DNA from: Amphiura filiformis
Taxonomy: Eukaryota > Echinodermata > Ophiuroidea > Amphilepidida > Amphiuridae
DNA length: 64,000 nucleotides
Assembly: GCF_039555335.1 (NCBI RefSeq)
Contig: NC_092641.1
Span: 30,316,848-30,380,847 of the forward strand
Direction: 5' to 3'
In this document: positions 1 through 64,000 of the stretch, in pieces
Layout of the letters: each line of letters starts with the position of its first letter
How positions within the stretch are numbered: position 1 is the stretch's first letter
Notes under the pieces: model-generated
What the model saw: the letters and a program-made list of their open reading frames with translations, nothing else
What the model was told of the DNA's origin: nothing
Databases searched by the model: none
Position numbers and translations under genes: made by a program

Positions 1-930
1 TTGAACAAAACTCACTAAAACTAGTGACAGACAACAATTTAAGCACGTCTTTGAACCAAGTTTAATTTCTTTTCTAGATTATCTGTCTTGCCATTTTGTT
101 TTGGAAAGCACTTGTTAATGAGTGTGAAGTACAAACACCCCCCTGTTTCAGTAGTAACAATTATGATCTTTTGCATAGGCCTACTGAATATGCAGCAAAA
201 CGGCTTCATGCAGATTAACAATGCCTATTAACTTTAAAACCCATTTTGAGCCTTTTTGAAGATTTTTGGATACAATTTCTAGACTTTGCAGGCGCCTGCT
301 CGGCCAATAAAGCATTTTTCCCAATTATAATTCATCAGGGTGACTTTTCGTAATTCTTGTTTATCATCATGATTGAAATAGAACACATTTCATGACGCGC
401 ATTTCTTATTTTACGCGAAGAATGTAAAAAGAACGCGTTCATAATGACGGCCGTTACAAGGGGCGCAACACTAAATAAGCGTCCCATAGGATAACGTGTG
501 ATTTTGGCCTACTTCGAGCGCCATTCCTGGCGTCCCTGCAATACTTGGCAAAATAAATTTGGTATCAAATTAAAGCTCTGTTTCTGTAGATTCCAAATAT
601 TTTGTCGGCATATATCGATGACCGTTGACTTTTTTCGCTATTTCGCGGTGCAAAAAATACGGCCTAAAAATATACTAAATTCACCACTCACATTTCAAAA
701 TCGGAAGTTGTCTTCATCCGCCACAGAGAATTGCTTTTGAGATAAAATGTCCGTTTTTTTTCTGCATGTTATCATTGAAGACACTTGTCGAATTCATATG
801 AGCTGATATTGAGTGATTTAAAGTGAACATGTCGGTAGATATGGTCGCTACAATCTCATACTCACTATGGACTATATTAGCCGAATTTCGTTCTTACATA
901 AAATGCGTAGTGATTTAGTGTTGCGCCCCC
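1..930. other. Left edge, no gene seen
   Basis: Mixed AT-rich sequence ahead of the first recognisable duplicated block. The open frames here (60 to 80 codons) have no signal peptide, domain or biased composition that I can recognise, and they overlap on both strands. I see no RNA gene or clear repeat boundary. Confidence 0.5.
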
Positions 931-1166
931 TGAAGTCCTGGGGACATAGCGCCACCACACGAGAATTGGTGTGGCCTCCTCATGCGATACCTTCCTACGT
1001 ACAAACGTGCGTAAGAACGTACGATCGACGTACGGCGTATGGAATATCGCAATCTCTCTTATATGTACGTTGTACCTGATAGTGTATGTGTAGTTCTTGA
1101 TTAGTACGGCTAAAGGCCGCTACAGACTCTGGTATTCGACGTATAATATTTGATGTAACATATCTC

Positions 1167-1355
1167 TGTTATTTAATCCATTCTATTTCCAGTAATGTTT
1201 AAGTTCTAACGAATATCTGATAACGTAAAATCGATGATAATATCTTACGTAGAATATCTAAAAGAAATAGGTTTACATCGATTTTACGTCATTAAACATT
1301 CGTTAGAACTTAAACATTACTGGAAATAGAATGGATATAGATTAAATAACGTATG
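1167..1355. repeat. Imperfect palindrome / foldback MITE
   Basis: Two arms of roughly 60 bases read as reverse complements. The left arm holds ttccagtaatgtttaagttc and the right arm gaacttaaacattactggaa, with further pairing across cgttagaac and the taaaatcgatg stretch. Only the right-arm sequence is found again in unit B, at about 15.2 kb. No coding frame is involved. Confidence 0.7.
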
Positions 1356-1740
1356 TGTTATACCGAATATGTTACATCCACTAAAAGGTCTGCAGCGTCC
1401 TCAAGAATATCGGTTACTCCATGCATGGTGTTATTTTCTTTTAAAAATCCAAGGAAAATACAAGAATATAATTTGTCTCCGCGACTCTTACATCAATATA
1501 TAGATAACGTACCAATTAGATTGTATATTGACATTTATTAGCTTTTATTGACTTTTATTGTGTAATTTATCATATTTACCATGATGGATCATTTTCCGTG
1601 CAAATATTCAATTTAACCAATTCTTTATTTCAACATATCTCATGCAAAATTAGATTAACGGATAGCGGACACATGTATGTATCAATGGAATTCACATATA
1701 ATGAAGGTGACGAGCAATACCATAATAATAATAATAATAT

Positions 1741-1944
1741 CAAAAATATTTAATTTGTGTACATCGTGGAACATACTCTTTGCGTTGCTGTGCGTAGTAA
1801 GGTAAGCTGTTGTACCCAGATAACCTCGCTAGTAGTAATATGGACGCCAAGAGTAGCGTTGTACGCTCGTGTATTAGCATGATCAGTCGCGGAGTAACGA
1901 GCGTAGTTGAATGTTCCACGATGTACACGAATTAAATATTTTTC

Positions 1945-1948
<4 letters not shown>
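1741..1948. repeat. TIR element of about 205 bp beside a TAA microsatellite
   Basis: The ends are inverted repeats: aatttgtgtacatcgtggaa on the left and the complement ttccacgatgtacacgaatt on the right. Short TAA tracts lie on both sides, so the element may have inserted into the microsatellite. Open frames inside are short and lack features. Confidence 0.65.
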
Positions 1949-2020
<72 letters not shown>

Positions 2021-2023
2021 GTA

Positions 2024-2074
<51 letters not shown>

Positions 2075-2086
2075 GTAATAATAATC
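1948..2086. repeat. Trinucleotide microsatellite (TAA)n
   Basis: About 45 TAA units interrupted by a few TAG. The two long frames here would encode only isoleucine or leucine runs and are products of the repeat. Shorter tracts of the same repeat lie at 2982-3004, 16320-16396 and 58140-58162, at the same place in each duplicated unit. Confidence 0.95.
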
Positions 2087-2089
2087 TTA

Positions 2090-2980
2090 CTATAAATAGG
2101 CGAATGTTGTGGGTTTGTGAACGCAAAAGCTCCGCCAGTTTCGATCTAAACGTCGCCAACTTCATACGGGAGATCGTGGAATATACGGGGACGTGTTTAA
2201 ACTTTATTTGGTTGAAAACGGTTAAGAATTGGCCTCAAAATCAGTGAAAATTTGGTCGGTTGCCATCCTGGGTAAACAAAGAAAAATATTCAGTTGCTAA
2301 GCTAGCCACTCGCGTCGCAATGGCATAGGCCTATCTAACGCCGAGACTCGCATGTAGCGCAGCGATACCGCGAAACGACGCACAGTCACGTAATGATAGG
2401 TCTACGGGAAAAAGATGTGTGTTTGTTAAAAAGTAAAAACAACAAAAAGGTACGGGTAGGCCTATATGGGTTATAATTACAGTAAGAAAATGAAAACGGG
2501 AATAAAATAGGATAAAGAAGGAAAGAAAGAAACTAATCAGGAAATGTATAAGAAAAAAAAGCTAAAATAAGATCAGGAAATATACATTTAAAAAGCTATT
2601 AAACTGAGAACAGAATTAAATAAATAACATGGAAACGGAAAATCACAAGCTAAGCAGCAAATTAAAAAGACGCTGAAAGGGAAATTTAGAAAATAACGGG
2701 AACGGGATTAAATAAATTAAAAAAACATGGAAACGGCAAATCGCAAGCTTAGTAGTAAAAATTAAAAAAAAGGAACAAAACTGGCCCACTTAGAAGAAAC
2801 TAAAAAGAAAGAAAGAAAGAAAGAAGCTAAAATGGAAATGTAGGCCTAAGGAGTGTCAGGTTCAGATAAATAAAATTTACCTGTTCAATGATTCTACCGA
2901 TTCAGTTAGTCCTCCTGTTTTAGTGAACGCTCCCATTTACTTATCTAGCGGGGACCGCGCGAAGCGCGGGTGTCCCGCTA
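2090..2980. other. Insertion found only in unit A, no gene seen
   Basis: This stretch lies between two TAA tracts and has no counterpart in units B or D, where the tract is continuous. It is purine-rich on the plus strand (runs of gaaagaaa and aaaaag). It ends in a GC-rich palindromic patch (ccgcgcgaagcgcgg) followed by gctagtaataat. I find no coding frame. Confidence 0.55.
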
Positions 2981-3269
2981 GTAATAATAATAATAATAAT
3001 AATAAATCAAATTTTGTAGACACAATGTGTCAAAGCGCTAAACATAAAAAGTGACGACACCAACAATTCAGCAATAATTACATAACGATATTACGAAGTT
3101 TAGAAGTTCTTGATATGAAGGGGGAAATTGTCCCATAATGTATGAGGCAGATGAGAAATTTCATGTTCAACACCGGAGGAGGGCACTTAACTTTAGAAGT
3201 GACGGGTATTGTATCGGCGTTGGGTAGTAGGGACCTATCACATATAAAGGTTGTTTCATTTGGTATAAA

Positions 3270-3500
3270 CACACCTGACGTGGAAATTTCGACTTCCGGA
3301 CGTCGAAATCAGGTTGAAATAACGTTGTATTTGCAAATTAACTTCAACCTGATTTTTGCATTGAGAGTTGGTTGCAATCAGGTTGATATTTCAACCTGAT
3401 TTCAACTAACCTCTAGGTTGATATCAAGTTGAAATCAGGTTAGGTTGAAACTTCGACGTTATATCAACGTTGATTTAACGTCGAAATCCTAACCTGTTTC
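3270..3500. repeat. Short palindromic repeats around TTGAAATCAGGTTGAAAT
   Basis: Repeated direct and inverted copies of ttgaaatcaggtt and aacctgatttcaa fill this stretch, which ends at ccactgggtaatga. The same arrangement occurs at 16.68-16.89 kb and 58.39-58.59 kb, and its tail occurs at 46.85 kb. It is non-coding and probably part of a MITE. Confidence 0.65.
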
Positions 3501-3799
3501 CACTGGGTAATGAAAGAAAAATTGGGTACACAATTTTGAAAAAAAAGTACAAAAGTTTGCAAAACATTGGGTCAGCAGGTAACAAAATTACCCTTGTTCC
3601 AACTTTGCCAAATATACAATTTAAATTTGCTGAAATAAGAGTTTGAAAGTTTCTGATTATTTTTATGGTATTTTATGATAAAATTCTAGAAAAAGGTGGT
3701 CACTGGATAGCCGAACTAATAAAGGGTCGGATATTTTCGACTGAATGGTCTAATGATAGGCACATACCCGTCACTTCTAAAATTGAATGCCCCCCTAGT

Positions 3800-4200
3800 T
3801 CAGCAATTACACCTAGATTTCTTTCACTCGGAGCTGGTTCAATCGTTGAGTCACGGATGTGTGGTGATGGATGGAAATGTAGATGAATGCGAAAGCGAGA
3901 TGATAAGTGAAGAACTTCAGTTTTGTCAGCATTCAGTTTCAGATCATTGCAGTTGACCAATACATAAAGTCTTTGACCAGATTGACACATAGTTCAAGAT
4001 TAAAAAATAGTTGCATGGGTATCATTGTCATTGACTATAACGTAAATTTGAGTATCATCTACATAAATCATTTTGACAAGCCATATGAACCTATTATTAT
4101 AATGTCATCAATTAGAGAAGTATAAAAAGTGAAAGTAAGTAAAGTGGTCCAATAACTGATCCATGTGGAACGCCTTCTTCTGGTGTTTGACTGAGATATG
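3800..4200 (-). pseudogene. LINE reverse-transcriptase fragment (unit A)
   Basis: On the minus strand, from high to low coordinates, I read GVPHGSVIGPL (about 4170), IYVDDTQIYV (about 4060, the YxDD catalytic box), LNADKTEVLH (about 3925) and PSERNLGVI (about 3825). This is the order of motifs in the palm and thumb of CR1/L2/Rex-type non-LTR reverse transcriptases. The motifs fall in different frames, and the fingers, endonuclease and C-terminus are missing, so it is dead. Sequence after RNLGVI diverges at the same place in the other units, so the fragment was already broken before the duplication. Confidence 0.75.
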
Positions 4201-4309
4201 CCGAATTCCATAAACGATGACACATTGAGTGCGATTCTGAAAGTATATGATATAAACCAAGAAAGAGCTGAGTTTATTAAATTATTGAAATATCTATCTG
4301 ATCGTAACG

Positions 4310-4906
4310 GCTCTGGTATGAACGTTTCGATAGTATGTTTGTGGGACATGAGAGCACATCAGACATATCGAATTGAATTCTGAATACGAGGAATGTCCTT
4401 CTTATATCAAATAATTTTGATTTTTTTAATCGCGATATAATACAAATTTTATGACAAGTTATTAAAATTTGATATTTTGGTATATTAACAGTCCTCGAAG
4501 TAAACTTTCTAAATCTAATGATATTTACTTAAGACTGCATGTAGCTGTGATAAGAAGCCGACGCTCAATTTAAAATTTTTACTTTTCGTATTGAAGATAT
4601 GGCTTTTTTCCCCAAAAGACCTATTTTTTAAGTCCATATCTTCAATACGACAGGTCAACTTTTTCAATGGATCGTCGGCTTTTCATCCCAGCTACATACA
4701 CTGTAAGTACATATCATTACATTTATAAATATTTAAATATTTATATTTCAAGTTTTAATCATTTGCCATAAAATGTGTGTTATATCGCGAATTTAGAAAT
4801 TATTTGATATCAGAAGGACATTCTTATTAGATTCATAATGCAATTCGATATGTCCTCTCATGTCTCGCAAAAAATACAGTCCAAACGTTCATACCAAAGC
4901 CCTTAA
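4310..4906. repeat. Palindromic TTAA MITE (unit A copy)
   Basis: This is a long hairpin. The left arm runs from gtatgaacgttt through catcagacatatcgaattga to atattgaagatatgg. The right arm returns through the complement and ends in gtccaaacgttcataccaaa then cccTTAA. A separate insertion of the family at 54545-55198 shows TTAA at both ends, pointing to a piggyBac- or Kolobok-like mobiliser. The 26-kb transposon of unit B is inserted in the right arm of the equivalent copy, at gtaaGTACatatc (about 4706 here). Confidence 0.8.
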
Positions 4907-5346
4907 CGAAAAAGTATAATCATTAAGGTTATTGAAGACTTTGTATCAATCATAGCAGCGGTGTAGCTTTGTTGTAGAACCACATCCTACTTCTTCTCCA
5001 GGAGCTATACTGCCATGAATTTTTGGCATTTTAGGAATTGAATTGTGTCGATTTTTTCTGTCTTTCTTTCTTCACTCTCGCTCTATGACCATAAATAATT
5101 GTCTAATTATGGAATGCATTAAGTAACAACCCTACATGTACATAGACTTGTTAGGTTACACTCTTATAATAGCGTGTAGGCTATATACATGTGTGAAAAA
5201 CTATGTATCACTTTTTACAAACAAATCATTCCCGCACCCTCCTACCGCTCCTGCTGGATACACTAAGCCAAAATAATTAACTGCATTTTCTGCATGCAAT
5301 TACAGGCAAAAATTGAAGAGCTTTTAATTAACGATTTTAACAGGTG

Positions 5347-5880
5347 TATGCCCGCTATGTTGAAGATTCGTCGATGTCGAAGGTTCGGTATCGAATTGGA
5401 ATTTTACTCATATTATACCAGAGGGTTCGCTATGTCAAATAGGAAATAAAGTTTGCTCGAACATGGTCGAATATGAAAGAGGATTACGCATAATATCTAC
5501 AATGTAAATTTCAAGTATTTACAATAAATCCTAAGGGATTGTGATTAGGGACCAATCAAGTAGTAGATTTAAAATCAAGTCTTACAGATTTAAAATCAAA
5601 ACTTAAAGATTTGAAATTCAAATCTATCAGATTAATTTCAAATCTAAAATTGATTAGTCCCTGACTCCCTGATTACAACATTAAGGATTTATTTTTAAAT
5701 CCTTGTAATTTAGAGTGTAGGGTTAGGGTTAGACTTATGGCTAGGTTTAGGGTTACGGATATGGCTAGGGTTAGAATTCTGAGTTAGGGATAGTTTCAAG
5801 GTCTGCGTTTGGGAAAAAGTCGATATTCGACATAGCGGAACTTCGATAACAGGCTGGATGAACCTTCGACATAGCGGGCT
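5347..5880. repeat. MITE with CCCGCTATGT ends and TTAGGG-like patch (unit A)
   Basis: The left end reads cccgctatgttgaag and the right end cttcgacatagcggg, an inverted pair. Inside are palindromic aatcctaagggatt segments and an imperfect series agggttagggttag around 5718-5775. The element lies about 70 bases downstream of the peptide gene stop. It recurs at 45183-45727, 51597-52051 and 60427-60927. Confidence 0.7.
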
Positions 5881-5951
5881 ATATTAACCAATCTAACATG
5901 CTTAAAAGAATATCTTACCTAACCTATTCGTAGATCCCTACAGGCAGGTGA

Positions 5952-6209
5952 TTACCGGCACATTGGCCATGTTGGCGGACAAGGCAGCCAATATTTTCGA
6001 CGTTGCCTGACTTGGGCGCGGTCAGAGCTTAGCTCTTCTTCCGCGCGTTTTTCGGCAAGTGGGTCACGGCGTATTCTTGCTTCAGCTGCATCATCATTTA
6101 TCGCCAAGTTGTTTCGATCTTGTAGAGTCACATCATGAGCTGGGTTTGCGCAGTGCGCAAATGATGCCACAGCAACAATCAGTATAGCTAGAACTAGGAC
6201 CTTTGCCAT
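5952..6209 (-). CDS. Secreted prepropeptide, Cys-ring type (copy A)
   Basis: The product is 85 residues. I start at MAKVLVL rather than the upstream in-frame Met (6275), because a TATA box lies between them. Residues 1-20 form a clear signal peptide ending AHC. A pro-region (about 21-71) has basic cleavage sites RIRR (45-48), EKR (53-55) and RQRR (68-71). Cleavage at RQRR would release KYWLPCPPTWPMCR, where C77 and C84 can close an eight-residue ring. This layout (signal, acidic pro-region, single C-terminal peptide) is that of neuropeptide, antimicrobial or venom-type precursors. I do not recognise the family and assign no activity. A consensus splice donor (AG then GTAAGA) lies about 30 bases after the stop. 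Three paralogues lie in the window. Confidence 0.75.
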   Translation of the reverse strand: MAKVLVLAILIVAVASFAHCANPAHDVTLQDRNNLAINDDAAEARIRRDPLAEKRAEEELSSDRAQVRQRRKYWLPCPPTWPMCR

Positions 6210-6257
6210 CGTGACTTCGTGTAGCCTGTTATGAATAAACCGATATTTTGTTAGGCT

Positions 6258-6264
6258 CTTTATA
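6258..6264 (-). promoter_or_regulatory. TATA box of peptide gene A
   Basis: Read on the minus strand, ACTATAAAGAGCC lies about 50 bases before the ATG at 6209. That leaves room for a start site near 6230 and a leader of about 20 bases. The same motif sits at the same place in all four paralogues. Confidence 0.65.
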
Positions 6265-6286
6265 GTTTTCTGCATGACTTATTAAT

Positions 6287-6292
6287 CACGTG
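6287..6292 (-). promoter_or_regulatory. CACGTG E-box upstream of peptide gene A
   Basis: A palindromic CACGTG lies 24 to 30 bases upstream of the TATA box and is kept in copies B (46144-46149), C (52497-52502) and D (61343-61348). CACGTG is the classic bHLH site. Conservation between young duplicates is weak proof of function. Confidence 0.4.
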
Positions 6293-6329
6293 TGTTAGAA
6301 TATTTACATTCTGGTCCGCAACGAAAATA

Positions 6330-7100
6330 TGTTTGTGCGTGAAATTAATCAACCTTTCTCTCTACTTTTTCCAGTCACAGATTATTCACCTAAAAGTGTC
6401 CCCTAGTGAGTCAAAAAAAAGCAAGGGCGCAGCCATAACAGCATGCAGGTCCCGATAATGTGGGGGTGGGGCAGTTTGATAATCTCTCTGGCTCAATATC
6501 TGGACAAGATAGACAAGATCTGAACCTTGCTAGGATATCAATTGACTCGGGGGAAAAAGTCTGAAATTAATTGGCAACTTCTGTAGATTAAATTCAGACT
6601 TCCGCTCTCCCCATGGTTCATTTAGGATTGGGTAAATGAATTACCAAAGTACTCCGTCGTTCGGAGGGGACGTTAAGCCGTTGGTCCCGTGTGCAGAGAG
6701 CCATTCCTGTACATGTATTTCGCAGCCAGTTTCGAAAAGAGTAGGGTGTTAACCCCTGACTGTTCCCAATCCGTCCCGGTGTTCAAATGGACCCCAATGG
6801 AAATAATCTTCAATAGAGGCTTTCTTGCGCTATCCAGGGTTATCAAAACCCGAACAAATCAAATCAAATCAAAATTAATTGACGGGTAACCGCCCTTTCT
6901 CCCTCCTTTTTCCAGTCACATATTTTTCACTGAAAAGTGTCTTCTAAGGAGTCAAAAAAGCAAGGGCGCAGCCAGCATGCAGATCTGATCACGGAGAGGG
7001 TGGGCAGCTTGATAGTCCCTCTGACTCAATTTCGGGACAAGATAGACAACAAATTCGGTGCTAAATATGAGCATGGTGTTAAAACATCCTCAACAAAACC
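6330..7100. repeat. Local duplication upstream of peptide gene A
   Basis: The block ttttccagtcacagatt through gcaagggcgcagcc occurs at 6365-6440 and again at 6905-6980 with small differences, separated by the LINE/SINE tail insertion. Unit C has the same doubling; B and D have one block. The frame that crosses it looks non-coding. Confidence 0.6.
6574..6871 (+). mobile_element. LINE/SINE 3' end with (CAAAT)n tail, unit A
   Basis: About 300 bp ending in repeated aaatc units (6856-6871), flanked by a direct repeat AAATTAATTG at 6564-6573 and 6872-6881. The body holds ggaggggacgttaagccgtt and cccgtgtgcagagagcc, typical of the 3' ends of non-LTR elements with short tandem tails. Unit B has the uninterrupted site (gaaattaattgacggg, about 46207). 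The copy in unit C is at 52785-53082, so insertion came before the A/C split. Confidence 0.7.
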
Positions 7101-7985
7101 CCCTTTATGACAAAATAATTTATGTCTGTTACAGCGAACGAACTGAAGACGGGAATAATACAGGAGGTGCTGTTCCCACCTAAAAACACATTATGAGAGT
7201 GCCTTCAATAATTAAATAAATTTGTAAATTTGTACTCGCTCAGCGGGCAATTTGTGAGCAAATCAGGTGGTTCTTTTGACAATAAGGTATGTTTGAGTAT
7301 TATGTTAGCAATTATAAAGGCGTAACCAAGGGGTGCACTTTAAACACATATCTAAACTTAAATAAAGGTTATGCTACTTGCAACGCTTTTTAAACTCTTG
7401 TAGGTGTTTACACAGTCAAGGTATAGAAGTAAATACTACATTAAACACTTTCAATGCTAAACTATTAGGCTACACATAGTCGCTCCTAAACCCTTATGCT
7501 ACACACGTCCAATTATTTCCACTCTAAACCCCTAGCTGTAACCATTTTTAAATACGTTAGGCGTTTATCCAATTTGTTATTAGTCCAAAAAATATTGTTG
7601 TGTTGCCCTCAAGTGGGAAAAATGGGAAAGTTGGGTCGGTCGGTCGGAATTGTTTTTTTTAACCTTCAGTTTTTAAAAATCCCTTCAAATATTAAATAAT
7701 GCTTCTTCAATTAGGGGACCATTTGTCAATTTTGACTTCTGGATACTTGTTAGACATGTTAGATATTTAATTAAAGATTAGTCTATCAATAAAATATTAA
7801 TTGGCCTATACTCTACATGTACTTTTTCAGAAAAAGGTTTTCTATTTTGATACATATTCTCCTACACATCACAAATCCAAAATAAAAACACCGTCCCTTT
7901 GGTTACAAGTTATCACACTTTGAATTTGTATCTAAACGCATCCTAACAACTTATATCCGTCTTAAATACCTTAATGCTACCGTTT
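7100..7985. other. Non-coding part of unit A shared with unit C
   Basis: AT-rich sequence matched at about 53.3-54.17 kb with small indels. I find no frame or structured RNA that I can support. A stretch including ctacatgtactttttcagaa near 7815 pairs, in unit C only, with an inverted copy about 350 bases away. Confidence 0.5.
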
Positions 7986-7986
7986 A

Positions 7987-8661
7987 CAGTGGCGTACCGT
8001 GGCCGCCCTTCCCCCGCATTTCAACCGGGGGTTGAAAAATCAATTTTGCCGCCCTTCCTCAACAGCCCGAAAAGGTTGCCCCAATTTTTTACGGTCGTTT
8101 GAAAAAGTGAAGTGCAAAAAAAAAAGGATTTATAGGCGCTACCGCCCTAAAAGCAACACATTTTGATGTATGGTACAATTTTTCACATTTTCCGCCCTTT
8201 TTCTTTACTAATTCTTTTTGCCGCCCTTCTTCTTCCGCCGCCCTCTTTTTGCCGCCCTTCTTCTTTCCGCCGCCCTTCGATTTGGCCGCCCCTGCTTTGA
8301 CCCCGGGGTTGGCGCTCCCAAGGCCCCCACAAAATACTCGCATGGTTTAGCTAAGCCCCGAAGAAGTTCTCCCTAGTTGAAGGTATACCGGGATGTGCCA
8401 TGGTTTTGGGATACCTTTTCAGCAATTTTGGTATATCGATGGGTGGGTTGTCAGTGGAGATTGAGCGCATTTGGGAAAATGTGCCACTAAAAGCGCCCAA
8501 TTAGGGCAAATTTGGGTGCATTTTGGGTGTTTTTTTGTGAAAAATTGGTATACTGATGGGTGGCAAAAACAGCAAAAAGTAGGTATAGAGAAAGTCAGCA
8601 TCCGAAAGTCTGCGTGGCACATACCCATATTTTTTTTTTCGAAGACCCCCCCCCCCGGAGC
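7987..8661. mobile_element. Insertion in unit A absent from unit C
   Basis: Unit C reads accgtttaactaagcgac without interruption (about 54170). Unit A has about 675 bases between accgttta and ctaagcgac. The insert begins cagtggcgtaccgtgg, a start common in hAT-like elements. It contains low-complexity ccgcccttcttc repeats and a second half built on ggtatacngatgggtgg. I see no matching inverted end, so the class stays open. Confidence 0.6.
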
Positions 8662-10140
8662 TAAGCGACATGTTTAGATATCAAACATCAACTTATTTAT
8701 AATCTAAACACAATATAACCGCCACTGTTTAGCTTAATTGTGTGTAGGTTATACAGGTTGATGTTTAAACGCCCAATGTGTCAAAAAAGTGTTACAGCTC
8801 AGGATTTACAGTGTGGGTATTATTTTAAAATATAAACACAGATTTTATAACATTTCACTACACAAACCTGTTTATGAAAATTTTAGTGTTTAAAGTAAAG
8901 CATTGTATAGACGTTTCTAGTTCTGTTAATCATAAACATGGAATTTGTATGCAACTTTGCCGAATTTTATACAATTTGCCGACAACTTTGCATCACTTAA
9001 GTTAAGTTGCGGAACTTACAGAAAGCTTATCACATTTTGAAAATTTTTACTCTACTATGCGACACTTTAATATGCAACATTTGATACAGAGTTTGTATGC
9101 GTTTTCATATTCATGATTAATATTTTTAACATAAAACCGTTTAACATATTTAACTTTATATCATTAACCCAGTTGTGTACATTTATTGAGTTGTAAAAAA
9201 ACGATACTTAAATTAAATGGATTGTCTAAGCAGAGATTTACAGAGATTGCAATTTCATTCAATTGCAGGCAGCTGTGCGCATTTTATTTTTATTTTATGC
9301 ATTATGCCGTTCGTATTCGTTTTTGCATTCTGATTAACAGTACTTAAACATAATACAATAATAAACTTAATGACATTAATGAACCTAGTGTGCGCTTTCA
9401 TCAAGCTATAGGTAATTAAATTTAATGGTATGTCAATTAAATGAATTTACATTAACCCTTCTAAATATCTCAAACCATTTTATTTTCTGATTAACATTTA
9501 CAGAACTTTGTTGCAAAAGGACTTTGATCCACTTTTTGACTTTTTATGCAAAACAGCTTTTTTTAATCATTGTGCAATTATTACTTGTTCTATTTGAAAT
9601 ATTTTGGTTTTGGATACAGTGCTGATGATTAGAAACTAAAAGAATAGGTTTGGTACAATTTTCCAAGTCTTAATATTTCTTTTATTATTTCTTTTATATC
9701 ACGCCTTTTGTGGATATAAGGCCTTTTGCTGCAAAATAAATTTACCTCTTTTCTAGAAACCACATTTGCAATCAAATTTGAGCCCATTTTTTGAACTACC
9801 TTATGTAGCTTGACTAATGCTTTTAAAATAATCAAAAAAAGAAAATTTGTAATATCTCATTTACTTTTTTTAATGTAAATGTTTAATTAAATTCTGCAAA
9901 ATGCCATTTTGGGCCATTTTTTAGTATTTCCAAAGCTACAACTTTTGTTATTTAATTTTTTTTTCAAACATAGTGACCTAAAACAGTTTCTTTGGTTTTA
10001 ATATATTATATATCAAAAATTTAAAACAAAACAATTTTTCCAAAATTTTATATTCATTTTAAGTTCAGATTTCGGGAAATTTCCGTAGCTTTCCAAAAGG
10101 GAAATATACGATATCTCTGGAAGGGAAGGCGGTATTAAGG
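8661..10140. other. AT-rich non-coding tail of unit A
   Basis: It is matched in unit C up to about 9695 and then diverges. From 9700 to 10140 there is aaggccttttgctgcaaa and a stretch ttttatattcattttaagtt (about 10047) that recurs on the far side of the LINE at 11.76-11.93 kb. No gene is seen. Confidence 0.5.
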
Positions 10141-10156
10141 TGAACCAGCCACCAAA

Positions 10157-11503
10157 ATGTGTTATTTTTTCCCACAATATAAGTCTAAGGACATTAATGA
10201 AATAATAAGATCAAAGTTAAATAGCATGATCACTAACATCTCATCATGCATGGTCAGGGATGAATTTAAATTGCGGGTCTACACCCAATATGCCATCTCT
10301 TCGATCAGGTATATGCTAACGGTTCATGAAATTACTGACACCCAGCTTGATAAACTTGACCACATGCACACCAACACCGTTAAAGCTTTCTTGGGTCTAC
10401 CACCACGGGGTCCTACTCCTGCGATTATCCATAGCCCAGATGGCTTAGGGTTTCCTCGTATTTCTGAGCTCTATCTCGAGTCCCATACTCTTGCATATGC
10501 ACGTTGTATGGTGAAAGCCGATGACCGTGTTGTGCATGCCCTCAAGTCCAAGCTGAACAGAGAGTCTAAGTGGAAACGTAAGAAAAATAAGTTTGCCTCG
10601 GTCCGTTGGAACGAAAATTACGAGCTAGCGACAAAGCAGGCTCCATCTCCAGGTAAATGGACTTCCATCAAACAAACTGTCAAAAACCTGGTCACTGATA
10701 ATCGTCTCAACTTCTGGCGTGAGTACATAAAACCTCTTGTTCAACAGGGTAACTTCCTAAAGATCATTGGACTTGAAAACCTAGACCTAACATGGAGATC
10801 AATAATATATGATCTCCCCAGAGGTGTCCTCAGCTTTGCCGTTCGCTCTGCCATTGATTTCCTACCAACATTCAGCAACCTCAGAACGTGGGGAAAAAGG
10901 GTCCAAACTGGATGTAAGTTATGTGGGAATCATGAGACCTTGCTCCACGCTCTGAACAACTGCCCCGTATCACTAAATCAAGGTAGATACACCTGGCGCC
11001 ATAACTCCATCCTCAAACACACCCTTAAAGCGTTAACCGGTCATGAAAACAATATCCTTATCTTCAGCGACATTTCAGGCTTCACCACAACAGGGGGTAC
11101 CCTACCAGTTAATGTCATTGTTTCTAAACTCAAGCCTGACATTGTCATCCAAAATAAGCAGGACAATTCCATCCATCTTGTTGAGTTAACTGTGCCATTT
11201 GAAACCAACATATCAAAAGCCCATGAGCGAAAACAAACGAAGTACCTTGACCTTGTGTCCGACATTTCAGATAATGGGTTTACTTGCGATTTGACATGTT
11301 TTGAAGTCGGATCACGTGGGCTCATTACCCAAGAAAATGTTGGACGCATTGTCGAGATATGTTCTTTTGTAGGCAGAGCCAAACCGTCCAAGAAATTCAT
11401 GAAAGAACTCAGCAAAATGGCCCTCCTGTCTAGTTACACGATCTGGAATGCTAGGCAGGAGCCGGCCTGGAGCTCCGAAGATCAACCCCACATCAGTTTG
11501 TGA
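10157..11503 (+). pseudogene. 5'-truncated non-LTR retrotransposon ORF with restriction-like endonuclease
   Basis: The frame is 448 codons and opens in what looks like the end of a reverse transcriptase (YTQYAISSIRYML, DKLDHMHTNTVKAFLGLP, SPDGLGFPRISELY), so the catalytic palm is absent. Near residue 253 is a CCHC finger, CKLCGNHETLLHALNNC. It is followed by GRYTWRHNSILKH (about 275), KPDIVIQNKQDN (about 326) and HLVELTVPFE (about 340), the order of the PD-(D/E)xK endonuclease at the C-terminus of R2/R4/Hero/NeSL-type LINEs. The frame is open to the stop at 11503, which suggests a fairly young insertion, but it cannot be autonomous. A polyadenylation signal lies at 11714. Confidence 0.85.
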
Positions 11504-11713
11504 TCGCACCCGTCGCCCTGCCATTTTGTTGGGTCCTTTCAGTCCTGCTTGGTATTCCTGATGTGTTCTGCTTGTTTGTACATTCTTGTGTATTTTTGCT
11601 AATGTTTAATATGTCACCCTGCATTAATTTGGGCATCTTGTCCAGATTTTGTCCTGGGTTTTTGTTCCTCCTTGTATTCTTGCATTGCTTATATTTTGTA
11701 TTTTGCATTCCTG

Positions 11714-11719
11714 AATAAA
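11714..11719 (+). terminator. Polyadenylation signal of the LINE
   Basis: AATAAA lies 211 bases after the LINE stop codon and is followed by a short gttgataacaac tail with no long poly(A). Confidence 0.6.
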
Positions 11720-11757
11720 GGTTGATATAACAACATCATTCCAATAATTCAATTTCA

Positions 11758-12640
11758 GCCAGAGGTGGATATAAGGCCTTGTGCAACAAAGCTCTTCATT
11801 TTATAAAACATAATACCGTTAACTAGATATTATATAGTTAACCAGGGGTGTGTAAAAAACTATTTTCCCAAAATTTTATATTCATTTTAAGTTCAGATTT
11901 CGGGAAATTTCCATAGATTTCCAAAAGGACTAGACATTAGTGAACCATGGGTGTGTACGTGTACGTGTACGTATAAGTGGACACTTTAAATGAAAACCTA
12001 GCACGAAACAACAACTTGTCCTTACGATGATATTACACCAACATTGGGAAACATTGTAAATGAAGTATGTTATTACATTTTTCAAGTTAAGGTTTTAAAG
12101 TTGAGGTGTACCACTAGGGTATATTATTGTGCCCCTATTATTTATTTATAATCGATATAAACGATAATAAATACATCAACGATGTTCCCATTTATTCTCT
12201 CTGCTGATTACACAACAATATTATATTCAATTTTGAGAAACGGTTTTGTAACACAAGACACCGTGCCTACTGCTCACAACCCGTAAAAAAATTCTGTCGA
12301 ACAAAAGAGGTCACGAAGTTGACGTCGTACTGTGCTAAATTGGCTTACGGAACCCTTTGATTTTGTTGTCGAAATGACTCCACACATCCTCTAGTCCGAC
12401 GAGTAGGACCTGTTTTTTTGTTAGTTTACCAACTATACTCTAACTCTGATCGCCCAAAAAGATTAACCACAAAATCCACTAACCGCCCTCCCGAAAAAAA
12501 GATGCTGCAATGATGTGGCCTAAAAAAAAAGCAATAACAAAGAAAAACAAATATTAACGGGGAAAAACTATATTTTCAAAATATTAATGGAACATGGCTT
12601 TAGAAGCTAAAACATAGACATTTGTAACCAAATTGTGTCA
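11758..12640. other. LINE 3' flank and AT-rich spacer
   Basis: At 11765-11935 it repeats sequence found left of the LINE (gtggatataaggcc; then ttttatattcattttaagtt through ggaaattt), so the LINE is framed by related DNA. At about 12270-12330 the segment tctgtcgaacaaaagaggtc reappears at 57.62 kb, next to the start of unit D. No gene is seen. Confidence 0.5.
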
Positions 12641-12744
12641 TTCACAGGTGTCAAATTCAAAATGGCGCCCAACGAGAGGCCCAAAATGGCTGCAAAATAT
12701 ATTTTTTCAAAGCTTTTGAGTATTTTAGCGGCCATTTTGGCCGA

Positions 12745-12865
12745 AGAAGAAGAAGATCACCAGATGACTGACTGTTAAAGCATTTTCCACCCTGATGACA
12801 TCACTGCCACATCAGGGTGGAAAATGCGTTAGCCAGATTGACTGACTATCAGGCGGTGGTGGAAG
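12745..12865. repeat. Hairpin-forming palindrome
   Basis: The arms read gcattttccaccctgatg and catcagggtggaaaatgc around the loop acatcactgccac, with outer pairing through agactgactg-like sequence. It is probably a small foldback element and is non-coding. Confidence 0.6.
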
Positions 12866-12942
12866 CGATATCGCAATTTTTGACGTCGCCATTGGGTTAA
12901 CGCATAATCATGAAATCTTCACAAACAATTCTAAATTTGTTA

Positions 12943-13435
12943 GGGGGCTGGCATTTTCTTCGGAAGTGGGGGTCACAAAAATACTGGGGGGTCATAGAAT
13001 TTTCAGACCAAAAATAGGGGGTTATAATTTTTTTTTAAACACCCAAAAGGGGGAGGGGGGTATAGAATTATTAAGGGCTGGTGACTTAAAATTTTCGCGC
13101 GCTGCGCGCGCATTATGTAACTTATGTAACTTTTGTGCGTACAATCTATGCAAAATTTTTACACACTCCGCGCGCCTTCTTTACACTTACAATAAAAATT
13201 TTACCGCGCTCCACACACTTTCTTCACTTTTAAGTTTTGGCGCTCGCGCCTTAGTTCCGCAATGAATAATTTTTCTTGAGTCTGTGTAGTTGGAAGGGGG
13301 GTCATAAAATTTTCGACCCGCGATAGGGGGGTCGTAAAAAAATTTTGCCCGCGATAGGGGGGGCCATAAAAAAAATTGACTCCGGTCACCGACATATTTG
13401 TGACCCCCCCCCTTCCGAAGAAAATGCCAGCCCCC
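12943..13435. mobile_element. MITE of 493 bp with TTA target duplication
   Basis: The TIR begins GGGGGCTGGCATTTTCTTCG and its exact complement closes the element. TTA flanks both sides (12940-12942 and 13436-13438). Inner sequence is GC-skewed, with cgcgcgctgcgcgcgc near 13100. A three-base duplication recalls CACTA/EnSpm, Harbinger or Zator types, but no transposase is present. Confidence 0.75.
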
Positions 13436-13439
13436 TTAT

Positions 13440-15200
13440 GTGGTGTCAAAGCAAAATTATATTACTCTAAAACCGTCGGGGTACGACAAAGTACCCCACT
13501 GCAAGTATGTTAATTTTCCATTTGTAATTGCTAACTGTGTATTTTGAATGGGGCTGTCAGCCCTGTATCTTCGCCAGCCTCGGACGTCACGTGTTGCGTG
13601 TCCTATGCCGCCTGCTGACTATGTCCTGACGACATAGCGCCACCACACGAGCGTTGGTTGAATATGTGGCCTCCTCATGCGATACCTACCTGCGTAAAAA
13701 CGTGCGTATGAACGTACGGTCGACGTTTGGAAAATCGCAATCTCTCTATTATGTATATTACGCATTCAGTTGGGTAGCCGTCGGCTACAATACACCCAAA
13801 ATGTGAAATGATTCGGCCTTGGCGGAAATTTTAAACTGCATTCCATCACCCGTGTTACACCTTCCCCGAAAACACAGGTAGACAAAACAATGATTGTACA
13901 ACACAATACAATTCCCTTGGGCAAAACACACAGCTTCTACATGGTCTATTCGCTGTTGAAGTGCCATATAATAATCGGATTAACTACACGCGGTATCTAT
14001 GCACACACCATATCAAACGCTACAAATGGATGTACTTGCGAATAAAAGGACTATAAACCCTCCTCGTCCTTGCATCTTCTCTAGGTGTTAGGCGGCTTTT
14101 ATTTGCACAATTGAGCGCTCAAAACACCAGGTTGGTGCTAGCGGCTACCCAAAGATGGCCGACCAAATCTGACCATGACTTGGCTGGTTGGATTCGTCTA
14201 TACGTAGCTATATATTATACAGTACTATAGACATGCAGATATGGCAGCCTTGATGTGTAATCATTCAGCAAGCGCATTCAATTGATTTAAATGAAGCACC
14301 TAAATTCAGTAGGGTGACAACGAACTGTGCATCAGCGGCTAATGTGTGCCTTTTGTGCTTACGGCTACTCAATCACACCCTTGAGTGGTATGACAACAAA
14401 AGGTACTTTTCGTTATAGTAGGCGCTTTCGCGCGACTTTCGTTTGATCACTTATTGACAGTATATAGTCTGCTAGGTAAAGCGTTAATACACTGGCGGGT
14501 CAGCTTACCGATTTAATGGCGGAAGCCCTTTGTCCCAAACAAAAGGTACCTTTCGATGAATAGCTTGTCAGATTTCAAATCGGCACAAGTTTACAATGCG
14601 TTACATAATATATTGCCTCTCCATCTTTAATAGCTCCATGCTTATGACTACCAGAGGAAAATTATGACATATCGCACGACTCTGTAAGATGTAGAGTTTA
14701 AGTGCACAAAGTACAATAAGTGACTATAATCTCATTAACCAATGATCGTACATATACGCGACCGCTGACTTTTTTGTTCCTTATGACCAGAGAGAAAAAG
14801 TTCGACATATTCCACGACTCTTTAGGATATTTGGTTAAAAACAACGGTTATGGAGAAAATCACGAATAAGTTCAATTTGGCCAACTTTTTTTTTGTACAT
14901 ACAGGTTTCGAATTGGCATGTGGGCGAATTGGTTTGGGACTAAATTGACGATACGGTTTGTCCCGATTTACATTAGAATTAAGACTAGATTCTGCGCACG
15001 CGCACGGCTATGCTCCCGATACTATGCTCCCGATAGACAGTCTAGTACATCAGCTGTTGTCCGTTTCGTTGCTGCAAATAACATTGATATCGATATTGAT
15101 ATATTTGTACAGATCATGTGATCTTTAGATATGATTCGAATTGTCACGTGATCGTCAAACCTGTATAAGAAGGTGTCAGTTCTCCAGGAACTGACACAAA
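13440..15200. other. Start of unit B and unique spacer
   Basis: The stretch 13620-13740 matches unit A at 940-1060 (gccaccacacgag, cctcatgcgatacct). From 13750 to 15170 I see no match to the other units and no supported gene. Short minus and plus frames here lack domains. Two passages (about 14690 and 14810: atgacatatcgcacgactct and cgacatattccacgactctt) resemble the satellite at 37.2-38.7 kb. Confidence 0.5.
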
Positions 15201-15373
15201 AATAGGTCTACGTCGATTTTACGTCATCAAACATTCGTTAGAACTTAAACATTACTGGAAATATTCTACATCCAATAAAAAGTCTGCAGGGTCCTCAAGA
15301 ATATCGGTTACTCCAGAGGTGATTTAAGCACTACCCAGCAAGTCTTGTGGTTAGCACAGCTGTGGGATTGAAC

Positions 15374-15688
15374 CCGGGGGTCACTCCCATTGTGGCCTGT
15401 ACACCATCCGCGATAATCAACTTTTGAAAAGCACCCTAAACAAGGATTTAACCCTTGGCTAAAACGACACCCTAAACAGGGATTTCATTCCTAACATCAA
15501 ATTTCATACCCTAAATTTCATTTCCGCGTATTTAGAAATTGCAATTTTGCTACCCTTTTTTCCAATTTTTCATGTTTTTGACACCCTAAACGCGCTACGC
15601 GCGTATCGTGCCTACCACGAAAAACGACCCTTTTACGCGTTTTCATTATCGCGGATGGTGTACAGGCCACAATGGGAGTGACCCCCGG
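15374..15688. mobile_element. MITE of 315 bp with 9-bp target duplication
   Basis: The TIR starts CCGGGGGTCACTCCCATTGT, its complement closes the element, and the pairing continues for about 45 bases. The direct repeat GGATTGAAC lies at 15365-15373 and 15689-15697. A nine-base duplication fits Mutator-like elements. The similar CCGGGG-ended element at 51079-51463 has an eight-base duplication. Confidence 0.75.
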
Positions 15689-15837
15689 GGATTGAACATG
15701 ACACCACTGCCCGCCCACTGCATAGACGTGCATGGTTAAATTTGAATTTGGACAGATATATTTACAATAACACCACCTTCAAAAAGCTGGTCGATTTCAC
15801 ATTTTATGTTGTTTACAGAAGGTGTGAATTATCCTTT

Positions 15838-16319
15838 ATGCATACATCACTTTAGATCTGAAATCGATCAATTTATAATGACACACACACAATTCTAAAA
15901 CAACATCTTTTGCACAGAATTCAATGGGATTTGAAAAGTAAAGTGGCAGTTGAAACTCTAGTGATAACACTTTTACAGTGCATGATGGGGCTTCCATAAA
16001 TCATCCTCTGCGGTTACTCCATGCATGGTGTGATTTTTTTTCCCTCCGACATTCCGCGACTCTTAGTCTTACATCAAATTGAGAATCTTAATATTTTAAA
16101 CTAACAAGGAATTAACTTAGATAACGTACCAAATTAGATTGTATTGATATTTATTAGATTTTTATTGACATTTATTATGTAATTTCCCTTGTTTACAATG
16201 ACGGAGCATTTTCCGTGCAAATATTCAATTTAACCAATATTCTTTTATTTCAACGGATCGCAGAAACGTGTATGTATAAATGGAATGCACATCTGATGAA
16301 GAAGGTGACCAGCAATACC

Positions 16320-16397
<78 letters not shown>

Positions 16398-18094
16398 CAA
16401 ATTTTGTAGACACAATGTGTCAAAGCGCTAAACATAAAAAGTGACGACACCAACAATTCAGCAATAATTACATAACGATATTACGAAGTTTAGAAGTTCT
16501 TGATATGAAGGGGGAAAGGCAGATCAGAAATATCATGTTCAACACCGGAGGAGGGCACTTAACTTTAGAAGTGACAGGTATTGTATCAGTGAGGGCGTCT
16601 TCCTCAGCAAATGTTATAATATGGCTTTAACTTTAGAAGTGACAGGTATTGTATCGGCGTTGGGTAGTAGGGACCTATCACATATAAAGATTGAAATAAC
16701 GTTGTATTTGCAAATGAACTTCATCCTGATTTCAATTTTTGCATTGAAATTTGGTTGCAATCAGGTTGAAATTTCAACCTGATTTCAACTAACCTCTAGG
16801 TTGAAATCAAGTTGAAATCAGGTTAGGTTGAAACTTCGACGTTATATAAACGTTGATTTAACGTCGAAATCCTAACCTGTTTCCACTGGGTAATGAAAAA
16901 GAAAAATTGGGTACACAATTTTGAAAAAAAAGTACAAAAGTTTGCAAAACATTGGGTCAGCAGGTAACAAAATTACCCTTGTTCCAACTTTGCCAAATAT
17001 ACAATTTAAATTTGCTGAAATAAGAGTTTGAAAGTTTCTGATTATTTTTATGGTATTTTATGATAAAATTCTAGAAAAGGTGGTCACTGGATAGCCGAAC
17101 TAATAAAGGGTCGGATATTTTCGACTGAATGGTCTAATGATAGGCACATACCCGTCACTTCTAAAATTGAATGCCCCCCTAGTTCAGCAATTACACCTAG
17201 ATTTCTTTCACTCGGAGCTGGTTCAATCGTTGAGTCACGAATGTGTGGTGATGGATGGAAATGTAGATGAATGCGAAAGCGAGATGATAAGTGAAGAACT
17301 TCAGTTTTGTCAGCATTCAGTTTCAGATCATTGCAGTTGACCAATACATAAAGTCTTTGACCAGATTGACACATAGTTCAAGATTAAAAAATAGTTGCAT
17401 GGGTATCATTGTCATTGACTATAACATAAATTTGAGTATCATCTACATAAATCATTTTGACAAGCCATATGAACCTATTATTATAATGTCATCAATTAGA
17501 GAAGTATAAAAAGTGAAAGTAAGTAAAGTGGTCCAATAACTGATCCATGTGGGCGCCTTCTTCTGGTGTTTGACTGAGATATGCGAATTCCATAAGCGAT
17601 GACACATTGAGTGCGATTCTGAAAGTATATGATATAAACCTAGGAAGAGCTGAGAGTATTACATTATTGCCATACCTGTCGGTCTGTCGCGCCTCTGGAA
17701 GGCACGCTACGATAGTATGTTTGTGGGACATGAGAGCACATCAGACATATCGAATTGAATTCTGAATACGAGGAATGTCCTTCTTATATCAAATAATTTT
17801 GATTTTTTTTTAATCGCGATATAATACAAATTTTATGACAAGTTATTAAAATTTGATATTTTGGTATATTAACAGTCCTCGAAGTAAACTTTCTAAATCT
17901 AATGATATTTACTTAAAACTGCATGTAGCTGGGATAAAAAGCCGACGATCAATTGAAAATTTTTACTTTTCGTATTGAAGATATGGATTTTTTCCCCAAA
18001 AGACCTATTTTTTAAGTCCATATCTTCAATACGACAGGTCAACTTTTTCAATGGATCGTCGGCTTTTCATCCCAGCTACATACACTGTAAGTAC
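15838..18094. repeat. Segmental duplication unit B, left part
   Basis: It matches unit D from 57660 (catacatcactttagatctg) and unit A from about 3000. It ends exactly where the 26-kb transposon begins; the same unit resumes at 44541. A 78-bp local duplication at about 16560-16660 (two copies of aactttagaagtgacaggta) is found only here. Confidence 0.85.
17184..17585 (-). pseudogene. LINE reverse-transcriptase fragment (unit B)
   Basis: Same motifs and order as the unit A fragment: YVDD box near 17445, NADKTEVLH near 17310 and PSERNLGVI near 17210. The GVPHGS box has lost bases (gtgggcgcc instead of gtggaacgcc). It is a decayed passenger in the duplication. Confidence 0.7.
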
Positions 18095-18335
18095 TCTCTA
18101 AATGTAAAAGAGTGAAAACCCACTCAAAAGGAGTGAAATTCCACTCTTCAAAGGAGTTAAACGCAGGACAACACATTTTAGAGTGAAAAAAAGAGTGGTC
18201 TCCAATTCACTCGAAAAAGAGTGAAACACCACTCTTTGCAAAGAGTGATAACGTTACCACTCTCTTGGAAAGAGTGGAACTTATTCACTCGTTTAAGAGT
18301 GGAATCATCCACTCTTTCTAAAGAGTGGTTTTATT
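18095..18335. repeat. Left subterminal GAGTG/CACTC array
   Basis: About 16 copies of GAGTG or CACTC in 240 bases, often paired as short hairpins such as gagtgataacgttaccactc. Such arrays inside transposon ends are usually transposase binding sites. About 11 copies lie in the right end. Confidence 0.75.
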
Positions 18336-18599
18336 TGCAAACTACTCAAAACTAAAAATGACACTAACAAATCAATTAAAATGACACCAACAAATCAATT
18401 ATTTCAAATTGCAGGCAATTTTATTTTACCAAATCCAATGTATTTACTTATTGTTTATTAAATGGTATAAAAAAAAACGCAAACAGCGGAGCTGATGGCA
18501 CTGGTTAACAATACAATAATCAATACACAATCAATATATACAAATTCATAGCAAACCATAGTATACCATCATCAGAATTGTATAACACCAATACATATT

Positions 18600-18914
18600 T
18601 TAAGGGGTAGGCCCCCCAAAAAAAAAAAAAATTTAGCATGTTTTGTGCCTATCTCAAAATGTTCAAATGCATCCTGGAGCAAATTGTCTGAATATTGTCA
18701 AAAATGGCATTTAAATTTTAGTAGGCCAAGGGTTTCTTGCTTTATTGATGATAACTCAACAACCGGGTGGTCTACTGAAATTTAAATGCCATTTTTGAGT
18801 TTCTCAGACAATTTGCTTCTGCAGGATATATCACTTTTCAAAAAAGTGTTGATAATTTTATAATAGTGCACAAAACACGCAAAATTTTGGTTTGGGGTGG
18901 AGCTTCCCCCTTAA
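18600..18914. mobile_element. TTAA MITE with long palindrome
   Basis: It is bounded by TTAAGGGG and CCCCTTAA. Inner arms include aatggcatttaaattttagt and its near complement ctgaaatttaaatgccattt. It is related in style to the element at 22200-22562. Confidence 0.6.
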
Positions 18915-19059
18915 TGAAATAGCTTACAGGACATTGTCTGCTCACAATTTCTGTCTGCTCACAATTTCTTACATTTCCCCATAATACACTATAATTCTTG
19001 CATCTATCAACAGTCTGCACACACTTATCCCAGTGTGACAATACCTTATCTATCACATA

Positions 19060-19255
19060 TCTGGCAGTGATAATGTTTCAGGAGGAATGAAGTTACAGTT
19101 CTTACGAAAGTATTTGTTTTTGGATCTATAGTTTTAAATCCTTCAAATGGATTTGAGACACTATCAAAATTCGACAAAACCCTGGACATCATCTGAATCT
19201 AAGTTTATATTATTAGGGTTATTGTTCTTCTGAAGTAAATCAGTGTATTCTCAAT
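19060..19255 (-). pseudogene. Relic copy of the zinc-finger transposase gene
   Basis: The stretch gaagttacagttcttacgaa through tggacatcatctgaatctaa is a diverged copy of 33530-33690, inside the zinc-finger ORF, in the same orientation. It has small indels and no open frame. It shows that the left end of the big transposon carries an older or related fragment. Confidence 0.75.
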
Positions 19256-19278
19256 TACAATTCAATTACATTTTACTT

Positions 19279-19630
19279 CAGTGTTCGAATTAGCACACGT
19301 GTGCATGTAAATATTGGTTTGTGCATGTAACTTTCTACATTTTCTGGTATGTTTAAGCTTATTTCACAAAATTACTTACTGAAGTCCTGATACTGTAACA
19401 CAAAAGTTAACTTGTACCATGTGTACGGCATGGACAATATTGGCAGTTAGTTCGACCCATTCCCCCCAACATTACTACATATTTGGTTATTTGCCTAGCT
19501 ATCACGGCTCATAAAAATGGTAAATTTCTTTGTGCAAAAGTATGTGCATGTAACATTTCTCTGGTGCATGTAGAGATTCTGAACTACATGCACAGGTGCA
19601 TGCAAGATTTTTTTTCTAATTCGAACACTG
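19279..19630. mobile_element. hAT-like MITE, 352 bp
   Basis: It starts CAGTGTTCGAATTAG and ends with the complement CTAATTCGAACACTG. Flanking octamers are ttttactt and ttttacat (7 of 8 identical), as expected for hAT. Inside are four or five copies of GTGCATGTA, possibly subterminal binding sites. Confidence 0.75.
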
Positions 19631-19724
19631 TTTTACATGTACTAACTATACATAAAAACCATATATTTAACAATCATAAAAAGTTCACACAAGTGGAGAT
19701 TCATTAGTCATCAGCTTAACTTCT

Positions 19725-19960
19725 ATAATTAATTTTTTAATTATTCCATGGTCGAGGTACGCGCTGGTGATCGGCGATCGCGTAAAAGTGGTGAGGTCTC
19801 CTCCCCTTTTACACGCTGATGACCAATGGGTAAACCGTCTTGTTGTCAAGACCGTTGATCAGCCAATCAGCGTGATTGTTTATCACCTGTGTGTTTACAC
19901 TCGTGTACGCGATACGCACAGCTCCGACCACGGAACAATTAAAAAATTAATTATAAGAAT
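19725..19960. repeat. TIR element (ATAATTAATTTTTTAATT ends)
   Basis: The left end ataattaattttttaattat then ccatggtcg pairs with the right end cgaccacgg then attaaaaaattaattat. The centre is GC-rich (gatcggcgatcgcg). No coding frame. Confidence 0.65.
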
Positions 19961-20659
19961 AGAAAAACACCAGTGTATTATTTAGAAGTTGAATTGAGGA
20001 CCCTCAAATTGCACCTACCTCAAAAAATTCAATCTAGTCATATGATTTTCAGGTTGTCTGTAGCTTCTGCCCTCATCACTGCTTTGGGTTCATCCCCAAG
20101 TGGCATTGCTGGCAAAGTGAATTGAACTTGTAACTGTTTGCAATCTACCACTTTCAGAAAAACTACAGAGTACTTATTTTTTTAATCTAGTGTGTTGGGT
20201 GCCTCTGCAACGGTAGTAGCTAATGTGTATTTGCAGCTGCAATGAACCTAAAACCACCATTTGAGAGCCAAGGCATTACAAGACTCATGAAAGATCTTCA
20301 AATAACTAACAAATATTCCAAAAACCATGCTACTAGCTTGAAAACATTTTCAGGCTTAAAATTCCAAACATTGATCACATTTTTTCCTTGCAAGGTACTA
20401 AATTGTGGTACATGCATTTCAAAATCTACAGTATTTGCCAAGTTGTTCAGAGATTTGAGCAGCGTATCTCGCGTTAAGTCTGTAAACCAGGAAGTGAAAA
20501 ACATTCGAGCTGATTGGTTGTGGCGTCCATGATAAAAGAAACCGTGTGTGAGCCAGCGTGCTTGTAATGCGCTCTCGGTCGCCACACTGCGTGGCTGACC
20601 TCTGAACAATTTTGGCAAATACTTAACATTATTTTCAATAAGAAATTTTCAATAATATG

Positions 20660-20850
20660 GAGAATTCTCATGTAATTTTGACCTCACTCAAAAAATGGGA
20701 AAATTGTCCCATACTTCCCTTTCATGGGAAGGCAGTACAATACAAAACACATAGTAAACTTTGCACAGGCAATCAAAATGCCTCGGCAGTCTTTCACCCG
20801 GGGATAGATCTACATCATGTGCCAGCCACACTGAAGAACTCTGTAGAGAT
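20660..20850 (-). pseudogene. Relic copy of the SAM-gene last exon
   Basis: The plus-strand text tttgcacaggcaatcaaa then tgcctcggca parallels ttgtacaggcgatcaaatgc in the intact last exon near 21465. On the minus strand, pieces such as LCKVYYVFCI parallel LYKVHYVFNV. Frames are broken. The neighbouring 20240-20620 stretch may be more of the same relic, but I cannot show it. Confidence 0.5.
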
Positions 20851-21348
20851 GCCATTTACTATCAATTCTATCTATCTATTGAATTCTGTGTCAAATCGAC
20901 CAAAACAGGTTACCTCTCAGATTTGGCTGCAATTGATTCATACATTTGTTTATGGATGTAATGCACACATGCAAAGTATAACATTCCAAATCTTAGGTCA
21001 GTTCCTCAAATTTTGGGTACTCTCCAACTTTCAGCATGCACGATTTGTGTCATTGCATAATTTATCAAATGATCTGAACAGTATCTTATGAACAACCTAT
21101 ACAAAGCTGTAAATTGGTTCCCAGGGTGAGGTTTAGCCAAATACTCATGTATGAATTTTATAGAAATGAATTTCAGCCAAATCTGAGAAGTGACCCGTAA
21201 ACCATCGGTTGATTTGATACAGAAGAAGCCACAATCAAGATACCTCGTAGAATCATAACAAGTACATCATCCCATGTCAAACAACCACAAAACCAGATCT
21301 AAGCTTCTTTTTGTTGAGGCTCTTGCATCATCTGGGAGTAGAGCTCCC

Positions 21349-21630
21349 TTACCGTGAGGGCCTAATGTTCTTGCTTACTCCGTAAACCAGCCCGTCAAAA
21401 AAATTGAAGAATGTGAGAACTGGTTTTGCAAAGTGCACGTTGAACACGTAATGTACTTTGTACAGGCGATCAAATGCCTCTACAGCATTTGTCCCTCCTG
21501 GAATTGATGTGTTGTCTACAATAATGAAATATTCAGTTGGGTTGCCATTTTCATCACCCAGTGCGAGAATGAAGGGCTGTGCATAGATCACATCTTTGGT
21601 TTTTGCAAAGGCTTCAACATCTGTCCCAGT
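21349..21630 (-). CDS. SAM-domain gene, last exon
   Basis: An open 93-codon exon after acceptor TTTTCAG, ending at a stop in VSKNIRPSR. It holds QPFILALGDENG, FIIVDNTSIPGG and AFDRLYKVHYVFNVHF, a conserved C-terminal module in relatives of this protein (from memory). No frameshift lies within it. Confidence 0.7.
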   Translation of the reverse strand, partial: TGTDVEAFAKTKDVIYAQPFILALGDENGNPTEYFIIVDNTSIPGGTNAVEAFDRLYKVHYVFNVHFAKPVLTFFNFFDGLVYGVSKNIRPSR

Positions 21631-22199
21631 CTGAAAAGATAAGATAAATACTTACATTAGGGCTTGAAAACAAGTAACAATCTGACCGCCATGGTCGGTT
21701 TGATATCATCATGTTATCAAGGTTCTCTTTATTTCACTTGAAGAGACAAGTTCCCCCAATTTTCTGTGACATTGTCCCATTAAACTTAACATACTTTTGT
21801 GGCTTAGGCCAAAAATTAAATGTCTCAGCCTCCCGCCGAATTAAAAAATTCAGCATTTCTTTTTTAGGTTTTTGAGTTTTTAAAATCATTAAGAAAAAAT
21901 AGTGTGAAAGTTGGCTGCGAAGCAGCCAGAATAAAAATAGGCCTAATTCTACAATATAAAAAGAATTTCCGCAAAGTGCATAGCCTTTTTGGACTAAAAT
22001 AAATACTTACAAAATTGCATAGCACTTAGGGTTTTGGACCCACGGAAGCTGAGACATATCTTTTTTTTTGGGGGGGGGGGGCCTTATTGCAAGAAAACAG
22101 CAACATGTCAGGGTTAAGATAATGAGTCCGAGTCAGCAGCTCCTTATTTGGTAAAATTCAGTTACTGCAATCAAAACTTACAAGCAAAGGAGTACTTTG

Positions 22200-22562
22200 T
22201 TAAGGGGTACAACACCCTGACCAATTTTGTGACTATTTATGCATTTTTCTCAAAATTTATAGCACCTTGATGACAAGTAAGATATGTATATTATAGGGGC
22301 AACGGCAAGGAATCCGATCTCTGCACTGGAAAATTAGTAACTCAAGACAAGTAGTTATTGATTTATGGATCAAATATTGATTTTCTCGCATTTTGACTGC
22401 AACTCCACAACAGTTGTCTGTACTGAAATTTAATTGCAATTTTAGAGAACCTTGGAACATTTCTAATCAAATCCATATGACATTTTGTCCAAAGTTGCTT
22501 TACTTTTGAGAAAATGCAAAAAGTCTTTAAAAATAAGGCCCAGGGGTGTCGTACCACCTTAA
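22200..22562. mobile_element. TTAA MITE, 363 bp
   Basis: TTAAGGGGTACAACACCCTG on the left pairs with CAGGGGTGTCGTACCACCTTAA-type sequence on the right. It sits in the last intron of the SAM gene. TTAA ends suggest piggyBac- or Kolobok-driven movement. Confidence 0.7.
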
Positions 22563-23008
22563 ATGGCAAAAATCAAACTCAAATCAGTTACACAAACTTA
22601 CTTTCTCAAAAACGACATTTTCTTTTCAGGATTTTGATTTCCTGAGTGGCTAGAACCCTGAATCTCAAGATTACTTACTACTACCTGCCAGCAATGTGAT
22701 GCTTGTCAACTCAGACTCAATAATGTCCATTTCATTTCCACAATGCCAGTACCGTGCTACATTTGAGACATCAATTTACCAGTTTTGCCCAGATTCACTC
22801 TCATTGCACTCAGTCTAATGCTCACGACTTTATTGTTCCTTGTGTCAAAGGCATTGCTTCTAACACCTTTTACAATGCCATCTGTGACTGGAACATATAT
22901 AAATCAATTAATTGCATTCAAAGTAAAGAGAGAGGTCTTCAAGAGAGCTGTTAAGAATTTTGCCATGAGAGAGAAACTGCCGCACAAATTTGAACATGTG
23001 AAGACTTA

Positions 23009-23616
23009 CGAGGGGGTACCCAAAAGTTTTTGACATCAAGCAGAAGTGAAAGAGCTATACCGATGAAATTTCGTCAGTGTAATTACTGGTCCTTATGTAC
23101 ATTATGGTCCAAAAATGGTCTCATAAGTATGTTTACTTTCTTTACAGGTGGCGCTAGATGGGCAGTAGGCGCATAACCTGAAAGATGGTGAAAATTGAGG
23201 CACGCAGCATGATTAAGTTCCTGCATTTGAAGGGTTAGGCCTACAATGCTCAGAAAATCTATGATGAAATGAAAGTAATCCACGGTGATGATTGCCCATC
23301 ATATGGCACTATTGCTTTTAAAAAAAGGAATTTCCAAACTGGCCACATGTCCCTCACAGATGAGCCAAGAAGTGGGCGTCCATCACTTAACGGATGATGC
23401 GCCACAGTGAAAAAACTCAAGAAAGTGGAGGATCTTATCATGAAAAGGTTATGCGCCTACTTCCCATCTAGTGCCTCCTGTGAAGAAAGTAAACATACTT
23501 ATGAGACCATTTTTGGACCATAATGTACATAAGGACCAGTGATTACACTGACAAAATTTCATCGGTATAGCTCTTTCACTTCTGGGTGATGTCAAAAACT
23601 TTTGGATACCCCCTCG
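23009..23616 (+). mobile_element. Mariner-like element, internally deleted
   Basis: Its long TIRs (about 170 bases) begin CGAGGGGGTACCCAAAAGT and are flanked by TA on both sides (23007-23008, 23617-23618). Between them a plus-strand frame reads MVKIEARSMIKFLHLKG, stop, then IYDEMKVIHGDDCPSYGTIA and SLTDEPRSGRPS. These are the helix-turn-helix and linker of a mariner transposase. The catalytic DD(D/E) part is gone. It lies in intron 8 of the SAM gene. Confidence 0.85.
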
Positions 23617-26600
23617 TATTTCCATTGTTTTTCTTTGCTGCGCCATGCTCTGCAACCTTTTGTCAAAATGGACCCCATTGGAAATAAGTCTGAACATATA
23701 TCTAGATTCAAGAGTAACTTACTTGTCTACGTTGCATTATGAATGAAAACACATCATATCCTTTGCTCTTTAACCCTTTGGCGGTCACTGTTGGAAGTTT
23801 CTTCAGGAGAAATTTAAACACATCCAGATCATCTGTAACAGCAAGATTTAGACCAATATTCAAGTCATTTTTAGCCAAAATACTTTAAAGTTCGAAATAT
23901 GAAATAAATTAATAATAATAATAAGGAATGATGCTCTTATACCTGCACACCTATCTTTCACCCTAACACTATTCCCAATGTAACAGTACTTTTGCATGAA
24001 CTGTAAAAAAAAAATTGTGTGAAAATTAATTACATTTTTTGCATACATTGTCAAGTTTGCTAGGGGTAAAAAAAATAAAAATAAAAAAACAATACAATAC
24101 AATACATAAGAAGAGTAGGCTTCAATTTTGTCATATTTTTGACACTCAAATTGCCATAACTTTTGAGCCGCTACTCTGATCAAGCTCAGATTTCTGATTA
24201 TTGTGGAGCTCAACAAGCTCTATAAAATATCTATATTTAAGCAAGTTTATTAACTCTACAACGTTTGCTGTTAAAATGCATATGTTCAAATTTCATGTTT
24301 ACTTACTGAACCTCGCAGCTTCCTCTGATAACTGTGTTAGCTTGGGTCTAAAGTAAGGGTTCCACTTCACCAACATTTTTGAACCACAACCGGGTTCAAC
24401 ATGTCAAACTCAAAGTTAATCTGAAACATGAAAATTGAAAAGTGAATTAATTTAAAATACATCATGCTTATATTGTCCGCTGATAAATTACTTTGGGCAA
24501 GAATAAACAAAGCAAAATCTCTGAAAATCAGGAAGTACCCTGAAAACTGGTAAACCTCTTTATCAATAATTTAAACCATAATACCTTAAGAACCTATGGA
24601 ATGTATCAAGCCATGCTATGTATATGTCACATAGGAACATTTTTTTTTTTGGAAGGGGGGAACTTATGTTTGCACTCCTTCAGATGACGGTCATAACATG
24701 TTTAGGTTTAGAATCATGAACATGTAGTCCATCTAGATGGCCTGATTTTACTGCAAACCCGCCGGTCCTGACTGGTGAATTTCCAAACCTAATCCATGCC
24801 CAGTCTAACATCTGGGATTTTTCAGATCCCCAGATGGTCATATCATGAGTTTGGGCCTGGTTTCACATTACACTTGCCTTGATTTTTCAAGGCAAGGTTT
24901 GGTGAAAGTCAATGGATTTCGTGAGTCTATCTTGATGGACTATGAACAGGTAAACAGTATTTTGAATTCATAAAGTCGAATTCTAACCCTGCAGGAAAAA
25001 GCTTAAAAAAAACCCTACACACATATCATGTTGATACTGTTTGTTTGTATTCATGAGACAGATCGTGATCTCCATTTAAATACTAACCAGGTCAGGACTG
25101 TCTCTGAATCTTGGCATTTCTGCAAGTTGGTTTGTGATAGAAGGTGCCTCCTTTACTAGTTTTGATCTGCGGTAGAAAACGTGGCTTTCAAGTTCGCTTT
25201 AATTTGGGACGAATTCTCCCTCGTTGGAGGGTGGTATTTCAGCCACTCCATCTTGTGGAAGAAAAAAAAACCACATAAGATTACCTAACTTACAACATGA
25301 GAAAGGCACACGACTTTATTTTTATCCACCTGTGTATGTTATCTGGATGTCCAAGGTGGATGGGCATTACAGTGGGTGATGCCACGCCCTTACATCTGTT
25401 ATAATTACACAAAGCACTAAGCTCATGACTGCTATCTTATCTATGGGTAGCTGTGGTCACCTCTATACATTGATATCTAAATTATGGTGCTTTGCTTCTT
25501 ATGTCATCAAAGAATGTGTCCCTCTAAATGATAAATTTTTGATGTTTATAATTATAAAACTGACTTGGATATGCTGGAAAATAATGAAAGAAATGAAGTT
25601 TTTTCTTCAAAAGATATCACAACACAAGAGCCAAGTTTGTGATCAAAAAGTATGATATTGACTATGTTGAAGCTGAATAATTCAACCCCTTTTTAATTAT
25701 TAACGTATGCTATGTTACATTTACAAGAGGTGCACTAAATCTTTTGAAGAGCTAAAATTGTCACAAAACTGTATAGCACCCACCTGCTCCAGTACCTCTG
25801 CTGAGCACTGTTCTGTTTCATTGTCATCTGTGTCATTTTTTGTTTTTTTCTTGAGTTGACTTGTATTGCTAGGACCTCCTGCACGTTTCGCACTCTGACG
25901 CATTGTTTTTAGTCTCCATTCTATAAAGCCTTCGCCCTCGCTAAAGAACAGCTCCTTCAAAGATAAGAAAATATGAAGAGTTGCAAATTTGTAAGATTTT
26001 TTATTTCTCTTGGTAAGTTCTGTGACAGGTTTTACTGAAGTGCCAATCATAGAATTGAAAATTACAGAATTTCCTTTATTCAGGGGTGTGGGTGAGCACA
26101 GAAGAAAATGGAAACCTCTGAACAAGATATTGGGAAAATATGAATTCTCTCACATGTAGTATGAGGTATCTTACAGATATAGTATGGAGCATATATGATG
26201 ATCGGTATACCCAATGATCGTAAGTGAGGGTATGTCGTGAAACTAGTAGTAACGGTTGCCTTTTCCAGAGGTCTATACTTTGAATTTGTTTCTACGCTCA
26301 CCTGTAATGGGTTTGAGCACTTTTAATTCCAAAGTTAGTCACCTCACCTGTAAAATAGTACTTGTTATAGTACGGAGCATATCATATTTCCTCTTTTAAA
26401 CCCCTCTCCCCTAAAAAACACCCCCTCTAAATTTGGCTACCAAAACCCTAATAAGCGCCCCACCCCCAATTCTACAAAGCACTTATATCCTTTATTGGCA
26501 CCCACAAAACAACTTTTGCTACCAAAATTGTAATAAACACCCTCCACGAAAAAAATAAAAAATCACGCCCTGGTGCGATTAATATTAACAAAAACGGTAT

Positions 26601-26964
26601 ATAGAAGAGGAAAACTGAACCTAAAACTGAAGGGAAATCTTTAATCACCATTGAACAAGTTAAAGAGGAACTCTCACACATATTTACCAAATGTGGCCTT
26701 CACTTAATACACAGCAACAGTCCCAGAGAAAGACCACAGAAAAGATGGACTAAAAGAGGCACAGACTCTGAGCGGATGAGCATTGCAAAATACCATAACG
26801 CATGCGTACACACACCAGGTCACTGTCAACTTTCAAATATTTGGATTAACTTGTTAACCAGCCTATACAATGCTCCTATTTCATGATAGTTGAAGTAGCT
26901 TGTTGCTACATGTACACGCATAATGGTTGATATGGCGAAGTTTATGAGTATGAACATCAATTTG

Positions 26965-27393
26965 ATTAGGCCCTTCACAATTAATTCTTAGTTTCCTGTT
27001 TCAAGTTTGAAAATAAAGGACGAGGCGACTTTTAATTATTAATTATCTATTGATTATTAATTATCTATTACTTTCTTTATTTTGAAAATGTGGTCGTGAC
27101 TATTATCAACAGTCCATTTGGTCATTTTGACTAAGACTACGGATTTAATTATTTTACCTTTATAATTGATTTTGACATTAATATTAGTAGAGGACTCTAC
27201 AATGTTCTTGTTTTATATTCATAATCAAAGTTGAGATGATCAAAGTCAGATATTAGCAAATAAAAGTAATTAAAAAGTCAATTAAAAGGTGAAAATACCT
27301 TAATAAAAATAAAATAATTAAATATTTTTCCATTCTTGATTTTGGACGCCATGAGGGAAACAGGAAACTAAGGATCAATTGTAATTGGCCTTA
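26965..27393. mobile_element. TIR element of about 430 bp in SAM-gene intron 4
   Basis: The left end ttaggcccttcacaattaat through tagtttcctgtttc pairs with gaaacaggaaacta through ttgtaattggcctta. The inside is AT-rich. The target duplication is probably TTA or TA. Confidence 0.65.
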
Positions 27394-27603
27394 GAATGTT
27401 TAAATCTCCCACAACCAATCAATATGACCTAATATGGTATTACCAGCTTTGTTATAACAGGGAAACTACAAGAATTTTGAATCTTTATCAGCTAGGGTAA
27501 AATTATAGGCTATAGACCAATTGATGACCTGTGATGTTAATGCCCAGCATTTTCCCTGTCTTGCCCTGCAATATGGCTGTGCATTGTAAGGGCCGTAGGA
27601 TGC

Positions 27604-27903
27604 AGGCTGGGAAATAAGTGGGGGCCAGGGCCGTTTAGCCCTGGTTCATTAAAATAGCCCCTGGTTCCCTGTAAAACCCTGTGAACCAGGGGCTATTTTT
27701 TACCAAGTAGCCCCTGGTCCGGCGCTTCTTATTTCCAAGCCCGATTGAGTGAGGTATCAAAAAGTACACAACAATTTTTTCCATCCATTGACTAGCCCCT
27801 GGTTCATTGAAAATAGCCCCTGGTTCCCTGTAAAACCCGTGAACCAGGGGCTATTTTTTACAAAAGTAACCCCTGGTCCGGCGCTTCTTATTTCCCAGCC
27901 TGC
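27604..27903. repeat. Foldback repeat built on AGCCCCTGGTTC
   Basis: The outer arms are caggctgggaaataag and cttatttcccagcctg. Inside, ctggttccctgtaaaaccc and its partner gaaccaggggctatttttta occur twice, at 27660-27725 and 27793-27875. It is non-coding. Confidence 0.65.
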
Positions 27904-30900
27904 CATGATGACAATACAAGATTGTGAAGTTCAAGTTCCTGCCTTGTTTATAAACACCATGGGTCAAATGGTCTATAGTACTAAGAATGTATGTTTGCAT
28001 TTGGTTAATACCGGTACTCACATATCCTTTACATCCAGGTGTACGATCTTTGAAACATGGAAATTCTGTCACCAACGCCTTTGCCATTGCCTCCTTTTCT
28101 TGAGTTCTGGGGTACCTAAAGAAATATACAAGTTAATTAGTACTAAGCCATTCTGTGGTTCAAGTTTCAATCACAAAGCCTCCATATTTCATACATCTCA
28201 GTCCTCCCTCCATTACTAAACTGTTCGCGTGCATAAATAGTTAGCCAATTTCATGGTGTTGAATTACAAAATTTTCATGCACAGAAATTTTTATAGGGTT
28301 TTGCTGATGTTTTGCCATTTGGGCTGTTTTTACTTGCATTAGCAAAATTTTGATGCCACAAAACTGTCTAGACTTTGGTAAATGCACAACATTTTGTCCC
28401 GATCTCTGGGAAAAATCACATATATTCACTATTATCCATCAATAAGGAAAATGTAGCACAGCCTAATTCACTTTTACTTATTACTTAGGTAAAGGTTCAT
28501 ACTACACCGTAATTGCACCTCCACTGCAAAACACTTCAGTGCGTTGTCGCAATAAAGTTAAATTTATTTTAACTCGGGAGTTGCAGCAAAAAGTAATCAA
28601 TATATCGGCACTAATACAACGCACCGCAACAAAATGCGGCATAGTATGAACAGAACTTTAACGTTCCTGAATTTTATTTTTTCCCAATGGTCGCAGTTTA
28701 TAATTTGGTCATAAAAATTATTACACATCCCAAAATTGAGGAAAAGCTACCAATTTTGATTCATCAGAGCATAGCATTTAATGTGTACACTTAACACCCA
28801 TCTGATTTACTTCAAGTTGTTGCACTTTCTGACAAATTCATGATATTATCATTTGTTTACATGCATCACATTCCCATAAGCGTGTAAAATTGTGTTTAGC
28901 AAATTGTCAATGTGTGTAGCATTTTGGGATGTGATTGCTACATAATTTAGTGAGCAGATTTTGCCTATCAAATTCTGTAGCAGGGCATAATTTAGTGCTG
29001 GCGCATTTTGCTTAGCAAAAGTGCTATGCACAATTTTACTACACAGCAGCTTCAACAGTTTGCGTGGCGAACTGCTATGCGATACCAGCATAATTATGCC
29101 CTGAATATAACCTTTTTTTTTCATTAAAGTCTTAATGCTAATTAATTGTTTCAATTGGCTAATATAAATGTTACAATCTGTGTACCCCATCATGGTAGGA
29201 TGTTAGTGGAAAGCAAATCATGAGTAAATTGACTATCAACTTGATAAGTATTATGGATACTTACAGATCTCCAGCTTTCTCTGTCAAGTGCTTTGTAAGG
29301 ATTTTTACCACAAGCTTTCTCAAGGAAACCAGTTCCTGTCCAGACACGTTCCTCCCTTCCAGCTGCTGAATTATATCTTTACCCTTTGGGTCCCCCTTCA
29401 TAATCTCAGCAACTTGAAAACCCTGTAATTAAAAAAATAAGTAAATACAAAGGGTTGGGGATTTACATCAAGCCATCTTGATACACATAGAACCAACACC
29501 TACATTTACATGCTGGTAAAATTTACAATGATCAGGGTTGTGACCAGATGGTCGGCACAAGCCAGTTCTCAAAAATCCCAACCAGCTCTGACAATGATCA
29601 GACAATGGCCACCAGTACTTTTTTCAACTAGATGCCAAGTTATTACGGTACTAAAAAATTAGAAATATATGCAGAACTGGCAAAATTCTTTTTATTATTG
29701 TTTATTTACTATAAAATCCTTGAACACAAATATGGGATTCCTATCATCCATAACATTGCTTGCATCATGAAACTACTACTTGCATGCACCCATTGCTGGA
29801 AGCACTGCGCTCCGGTCGCCTTACTCACTATGCTCACCTCCAAATTAACTGGCTTTAAAGTTAGCCTAGCCCTATAGTCACAACCCTGACAATGATGGAT
29901 GCATAATGTATGGTATACAAATATTGACTGAGGGCACAGTATGGTTTTGAGATCACCTTGGGCCTATAATTTAACCATGACTCGAATTAAAAGTATAGTC
30001 AATATTTGTTTTATATGTACCAAATTTAAAGATTCTAGTCATATTTTTGGTTGAAAGTACCGTTTCACAAATGCGATGCGGCGATGCGTGATGATGGCTT
30101 TACGTGAAAAACGCATAACACTGCAGTAATATGCCCCGGCATTGCAAAAAATATGCCCTGGGAATATTAAATTTGTCTTGCTTTCGACTTAGTTAGATTA
30201 TGCCTGCGCTTTTAACCAATCAGATGCCAGGAATCTTTAAATGAGGTATATAAAACTGTATAGTTACTGTGGGGTATTGTACAAGTACCGCACATGCACA
30301 CATATCAGAGTCACACAGACTACTTGCCCTAAGTTCTAGCTTGTACAAATATTTTACCTGAGATGCTGTATTGTTGCCTGCTGTGTTGGAAATCTGGGAA
30401 AGTGCAGTTCCTCCTGCAGAAGCTTCTTGAGAACCATCTACTGCATGTGTGGATGATACTGCTTCAACTTTTCTCCCATCTATTGCAAGTGCTAGCTTTC
30501 TCCTCTCACCAAAATTTAGTCCAAACTCCTTCAAGTCGCTCTCATCTATGGAGTTGAGAACTTCTGTTGTATCCACACCATTAGCTGAAAATAAAAATTG
30601 ATAAAGTTAAATATAAAACCTCACAGAATCTATACTGACCAATGGCAATGAATTATGTATTTAGCATAAAAATCCCACCTGAGTTACTATACTTATATTC
30701 ATATTTGTTGTCACCCATCAAATGTGACAAGGCTGTACCCATCCAATAACCTTTTTTCATAGTGGAAAACTTCCATGCTGTTATAAAGTGGACTACATTG
30801 TGTCCAAAATGTTAATTTACACTGCACTTCAAGCAAAATTGAGTGCAGAAAGTTGTTTTGACAAAAATAAAGGTTCGATACCCAACCTGAAAACAATTTT

Positions 30901-31266
30901 TGTTTTATCACTCTCCTGAGTTTTCTAAGCTCATTAAGCTCAATTTACAATAATTGTGAGCTCCGAGTCCATAAACTGCTGTCCATAACATATCTAATTG
31001 AAAGAGAGCTTCAAGGAGTACACTAAGTTTGAGCTCCTCAGGTCTGACAGGGAAAGAAAAACAAAGCAGCAAAACTTAACATTTAGTTATTCTGATACTA
31101 GGCATCCATCACGCCTGAAAGAAAATGTAAAATTTCCTGGGAATGTGCGTGTGTATACATACAAACTTCCCTCTAAAATTTGTTTATTTGTATGCCTAAA
31201 TTTTCCTTCTGAACACAAAAAGCTTCCTAGGAATGAGCTTCCCAAATTAAACATTTTTTTCCAGTA

Positions 31267-31553
31267 GGAGTGGGCTATGCTGGGGAAAAAATGCTTTTTT
31301 GGTCGCTTTGCTCGGTTAACAGTTTTTTAAACAAATTGACCTATCTCAACATGAAATGACAAATTTTTTGAATATCACTCAAACAATAAAGTGTGCCGCT
31401 CCCTCAAGTGTTGCCATATTGTATCCTGTGAAACTACTGCTTTTTGGTGCAAAATCCTTCAAAATTTTGTCATTTCATGTTGAGATAGGTCAAGTAGAAT
31501 TCAAAAAATGTTAATGGAGCAAAACTAAATTTGACCCCAGCATAGCCCACTCC
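31267..31553. mobile_element. MITE of 287 bp with TA target site
   Basis: GGAGTGGGCTATGCTGGGG on the left and CCCCAGCATAGCCCACTCC on the right, with TA outside both. Inner arms gacctatctcaacatgaaat and atttcatgttgagataggtc also pair. Style is Tc1/mariner. Confidence 0.8.
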
Positions 31554-31634
31554 TATTTCCAGGCATGTATCTGTGTAATGAAAATTTGTACCTTTTTGTC
31601 AATTAGGTAGAATTGTGAGTTGATCCATCCAGAA

Positions 31635-34185
31635 TTAGTACACAAGATATCTCAGAGGAATATAGTAGTTTCCGTCATGCTCATCGAAACTTCTTAATGC
31701 TGAATGGGGAAGATGATCATGGAGTTCACTGGCTTTCACTAGGCTATGTACAGGGGGATCATCAATGATAACAGTGTAGGCATGGTAGTGAGGCACAAAT
31801 TCTCCAGTGGTACACTTCTTGATTACAAAGTGAGCCTGATCTTGTTCACCCTGAAGTCCAACTAAAATTGATGTAAATACACCAAAAAACCGGTACATGT
31901 GCATGTTCATCATCATCCAATACATCAACTATTACATAAAAATTAGGACGATATGCTGTTCCAAATATCACTACTTCATGGGCCACAAATACTTGGTTAC
32001 ATCTGGCTGCAGGTCCTGTACAACCTGACCACCTTCTAGGCTTTCTACTTCGACAATGTCGCCACTTGAACACTCAAATCTGGTCTCTATTCCACTTTGC
32101 CAGGTAGCACAATGATGTATTTGCATTTTTGATGCAGCTGATTTAGATATGTTCTTGAAGTTTTGATTAACATGACCAATTCTCTTGATGAAACCATTTT
32201 TGGCTTCAAACTTGAAGCAAGTTGCATTTGCCAACGGACCTGCTTTTGAATGCATGTAGCATAATGTATCATATGATGGTGCTTGTTGATTAGGTTTCTG
32301 TCTGGGAATATCTCTTTGAAATGGGTATGGTGCTCACATATCAAGTGCTTCAGGTAAAAGACGTGTGATCTGTGAACAGGTACAGCTAAAATAATATCAA
32401 GGCATCTCAACAAAAGCAGCAATAGTTCATAATATGCATTTCCAACTGGTACCTTGTCACCAATAAGAAATGGAAGCATCCTAAGGAGGCAAGCCATTTG
32501 TGCTGCCTTCTGTCCAAGTTTGTGGTCGCTGTCATTCAATAATCCCACTCTGTTCACATTTACAGTTGGTTTATTCTTTCTGTCGATGAAAGGATAGGCA
32601 AAGCTTCTTAACCTTTCATTGAATTCATTAATAGTCATAATTCCATCTTCAACTAACAGCTGTCTCAGAATCAGTTTAGCCTCAAAAGCACCAACTCCCT
32701 CAAAAATATCATGCATCACATCAAAATTGAAATTTGATGCATTATGGAAATAGCGAAGGTCATTCACGCAACAGTATCCTCTAACACCAGTATCTGAATT
32801 CCCACGAGGCATTTGAACAGCCTCCGCTGCATGTTCATCATGTGCTTCTATGCTGCGCATCTCAAAGTCATCCTCAATAAAGTGCTCTTGAGCTGTCTCT
32901 CTATCACACAAACATTGTCTACAGAAGTGCCTTGCAGATGGAGAGAGAAGATTGAACACTGCGTGCACCGCAAGTGTGTCACCAACAACATTTGTGAGAG
33001 CAGCACGGACGCAAAGAGGTCCATATCCTTTCACCTCGAGCATGACTCCTTCATCAGATTCTAGTTTTTCCATCTCTCTTATAAACGGCCTTAAAACAGC
33101 TTGAACCCATTTTTGCTCAAATCAAGAGTATGACAAAGTGCAAGTAAATGAATAGATTTCATATCTCTATTGAACAACTTAGGAAGATTATCAATGCTAA
33201 AATAAAAGATGCCTTGCTTATGGATCACTCGCTTGGAACCAAGAGGATTAGCCACCTCTACGTCATCATAATAGAGAGTGATTCTTATTGTGTTTGGGTG
33301 TCCATTAAACATGCCATGCTCAGTATACTGCTGTCCATCTTTGTAACCAGCCAAAAACCCATCTTCACTTCTCTGTTCATTTTCTATCAGAGTTCGCAAA
33401 GAAGCTGTAGAGAGAATTGCCTGTAAAGTCTTTGTAATGGGTACATATTGGAAAGTCTCAGTAACAAGGTTCTGCTTGTGTGTGCTGGTGGTCCTGTCTA
33501 CATGCTGATCATACCTACTTCCTGGCAGTGACAATGTTTCGGGCGGAACAAAGTTGCAGTTCTCACGGAAGTATTTGTTTTGCTGATCTATAGTTTTTAA
33601 TCCTTCAAATGGATTTGAAACACTATTAAAATTCGACAAAACACCCTGGACATCATCTGAATCAAAGTCTATATTGTTCCTCTGAAATAAATCAGTTACT
33701 TGTTGCTTCAGTGCTCTTACATTATCAGCTACCAATGATTCTGTAGCATCTATGTATTTATTCACTGATGTTAATGTAGTTGTTGCTGTACCCCTCATAT
33801 GCAAAATGAAAGAAGCTGCATCCTTAATCAGTTCTGGGTCTAGTGCACAAGTATCTGGCACATCTTCAACATCGCTAGGAGTAGAATCTGTATCAGTATC
33901 AACGCCATCATTGTCATCCACGTCAACATTTTCACCAGGATTCACATCATCATCATTTTCAATGACTGGCTGTGGTTCAATAACTGGCTGTGGTTCAATA
34001 ACATGTTTGTGATGCCGATTAATGTGTTTTAAAAATGAATTTAACAATACAAATGACTGCCGACAACCACCTTGATAGCAAATGTATTTTTCACGGCTAG
34101 TTAATTGATGAAAAACTCGTAGATGCAGTGCCAACTTCCTAGTGTTAATAAATTGTTTTTTGCATTTGAAGCATACAACAGCCAT
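31635..34185 (-). pseudogene. C2H2 zinc-finger transposase-like gene with about four frameshifts
   Basis: The first frame (34185-33091, 364 codons) has two C2H2 fingers, CFKCKKQF..HLRVFH and CYQGGCRQ..HINRHH, an acidic linker (NDDDVNPGENVDVDDND) and ITLYYDDVEVANPLGSKR. Homology continues in shifted frames: 33073-32087 with CRQCLCDRE and FNFDVMHDIFEGVGAFEAKL, then 32255-31990 with GPLANATCFKFEAKNGFIKR, then short pieces to 31635. Shifts fall near 33100, 32240, 31995 and 31893. DVMHDIFEGV matches a motif I associate with CMC/KDZ-style transposases, so it is the best candidate for the mobilising enzyme. It lies whole inside intron 1 of the SAM gene, on the same strand. Confidence 0.7.
33091..34185 (-). 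CDS. N-terminal frame of the zinc-finger transposase-like gene
   Basis: The longest intact piece, 364 codons, starting MAVVCFKCKKQF. It carries the two zinc fingers and a tandem VIEPQPVIEPQPVIE repeat (about residues 62-76). It ends at a premature stop just after NGFKLF. In another frame the next codons read AVLRPFIREMEKL, which continues directly into the 32087-33073 frame, so the stop follows a one-base shift. Confidence 0.7.
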   Translation of the reverse strand: MAVVCFKCKKQFINTRKLALHLRVFHQLTSREKYICYQGGCRQSFVLLNSFLKHINRHHKHVIEPQPVIEPQPVIENDDDVNPGENVDVDDNDGVDTDTDSTPSDVEDVPDTCALDPELIKDAASFILHMRGTATTTLTSVNKYIDATESLVADNVRALKQQVTDLFQRNNIDFDSDDVQGVLSNFNSVSNPFEGLKTIDQQNKYFRENCNFVPPETLSLPGSRYDQHVDRTTSTHKQNLVTETFQYVPITKTLQAILSTASLRTLIENEQRSEDGFLAGYKDGQQYTEHGMFNGHPNTIRITLYYDDVEVANPLGSKRVIHKQGIFYFSIDNLPKLFNRDMKSIHLLALCHTLDLSKNGFKLF

Positions 34186-34189
34186 TTTC

Positions 34190-36050
34190 CATGTTCAATA
34201 TTTAGTACAAAGTGGTTGTACTGCTTTCAAAGTTGTGCTGTCTCTCGTCTGCTACAGCGTACATGGTGTAAGTGTATTCCATCTTCGTGAAACTGCCAAA
34301 TAAACAAAGATATAAAAATTCATGTAAAAGTCGGCCTACTCTACGAAGGCAGTATTGGGTGTAAATTGAGCCAGGTGTGTTTTGTGGGAAAAGTCCAATG
34401 GCTGAAGATTTTATTTATTATTAACTAGCGGTCACCCGTCTTTCGCGGTCAGAGTCTTCCGCGGTTGGTAAATTTTGTATATTTTGTGTACATGTAAATG
34501 TTTTATTTAATGTGATTAAAGGTATGAGAGGAGATTATCATTTAGAACTTAGAAGTATAATATTTAGTATCTTTTCCATATAAATCAATGGCTTGAAATT
34601 GCAATTAGATCATGATCGAAGCAAGTCTTCTTGCCACCATATCATATCCACTGTGAGAAGTCTTGCCCTGTGGGATGCTGGCGGCTCTGATATTTAAGAA
34701 TTTTATGCATTTGTTTCTACAGTACTTTTGAGCCCATTTTGGACAAATTTGTGGTACCTTTTAGCTCATTTTTTATAATTTTCATCCAAGTTTGTCCCCG
34801 ACCTTGAAATGTACCTTGCTGCCCCCGCCTCCTGCAAAAGTCCTGGCTACATCACTGAGCAGATGAACACAATTTTATTCACATCCCTCTTGGCCCCCTG
34901 TGGCCTGCTGGGTGATCTGATATTTTAGATTTCTATGCATTTGTTGTACTTTTTATTTGTTAGCCCATTTTGGATAAATTTGTCGTACTCTTACCACTGT
35001 GCAGCTGTGTTTTTTTTAACCATGATCTGTTCATATGGGAAGTCTCAGTGAAATTGTTCAAAAGTCACCCATTTGGGTTACCAACAGGTTTGGCAACCCT
35101 GATTAATTTGTCCTTCAAAAGTTTCACTTACAAACTAATTCAATAAACAAACACTCTACTGTTGACTATAGGTTCTCCATAAAAACACAGAATACATGCT
35201 AATGTTGATAAATTAGTTGAATAAACAATAGATGTTAATTGAGTTTCTACTGTGTCATGTAATAGTTGAGACTACAGGCATACTTCTACTGTGTCATGTA
35301 ATAGTTGAGACTACAGGCATAATATCCTCACACCGCAGGCTATGTCACCATTAGTGTATTGTGTTGGCGTGAAAAGTTTTAGGATGCAGGTGCTCTGGTA
35401 GTGGCTTTGAAACTAATTAACATAATTTGACACCCTTAACGTAAACAAAAACAAAATTGGACGTTTTATTGGGGTGCGGACAACTTTACTCTACATAGCG
35501 AAAAAATCCGTTTTCGAAATAATGTAAAAGCGTAGAAGTTTTTAGCCTTACCAAGTCGCCAAACTCAGTAATTTATTATAGATATTTTTCTTGTTTTTGA
35601 GTTCCTATCCCAATGCACTAATAAAATAAAACGTAATGTATGAATATTGCCAACTTGGTGTATGAAATGAATCAAGTTGAATTCTGATGTAACACTCCTG
35701 ACGAGACAGAATTTCTCTTTTCAACCCGCTCTAAAAAGAAAACGGTTTTGATATCATGCAAGTTTTATTTTTTCCAAGTTTTGCCCAAATGTTGCTTTTT
35801 CTTTAAACAGACTGAAATTTTTTATTACTGTCATCATAACCTTACAATGCTACACAATCTGGTGAGAAGTGATTTTTGGAACATTTTATTTTTCGCACCA
35901 TGTAATTTTCACATGTTCCTAAGTAGACTATTAAGCGACTAATATGAAAGAATTTGGTACTTAATAATAGCAGACACTTCACACAATGCCATGAAAACCC
36001 ATGCAACACTTTGCAACTTGTATATTTTTGCAGTGCATGATTAAAAAAAC
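34190..36050. other. Intron 1 spacer, no gene seen
   Basis: It contains a 42-base local direct repeat (actgtgtcatgtaatagttg, at about 35249 and 35288) and the patch aactagcggtcacccg (34424), similar to the edge of the insert at 2.95 kb. Open frames here are short and lack features. Confidence 0.45.
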
Positions 36051-37170
36051 AAGTAGGGGAGATTGGGGTTAATTGGAACACAGGGTAAGTTGAAACATTG
36101 TATTTTTTTTTGACACAAAAAATTAATTTGGTAAAATACTGGCACCTATAGTAATAGGTATTAGTAAGGGTCATCCACCAAATTAGCAACAGCACTGATG
36201 CCCCACCAGTGTTGGCTTGGGAAAGGAATATCTGTTTTTTGACTTACTGACTAATTTTTATACCCCTCAGAAAAGATGCGTTATCTCCATGTTGTTTGAA
36301 GATTCAGGGGATTAATTTTTGAGTGCCATAAGCACTAGTAGCAAGTCCCAGAATAATGTTCAATAAAAGTTTTATTGTATTTCTTATTTTGTGTAATGAA
36401 CTTTGAAATGTAAAAATAGGCATCGGGGTTAGTTGAAACTTTTGAGGTGGGGTTAGTTGACACATGAAAATCACATAGAAAAATATGGTTAAAAATTTGA
36501 TTTTTTAAAAATTTGTAACATGTTTACCATTTCTTCAATATTGCTAATATGGTTAAAAAGCAATAATACAAGCAAAAAGTGCACACAGAAAGTACATTTT
36601 ATAATATTTTAGGCTTCTCATATTTTGGTCCATGGTGACACTCGTCACCTTGTGTCCAAAGCATTGACCCGCACTCCCACATATTTATTTATTCATTTTT
36701 CTGCCGAAAGCAGTATGTATTCGAATTGGAACATGAAACACGACTATTGGGCGTAAATAATGGCGGATTGCCATGACAAATCATTCTGTCAAGTACATTT
36801 GGGCTACGTTTTCCATGTTGCCACGAAGTTCTTACAGTACAAAATGCTCAATGAGTCTGCATTTCGGGCTAATGAATTATGCATTAGAAAAAAAAAATGA
36901 CAGGGACGGTCATAAATTCTTATATACGGGGGTTGTAGTAAAATGTTTGCCTTGAAGAGTGATTATAAAAATGTTTGACTTGATTCTGGACTTTGAAAAG
37001 AATATAAAGCTTTGAATGTGTAAAGTTTTTATTGTTTTAAAGAAGTTAATCTGAAATAAGGTATCTGTGAAGGATTTTAGGGATATTTAAAGGGCCTGCA
37101 CCCCGTCTTACAAAAATGTCGAATTTTTTGTGAACGGTAGCTAAATAGTTCAGCCTGAGGCGAATATTTA

Positions 37171-38859
37171 GGGGAGATCGGGGCAAAGTGGAACACGGGG
37201 CAAAGCGGAATCATCAGTCGGCTGCGGAGCAGTGACTACAAGCTCCTATCTTTGGCTGCATCCTTTTTTGTACTTTGTGTACTTAACCCTCTATCTTTTA
37301 ACCAAATATCCCACAGAGTAAATGCGATATGTCAAACTTTTCCTCTGGTCATAAAGAACAAAAAGTCAGTGGTCACATCTCTGTAGGATCATTGGTTGAT
37401 GAGATATAGTCACTTTTTCTACTTTGTGCATTTAACCCTCTATCTTGTTAACCAAATATACCACAGAGTAAATGCGATATGTCATACTTTTCCTCTGGTC
37501 ATAAGGAACAAAAAAGTCAGTGGTCGCATATCTGTAGGATCATTAGTTAACGAGATATAGTCACTTTTTTTTTTTTGTTCATTTAACCCTTTATCTTTTT
37601 AACCCAATATACCACAGAGGCGTGCGATATGTCAAACTTTTCCTCTGGTCATAAGGAACAAAAAGTCAGTGGTCGCATTTCTGTAGGATCAGTGGTTTAT
37701 GAGATATAGTCACTTTTTTCTCCTCGCTGTACTTAACTCTCTATCTTTTTAACCAAATATCCCACAGAGTCGTATGCGATATGTCAAACTTTTCCTCTGG
37801 TCATAAGGAACAAAAAGTCAGTGGTCACATCTCTGTAGGATCATTGGTTAATGAGATATAGTCACTTTTTCTACTTTCTGTACTTAACCCTCTATCTTTT
37901 TAACCAAATATTCCACAGAGTCGCATGCGATATGTCAAACTTTTCCTCTGGTCATAAGGAACAAAAAAGTCAGTGGTCACATCTCTGTAGGATCATTGGT
38001 TAATGAGATATAGTCACTTTTTCTACTTTCTGTACTTAACTCTCTATCTTTTTAACCAAATATCCCACAGAGTCGCATGCGATATGTCAAACTTTTCCTC
38101 TGGTCATAAGGAACAAAAAAGTCAGTGGTCACGTCTCTGTAGGATCATTGGTTAATGAGATATAGTCACTTTTTGTACTTTGTGTACTTAACCCTCTATC
38201 TTTTTAACCAAATATCCCACAGAGTCGCATGCGATATGTCAAACTTTTCCTCTGGTCATAAGGAACAAAAAAGTCAGTGGTCACATCTCTGTAGGATCAT
38301 TGGTTAATGAGATATAGTCACTTTTTTCTACTTTGTGTACTTAACCCTCTATCTTTTTAACCAAATATCCCACAGAGTCGTGCGATATGTCAAACTTTTC
38401 CTCTGGCCATAAGGAACAAAGAAGTCAGCGGTGGCATATCTGTAGGATCATTGGTTAATGAGATAGAGTTACTTTTCCAATTGTGTGCATTTAACCCTCT
38501 ATCTTTTTAACCAAATATTCTAGAGAGTCGTGCGATATGTCAAACTTTTCGTCTGGTCATAAGGAACAAAAAATTCAGTGGTCGGCGTATCTATACGATC
38601 ATTGGTTAATGAGATATAGTCACTTATTGTACTTTGTGCACTTAACTCTGTATCTTTTAATCAAATATCCTACAGAGTCGCATGCGATATGTCGAACTTT
38701 TCCTCCGGTCATAAGGAACAAAAAGGTTGATTGGCGCTGAGGTTCATATTGGTGCGTATGCACCAAATATGTATCTTGTAAACCTTACGTTTTGCCTTGC
38801 TTGCTTCAGTAATCCTGTTTGGGCTGGACAAAAATATGTTCCACTTTCCCCGATCTCCC
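37171..38859. mobile_element. Inner TA-flanked TIR element carrying a satellite, 1.7 kb
   Basis: GGGGAGATCGGGGCAAAGTG on the left and CACTTTCCCCGATCTCCC on the right, with TA outside. It sits within the 36056-41074 element, whose TIR differs by few bases in the first 13. Most of its length is the ten-copy satellite. Confidence 0.75.
37290..38720. repeat. Ten-copy tandem repeat, period about 150 bp
   Basis: Each unit holds taaccctctatctttttaac, then ccacagagtcgcatgcgata, then tgtcaaacttttcctctggt, then gatcattggttaatgagata. Copies of gatatgtcaaacttttcctc start near 37328, 37480, 37627, 37778, 37928, 38079, 38230, 38383, 38531 and 38684 (the last two slightly altered). Middle units are nearly identical and outer ones more diverged, as in arrays kept alike by unequal exchange. 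Confidence 0.85.
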
Positions 38860-39511
38860 TAGGTACGGTAATATTCGTCTTAAGCTTACTGATTTTTTTT
38901 ATTTTATTACTAGTATATTGTGAAAAACCATGTAGCTGTGGTGTTAGCTCAATATGCTAGGAAAATATTATAACCGATGACCCCATGTTGAATTTGGCTA
39001 AATCAGCTGTATTTTTGCTGATAAAATAGCACGTACTCGATCGACATCCGCCATCTTGTATTTAAAATGCCTAGCAACTGTCACTCAAACTTACGATGTG
39101 TCAACTGCCGTTCACTTTTATACAGGGATTGAATACGAGTGTCACGGCCCGGGGTTTAGTGTGCATTCAAATCCTTACTAGCCGTCGGAAATGATTGCAA
39201 ATTACACCGTCATTTGTAATCATTTTGACCACAAAATATGATGTGAAACACAGGTAAGCAATAAGAACAAGTCCTACATTTGAAATTTGTAGCTTACTAC
39301 ATCCTGAGACTAGCATTGACCATTGTTGACTAGTCTCAGCTGCATGTACTCATCTGAATTCCTACTGACTGAAGACAGCCTGAAGACATAATCATAATTC
39401 ATATACATGTCAGATGTATAATTGTATTGGCAAATATCCACAAAAGCGTTCATTATCAATTTATTTTGATAAATTGTCACATTTTATGCCATGTATTATA
39501 TTCTTAAAACG

Positions 39512-39912
39512 AACCGGTGGATTGGCGAACAATGTGTCGCAAGAAATGACGTTCGCGGTGAAACGGTGGGCCAAAATGGGTTATATTTGGTAATATGCAC
39601 ACGAATGGTCAAATTAATAGAAAAATACCTGTGATAAATTTATCTGTACACATTGTCGCACTCCGAGTGACGTATGGTATATTTGCAACCCTGTGGTGGA
39701 TTTGCGAACAATTTGTCGACATAAATAACGTTCGTGGAGAAACGGTCGCCCAATTGCATTATTTTTGGTAATATGCAGACGAATGGCCAAATTAATAGAA
39801 AAATACCTGTGATAAATTTATCTGTACAAATTGTCGCACTCCGAGTGACATATGGTATATTTGCAACCCTGCTGTGGATTTGCGAACAATTTGTTGACAT
39901 AAATGACGCTTG
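39512..39912. repeat. Tandem duplication, period about 180 bp
   Basis: Two full copies (about 39512-39692 and 39693-39871) and a partial third. They share gataaatttatctgtaca and gtcgcactccgagtgac. The frames crossing them repeat the same peptide text and look non-coding. Confidence 0.75.
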
Positions 39913-41358
39913 GAGAAATTATTAGAAAAAAGCTTTTATTTTGCCTAGGCCTGTCCTCCATGCTAGGCAGGGTCTTAGGCAGGATCAGAAGGTTTGGGTG
40001 TGTAAATTTAAAAAACTGGGTGTGTAAATTTAAAATTTATGTACAAAGTGGGCAAAAACTGGGTGTGTATATTCCTGCATTAAATACATCAGAATTATTA
40101 CCATTGCAAGATGGCTTAAATAAAGCTAGTTCACCACGTAAACTTGTATGGCTCAAAATTCGGACCGCTCGCCATTAAGTTTACTGTCATTGCGTATTTT
40201 GAAATTGTTGACGTTTTAATGATCCCCGATTTCCGGTTGATTATTTTAGCTGTGTCACGTCACGCGCATGACGCTGGTGGTAACCAGCCTAGCCTAACTT
40301 CAGTAAAAAAAATACGATCGCCGATATCGATGTGATGGATGTGATGTGGGACTTGCATAGGATTACACAGAGATATTTCGTGCCAAAATTTGACCATTTG
40401 TAGGCAAGTTGGCCTTACTTTGTCTGCGTTGTGTGAAAAAGGACAGTCTTAAGTAAGTATACGTGCAACGCTTTTGATGTTTTGGGAGACAGTGAGGGAT
40501 CCGAAACAGCGGGTGGCGGAGCTTATTCTTGACTGTTTAATATTCATTCAATACGCTGCCTTACGGTAATAGTCTTATACGCTGCGATGGACAGATAGTA
40601 TCAGTTTGTGAATGCGGACATCGTATAAGTTCCTTGTACTAGGCTTAAAGCTAGCATTTCAAGTATCTCTTATGGCAAATAACAGATGGTGCCCGCTGGA
40701 ATCTCTTGAGGCATTGTCTTTTTTAAAGACATTTCTTGTTTCACACTGATTGTATGTTAAAGGGTGCCTTCAAGGGAAGTATAACCCTAACAACACAATA
40801 ATAATTATTTTGAAATTATTACAAGCCGTGTTTCAACTAACCTCACCCTATGTTTCAACTTACCCCAGGGGTGGGGTTAGTTGAAACACTTTTTTTTCAA
40901 ATTTTCAAATTGGATTATATGAATAATCATAAGCAGGTCCAATAACGTTTAAGGCTGTATTTGTAGCATGTATGTATATGTTTATACTGATATGGTTAGT
41001 GTTTCTTGAAAGTAATCGGTTTGCGTTAAAAAGACGATTTTGTGAAAAATGTTTCAACTAACCCCAATCTCCCCTACCTCTTTTCTTGTCACGCTAAAGT
41101 GTAACACTCCTGACCATATGGGGAAGAAAATTGGGCATATTATTTTTACATGACAGCTATGACACTACAAATTGCTGTGAGAAAATCATAACACAATTTT
41201 TGAAAGATGAATTTCTTTGCTGGTCTTTTTCATTTGCATAGCAGGCATCAAAAACCAAACGGTGCCATTATGTTTTACTTTACCCATATATATGATGCAC
41301 GTGTGAAACTGATAAAAGACTTTTGAAAAAAATCTGGTCCATTTTGTTGGACTACACC

Positions 41359-42003
41359 CAGTGTTTAATTTACCAGAAAAAAGTTACTTGCATTTGTGCA
41401 GGTAACATAGCTTTTTTAGGTAATCTTACCTGCACAGAATTATGTCTTCAAACATAAAAGAAACTTTTCTGAATTCTGCCTGGACGAAAAGTGGAAACTG
41501 GTGTAATTTTGTAAGCTTTCTTTTAAAGGTGCTCGGTCCGATTTCTCTGAATGGATTTATTTATTCAAATGATGCATCGTCACCCAAAAGATCTTGGTTT
41601 CAAATTTCAGTCAAATCGGTCAAACCGTTTGGATGTATGAAGAGATTACGTATAGGCCTATATTGCAACTGCCTACAAAAAACATACATGTATGTCTTAT
41701 TAAAAACTTCAAAATGGTACATATTTCAGCTGTAAAATTTACAAGGGGTTATAAGCTAATTATGAGCTTTCTTCTGATACCAAAATTTCAGAAGGTTTGA
41801 AAAAAAGTCTGAAAAAAAAATTGGAGTGATCGGCCCGGGCACCTTTCACATCAATTGAGAGGTACATGTTTCTCAGCCTTTAATCTCATCCCAACTGTCT
41901 TTAGGGCCAAAATTCTGCCTGCACATGTACAGGTAAGTCTTGAAAAGTTACCTGCACAGAATCAAAATCACCTGCATTTGTGCAGGTGGTAAATCGACCA
42001 CTG
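41359..42003. mobile_element. hAT-like MITE, 645 bp
   Basis: It starts CAGTG and ends CACTG; flanking octamers are actacacc and acaacacc (7 of 8). Inside both ends are copies of acctgca and tgcatttgtgcaggt. It lies in SAM-gene intron 1. Confidence 0.65.
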
Positions 42004-42847
42004 ACAACACCCTAAATAGGTCCGCTTACTTGGACTACGACCCCAGTAGAACCACTACATGATGAACTATTATTGAAATAATTAAATCTCGTACAAATAA
42101 ATCTGGCAGTGTTGCGTAATGCGGAAGGGTCAACGCGTCTGTTGATTGGCAGTTACTTGTCAGAGCGATCGATGCACAACGATGTGATTGGTCGTATTGG
42201 AAGGTCGGTCATGCATTCACTGCGTGGCCAAGTGCTTGTGTGGTGCGCTATGGTACGCACTCACAGCGTTCAAATGCTCATGTTTTTGTCCGAGATTTAA
42301 TGATTTCAATAATACATGGTCAATCTGAAACTAACAATTTCAGATTTTTGAAAAAATCAGGTCCATTTTGTTGGACTAGCTTCAACCCTAAAATTAAAAT
42401 AGATTTCGATTAACAATTTTAATGTATTTTATGGAAAAACAAAATAAAATGATAAATTTCAATAAAAATTCAAAATGAATTGAAAAATAAATTTTGACAA
42501 ACATAGCATTAAAAGCATTTTTTTATTAATATGGCCAAACAAAAAAATTAAAAAATAATTTTGTAAGAACGCAATCTTTTATTAATATATTTAATCCAAA
42601 AGGAAAGTGGAAAAGTGAAAAAAAAAACAGTGAAAAATAAATTTCGACAAACATAATTTTCGAGAAACCCTGCACGACTCGCTGTGAATTTTGATACGTA
42701 TTTGCGAAAGTGACCCGACAGTGACACTGTATAGATGGTGGAACACCTGAACATGTACACAAAGTTTTGGCCGAATCGCATGTCCGGTGTAGGTTGCGTT
42801 GTTTGAAAAAAATTGTTCGAGAAACCCTGCACGACTTAGTTTAACTA

Positions 42848-43558
42848 TAGTCTGATTTACTAATTCGTGAACATCTAAAAACACTCACATCGCGTACCTC
42901 GCAGAGATCACCATGTCAACGAGATTAAGTAGGCCCTAATAAATAGAAAATAGGTCACGACGCAGATAGCATTGTGCGCGAGCAGGGTCTTAACCAGAAT
43001 TTCAAAACTACCCGTCCAAAACCACCCGTTGATCGCGTCCAACCCATTCTGCATCGGGAAATCAGTATCGCAAATTTCACTGTGACGGGCGCTATCAACC
43101 CGGAAGAGATCGTGGTTCTCCACAAAAAAACGGGATATAATTACAATCATATTAAAGTACAATGGTTGCGCCCGCACTCCTGCGCTAATACGTTAAACTA
43201 CAGCGAAAATTCCAAGATTAGGCTACACACATTTTGGACATAATATAAATATTTTTATTAAACTTTAGTACAGTACGGTACTACAACAACTTTTATAAAT
43301 GTGGATAGATGTTTGCCGTATTTTGAGTCGTAAAAGCTGAAGACGAAGTCAAACGTAAGCGGACTTTTTATTTTTTATTTTTATTTTTTACTTGCTTGTG
43401 AAAATGCCCGTTGACAAAGACGGCTTCGTAATTTTCCACCCGTCCAGTTTTGAAACTGCCCCTTCAAAAGACAGGTCTCTGGATACGACCTTGTGCGCGA
43501 GTGTTGGGCGCAAAATTACACGCGTAGGTAAATGTTCACGAATTAGTAAATCAGACTA
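42848..43558. mobile_element. TIR element of about 710 bp
   Basis: AGTCTGATTTACTAATTCGT on the left and its complement acgaattagtaaatcagact on the right; the pairing extends 26 bases and TA flanks it. Frames inside are short, with no recognisable domain. Confidence 0.7.
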
Positions 43559-44159
43559 TCGCTGTGACCTTTTTTTTTACTTTCTAAAAGTAACCTATAT
43601 ATCAGACAACAGTTAAAGCTTAATCATATGAAAAAATATCCAGTAGCATCAGCATGAAGTTCTGCAGCAAAGTTCATACCATCATGACTCATGTAACAGT
43701 CATGACAGTAAAGTTGATCATTCATGTTGTCATGCATGTACCATTAGGCATTACGGTTACCGAGCATGCCAAGCTTGCCAAGTGCGAGTCCAAGTTTACC
43801 TATTCTCATCCCACCATCATGATCATGATCATCACATCATTCTAGAATTTATTTAAGACCATAAATTACTCAAAATTTATTCATGTTGCGATCTCACGCA
43901 AAATACGTACCATAGTGATAAAGCATGCACTGATAGTGATACTACTACTAGCCATGCATGCATGCAGTGCTATATACAGTACACGCACAGCGCAGCGCAG
44001 CGATAAATGCAATAGAATGTATGCGTTCATTTCTGTACAACCAGACCGTCACTTCATTGGCAATTTATACAATAACTAGCCCGGAAAGAAAATAAATTTC
44101 ATGTTCTTCCTTCTCCCGACTTATTTTTGAACAACTAATTCTACAAATAAATGTATTAC

Positions 44160-44232
44160 CTGCGAAAATCTCCATGATTTTATCTGAAAATCCTCGCTCA
44201 CGCAGAAATGTTTCGACATCGTTGGTCGCCAT
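44160..44232 (-). CDS. SAM-domain gene, exon 1
   Basis: It encodes 24 residues plus one base, starting at ACAATGGCG, a good translation-start context. The product begins MATNDVETFLRERGFSDK, the first helices of a SAM domain. The donor is GCAG then GTAATA. Exon 1 lies only about 310 bp from the right end of the transposon, so its promoter must lie within or next to the GAGTG array. Confidence 0.7.
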
Positions 44233-44334
44233 TGTGGTAAAAAGACTGAAAGCAGTGCTGAAAGTTTCATCGTTCGCTTGACGCATCGTGATTGGTTGCC
44301 TCGCTTCCCGCCTCGCTTTCAGTGCCGATAATTT

Positions 44335-44540
44335 TTATCACTCGGTAGACGAGTAGTCGAAATTCACTCGGGAATATGACATTGAGTGGTAAAATCGGAC
44401 CACTCGATGAAGGAGTGAACCAATCCGAAAAAGAAATGGTTACATTATCACTCAAATAGGAGTGAAAAGTACTCAATTAGGAGTGAAAGTCAGTTCACTC
44501 TAATCAGAGAGTGGAAATTTCACTCTTTTACATTTAGAGA
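44335..44540. repeat. Right subterminal GAGTG/CACTC array
   Basis: About 11 copies of GAGTG or CACTC in 200 bases, ending in the TIR. It mirrors the left array. It lies just upstream of exon 1 of the SAM gene, so it could also act on that promoter. Confidence 0.75.
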
Positions 44541-45798
44541 GTACATATCATTACATTTATAAATATTTAAATATTTATATTTCAAGTTTTAATCATTTGC
44601 CATAAAATGTGTGTTATATCGCGAATTTAAAAATTATTTGATATCAGAAGGACATTCTTATTAGATTCAGAATGCAATTCGATATGTCCTCTCATGTCTC
44701 GCAAAAAATACAGTCCAAACGTTCATACCAAAGCCCTTAACGAAAAAGTATAATCATTAAGGTTATTGAAGACTTTGTATCAATCATAGCAGCGGTGTAG
44801 ATTTGATGTAGAACCACATCCCACTTCTTCTCCAGGAGCTATACTGCCATGAATTTTTGGCATTTTAGGAATTGAATTGTGTCGATTTTTTCTGTCTTTC
44901 TTTCTTCACTCTCGCTCTATGACCATAAATAATTGTCTAATTATGGAATGCATTAAGTAACAACCCTACATGTACATAGACTTGTTAGGTTACACTCTTA
45001 TAATAGCGTGTAGGCTATATACATGTGTGAAAAACTATGTATCACTTTTTACAAACAAATCATTCCCGCACCCTCCTACCGCTCCTGCTGGATACACTAA
45101 GCCAAAATAATTAACTGCATTTTCTGCATGCAATTACAGGCAAAAATTGAAGAGCTTTTAATTAACGATTTTAACAGGTGTATGCCCGCTATGTTGAAGA
45201 TTCGTCGATGTCGAAGGTTCGGTATCGAATTGGAATTTTACTCATATTATACCAGAGGGTTCGCTATGTCAAATAGGAAATAAAGTTTGCTCGAACATGG
45301 TCGAATATGAAAGAGGATTACGCATAATATCTACAATGTAAATTTCAAGTATTTACAATAAATCCTAAGGGATTGTGATTAGGGACCAATCAAGTAGTAG
45401 ATTTAAAATCAAGTCTTACAGATTTAAAATCAAAACTTAAAGATTTGAAATTCAAATCTATCAGATTAATTTCAAATCTAAAATTGATTAGTCCCTGACT
45501 CCCTGATTACAACATTAAGGATTTATTTTTAAATCCTTGTAATTTAGAGTGTAGGGTTAGGGTTAGACTTATGGCTAGGTTTAGGGTTACGGATATGGCC
45601 CGGGGATATGGCTAGGGTTAGAATTCTGAGTTAGGGTTAGTTTCAAGGTCTGCGTTTGGGAAAAAGTCGATATTCGACATAGCGGAACTTCGATAACAGG
45701 CTGGATGAACCTTCGACATAGCGGGCTATATTAACCAATCTAACATGCTTAAAAGAATATCTTACCTAACCTATTCGTAGATCCCTACAGGCAGGTGA

Positions 45799-46056
45799 TT
45801 ACCGGCACATTGGCCATGTTGGCGGACAAGGCAGCCAATATTTTCGACGTTGCCTGACTTGGGCGCGGTCAGAGTTTAGCTCTTCTTCCGTGCGTTTTTC
45901 GGCAAGTAGGTCACGGCGTATTCTTGCTTCAGCTGCATCATTATTTATCGCCAAGGTGTTCCGATCTTGTAGAGTCACATCATGAGCTGGATTTGCGCAG
46001 TGCGTAAATGATGCCACGGCAACAATCAGTAGAGCGAGAAATAGGATCTTTGCCAT
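45799..46056 (-). CDS. Secreted prepropeptide, Cys-ring type (copy B)
   Basis: 85 residues, start MAKILFL. The signal peptide (1-20, ending HC), RIRR site and RQRR site match copy A. The predicted mature peptide KYWLPCPPTWPMCR is identical to that of copy A. Differences lie in the signal and pro-region (for example LLAEKRTEEELNSD against PLAEKRAEEELSSD). Variation in the pro-region with an unchanged mature end suggests that the mature part is constrained, though the copies are young. The gene lies just right of the giant transposon. Confidence 0.75.
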   Translation of the reverse strand: MAKILFLALLIVAVASFTHCANPAHDVTLQDRNTLAINNDAAEARIRRDLLAEKRTEEELNSDRAQVRQRRKYWLPCPPTWPMCR

Positions 46057-46105
46057 CGTGTATTCGTGTAGCTTGTTATGAGTACGGGTAAACCGATGCT
46101 CGGCT

Positions 46106-46112
46106 CTTTATA
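46106..46112 (-). promoter_or_regulatory. TATA box of peptide gene B
   Basis: CTATAAAGAGCC on the minus strand, 50 bases before the ATG. CACGTG follows upstream at 46144-46149. Confidence 0.6.
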
Positions 46113-46526
46113 GTTTTCTGCATGACTTGTTAATCACCATGATCACGTGTGTTATGATAATTATATACATTCTGATTCTGGTCGGCAATGAAAATACGTT
46201 TTTGTCTGAAATTAATTGACGGGTAAGCGCCCTTTCTCAAAGACTTTTTCCAGTCACAGATTTTCACCAAAAAGTGTCCCTTAATGAGTCAAACAAGCAA
46301 TCCCTCTGGCTCAATATTGGCACAAGATAGACAACAAATTAGGTGCAGTGGATCTGAACTTCTTCTTTTAAGACCCTTTTATGACCAAAATTTATAATAC
46401 TTATGGCTAAATTAGTGTCAAGAAAACCCCCTTTATGTCCAGATCAGTGAACAAAGTGATAATTAGTTTTTGGTTGTTTTTTGTTTTTGTTTGTTTTTGT
46501 GGGTGAGTGTTGTTTATTTGTTTATT

Positions 46527-46562
<36 letters not shown>

Positions 46563-46849
46563 TTTGCTATATGAGTGTCAGCCTGTTTATCGGCAATCAA
46601 AAGTGAACTGAGTTTAACGAAAATTTTAGTTTGAATTTTAGTTTGTTTTGGGCAAAAAGTAGATTTATTTTGACTGAAATATACGCGTTCAAAACGAGGG
46701 TAAAATTAATAAAACAGTAATTTATTTACAGATTTTGGTGCTTTTTAACAATAAGAAAATAACACCCAAGAAAAAACAATCTCGAGAGAATCTCGGAAGG
46801 TGCAGGTTGATCATGTTGAACTGCTTATATATATGGAAATAGCAACGTT

Positions 46850-47170
46850 GATTTAACGTCGAAATCCTAACCTGTGCCACTGGGTAATGAAAGAAAAACT
46901 GGGTACAGAATTTTGAAAAAAAAGTACAAAAGTTTGCAAAACATTAAGTCAGCAGGTAGCAAAATCAGCTTTTTTCCAACTTTGCCAAATATACAATTTA
47001 AATTTGCTGAAATAAGAGAGTTTGAAAGTTCCTGCATTATTTTTATGGTATTTTATGATAAAATTCTAGAAAAGGGGGTCACTGAATAGCCAAACTAATA
47101 AAGGGTCGGATATTTTCGACTCAGTGGTCTAATGACAGGCACATACCCGTCACTTCTAAAATTGAATGTC
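46850..47170. repeat. Left fragment of segmental unit C
   Basis: aacgttgatttaacgtcgaa through cttctaaaattgaatg matches 3460-3790 of unit A. The match breaks at gaatgtccc, and unit C resumes at about 49880 with actagattcctttcactcgg. About 2.7 kb has therefore been inserted at this point. Confidence 0.7.
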
Positions 47171-49870
47171 CCCTGCACCTTTGTTCCATAACCATTAAGG
47201 TATAGGACATTTTTCTGCCTCCGCAGGAGGTAGTCTGCTTTGAAATTGACACCTAAAATGCCGCACATTGCGCGGCATGTAGGCCGATTGTACAAATTTA
47301 TATTCTGAGAAGTACTCTAATTTCCGCCCAATATTGAGAGCCCAATTTATATCCCCCACCTCTCTACGTCATACATAAATTCGCCTATCGCCATTTCCGA
47401 ATGTTCAAAAACGTAATCACGCTTCCTCAGCATGTGCAATAAATTAGCATTAAAATTAATCTTATTCTATAGGGATTCTAGAAACACGAAGCATGTGGCG
47501 CCAATGGCGTGGGTCTATCAAGTTCATGAATTATGCATTAGAATATTTTCAAACTCATATGTTGTATAATTGAAGACGAATTAAAAAGACTAGCTTGCGT
47601 ATGCCGTCCTGTCAACCAGACCAAAAATGCCATACCGCGCAGGTCAGCAACCAATCACGGCGCGCCTTTGTCATGACGTCAGACGCAAACTGGTATTTTT
47701 TTAATTCGGCCTTTAATTATAGGTTGTAGCCTCAGCGCTTATCAGCAGCTTTATCGTAGAAGACAAGTTGGAAAACCGTTATGCTGTGGCAATGGGAATA
47801 CACATCAACCGAGGTTTAATTTCATGATTAGGGCCTACATGAAACCTGATTATCAATGCAAAAACTTTGGCTGGAGAAGTTGAAGCTGACGTTCATGGCG
47901 ACACTTTGGATGTGATAATTTGACATCATGGATTGTTTTGTGCAAAATTGGAGGTTTTTTGTGCCGCGGCGAGTCAGCAGACCGACTGGCATGCAGGCCT
48001 AGCTCGACTAGGCCACAATCATGATCATGATGCATTTGAACTGCAATGTATGGTATGTCAGGTATGATACGCCTAGCCGCGCCTATGGCCGGCTTCATTG
48101 CTGTTCAAATACATGTACTAAAGTATTGCAATTTTATTGCGTTGATATAATTCGGAATAATTCGTTCGTTTAAAGTATTTGCTTCCCCAATTCCCATGCG
48201 TGGTTGGTCATGTTGGTGGTATGTATGTCAGTTTTTTACATTCTACTGCTGAGTACTGTTGCATTATTTTTGCATGCATAGTGCATACCCATGATCGCTT
48301 CAAGACTATGACTGAGAAATTTGGTGTTTGTTTGTTAAGATAAAAATAAAAATAAAATGCAAGAATCATCTTTCCCCACGCAATACTTCTTACAAACAAG
48401 GTGTTGATATTGGCCCTTTCGATGCAAGACAAAGCACAAATGAAGGAAACAAAACAAAACAATAATGTTTTTGATTTTTTATTCAATTACACATACAAAA
48501 AAGTAATGACCTATGAAAAGACCCCCCTAAATATAATAATATTAATATTATTTTTAGTCCTGAATACAAACTTAAATATAATAAACAAGCATTAAAGAAT
48601 CTGATACGAAAATGTGTTACTCTGAAACGTTGCAATCGTAATTTTCAGTCAAAAAATCCACGAGAAATGACTCTTGATACAACTTAGGCCTATATTTAAA
48701 AAGCAGAAACGGCTGTCTGCATCTGGAACTCTTCATATCTGAAAGTTTGAAGGTCTTATTTCATACATCGGAATTATCTGCAAGATTGCTTTAGATGACC
48801 GTGGCCCTATTGGCTAATGCACAAATTTAGATTTTCTTTATATTTAAATAATATGTTAAAGCTTTTGCCCTGTAGATTACATTCGGTTCTTGAGATATGG
48901 CCTGTCAAAATGGCGCGAAACCAAAACAAAAAATTGGCAGCAACTTTCTTTTTATTTTCTATATTTTTGACAAGTCCAGTTGCCAGATGATTTTCTAATT
49001 ACATGCATGAATTATGCAAAGTAAAGATTTCAGATAGGCCTACAATTAAAAGAGCAATGGTACTGAGGCATGGTACATGGGTAGAACACACACTATACTA
49101 CAAAATTACGGTTGCGTTTTGGCAAATTTCAATTTGCATAATTAATTAGGGCCACTTATTAGAAAAGTTGATTAGGGCCCTAATTAATTATGCAAATGGA
49201 AATTTGCCAAAGGCATCCATGGGTTTTATATCTCACTTTGTAGCCGATCTGAACATTTTACTTTGTATAATTCTTACATATATAATTAGAAAATAAGGCC
49301 TACCTGACAACATTGCATAACAAAAATAAAAGAAATTTGTTGCCAACTTCTTGGTTTCGCGCCATTTTGACAGGCCACATTTTGGTAACCGAATATCCGA
49401 TTAAAATAAAAAATTCAGTCTTGTAATCAGGAGAGAATGGACTCGCATATTTCAATCAGACAAAATCTATATCCAATAGCGTTACCTTAAAGCTAGCATT
49501 ATAAGTGTCTCCTTAGCTAATAACAAAAGGTGCCCACTGGTATCCTGGAGGCATTGTCTTTTTTTAAGACATTTCTTGTTTGTTTTTGCTATAGCCCCCG
49601 AATGAAATGTATTTAATTATGTTTGTACACTCAGGTAGCATTGTGTATGAATTTTACGTCCGATTTAAGTGCTATTCTTTTTTATGGGCATTTTAGTGTC
49701 TAAAATGGCCCAAAATTAGGGTTTTTCAATATTGCCGTCCATTTAATCTAATCGTCATCCCCATATACTTTATAGGCAAAATAAACAGCACCTAGTTCGG
49801 ATGTAAAATTCACACAAAATGTATTTTGAGTGATTACAAAGAAAATACTTTTTATTCGGGGGCTATGTGG
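47171..49870. mobile_element. 2.7-kb insertion splitting unit C
   Basis: Its limits are set by comparison with units A, B and D. The contents are non-coding as far as I can see. They include a foldback at 48890-49400 (cctgtcaaaatggcgcgaaa pairing with tttcgcgccattttgacagg), an inner palindrome at 49110-49215 (gcataattaattagggcc arms), and a MITE at 49590-49867 with catagcccccgaat ends. A stretch at 49490-49580 (gcattgtctttttttaagac) resembles 40650-40735. I see no TIR for the whole insert, so it may be several events. Confidence 0.55.
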
Positions 49871-49884
49871 TTAAGCAATTATAA

Positions 49885-50270
49885 CTAGATTCCTTTCACT
49901 CGGAGCTGGTTCAATCGTTGAGTCACGGATGTGTGGTGATGGATGGAAATATAGATGAATGCGAAAGGGAGATGATGAGTGAAGAACTTCAGTTTTGTCA
50001 GCATTCAGTTTGAGATCATATTTGCAGTTGACCAATAAAAGTCTTTGACCAGGTTGATACATAGTTGCATGGGTAGGCACAATATAGTATTATATTATTA
50101 TGTAACATTAAATTGAGTATCCTCTACATAAATCATTTTTGACAAGCCATATAAATCTATTATTATAATATCATCAATTAGAGAAGTATAAAGAGTGAAA
50201 GTAAGTAAAGTGGTCCAATAACTGATCCATGTGGAACGCCTTCTTCTGGTGTTCGACTGAGATATGCCGA
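49885..50270 (-). pseudogene. LINE reverse-transcriptase fragment (unit C)
   Basis: NADKTEVLHSSSPF and PSERNLVII are read at about 49900-50000 and GVPHGSV near 50240. The fragment has the same limits as in unit A, with extra small indels between the YVDD region and the NADKTE region. Confidence 0.7.
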
Positions 50271-51078
50271 ATTCCATAAACGATGACACATTGAGTGTAA
50301 TTCTGAAAGTATATGATATAAACCAAGAAAAAGCTGAATTTATTAAATTATTGGAATGTCTATCTGATCGTAACGGCTCTGGTATGAACGTTTCGATAGT
50401 ATGTTTGTGGGACATGAGAGCACATCAGATATGTCGAATTGAATTCTGAATACGAGGAATGTCCTGCTTATTTCAAACAATTTTGATTTTTTTTTTTTGA
50501 ATCGCGATATAATACAAATTTTATGACAAGTTATTAAATTTGATACTTTTTTAAATTTTGGTATTAACAGTCCTCGAAGTAAACTTTCTAAGTCTAATAA
50601 TATGTACTTAAAACTGTATGTAGCTGGGATAAAAAGCCGACGATCAATTGAAAAAGGTTGACCTTTCGTATTGAAGATATGGATTTTCCCCAAAACACCA
50701 AAAGTCCATATCTTCAATACGACAGGTCAACATTTTCAATGGATCATCGGCTTTTCATCCCAGCTACATAGGCACTTTAAGTACATATCATTAGATTTGT
50801 AAATATTTATTTCGAGGACTGTTAACATGGTTTAATATCATGTTTTAATCATTTGCCATAAAATGTGTATTATATCGCGAATTTCAAAGTTATTTGATAT
50901 CAGAAGGACATTCTTATTGTATTCAGAATGCAATTCGATATGTCTGATGTCCTCTCATGTCTCACAAAAAATACTGTCCAAACATTCATACCCCAGCCAC
51001 TAACGAAAAAGTATAATCAATAAGGTTATTGAAGACTTTGTATCAATCATAGCAGCGGTGTAGATTTGATGTAGAACC

Positions 51079-51463
51079 CCGGGGGGGCACTCAACACAAA
51101 TGACCATACGGGTATGCTCCCCGGAAAGACCCCCTTTTGGGGTTTCGCAGCTCGAAAGACCCCTATATTTGACCAAAATAACGCTCCGAAAGACCCTTGA
51201 TTTTGACAATTTCAGCTCTAAAAAAGCTCATTCCTCATATTTCTTGTTTTTTCAGGCGATTTTCAACCAAAAAGCCAAGAAAGACCCTTGATTTTGACTT
51301 TTCGCAGCTCCAAAAGACCCCATTTTACTTGTTCACGGCTCGGTTCGCAGCTCTGAAAGACCCCCTTTTACCGGTACGCCGTCAGCTCCCAAAGACCCAC
51401 CACCTCAAAATTCCGGGGGAGCATACCCACCAAAAATTGTCGATGTGCCCCCCCCCCCCGGGG
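51079..51463. mobile_element. Element of about 385 bp unique to unit C
   Basis: Units A, B and D read gatgtagaaccacatcc here. Unit C has GTAGAACC at 51071-51078 and again at 51464-51471, bracketing an insert with CCGGGGGGGCAC and GTGCCCCC..GGGG ends and repeated ctcgaaagaccc motifs. An eight-base duplication fits hAT or Mutator types. A frame of 167 codons starting inside it is not a gene. Confidence 0.8.
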
Positions 51464-52089
51464 GTAGAACCACATCCCACTTCTTCTCCAGAAAGCTATA
51501 CTGCCATGAATTTTTGGCATTTTAGGAATTGCATTTCCTGCATGCAATTACAGGCAAAAATTGAAGAGCTTTTAATTAACGATTTTAACAGGTGTATGCC
51601 CGCTATGTTGAAGGTTCGCCGATGTCGAAGGTTCGGTATCGAATTGGAATTTTACTCATATTATACCAGAGGGTTCGCTATAATGTCAAATATGAAATAG
51701 TTTACTCGAAAATTGTCGAATAAGAAAGAGGATTAGGCATATATCTACACTCTAAATTTCAAGTATATAAAATAAATCCTAAGGGATTGTTATTAGGGAC
51801 CAATCAAGTATTAGATTTAAAATCAAATCTTACGGATTTAAAATCAGAACTTAAAAATTTCATACTCAAATTTTTAAGATTAATTTCAAATATAATTACA
51901 ATCTTACGGGTTTATTTTTAAATCCTTCTAATTTAGAGTGTAGGGTAAGAGTTAGAGTTAGAATAGTGAGTTATGGCTAGTTTCAAGATCTAGGTTTAGG
52001 GAAAGATTCGACATACCGTATCACATGGCGAACCTTATTCGACATAGCGGGCTATATTAACCGATCTAACATGTTTAAGAATATCTTAC

Positions 52090-52410
52090 CTAACCTTTCC
52101 AATATTGTCGACGTTGCCCGACTTGGGCACGGTCAGAGTAAAGCTCTTCTTCCGCGCGTTTTTCGGAATAAAATGGTGGCTGGTAGCGGGCTTTTTGTTG
52201 ACGTTGCCTGACTTGGGCGCGATCAGAGTTTAGCTCTTCTTCCGCGCGTTTTTCGGCAAGAGGGTCACGGCGTATTTTTGCTTCAGCTGCATCATCATTT
52301 ATCGCCAAGTTGTTTCGATATTGTAGAGTCACATCATGAGCTGGGTTTGCGCAGTGCGCAAATGATGCCACAGCAACAATCAGTATAGCTAGAACTAGGA
52401 CCTTTGCCAT
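52090..52410 (-). CDS. Secreted prepropeptide, duplicated-spacer type (copy C)
   Basis: 106 residues from MAKVLVL. The first 70 residues match copy A (signal 1-20, KIRR at 45-48, EKR, RQR). Then QQKARYQPPFYSEKR is inserted, followed by a second AEEELYSDRAQ block and QRRQYWKG. Basic sites would free a peptide containing ARYQPPFYSE and a terminal QYWKG. A final Gly can be converted to an amide, and an N-terminal Gln to pyroglutamate. The two cysteines of copies A and B are missing. The stop TAG directly abuts a consensus donor, GTAAGA. One substitution, RRQYW preceded by GQ, weakens the last tribasic site. Confidence 0.7.
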   Translation of the reverse strand: MAKVLVLAILIVAVASFAHCANPAHDVTLQYRNNLAINDDAAEAKIRRDPLAEKRAEEELNSDRAQVRQRQQKARYQPPFYSEKRAEEELYSDRAQVGQRRQYWKG

Positions 52411-52467
52411 CGTGACTTCGTGTAGCCTGTTATCATGGTTATGAATAAACCGATATTTTGTTAGGCT

Positions 52468-52474
52468 CTTTATA
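52468..52474 (-). promoter_or_regulatory. TATA box of peptide gene C
   Basis: ACTATAAAGAGCC on the minus strand, 58 bases before the ATG (six bases further than in A, through a small insertion in the leader). CACGTG lies at 52497-52502. Confidence 0.6.
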
Positions 52475-52784
52475 GTTTTCTGCATGACTTATTAATCACG
52501 TGTGTTAGAATATTTACATTCTGGTCCGCAACGAAAATATGTTTGTGCGTGAAATTAATCAACCTTTCCCTCTACTTTTTCCAGTCACAGATTATTCACC
52601 TAAAAGTGTCCCCTAGTGAGTCAAAAAAAAGCAAGGGCGCAGCCATAACAGCATGCAGATCCCGATAATGTGGGGGTGGGGCAGTTTGATAATCTCTCTG
52701 GCTCAATATCTGGACAAGATAGACAAGATCTGAACCTTGCTAGGATATCAATTGACTCGGGGGAAAAAGTCTGAAATTAATTGG

Positions 52785-53082
52785 CAACTTCTGTAGATTA
52801 AATTCAGACTTCCGCTCTCCCCATGGTTCATTTAGGATTGGGTAAATGAATTACCAAAGTACTCCGTCGTTCGGAGGGGACGTTAAGCCGTTGGTCCCGT
52901 GTGCAGAGAGCCATACCTGTACATGTATTTCGCAGCCAGTTTCGAAAAGAGTAGGGTGTTAACCCCTGACTGTTCCCAATCCGTCCCGGTGTTCAAATGG
53001 ACCCCAATGGAAATAATCTTCAATAGAGGCTTTCTTGCGCTATCCAGGGTTGTCAAAACCCGAACAAATCAAATCAAATCAA
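52785..53082 (+). mobile_element. LINE/SINE 3' end with (CAAAT)n tail, unit C
   Basis: Paralogue of 6574-6871 with the same flanking AAATTAATTG repeats and very few differences (for example ccatacctg for ccattcctg). Confidence 0.65.
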
Positions 53083-54544
53083 AATTAATTGACGGGTAAC
53101 CGCCCTTTCTCCCTCCTTTTTCCAGTCACATATTTTTTCACTGAAAAGTGTCTTCTAAGGAGTCAAAAAAGCAAGGGCGCAGCCAGCATGCAGATCTGAT
53201 CACGGAGATGGTGGGCAGCTTGATAGTCCCTCTGACTCAATTTCGGGACAAGATAGACAACAAATTCGGTGCTAAATATGAGCATGGTGTTAAAACATCC
53301 TCAACAAAACCCCCCTTTATGACAAAATAATTTATGTCTGTTACAACGAACGAACTGAAGACGGGATTAATACAGGAGGTGCTGTTCCCACCTAACAACA
53401 CATTATGAGAGTGCCTTCAATAATTAAATAAATTTGTACTCGCTCAGCGGGCAATTTGTGAGCAAATCAGGTCAACTTTGCCAGGGGAAGGCTTTGGCGC
53501 TTTGATATTGACAAAGGTATGTTTGAGTATATGTTAGCAATTAAACTTCAATAAAGGTTATGCTACTTGCAATTTCGCTTTTTACACTCTTCTAGGTTTT
53601 ACACAGTCAAGGTATAGAAGTGAATACCACATTAAACACTTTCAATGCTAAACTATTAGGCTACACATAGACGCTCCTAAACCCTTATGATACATCAAAT
53701 TATTTGCACTCTAAACCCCTAGCTGTAACCATTTTTAAACACGTTAGGCGTTTAGCCAACTTGTTATTAGGCCCAAAAATATTGTTGTGCTGCCCTCAAG
53801 TGGGAAAAAAAATATGGGAAAGTTGGGTCGGTCGGTCGGATTTCTTTTTTTTTTAACCTTCAGTTTTTAAACATCCTTTCAAATATAAATTAGGGGACCA
53901 TTTGTCAATTTTGACTTCTGGATACTTGTTAGACATGTTAGATATTTAATTAAAGATTAGTCTATCAATAAAATATTAATTGGCCTATACTCTACATGTA
54001 CTTTTTCAGAAAAAGGTTTCCTATTTTGATACATATTCTCCTACACATCACAAATCCAAAATAAAAACACCGTCCCTTTGGTTACAAGTTATCACACTTT
54101 GAATTTGTATCTAAACGCATCCTAAAAACTTATATCCGTCCTAAATACCTTAAATGCTACCGTTTAACTAAGCGACATGTTTAGATATCAAACATCAACT
54201 TATTTATAATCTAAACACAATATAACCACCACTGTTTAGCTTGTGTGTAGGTCATACAGGTTGATGTTTGGTATCTAACATATCTAAACATATATAATGT
54301 AAACACAAGTTAAATATTATTTTGGATTTGTGACGTGTAGAAGATAGGTTTCAAAATATGAAACCTTTTTCGGAAAAGGTACATGTAGATAATAATAATG
54401 ATTTGGCTAAAAAAACGCCTAATGTGTCAAAAAAAAGTGTTACAGCTCGGGATTTACAGTGTGGGTATTATTGTAAAATATAAACACAGATTTTATAACA
54501 TTTCACTACACAAACCCTGTTTATGAACATTTTAGTGTTTACAG

Positions 54545-55198
54545 TTAAGGGAAGGGGTATGAACGTTTGGACAGTATTTATTGTGGGACATTAGAGCACA
54601 TCAGACATATCGAATTGCATTCTGAATACGAAGAATGTCCTTCTGATATCAAATAATTTTGATTTTTGAAATTCGCAATGTAATACACATTTTATGGCAA
54701 ATCATTAAAATTGATATTTTTGATATTTAACAGTACTTGAAGTAAACTTTATAAATCTGATGATTTATACTTAAAGTGTATGTAGGAGGGATGACAAGCC
54801 GACGATCAATTGAAAATTTTGACCTTTCGTATTGAAGATATGGATTTCTTTTCCCAAAACACCAAAACAAAATAGGTCTTTTTGGGGAAAAAATCCATAT
54901 CTTCAATAATTTTCAATTGATCGTCGGCTTTTCCTCCCAGCTACATACACTTTAAGAATATATCATTAGATTTATCAAATTTATTTCGAGGACTGTTATA
55001 TATCAAAAATTTGAAAAATATCAAATTTTAATAATTTGTCATAAAATTTGTATTATATCGTGAATTTCAAAAATGAAAATTATTTGATATCAGAAAGACA
55101 TGCTTCGTATTCAGAATGCAATTCGATACGTCTGAGGTGCTCTCATGTCCCACAAAATACTGTCGAAACGGCATAAACGCTCATTCTAGATCCCTTAA
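54545..55198. mobile_element. Separate TTAA hairpin MITE insertion in unit C
   Basis: TTAAGGGAAGGGGTATGAAC on the left and a TCCCTTAA end on the right, with the same body as the hairpin MITE at 4310-4906. The unit A counterpart (about 8885, gtttaaagtaaagcattgta) lacks it. It therefore moved after the A/C duplication and shows the true ends of the family. Confidence 0.8.
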
Positions 55199-56009
55199 GC
55201 ACTGTATAGACGTTTCTAGTTCTGTTAATCATAAACATGGAATTTGTATGCAACTTTGCCGAATTTTATACAATTTGCCGACAACTTTGCATCACTTAAG
55301 TTAAGTTGCGGAACTTACAGAAAGCTTATCACATTTTGAAAATTTTTACTCTACTGTACGACATTTTAATATGCAACATTTGATACAGAGTTTGTATAAG
55401 TTTTCATATCCATGATTAACATTTTTGTAACATAAAACCGTTTAACATATTTAACTTTATATCATTAAACCAGTTGTGTACATTTATCGAGTTGTAACAA
55501 AAACGATAATTAAATTAAATGGATTGTCTAAGCAGAGATTTACAGAGATTGCAATTTCATTAAATTGTAGGCAGCTGTGCGCATTTTATTTTTATTTTAT
55601 GCATTAAGCCGTTTGTATTCGTTTTTGCATTCTGATTAACAGTACTTAAACATAATACAATAATAAACTTAATGACATTAATGAACCTAGTGTGCGCTTT
55701 CATCAAGCTATAGGTAATTAAATTTAATGGTACGTCAATTAAATGAATTTACATTAACCCTTCTAAATACTAGTATCTCAAACCATTTTATTTTCTGATT
55801 AACATTTACAGAACTCTGTTGCAAAAGGACTTTGATCCACTTTTTTACTTTTTAAGCAAAACAGCTTTTTTTAATCATTGTGCAATTATTACTTGTTCTA
55901 TTTGAAATATTTTGGTTTTGGATACAGTGCTGATGATTAGAAACTAAAAGAATAGGTTTGGTACAATTTTCAGAGTCTTAATATTTCTTTTATTATTTCT
56001 TTAATACTG

Positions 56010-57590
56010 ATGTATCTATGGTAGTCTGGAGAGATGATGGTTTTACAAACTCATCCAAGAACATCCAGCAGAACCTGTTTAAAGACTGGAATGAAGACTA
56101 CACGCATTTTATGAACTGAATTTGTGATGAACTTCATCCACCGCCGAACATTGTCGGTATCAACTTTATTGAACTTTGAAAACTTAGATTTGCAAAGAAT
56201 CATATAAATATACAAGAATTCATTATTATTTTGTTGAATTGTGAAATTATATACTTGTGTTGAATATTAGTTATCCAATTATGAGATAACTTACTTGTGG
56301 GACTTTATTGAAACAATTTCATTCAAGGAAACGTCATGATTTGTTTATTTGTGAAATATTGTCAGTGAATCTGATAACAAATCAATTTGTTCTTTGAATT
56401 TGTTCCAAAGATATAATTTTTGTATTTTATGATTCTTAAATCTTACATTTAATTGTGAACATCACAATAAGGTTGTGAAAACAAAACAATTTTGTTTTGA
56501 TCTAGTGTTGAAAACCTAATTTTGGTATTTGGATAATCCTGCAATTAACTTTGTGTATTATAATAATTTATCCTAAAATTCCAAGCATACCAAAAAGGGT
56601 TAAATTTTGATTCAAATATTTATTATTTGAGTGTATTACTTGATAATATATTACGTGCAAGGTTGAAGCCTACAATCATTAATTTTGTGTATTTAATGAT
56701 TTTCTTTTGTTGAAACTTTTGTTTATTTAATGTGGACGAAAAGCTCGCGTTACTAGTTAACATTAATAGTGTAAAACTTGATACAATTTGTACATGTTTT
56801 GAACATTTGTGGTTATTAAACATGTGATATATTATTGGCAATTTGTACAGCAATTGAACAATTGAATAATATATTGAGTTTAAAGATATAATCTTATTTC
56901 ATTGGATATTGATTACTAGTTGTGAGATTGAAATATGAATATGGAATATGAATATGAAATGTAAATATTAAATTATTGTTTAAATTTATTTCATTATAGT
57001 ATAGTGTATATCATGTTGTGTCTAGTATTCTACTGTTTATTATATTGTGTTCTGAAGAACACTCTTAGTCACTTTTGCACACCGTGTATGTGACAGAGTA
57101 TTATTTTCAAGTTAAAAAACTAACGATGGACAATTGTCAATGAAAGTTTCTTTGCAGGAAAAACATCGGCCGTACAATATATGGCGTGACAGTAGTCACG
57201 CACAAAGATAAACATTTCAACATGTTCAATATACGACTACGAATATACCCCAACCAAAATTCACGAAATTTTCAGGCAAGGTAACTTAAGTTATTCTATA
57301 ACATGACACCGATATTTGATTCCGGCGCTTTTTCTTGCTTGATGATATGAACATTTTTGTGTTCGTGACATGCAATTTTTCTCATTTTCCGAGCTACTTT
57401 GGACATGTTCAAGCTTCTTTTTTTCCATTTAATTCAACTTTTACACGTTATTTGTTGCTTTACACAAATGTTTGATGTCTTATCTGTGGTCAGGGTACAT
57501 GAATGATGCAGTATACGACCCGTGTCTTCCATTTCTGGAGCTATTTTGATAAAAAGCGTTTGCCGGCTAAAATTTCAACATTGTGTTACG
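56010..57590. other. AT-rich spacer between units C and D
   Basis: Very AT-rich, with no match to the other units. A short plus-strand frame near 56020-56118 (containing VVWRDDGFTNSSKN) looks somewhat protein-like and is followed by a stop, but I cannot identify it. No other gene is seen. Confidence 0.45.
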
Positions 57591-58874
57591 TAACCCGTGT
57601 TCACCAACCCGTATAAATTTTCTGTCGAACAAAAGAGGTCACGAAGTTGCTGTCGTACTGTTATGCATACATCACTTTAGATCTGAAATCGATCAATTTA
57701 TAATGACACACACAATTCTAAAACAACATCTTTTGCACAGAATTCAATGGGATTTGAAAAGTAAAGTGGCAGTTGAAACTCTAGTGATAACACTTTTACA
57801 GTGCATGATGGGGCTTCCATAAATCATCCTCTGCGGTTACTCCATGCATGGTGTGATTTTTTTCCTCCGACATTCCGCGACTCTTAGTCTCACATCAAAT
57901 TGAGAATCTTAATATTTTAAACTAACGAGGAATTAACTTAGATAACGTACCAAATTAGATTGTATTGATATTTATTAGATTTTATTGACATTTATTATGT
58001 AATTTCCCTTGTTTACAATGACGGAGCATTTTCCGTGCAAATATTCAATTTAACCAATATTCTTTTATTTCAACGGATCGCAGAAACGTGTATGTATAAA
58101 TGGAATGCACATCTGATGAAGAAGGTGACCAGCAATACCATAATAATAATAATAATAATAATAAATCCAATTTTGTAGACACAATGTGTCAATGCGCTAA
58201 ACATAAAAAGTGACGACACCAACAATTCAGCAATAATTACATAACGATATTAAGAAGTTTAGAAGTTCTTGATATGAAGGGGAAAGGCAGATCAGAAATA
58301 TCATGTTCAACACCCGAGGAGGGCACTTAACTTTCGAAGTGACAGGTATTGTATCGGCGTTGGGAAGTAGGGACCTATCACATATAAAGATTGAAATAAC
58401 GTTGTATTTGCAAATGAACTTCATCCTGATTTCAATTTTTGCATTGAAATTTGGTTGCAATCAGGTTGAAATTTCAACCTGATTTCAACTAACCTCTAGG
58501 TTGAAATCAAGTTGAAATCAGGTTAGGTTGAAACTTCGACGTTATATCAACGTTGATTTAACGTCGAAATCCTAACCTGTGTCCAATGGGTAATGAAAGA
58601 AAATTGGGTACACAATTTTGAAAAAACAAGAGTACAAAAGTTTGCAAAACATTGGGTAGGAAAATTAATTTTTTCCAACTTTGCCAAATATACAGTTTAA
58701 ATTTGCTGAAATAAGGGAGTTTGATAGTTTCTGCATTATTTTTATGGTATTTTATTTTATGAAAAAGGGGATCACTGGATAGCCGAACTAATCAGGGTCG
58801 GATATTTTCGACTCAGTGGTCTAATGACAGGCACATACCCGTCACTTCTAAAGTTGAATGACCCCTTGGTTCAG

Positions 58875-59275
58875 CAATTACACCTAGATTTCTTTCACTA
58901 GGAGCTGGTTCAATCGTTGAGTCACGGATGTGTGGTGCCGGATGGAAATGTAGATGAATGCGAAAGGGAGATGATGAGTGAAGAACTTCAGTTTTGTCAG
59001 CATTCAGTTTCAGATCATTGCAGTTGACCAATGCGTTAAGTCTTTGACCAGATTGACACATAGTTCAAGATTAAAAAATAGTTGCATGGGTATCATTGTC
59101 ATTGACTATAACATAAATTTGAGTATCATCTACATAAATCATTTTGACAAGCCATATGAACCTATTATTATAGTATCATCAATTAGAGAAGTATAAAGAA
59201 TGAAAGTAAGTAAAGTGGTCCAATAACTGATCCATGTGGAACGCCTTCTTCTGGTGTTTGACTGAGATATACCGA
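58875..59275 (-). pseudogene. LINE reverse-transcriptase fragment (unit D)
   Basis: The motifs GVPHGSV (about 59245), YVDD (about 59135), NADKTEVLH (about 59005) and PSERNLGVI (about 58895) are present in the same order and in different frames. Confidence 0.7.
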
Positions 59276-60963
59276 ATTCCATAAACGATGACACATTGAG
59301 TGCGATTCTGAAAGTATATGATATAAACCAAGAAAGAGCTGAATTTATTAAATTATTGAAATGTCTATCTGATCGTAACGGCTCTGATATGAACGTTTCG
59401 ATAGTATGTTTGTGGGACATGAGAGCACATCAGACATGTCGAATTGAATTCTGAATACGAGGAATGTCCTGCTTATATCAAATAATTTTTTTTTTAATCA
59501 CAATTTAATACAAATTTTATGACAAGTTATTAAAATTTGATATTTTTAAAATTTTAGTATTAACAGTCCTCGAAGTAAACTTTCTAAATCTAATAATATG
59601 TACTTAAAACTGTATGTAGCTGGGATAAAAAGCCGACGATCAATTGAAAAATGTTGACCTTTCGTATTGAAGATATGGATTTTCCCCAAAACACCAGGTG
59701 AAGATTTTCAATGGATCGTCGGCTTTTCATCCCAGCTACATAGGCACTTTAAGTACATATCATTAGATTTATAAATATTTATTTCGAGGATTGTTAACAT
59801 GGTTAAATATCATGTTTTAATCATTTGCCATAAAATGTGTATTATATCGCGAATTTCAAAATTATTTGATATCAGAAGGACATTCTTATTGTATTCAGAA
59901 TGCAATTCGATATGTCTGATGTCCTCTCATGTTTCACAAAAAATACTGTCCAAACATTCATACCCCAGCCCCTAACGAAAAAGTAAAATCAATAAGGTTA
60001 TTGAAGACTTTGTATCAATCATAGCAGTGGTGTGGATTTGATGTAGAACCACATCCCACTTCTTCTCCAGGAGCTATACTGCCATGAATTTTTGGCATTT
60101 TAGGAATTGAATTGTGTTGATTTTTTTCTGTCTTTCTTTCTCCCCACCCCTCACTCTCCCTCTAAAACCATAAATTGTCTAATTATGGAATACAAGTATT
60201 AAACAACCCTACATGTACATTATAGACTTGTAAAGTCACACTCTTATAATAGCGTGTAGGCTATATACATATGTTCTGAAAAACTATGTATCACTTTTTT
60301 ACAAACAAATCATTCCCGCACCCTCCTACCGCTCCTGCTGGTTACACCTTAGCCAAAATAATTAACTGTATTTTCTGCTGTACCGGCAAAAAATGAAAAG
60401 CTTTTAATTAACGATTTTAACAGGTGTATGCCCGCTATGTTGAAGGTTCGCCGATGTCGAAGGTTCGGTATCGAATTGGAATTTTACTCATATTATACCA
60501 GAGGGTTCGCTATAATGTCAAATATGAAATAGTTTACTCGAAAATTGTCGAATAAGAAAGAGGATAAGGCATATATCTACACTCTAAATATACTCAAGTA
60601 TATAAAATAAATCCTAAGGGATTGTTATCAGGGACCAATCAAGTATTAGATTTAAAATGAAATCTTACAGATTTAAAATCAAAACTTAAAAATTTCATAT
60701 ACAAATTTATAAGATTAAGTTCAAATATAATTACAATCTTACGGATTTATTTTTAAATCCTTCTAATTTAGAGTGTATGGTAAGAGTTAGAGTTAGAATA
60801 GTGAGTTATGGCTAGTTTCAAGATTTAGGTTAGGGAAAGATTCGACATATCACATGGCGAACCTTATTCGACATAGCGGCCCTTCGACATAACAGAACCC
60901 TGGAATGAACCTTCGACATAGGGGGCTATATTAACCGATCTAACATGTTTAAGAATATCTTAC

Positions 60964-61275
60964 CTAGCCTTTCCAATATTGTCGACGTTGGGCACGGTCA
61001 GAGTTTAGCTCTTCTTCCGCACGTTTTTCGGAATAAAATGGTGGCGCGTAGCGGGCTTTTTGTTGACGTTGCCTGACTTGGGCGCGATCAGAGTTTAGCT
61101 CTTCTTCCGCGCGTTTTTCGGCAAGTGGGTCACGGCGTATTCTTGCTTCAGCTGCATCATCATTTATCGCCAAGTTGTTTCGATCTTGTAGAGTCACATC
61201 ATGAGCTGGGTTTGCGCAGTGCGCCAATGATGCCACAGCAACAATCAGTACAGCGAGAACTAGGACATTTGCCAT
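60964..61275 (-). CDS. Secreted prepropeptide, duplicated-spacer type (copy D)
   Basis: 103 residues from MANVLVL. Signal peptide 1-20 ends LAHC; RIRR lies at 45-48, EKR at 53-55 and RQR near 68-70. Then come QQKARYAPPFYSEKR, a second AEEELNSDRAQ block and RRQYWKG. The predicted products are a peptide containing ARYAPPFYSE and a QYWK stretch with a Gly that could be amidated. It is three codons shorter than copy C in the second spacer, and the RQ-RR site is simplified to RR. The stop TAG was kept, but the bases around the donor downstream are CCTAG then GTAAGA on the minus strand, still a consensus donor. Confidence 0.7.
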   Translation of the reverse strand: MANVLVLAVLIVAVASLAHCANPAHDVTLQDRNNLAINDDAAEARIRRDPLAEKRAEEELNSDRAQVRQRQQKARYAPPFYSEKRAEEELNSDRAQRRQYWKG

Positions 61276-61322
61276 CGTGACTTCGTGTAGCCTGTTATGA
61301 GTAAACCTATATTTTGTTAGGC

Positions 61323-61330
61323 TATTTATA
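61323..61330 (-). promoter_or_regulatory. TATA box of peptide gene D
   Basis: TATAAATA on the minus strand, a stronger consensus than in A-C. A deletion of roughly a dozen bases removed the neighbouring agttttctgc sequence seen in the other copies, yet the TATA core remains. CACGTG lies at 61343-61348. Confidence 0.6.
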
Positions 61331-61859
61331 TGACTTATTAATCACGTGTGTTAGGATATTTACATTCTGGTCCGCAACGAAAATACGTTTGTGCCTGAAA
61401 TTAATTAACCTTTCTCTCTACTTTTTCCAGTCACAGATTTTTCACCCAAACGTGTCCCCTAGTGAGTCAAAAAAAAAAAAAAAAAAAGCAAGAGCGCAGC
61501 CTGTAACAGCATGCAAATCTGATAATGTGGAGGGTGGAGGCAGCTTGTTAATCTCTCTGGCTCAATATCAAGACAACCTCTTCTCTTTAGACCCTTTTAT
61601 GACCAAAATTTGTAATATTTATGTAAGTAGTTTGCAAACATTCCTCAACATCAAGAAAACCACCTTTATGACGGAGTTATGACCATATAGGCCTAATTTA
61701 TTTGTGATATACTAATTTTTCGGTTTTTTTTTTTGGTTTTTTTGTTTTGTTTTGTTTTGTTTGTTTTTTTGCCCGACCTACCGACCCTACTTAAAAGATC
61801 TTTCCGACAGAATCTCGGAAGGTGGAGGTTGATCATGATTGTTCATACCACTAAATCCG

Positions 61860-64000
61860 CCTGTGAAGCGGTTTCCAGTAAAAGCCTATAGACCCAACTT
61901 TGCATAAAAATTGTGCAAAATCGGTACAATATTAACAATTTAGTGTTGAAAATCGTGTTTTATTAGAACTTGTGAATGTGATCTCTACTAATTTGAAAAG
62001 AAAACGCGAAAATTTGAGTGATTTTACGATGATGAGCACATGAACACACGAGGTCAAAACACGGTTAGCAGTCGGACGTAAACACGGGAAAATCGGTCCT
62101 TTTTATATAGCGCTAATTTTCTCAAAAAGTTGACCTAATTTTGCGTCATTTTCAGAATTGTTATGCAGAATTTTGTTCTGATTAAGATGATATCAAATAG
62201 GCCTATATATTTCAAAGTTGGAGGTAACTCGAGGCCCATTCTCCGTTAAAGCGTCCAAGTTTGGTCTCAGGAATGACAAAATGCCAACCACAAAGAATTC
62301 ATAAAATTCATTCAGAATCGTAAATTTTAATAGTTTAAGAACACAAAACAATGCATGGGTGATTTTTCAACAATATTTCATTTTTGAGCAATATTACTTG
62401 TACGTATTGGGGGTAACGTATCAGTGGTAACGTATCTGTGAAACCCTTTCCCATCTTTGTCTTATTCGTGCAAGTGTAGAAACTGACCGACTTAATACCC
62501 ATACTTGATCAGTCATCACCCAATGTACTAAAGTCTGGTATGGTATTTGGCTTAATTTATCACATCGTTTTTTCCGAGGAGAGTAGAATTTAGGTAACGT
62601 ATCTGTGAAGGCATGAACGTAACGTCAGGACTTTTTGCCATTAATAGACCTGATTTTTTTACTATGAAACCATTGTGTTTTGTTCCATATATATAATATA
62701 ACTATGGAGCCTGCTTGATCCATCACATATGTGACGCGATCAAGCAAAATCAGTCGGAACTCGGAAATATTAAATTTTCAGTTTCTTGTAGGATAGTAAA
62801 AAAACATTTATAAATCTGGATTTTGCAGAAAACACCATTGAAATTGAACAGCCGGTTCCAAAGATATGAGCAATTAAAGAGTTTCCAAAACAAGAGGAAA
62901 CAAAAGGAAATATTTCCTTTGTATGGCTATATCTCAAAATCAATATTTGCGAGTTCCGACTGATTTTGCTTGATCGCATCACATATGAGAACATTCATCT
63001 AGCCAATTATTTTCACAGATTGTTATCCATTAGAAATATGGTAACGTATCTGTGAACAATATTGGCGACATAGTCTGAAAGACCTGTTGGAAAAATTTAA
63101 TAATCTGTGTTGTGATGATTTATACTTTATAATTAGGGCATGATACCAGCTGATGAAAAGTACCTATAATCCATTATGTGCGCGCATGTTTAGAGAGCAG
63201 GGACACGTTTACACACCTTGGCTGGCGACATGGAGGAAAACAATGGACATGCATAATCAGCTTTATTGTTTTATACTTTCTAGGCATGTTACAACCTCTA
63301 GCCTCACACATTTTAAAAAGCAATTCCTAAGTATAAGTTATATTAATAAAAGTTATTTCTTTCTGAAGTAACAAGTCTGAATACGACTTGAAACTGTGGG
63401 CGACCCATATTTGGCATTTTGAACACTTTAACGGAGAATGTGCCGGAAAGCTATTTTGTGTTATATACCCATGAAGGGGCTTAGTGTGTTGTATTTAAGT
63501 TTGATATTTTTGTTGCCTTTATTGTCAGTGTAATAAAGACAAATTTATTTCAAGACGGCGAAGTAAACTGCATTATTTTCGCGAACTCTCAATTGATCTT
63601 TGTCGAACTAATCCTTCACAACATGATGGAAACTCCTGAGCTTTCCGTCTTTCCTAATCGCTGCCAAGCCACTGTTTATTGGTGGTGTGGGTGTGCGCCC
63701 TTTTGGCTTATACCGACTCCCGGCAGACAGCGCGCGTCATGTCGCATAGCGTGCCACGCCGACCGACACTCTGACGCCGACGTGTTGGTTCCACACCACC
63801 ATATAGAGTTCCTATTCATTTATGTGTTAAAAGGTATGGAGGAATTGGTCGTTTTCTCATTGTTAAACCTCCCTGGTTCATTCAAAACACCATTTTACCT
63901 ATTGTTTATGATATTTTCTACCATAAAACCAACAAATATTGGGTAGGTAAGCGGCTTGATTTTTCGCAGTGACGCGTCGAAAACTACGTACATCCTGTCA
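61860..64000. other. Right edge, dispersed repeats, no gene seen
   Basis: Four copies of ggtaacgtatctgtga or close variants lie at about 62412, 62425, 62594 and 63039. The pair cattctccgttaaag (62237) and ctttaacggagaatg (63425) is inverted and may bound an element of about 1.2 kb. The end (63.6-63.8 kb) is richer in GC. A 117-codon plus frame at 63593-63946 has no features I can defend. Confidence 0.45.
62728..62990. mobile_element. TIR element of about 260 bp
   Basis: The left arm gatcaagcaaaatcagtcgg then aactcg pairs with cgagttccgactgattttgc then ttgatc; outer catatgtgacgc and gcatcacatatg also pair. Non-coding. Confidence 0.7.

Follow-up and report, generated by a model that had tools for sequence, protein, structure and literature searches.

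Four tandemly arrayed reading frames with the anatomy of secreted prepropeptides and two kinds of C-terminal peptide

Introduction

The closest described systems are the TRH-type precursors of echinoderms, whose products, in extracts of the published descriptions, follow one pattern: tetrapeptides of the form pQXXX-amide in which the second and third residues are aromatic or cyclic (PMC4772807; PMC5627052). Extracts of sources that include these two papers also give QWYTG in Asterias and pQYFA-amide in Apostichopus, and count 12, 19 and 21 putative TRH-type peptides in the precursors ArTRHP of Asterias, AjTRHP of Apostichopus and OvTRHP1 of Ophionotus, respectively, and four in OvTRHP2. The four open reading frames (ORFs) described here, numbered copies 1 to 4, resemble these precursors as described in having a signal peptide, basic cleavage sites and, in copies 3 and 4, a Q-aromatic-aromatic-X-G sequence in the form of QYWKG. 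Unlike TRH-type precursors with several peptides, however, they have a predicted pQXXX-amide motif after a basic site only once in each of copies 3 and 4 and nowhere in copies 1 and 2. Because copies 3 and 4 have only one such peptide each in place of the several that typify the class, we rejected classification as a TRH-type neuropeptide.

Echinoderm sperm-activating and other Cys-loop peptides are, like the predicted array peptides, short and secreted, and some of them carry one disulphide loop or a C-terminal amide; we know of no sequence similarity between them and the array peptides. Sea-urchin centrocins and strongylocins have a cysteine pattern that differs from that of the predicted array peptide. 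They are otherwise like it in being echinoderm, Trp-containing and secreted (in part from an extract of PMC4805251, the remainder being general background) and unlike it in that Pfam and protein searches with the array ORFs returned nothing.

Results and discussion

Layout of the array

The window, the whole 64-kb stretch of DNA that was analysed, contains four complete homologous ORFs on the minus strand, at the four places named beforehand in an initial annotation, and all four frames proved intact. Aligned to copy 1, copies 2, 3 and 4 are 89%, 82% and 81% identical, respectively, and tblastn with copies 1 and 4 as queries found no fifth copy in the window. Each ORF lies in one of four tandem units, between which homology is patchy, and an insertion of 26.4 kb, bearing terminal inverted repeats, interrupts the second unit. 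The ORFs, and the units (given without strand), are as follows.

5952 to 6209, minus strand: copy 1 ORF, 85 aa, Cys-loop kind, ending in RQRR-KYWLPCPPTWPMCR
45799 to 46056, minus strand: copy 2 ORF, 85 aa, Cys-loop kind
52090 to 52410, minus strand: copy 3 ORF, 106 aa, amide kind, with an internal repeat, ending in RR-QYWKG-stop
60964 to 61275, minus strand: copy 4 ORF, 103 aa, amide kind, with an in-frame 9-nt deletion relative to copy 3
2979 to 9698: tandem unit of copy 1, with patchy homology to the other units
16369 to 18094: unit of copy 2, first part, aligned to 2979-4710 of unit 1
44541 to 46296: unit of copy 2, second part, beyond the 26.4-kb insertion, aligned to about 4707-6418 of unit 1
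49868 to 56006: unit of copy 3
58141 to 61576: unit of copy 4

Searches of the window returned neither a tRNA nor an Rfam family that reached its gathering score.

Precursor anatomy and predicted peptides

The N-terminus is hydrophobic over about 20 residues in all four copies, which bears out the signal peptide of that length initially proposed; with hydrophobicity as the sole basis of the call, the 10-residue Kyte-Doolittle maximum over residues 2-20 is 3.48 in copy 2 and 3.63 in copy 4. The RIRR, EKR and RQR(R) sites reported earlier are likewise present throughout, as (R/K)IRR, EKR and RQR, with the KIRR form in copy 3, and dibasic/furin-type sites are provided by RQRR in copies 1 and 2 and by the RR before QYWKG in copies 3 and 4. 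The site preceding QQKARY in copies 3 and 4 reads VRQR, a departure from the canonical furin site. The pro-region, described at the outset as acidic, is only mildly so, with a net charge of about -2 in copy 1 (counted by hand). A short C-terminal peptide does end each precursor, as had been claimed, but it is not one common peptide: copies 1 and 2 end in RQRR-KYWLPCPPTWPMCR, whereas copies 3 and 4 have an internal repeat and end in RR-QYWKG, with glutamine right after RR and an amidation glycine right before the stop. Structure prediction for copy 1 was poor (pLDDT 64.9, pTM 0.23) and gave helices only. Together, the ORFs, their anatomy and the tblastn result support the four-copy family of secreted prepropeptides in tandem duplications that the initial annotation put forward.

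With this anatomy, the signal peptide would be removed and furin or prohormone convertases would cut at RIRR, EKR, RQRR or RR, releasing short peptides. Copies 1 and 2 would yield KYWLPCPPTWPMCR closed by one disulphide, with KYWLPCPPTWPMC(R) as the oxidised form. The QYWKG that ends copies 3 and 4 would become pGlu-Tyr-Trp-Lys-amide, and QQKARY(Q/A)PPFYSE may be a second product of these copies. The predicted peptides, with sites placed by inspection and the pQYWK-amide modification putative, are listed here.

5955 to 5996, minus strand: end peptide KYWLPCPPTWPMCR of copy 1, with two cysteines
45802 to 45843, minus strand: end peptide KYWLPCPPTWPMCR of copy 2
52162 to 52200, minus strand: middle peptide QQKARYQPPFYSE of copy 3
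52093 to 52107, minus strand: pQYWK-amide of copy 3 (codons QYWKG)
61027 to 61065, minus strand: middle peptide QQKARYAPPFYSE of copy 4
60967 to 60981, minus strand: pQYWK-amide of copy 4

If expressed, the array would combine, on one scaffold, a predicted tetrapeptide amide that comes near the TRH pattern of echinoderms and, apart from it, a loop peptide.

Flanking signals

Each copy is preceded by a TATAAA and followed by an AATAAA, and all four share one start context.

6259 to 6264, minus strand: TATAAA of copy 1, 55 nt before the ATG
46107 to 46112, minus strand: TATAAA of copy 2, 56 nt before the ATG
52469 to 52474, minus strand: TATAAA of copy 3, 64 nt before the ATG
61325 to 61330, minus strand: TATAAA of copy 4, 55 nt before the ATG
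5688 to 5693, minus strand: AATAAA of copy 1, 258 nt after the stop
45522 to 45527, minus strand: AATAAA of copy 2, 271 nt after the stop
51911 to 51916, minus strand: AATAAA of copy 3, 173 nt after the stop
60746 to 60751, minus strand: AATAAA of copy 4, 212 nt after the stop

These spacings (55-64 nt from TATAAA to ATG, 173-271 nt from stop to AATAAA) fit a compact gene and argue against the very unlikely case that each ORF is just one of the exons that encode a longer and perhaps known protein, or belongs to an alternatively spliced gene. A donor-like TAG|GTAAGA, which sits right at the stop in copies 3 and 4 and follows it by about 30 nt in copies 1 and 2, would suit such an exon, but the stop codon precedes it in every copy, so that the donor could only open a 3'UTR intron.

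Exchange of end peptides

Copy 1 is a mosaic, its 5' part resembling copy 3 and its 3' part copy 2.

6022 to 6043, minus strand: switch point in copy 1 (ORF nucleotides 167-188), inside the ORF just ahead of the end peptide

The end peptides of copies 1 and 2 are identical, and since their 3' flanks differ at only 1 of 607 bases this identity is uninformative on selection. Unequal crossing-over within the array may have swapped the end-peptide cassette on a common prepro scaffold. A more speculative proposal, which we rate as somewhat unlikely, is that the array represents a peptide family of a new sort: a single prepro scaffold whose end can be either a disulphide-loop peptide or a TRH-like pQYWK-amide, the two being interchanged through unequal crossing-over within the reading frame. 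If it is true, recombination in a tandem array yields new combinations of regulation and secreted signal. If the copies are expressed, they would make a small natural case of a peptide gene altering its product through local recombination.

Search for relatives

Searches of 5.8 billion proteins gave nothing at E values up to 10, either by phmmer with copy 4 (10 word-sharing candidates) or with a profile of all four copies (134 word-sharing candidates). No copy scored above a Pfam gathering cut-off; copies 2-4 had no match, and copy 1 had two weak ones, the better at 13 bits against the 29.8 needed. A PDB search with copy 1 gave no relative. Pattern matches in IMG/VR (19 and 40) and in GTDB genomes (34) included none confirmed by tblastn; the genome collection being bacterial and archaeal, these negatives argue but weakly against relatives in echinoderms. 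The family is unrecognised in all of these collections, in line with the initial annotation, which knew of no family with this sequence, and with no homologue found there is no cross-species conservation to cite. In PMC full text, a scope that leaves out the supplements where many precursors sit, among the matches listed only YWKG of the predicted peptide strings occurs, and no title is on the array's peptides. A sea-cucumber peptide, GYWKDLDNYVKAHKT, shares YWK with the predicted QYWKG in the extract that reports it, which we assume to be coincidence. Short precursors without relatives are easily overlooked by homology searches; if expressed, this would be a peptide family missing from the databases searched.

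Selection, intactness and chance

The initial annotation had taken the intact frames, set against broken LINE fragments copied with them, to suggest selection. Its proposed check, dN/dS between copies, does not uphold this: 25 inferred substitutions (8 synonymous, 17 nonsynonymous) give a pooled dN/dS of about 0.82, and with a 95% CI of 0.33-2.18 neutrality is not rejected. In the preferred rate test, with flanks realigned from a shared anchor, coding and 3' flanking sequence differ at 16/210 vs 44/502 positions for copies 2-3 (p 0.66), 14/210 vs 59/541 for copies 2-4 (p 0.10) and 7/210 vs 28/572 for copies 3-4 (p 0.44). Coding sequence is slower than the 5' flank in comparisons with copy 2 only (p 0.002-0.007); in the near 5' flank, copy 2 departs from copy 3 at 30 of 180 bases and from copy 4 at 26 of 167. 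With flanks from the four-way alignment, the 5' contrast gives p values of 6e-5, 3e-5 and 2e-6 for copy 2 against copies 3, 4 and 1, 0.40 for copies 1-4 and 0.42 for copies 3-4, and the 3' contrast for copies 3-4 gives 0.02. An argument for selection from substitution rates was rejected.

In the collinear coding part of the five pairs compared, the sole indel is the in-frame one of 9 nt. The downstream part of the indel counts took in the non-homologous C-terminus for three of the five pairs (2-3, 2-4 and 1-3), and in no pair does the lack of frameshifts reach significance (P of zero 0.05-0.34). Each of the six replacements within the hydrophobic core preserves hydrophobicity (p 0.06). A random-substitution simulation retained all features in 8% of runs and was uninformative. 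As the copies are similar and have recombined, their intact frames are modest evidence only.

An ORF control that considered every ATG, with unit 1 as reference, found that of eight stop codons just one, that of the peptide gene, has an ATG form that is unbroken in every copy covering it; by the first-ATG rule, the upstream form of this gene fails in copies 2 and 4. When unit 4 serves as reference and 90% of the length is required, every ORF is lost, and the peptide gene with them, since copies 1 and 2 have only 85 aa against 103. Chance occurrence was assessed on 60 simulated first-order Markov sequences of window composition. A strict criterion, set after the genes had been seen (ORF of 60-200 aa, hydrophobic start, hydrophilic tail, at least three dibasic sites), was satisfied by no ORF in the 60 sequences and by two in the window; copies 1 and 3 are missing from the count because a further upstream in-frame ATG was taken under the first-ATG rule. 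With two dibasic sites the simulated mean is 0.28 (maximum 3) and the window has three, one of them an unrelated ORF at 22818-23033. Under the strict criterion the precursor anatomy is unlikely by chance.

Competing interpretations

Sequence alone is no proof of gene use, and the locus could now be non-functional, an ORF duplicated locally whose frame has stayed open because its copies are similar and homogenised by recombination. The dN/dS not different from 1, the lack of relatives in the collections searched and the survival of some further unit ORFs in certain copies (4071-4349, minus strand, in units 1, 3 and 4 is one) are consistent with this; we nevertheless judge it unlikely, if by no means negligible, given that none of the seven other ATG-ORFs of at least 45 aa in unit 1 is intact in all covering copies, that TATAAA, start context and AATAAA are kept in all four copies despite the diverged 5' flank of copy 2, and that the anatomy is improbable by chance under the strict criterion. 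Instead, the array most likely represents a lineage-restricted small gene family encoding secreted signalling prepropeptides, a reading that we hold tentatively and at a little less than an even chance.

As to role, the initial annotation held that the sequence does not choose among neuropeptide, antimicrobial and other functions, and we agree that these are not separable by sequence. A signalling peptide (neural, endocrine or gamete-related) is most likely, and the pQYWK-amide predicted for copies 3 and 4 tilts the balance that way. A host-defence precursor would undergo the same processing but yield a product directed at microbes; its effector would be KYWLPCPPTWPMCR, which is Trp/Pro-rich, cationic and, as predicted, closed by a disulphide, and the changing ends in the array would reflect diversification. 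Tandem copies with a common prepro part and differing mature ends would suit such a precursor, as would the cationic, Trp-containing end peptide of copies 1 and 2, and sea-urchin antimicrobial peptides with modified Trp appear in an extract of the literature (PMC4805251). Against this, no Pfam family was found at its cut-off, pQYWK-amide would be very short for a membrane-active peptide, and the identical ends of copies 1 and 2, uninformative as they are, lend it nothing; we consider an antimicrobial role unlikely.

Neighbouring retroelement

The LINE fragments copied with the genes had been described as broken. This was not reproduced with the single LINE family examined, and the argument built on it was rejected: searched with five relatives of a single reverse transcriptase, the window gave matches at 10163-11500 only, outside the repeated units, and this stretch is itself open for 454 aa. 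The four named relatives of the retroelement are echinoderm, except for one bacterial MAG. The retroelement thus points to an echinoderm, and the peptide family is probably echinoderm as well.

Four intact ORFs with two kinds of predicted end peptide

Four minus-strand open-reading frames (ORFs), each free of internal stops, occupy the coordinates at which the initial annotation had placed a family of secreted peptides:

5952-6209 (-): copy 1, 85 aa, predicted Cys-loop end peptide
45799-46056 (-): copy 2, 85 aa, predicted Cys-loop end peptide
52090-52410 (-): copy 3, 106 aa, predicted pQYWK-amide
60964-61275 (-): copy 4, 103 aa, predicted pQYWK-amide

When copies 1 and 4 were searched against the window with tblastn, these four ORFs were the matches obtained, all else having E-values of about 2 or more. 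Searching Pfam, PDB, 5.8 billion proteins, IMG/VR and GTDB genomes with the product retrieved no relative, in line with the earlier view that it belongs to no recognised family. We regard an orphan gene family for putative secreted peptides, with clear internal cassette exchange, as plausible; the annotated secreted family lacking recognised relatives is supported, whereas the annotation's argument from selection is not.

Codons 1-70 are common to all four copies without gaps, and beyond them two kinds can be distinguished. Copies 1 and 2 continue with R-KYWLPCPPTWPMCR, whereas copies 3 and 4 continue with QQKARY(Q/A)PPFYS, a second EKRAEEEL(N/Y)SDRAQ and a terminal RR-QYWKG. Both kinds contain CAACGTCGA(A/C)AATATTGG, so that KYW and QYW fall at an equivalent place. 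Beyond it, copies 1 and 2 have an extra stretch ahead of TAGGTAAGATATTC, which both kinds share; the internal repeat belongs to copies 3 and 4.

The predicted precursor would be secreted and cleaved by furin-like and prohormone convertases, and the cleaved peptide would undergo amidation and pyroglutamate formation. An AlphaFold2 model of copy 1 contains only helices, at low confidence, and this weak model is compatible with a precursor lacking a folded domain. PMC4772807 describes echinoderm TRH-type tetrapeptides as bearing a pyroglutamate and an amide, with positions 2 and 3 occupied by aromatic or cyclic residues, and PMC5627052 gives the pattern as pQXXX-amide. The predicted pQYWK-amide of copies 3 and 4 matches this tetrapeptide pattern; we do not class it as TRH-type because those precursors contain several copies of the peptide.

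In every copy the start codon sits in the context ACGATGG, with a TATAAA 55-64 nt upstream of it and an AATAAA 173-271 nt downstream of the stop. An additional upstream in-frame ATG in copies 1 and 3 precedes the TATA box, and in copies 2 and 4 the longer frame that it would open is closed. All four also have a donor-like GTAAGA, located at the stop codon or about 30 nt past it; since the stop codon precedes it in each copy it cannot lengthen the protein, and a 3'UTR intron is possible.

Mosaic structure of copy 1

In the 400 bases upstream, copies 1 and 3 show 2 differences over 391 aligned positions, and copies 1 and 2 show 116 over 347; in the 3' flank, copies 1 and 2 show 1 over 607, and copies 1 and 3 show 44 over 515. 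Within the ORF, copy 1 resembles copy 3 through nucleotide 166 and copy 2 from nucleotide 189 onward, placing the switch at 6022-6043, immediately ahead of the end peptide. Recombination has thus put one promoter and prepro part onto a different end peptide. The exchange within the ORF is clear, and the recombinant copy itself is not polarisable.

Tandem units and a 26.4-kb insertion

Self-comparison reveals one unit repeated patchily across the window, its second instance in two pieces:

16369-18094: unit 2, piece one, matching unit-1 positions 2979-4710
18095-44540: 26.4-kb insertion separating the two pieces
about 44540-46296: unit 2, piece two, matching unit-1 positions about 4706-6418

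The insertion ends in perfect 23-bp terminal inverted repeats (18095-18117 and 44518-44540; TCTCTAAATGTAAAAGAGTGAAA) and is flanked on both sides by a GTAC target, where unit 1 has TAAGTACATATC uninterrupted. Unit 2 is hence one unit split by the insertion, and the window comprises four tandem units, each carrying a single gene.

Many GAGTG/CACTC motifs occur in the ends of the insertion. Inside it, 32087-34194 (-) holds two adjacent long ORFs (344 and 367 aa), the second with a C2H2 zinc finger below threshold; neither matched a transposase in Pfam, and a resemblance to a DNA-transposon protein is a guess. A SAM_2 domain over cut-off (profile positions 24-62 of 66) lies at 30223-30606 (-), and at about 44200-44300 (-), close to the right end, an ATG leading into a SAM-like start, together with a donor-like site, can be read by eye, so a single gene may span the element.

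Tests for selection

The initial annotation had argued for selection from intact frames alongside broken LINE fragments copied with them. Over codons 1-70, pairwise counts gave dN below dS in 6/6 pairs, with very few changes. Our own tally from the codon list and C-terminal tails, with each inferred change counted once, comprised 8 synonymous and 17 non-synonymous changes (dN/dS 0.82, CI 0.33-2.18; p 0.39 for a synonymous excess), a result that does not establish selection. In the pairs of copy 2 with copies 1, 3 and 4, the coding part was slower than the near 5' flank (p 0.002-0.007); in the three pairs without copy 2 it was not. Relative to the 3' flank it was slower for 1-3 (p 0.002) and 1-4 (p 0.0002) and faster for 1-2, as expected with copy 1 a mosaic; no significant slowing was seen for 2-3, 2-4 or 3-4 (p 0.66, 0.10 and 0.44). 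The probability of zero frameshifts by chance was 0.05-0.34 across the six pairs.

As a control, all ATG-initiated ORFs of 45 aa or more in unit 1, ending at 8 stop codons, were traced into the other units; a stop codon passed if one of its ORF forms kept the ATG and at least 90% of the length in every covering copy. Only the peptide gene passed (1/8; other ORFs 0/7). When unit 4 served as the reference (5 stop codons), no ORF passed; the peptide gene failed as well, since copies 1 and 2 end at 85 aa versus 103. Taken together, these results lend selection modest support, short of proof.

The broken LINE fragments were not recovered: five reverse-transcriptase relatives match only 10163-11500, outside the repeated units, which may contain broken fragments of LINE families other than the one queried. 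The retroelement ORF there (10139-11500 (+)) stays open over 454 aa, and its zf-RVT match falls slightly under cut-off. It has 245 relatives; among the 120 listed, the organisms named are Lytechinus variegatus, Amphiura filiformis, Diadema antillarum and an alphaproteobacterial MAG, 3/4 being echinoderms and the MAG probably eukaryotic contamination. This one mobile element suggests that the host is an echinoderm.

Other repeats and frames

Another frame is open in units 1, 3 and 4 (4071-4349, 50101-50424 and 59142-59429, all (-)) and closed in unit 2, its unit-3 version having a sub-threshold TB2/DP1 match. A unit of about 152 bp forms a tandem array at 37263-38727, a relative of it lies inverted at 14641-14841, and 23007-23179 and 23446-23618 form an inverted repeat (173-nt arms, 95% complementary, 266 nt between). 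A segment of about 600 bp recurs at 4309-4905, 50371-50998, 54544-55170 and 59376-59970; it appears largely palindromic, since its in-window counterparts match inverted, at roughly 72-80% identity.
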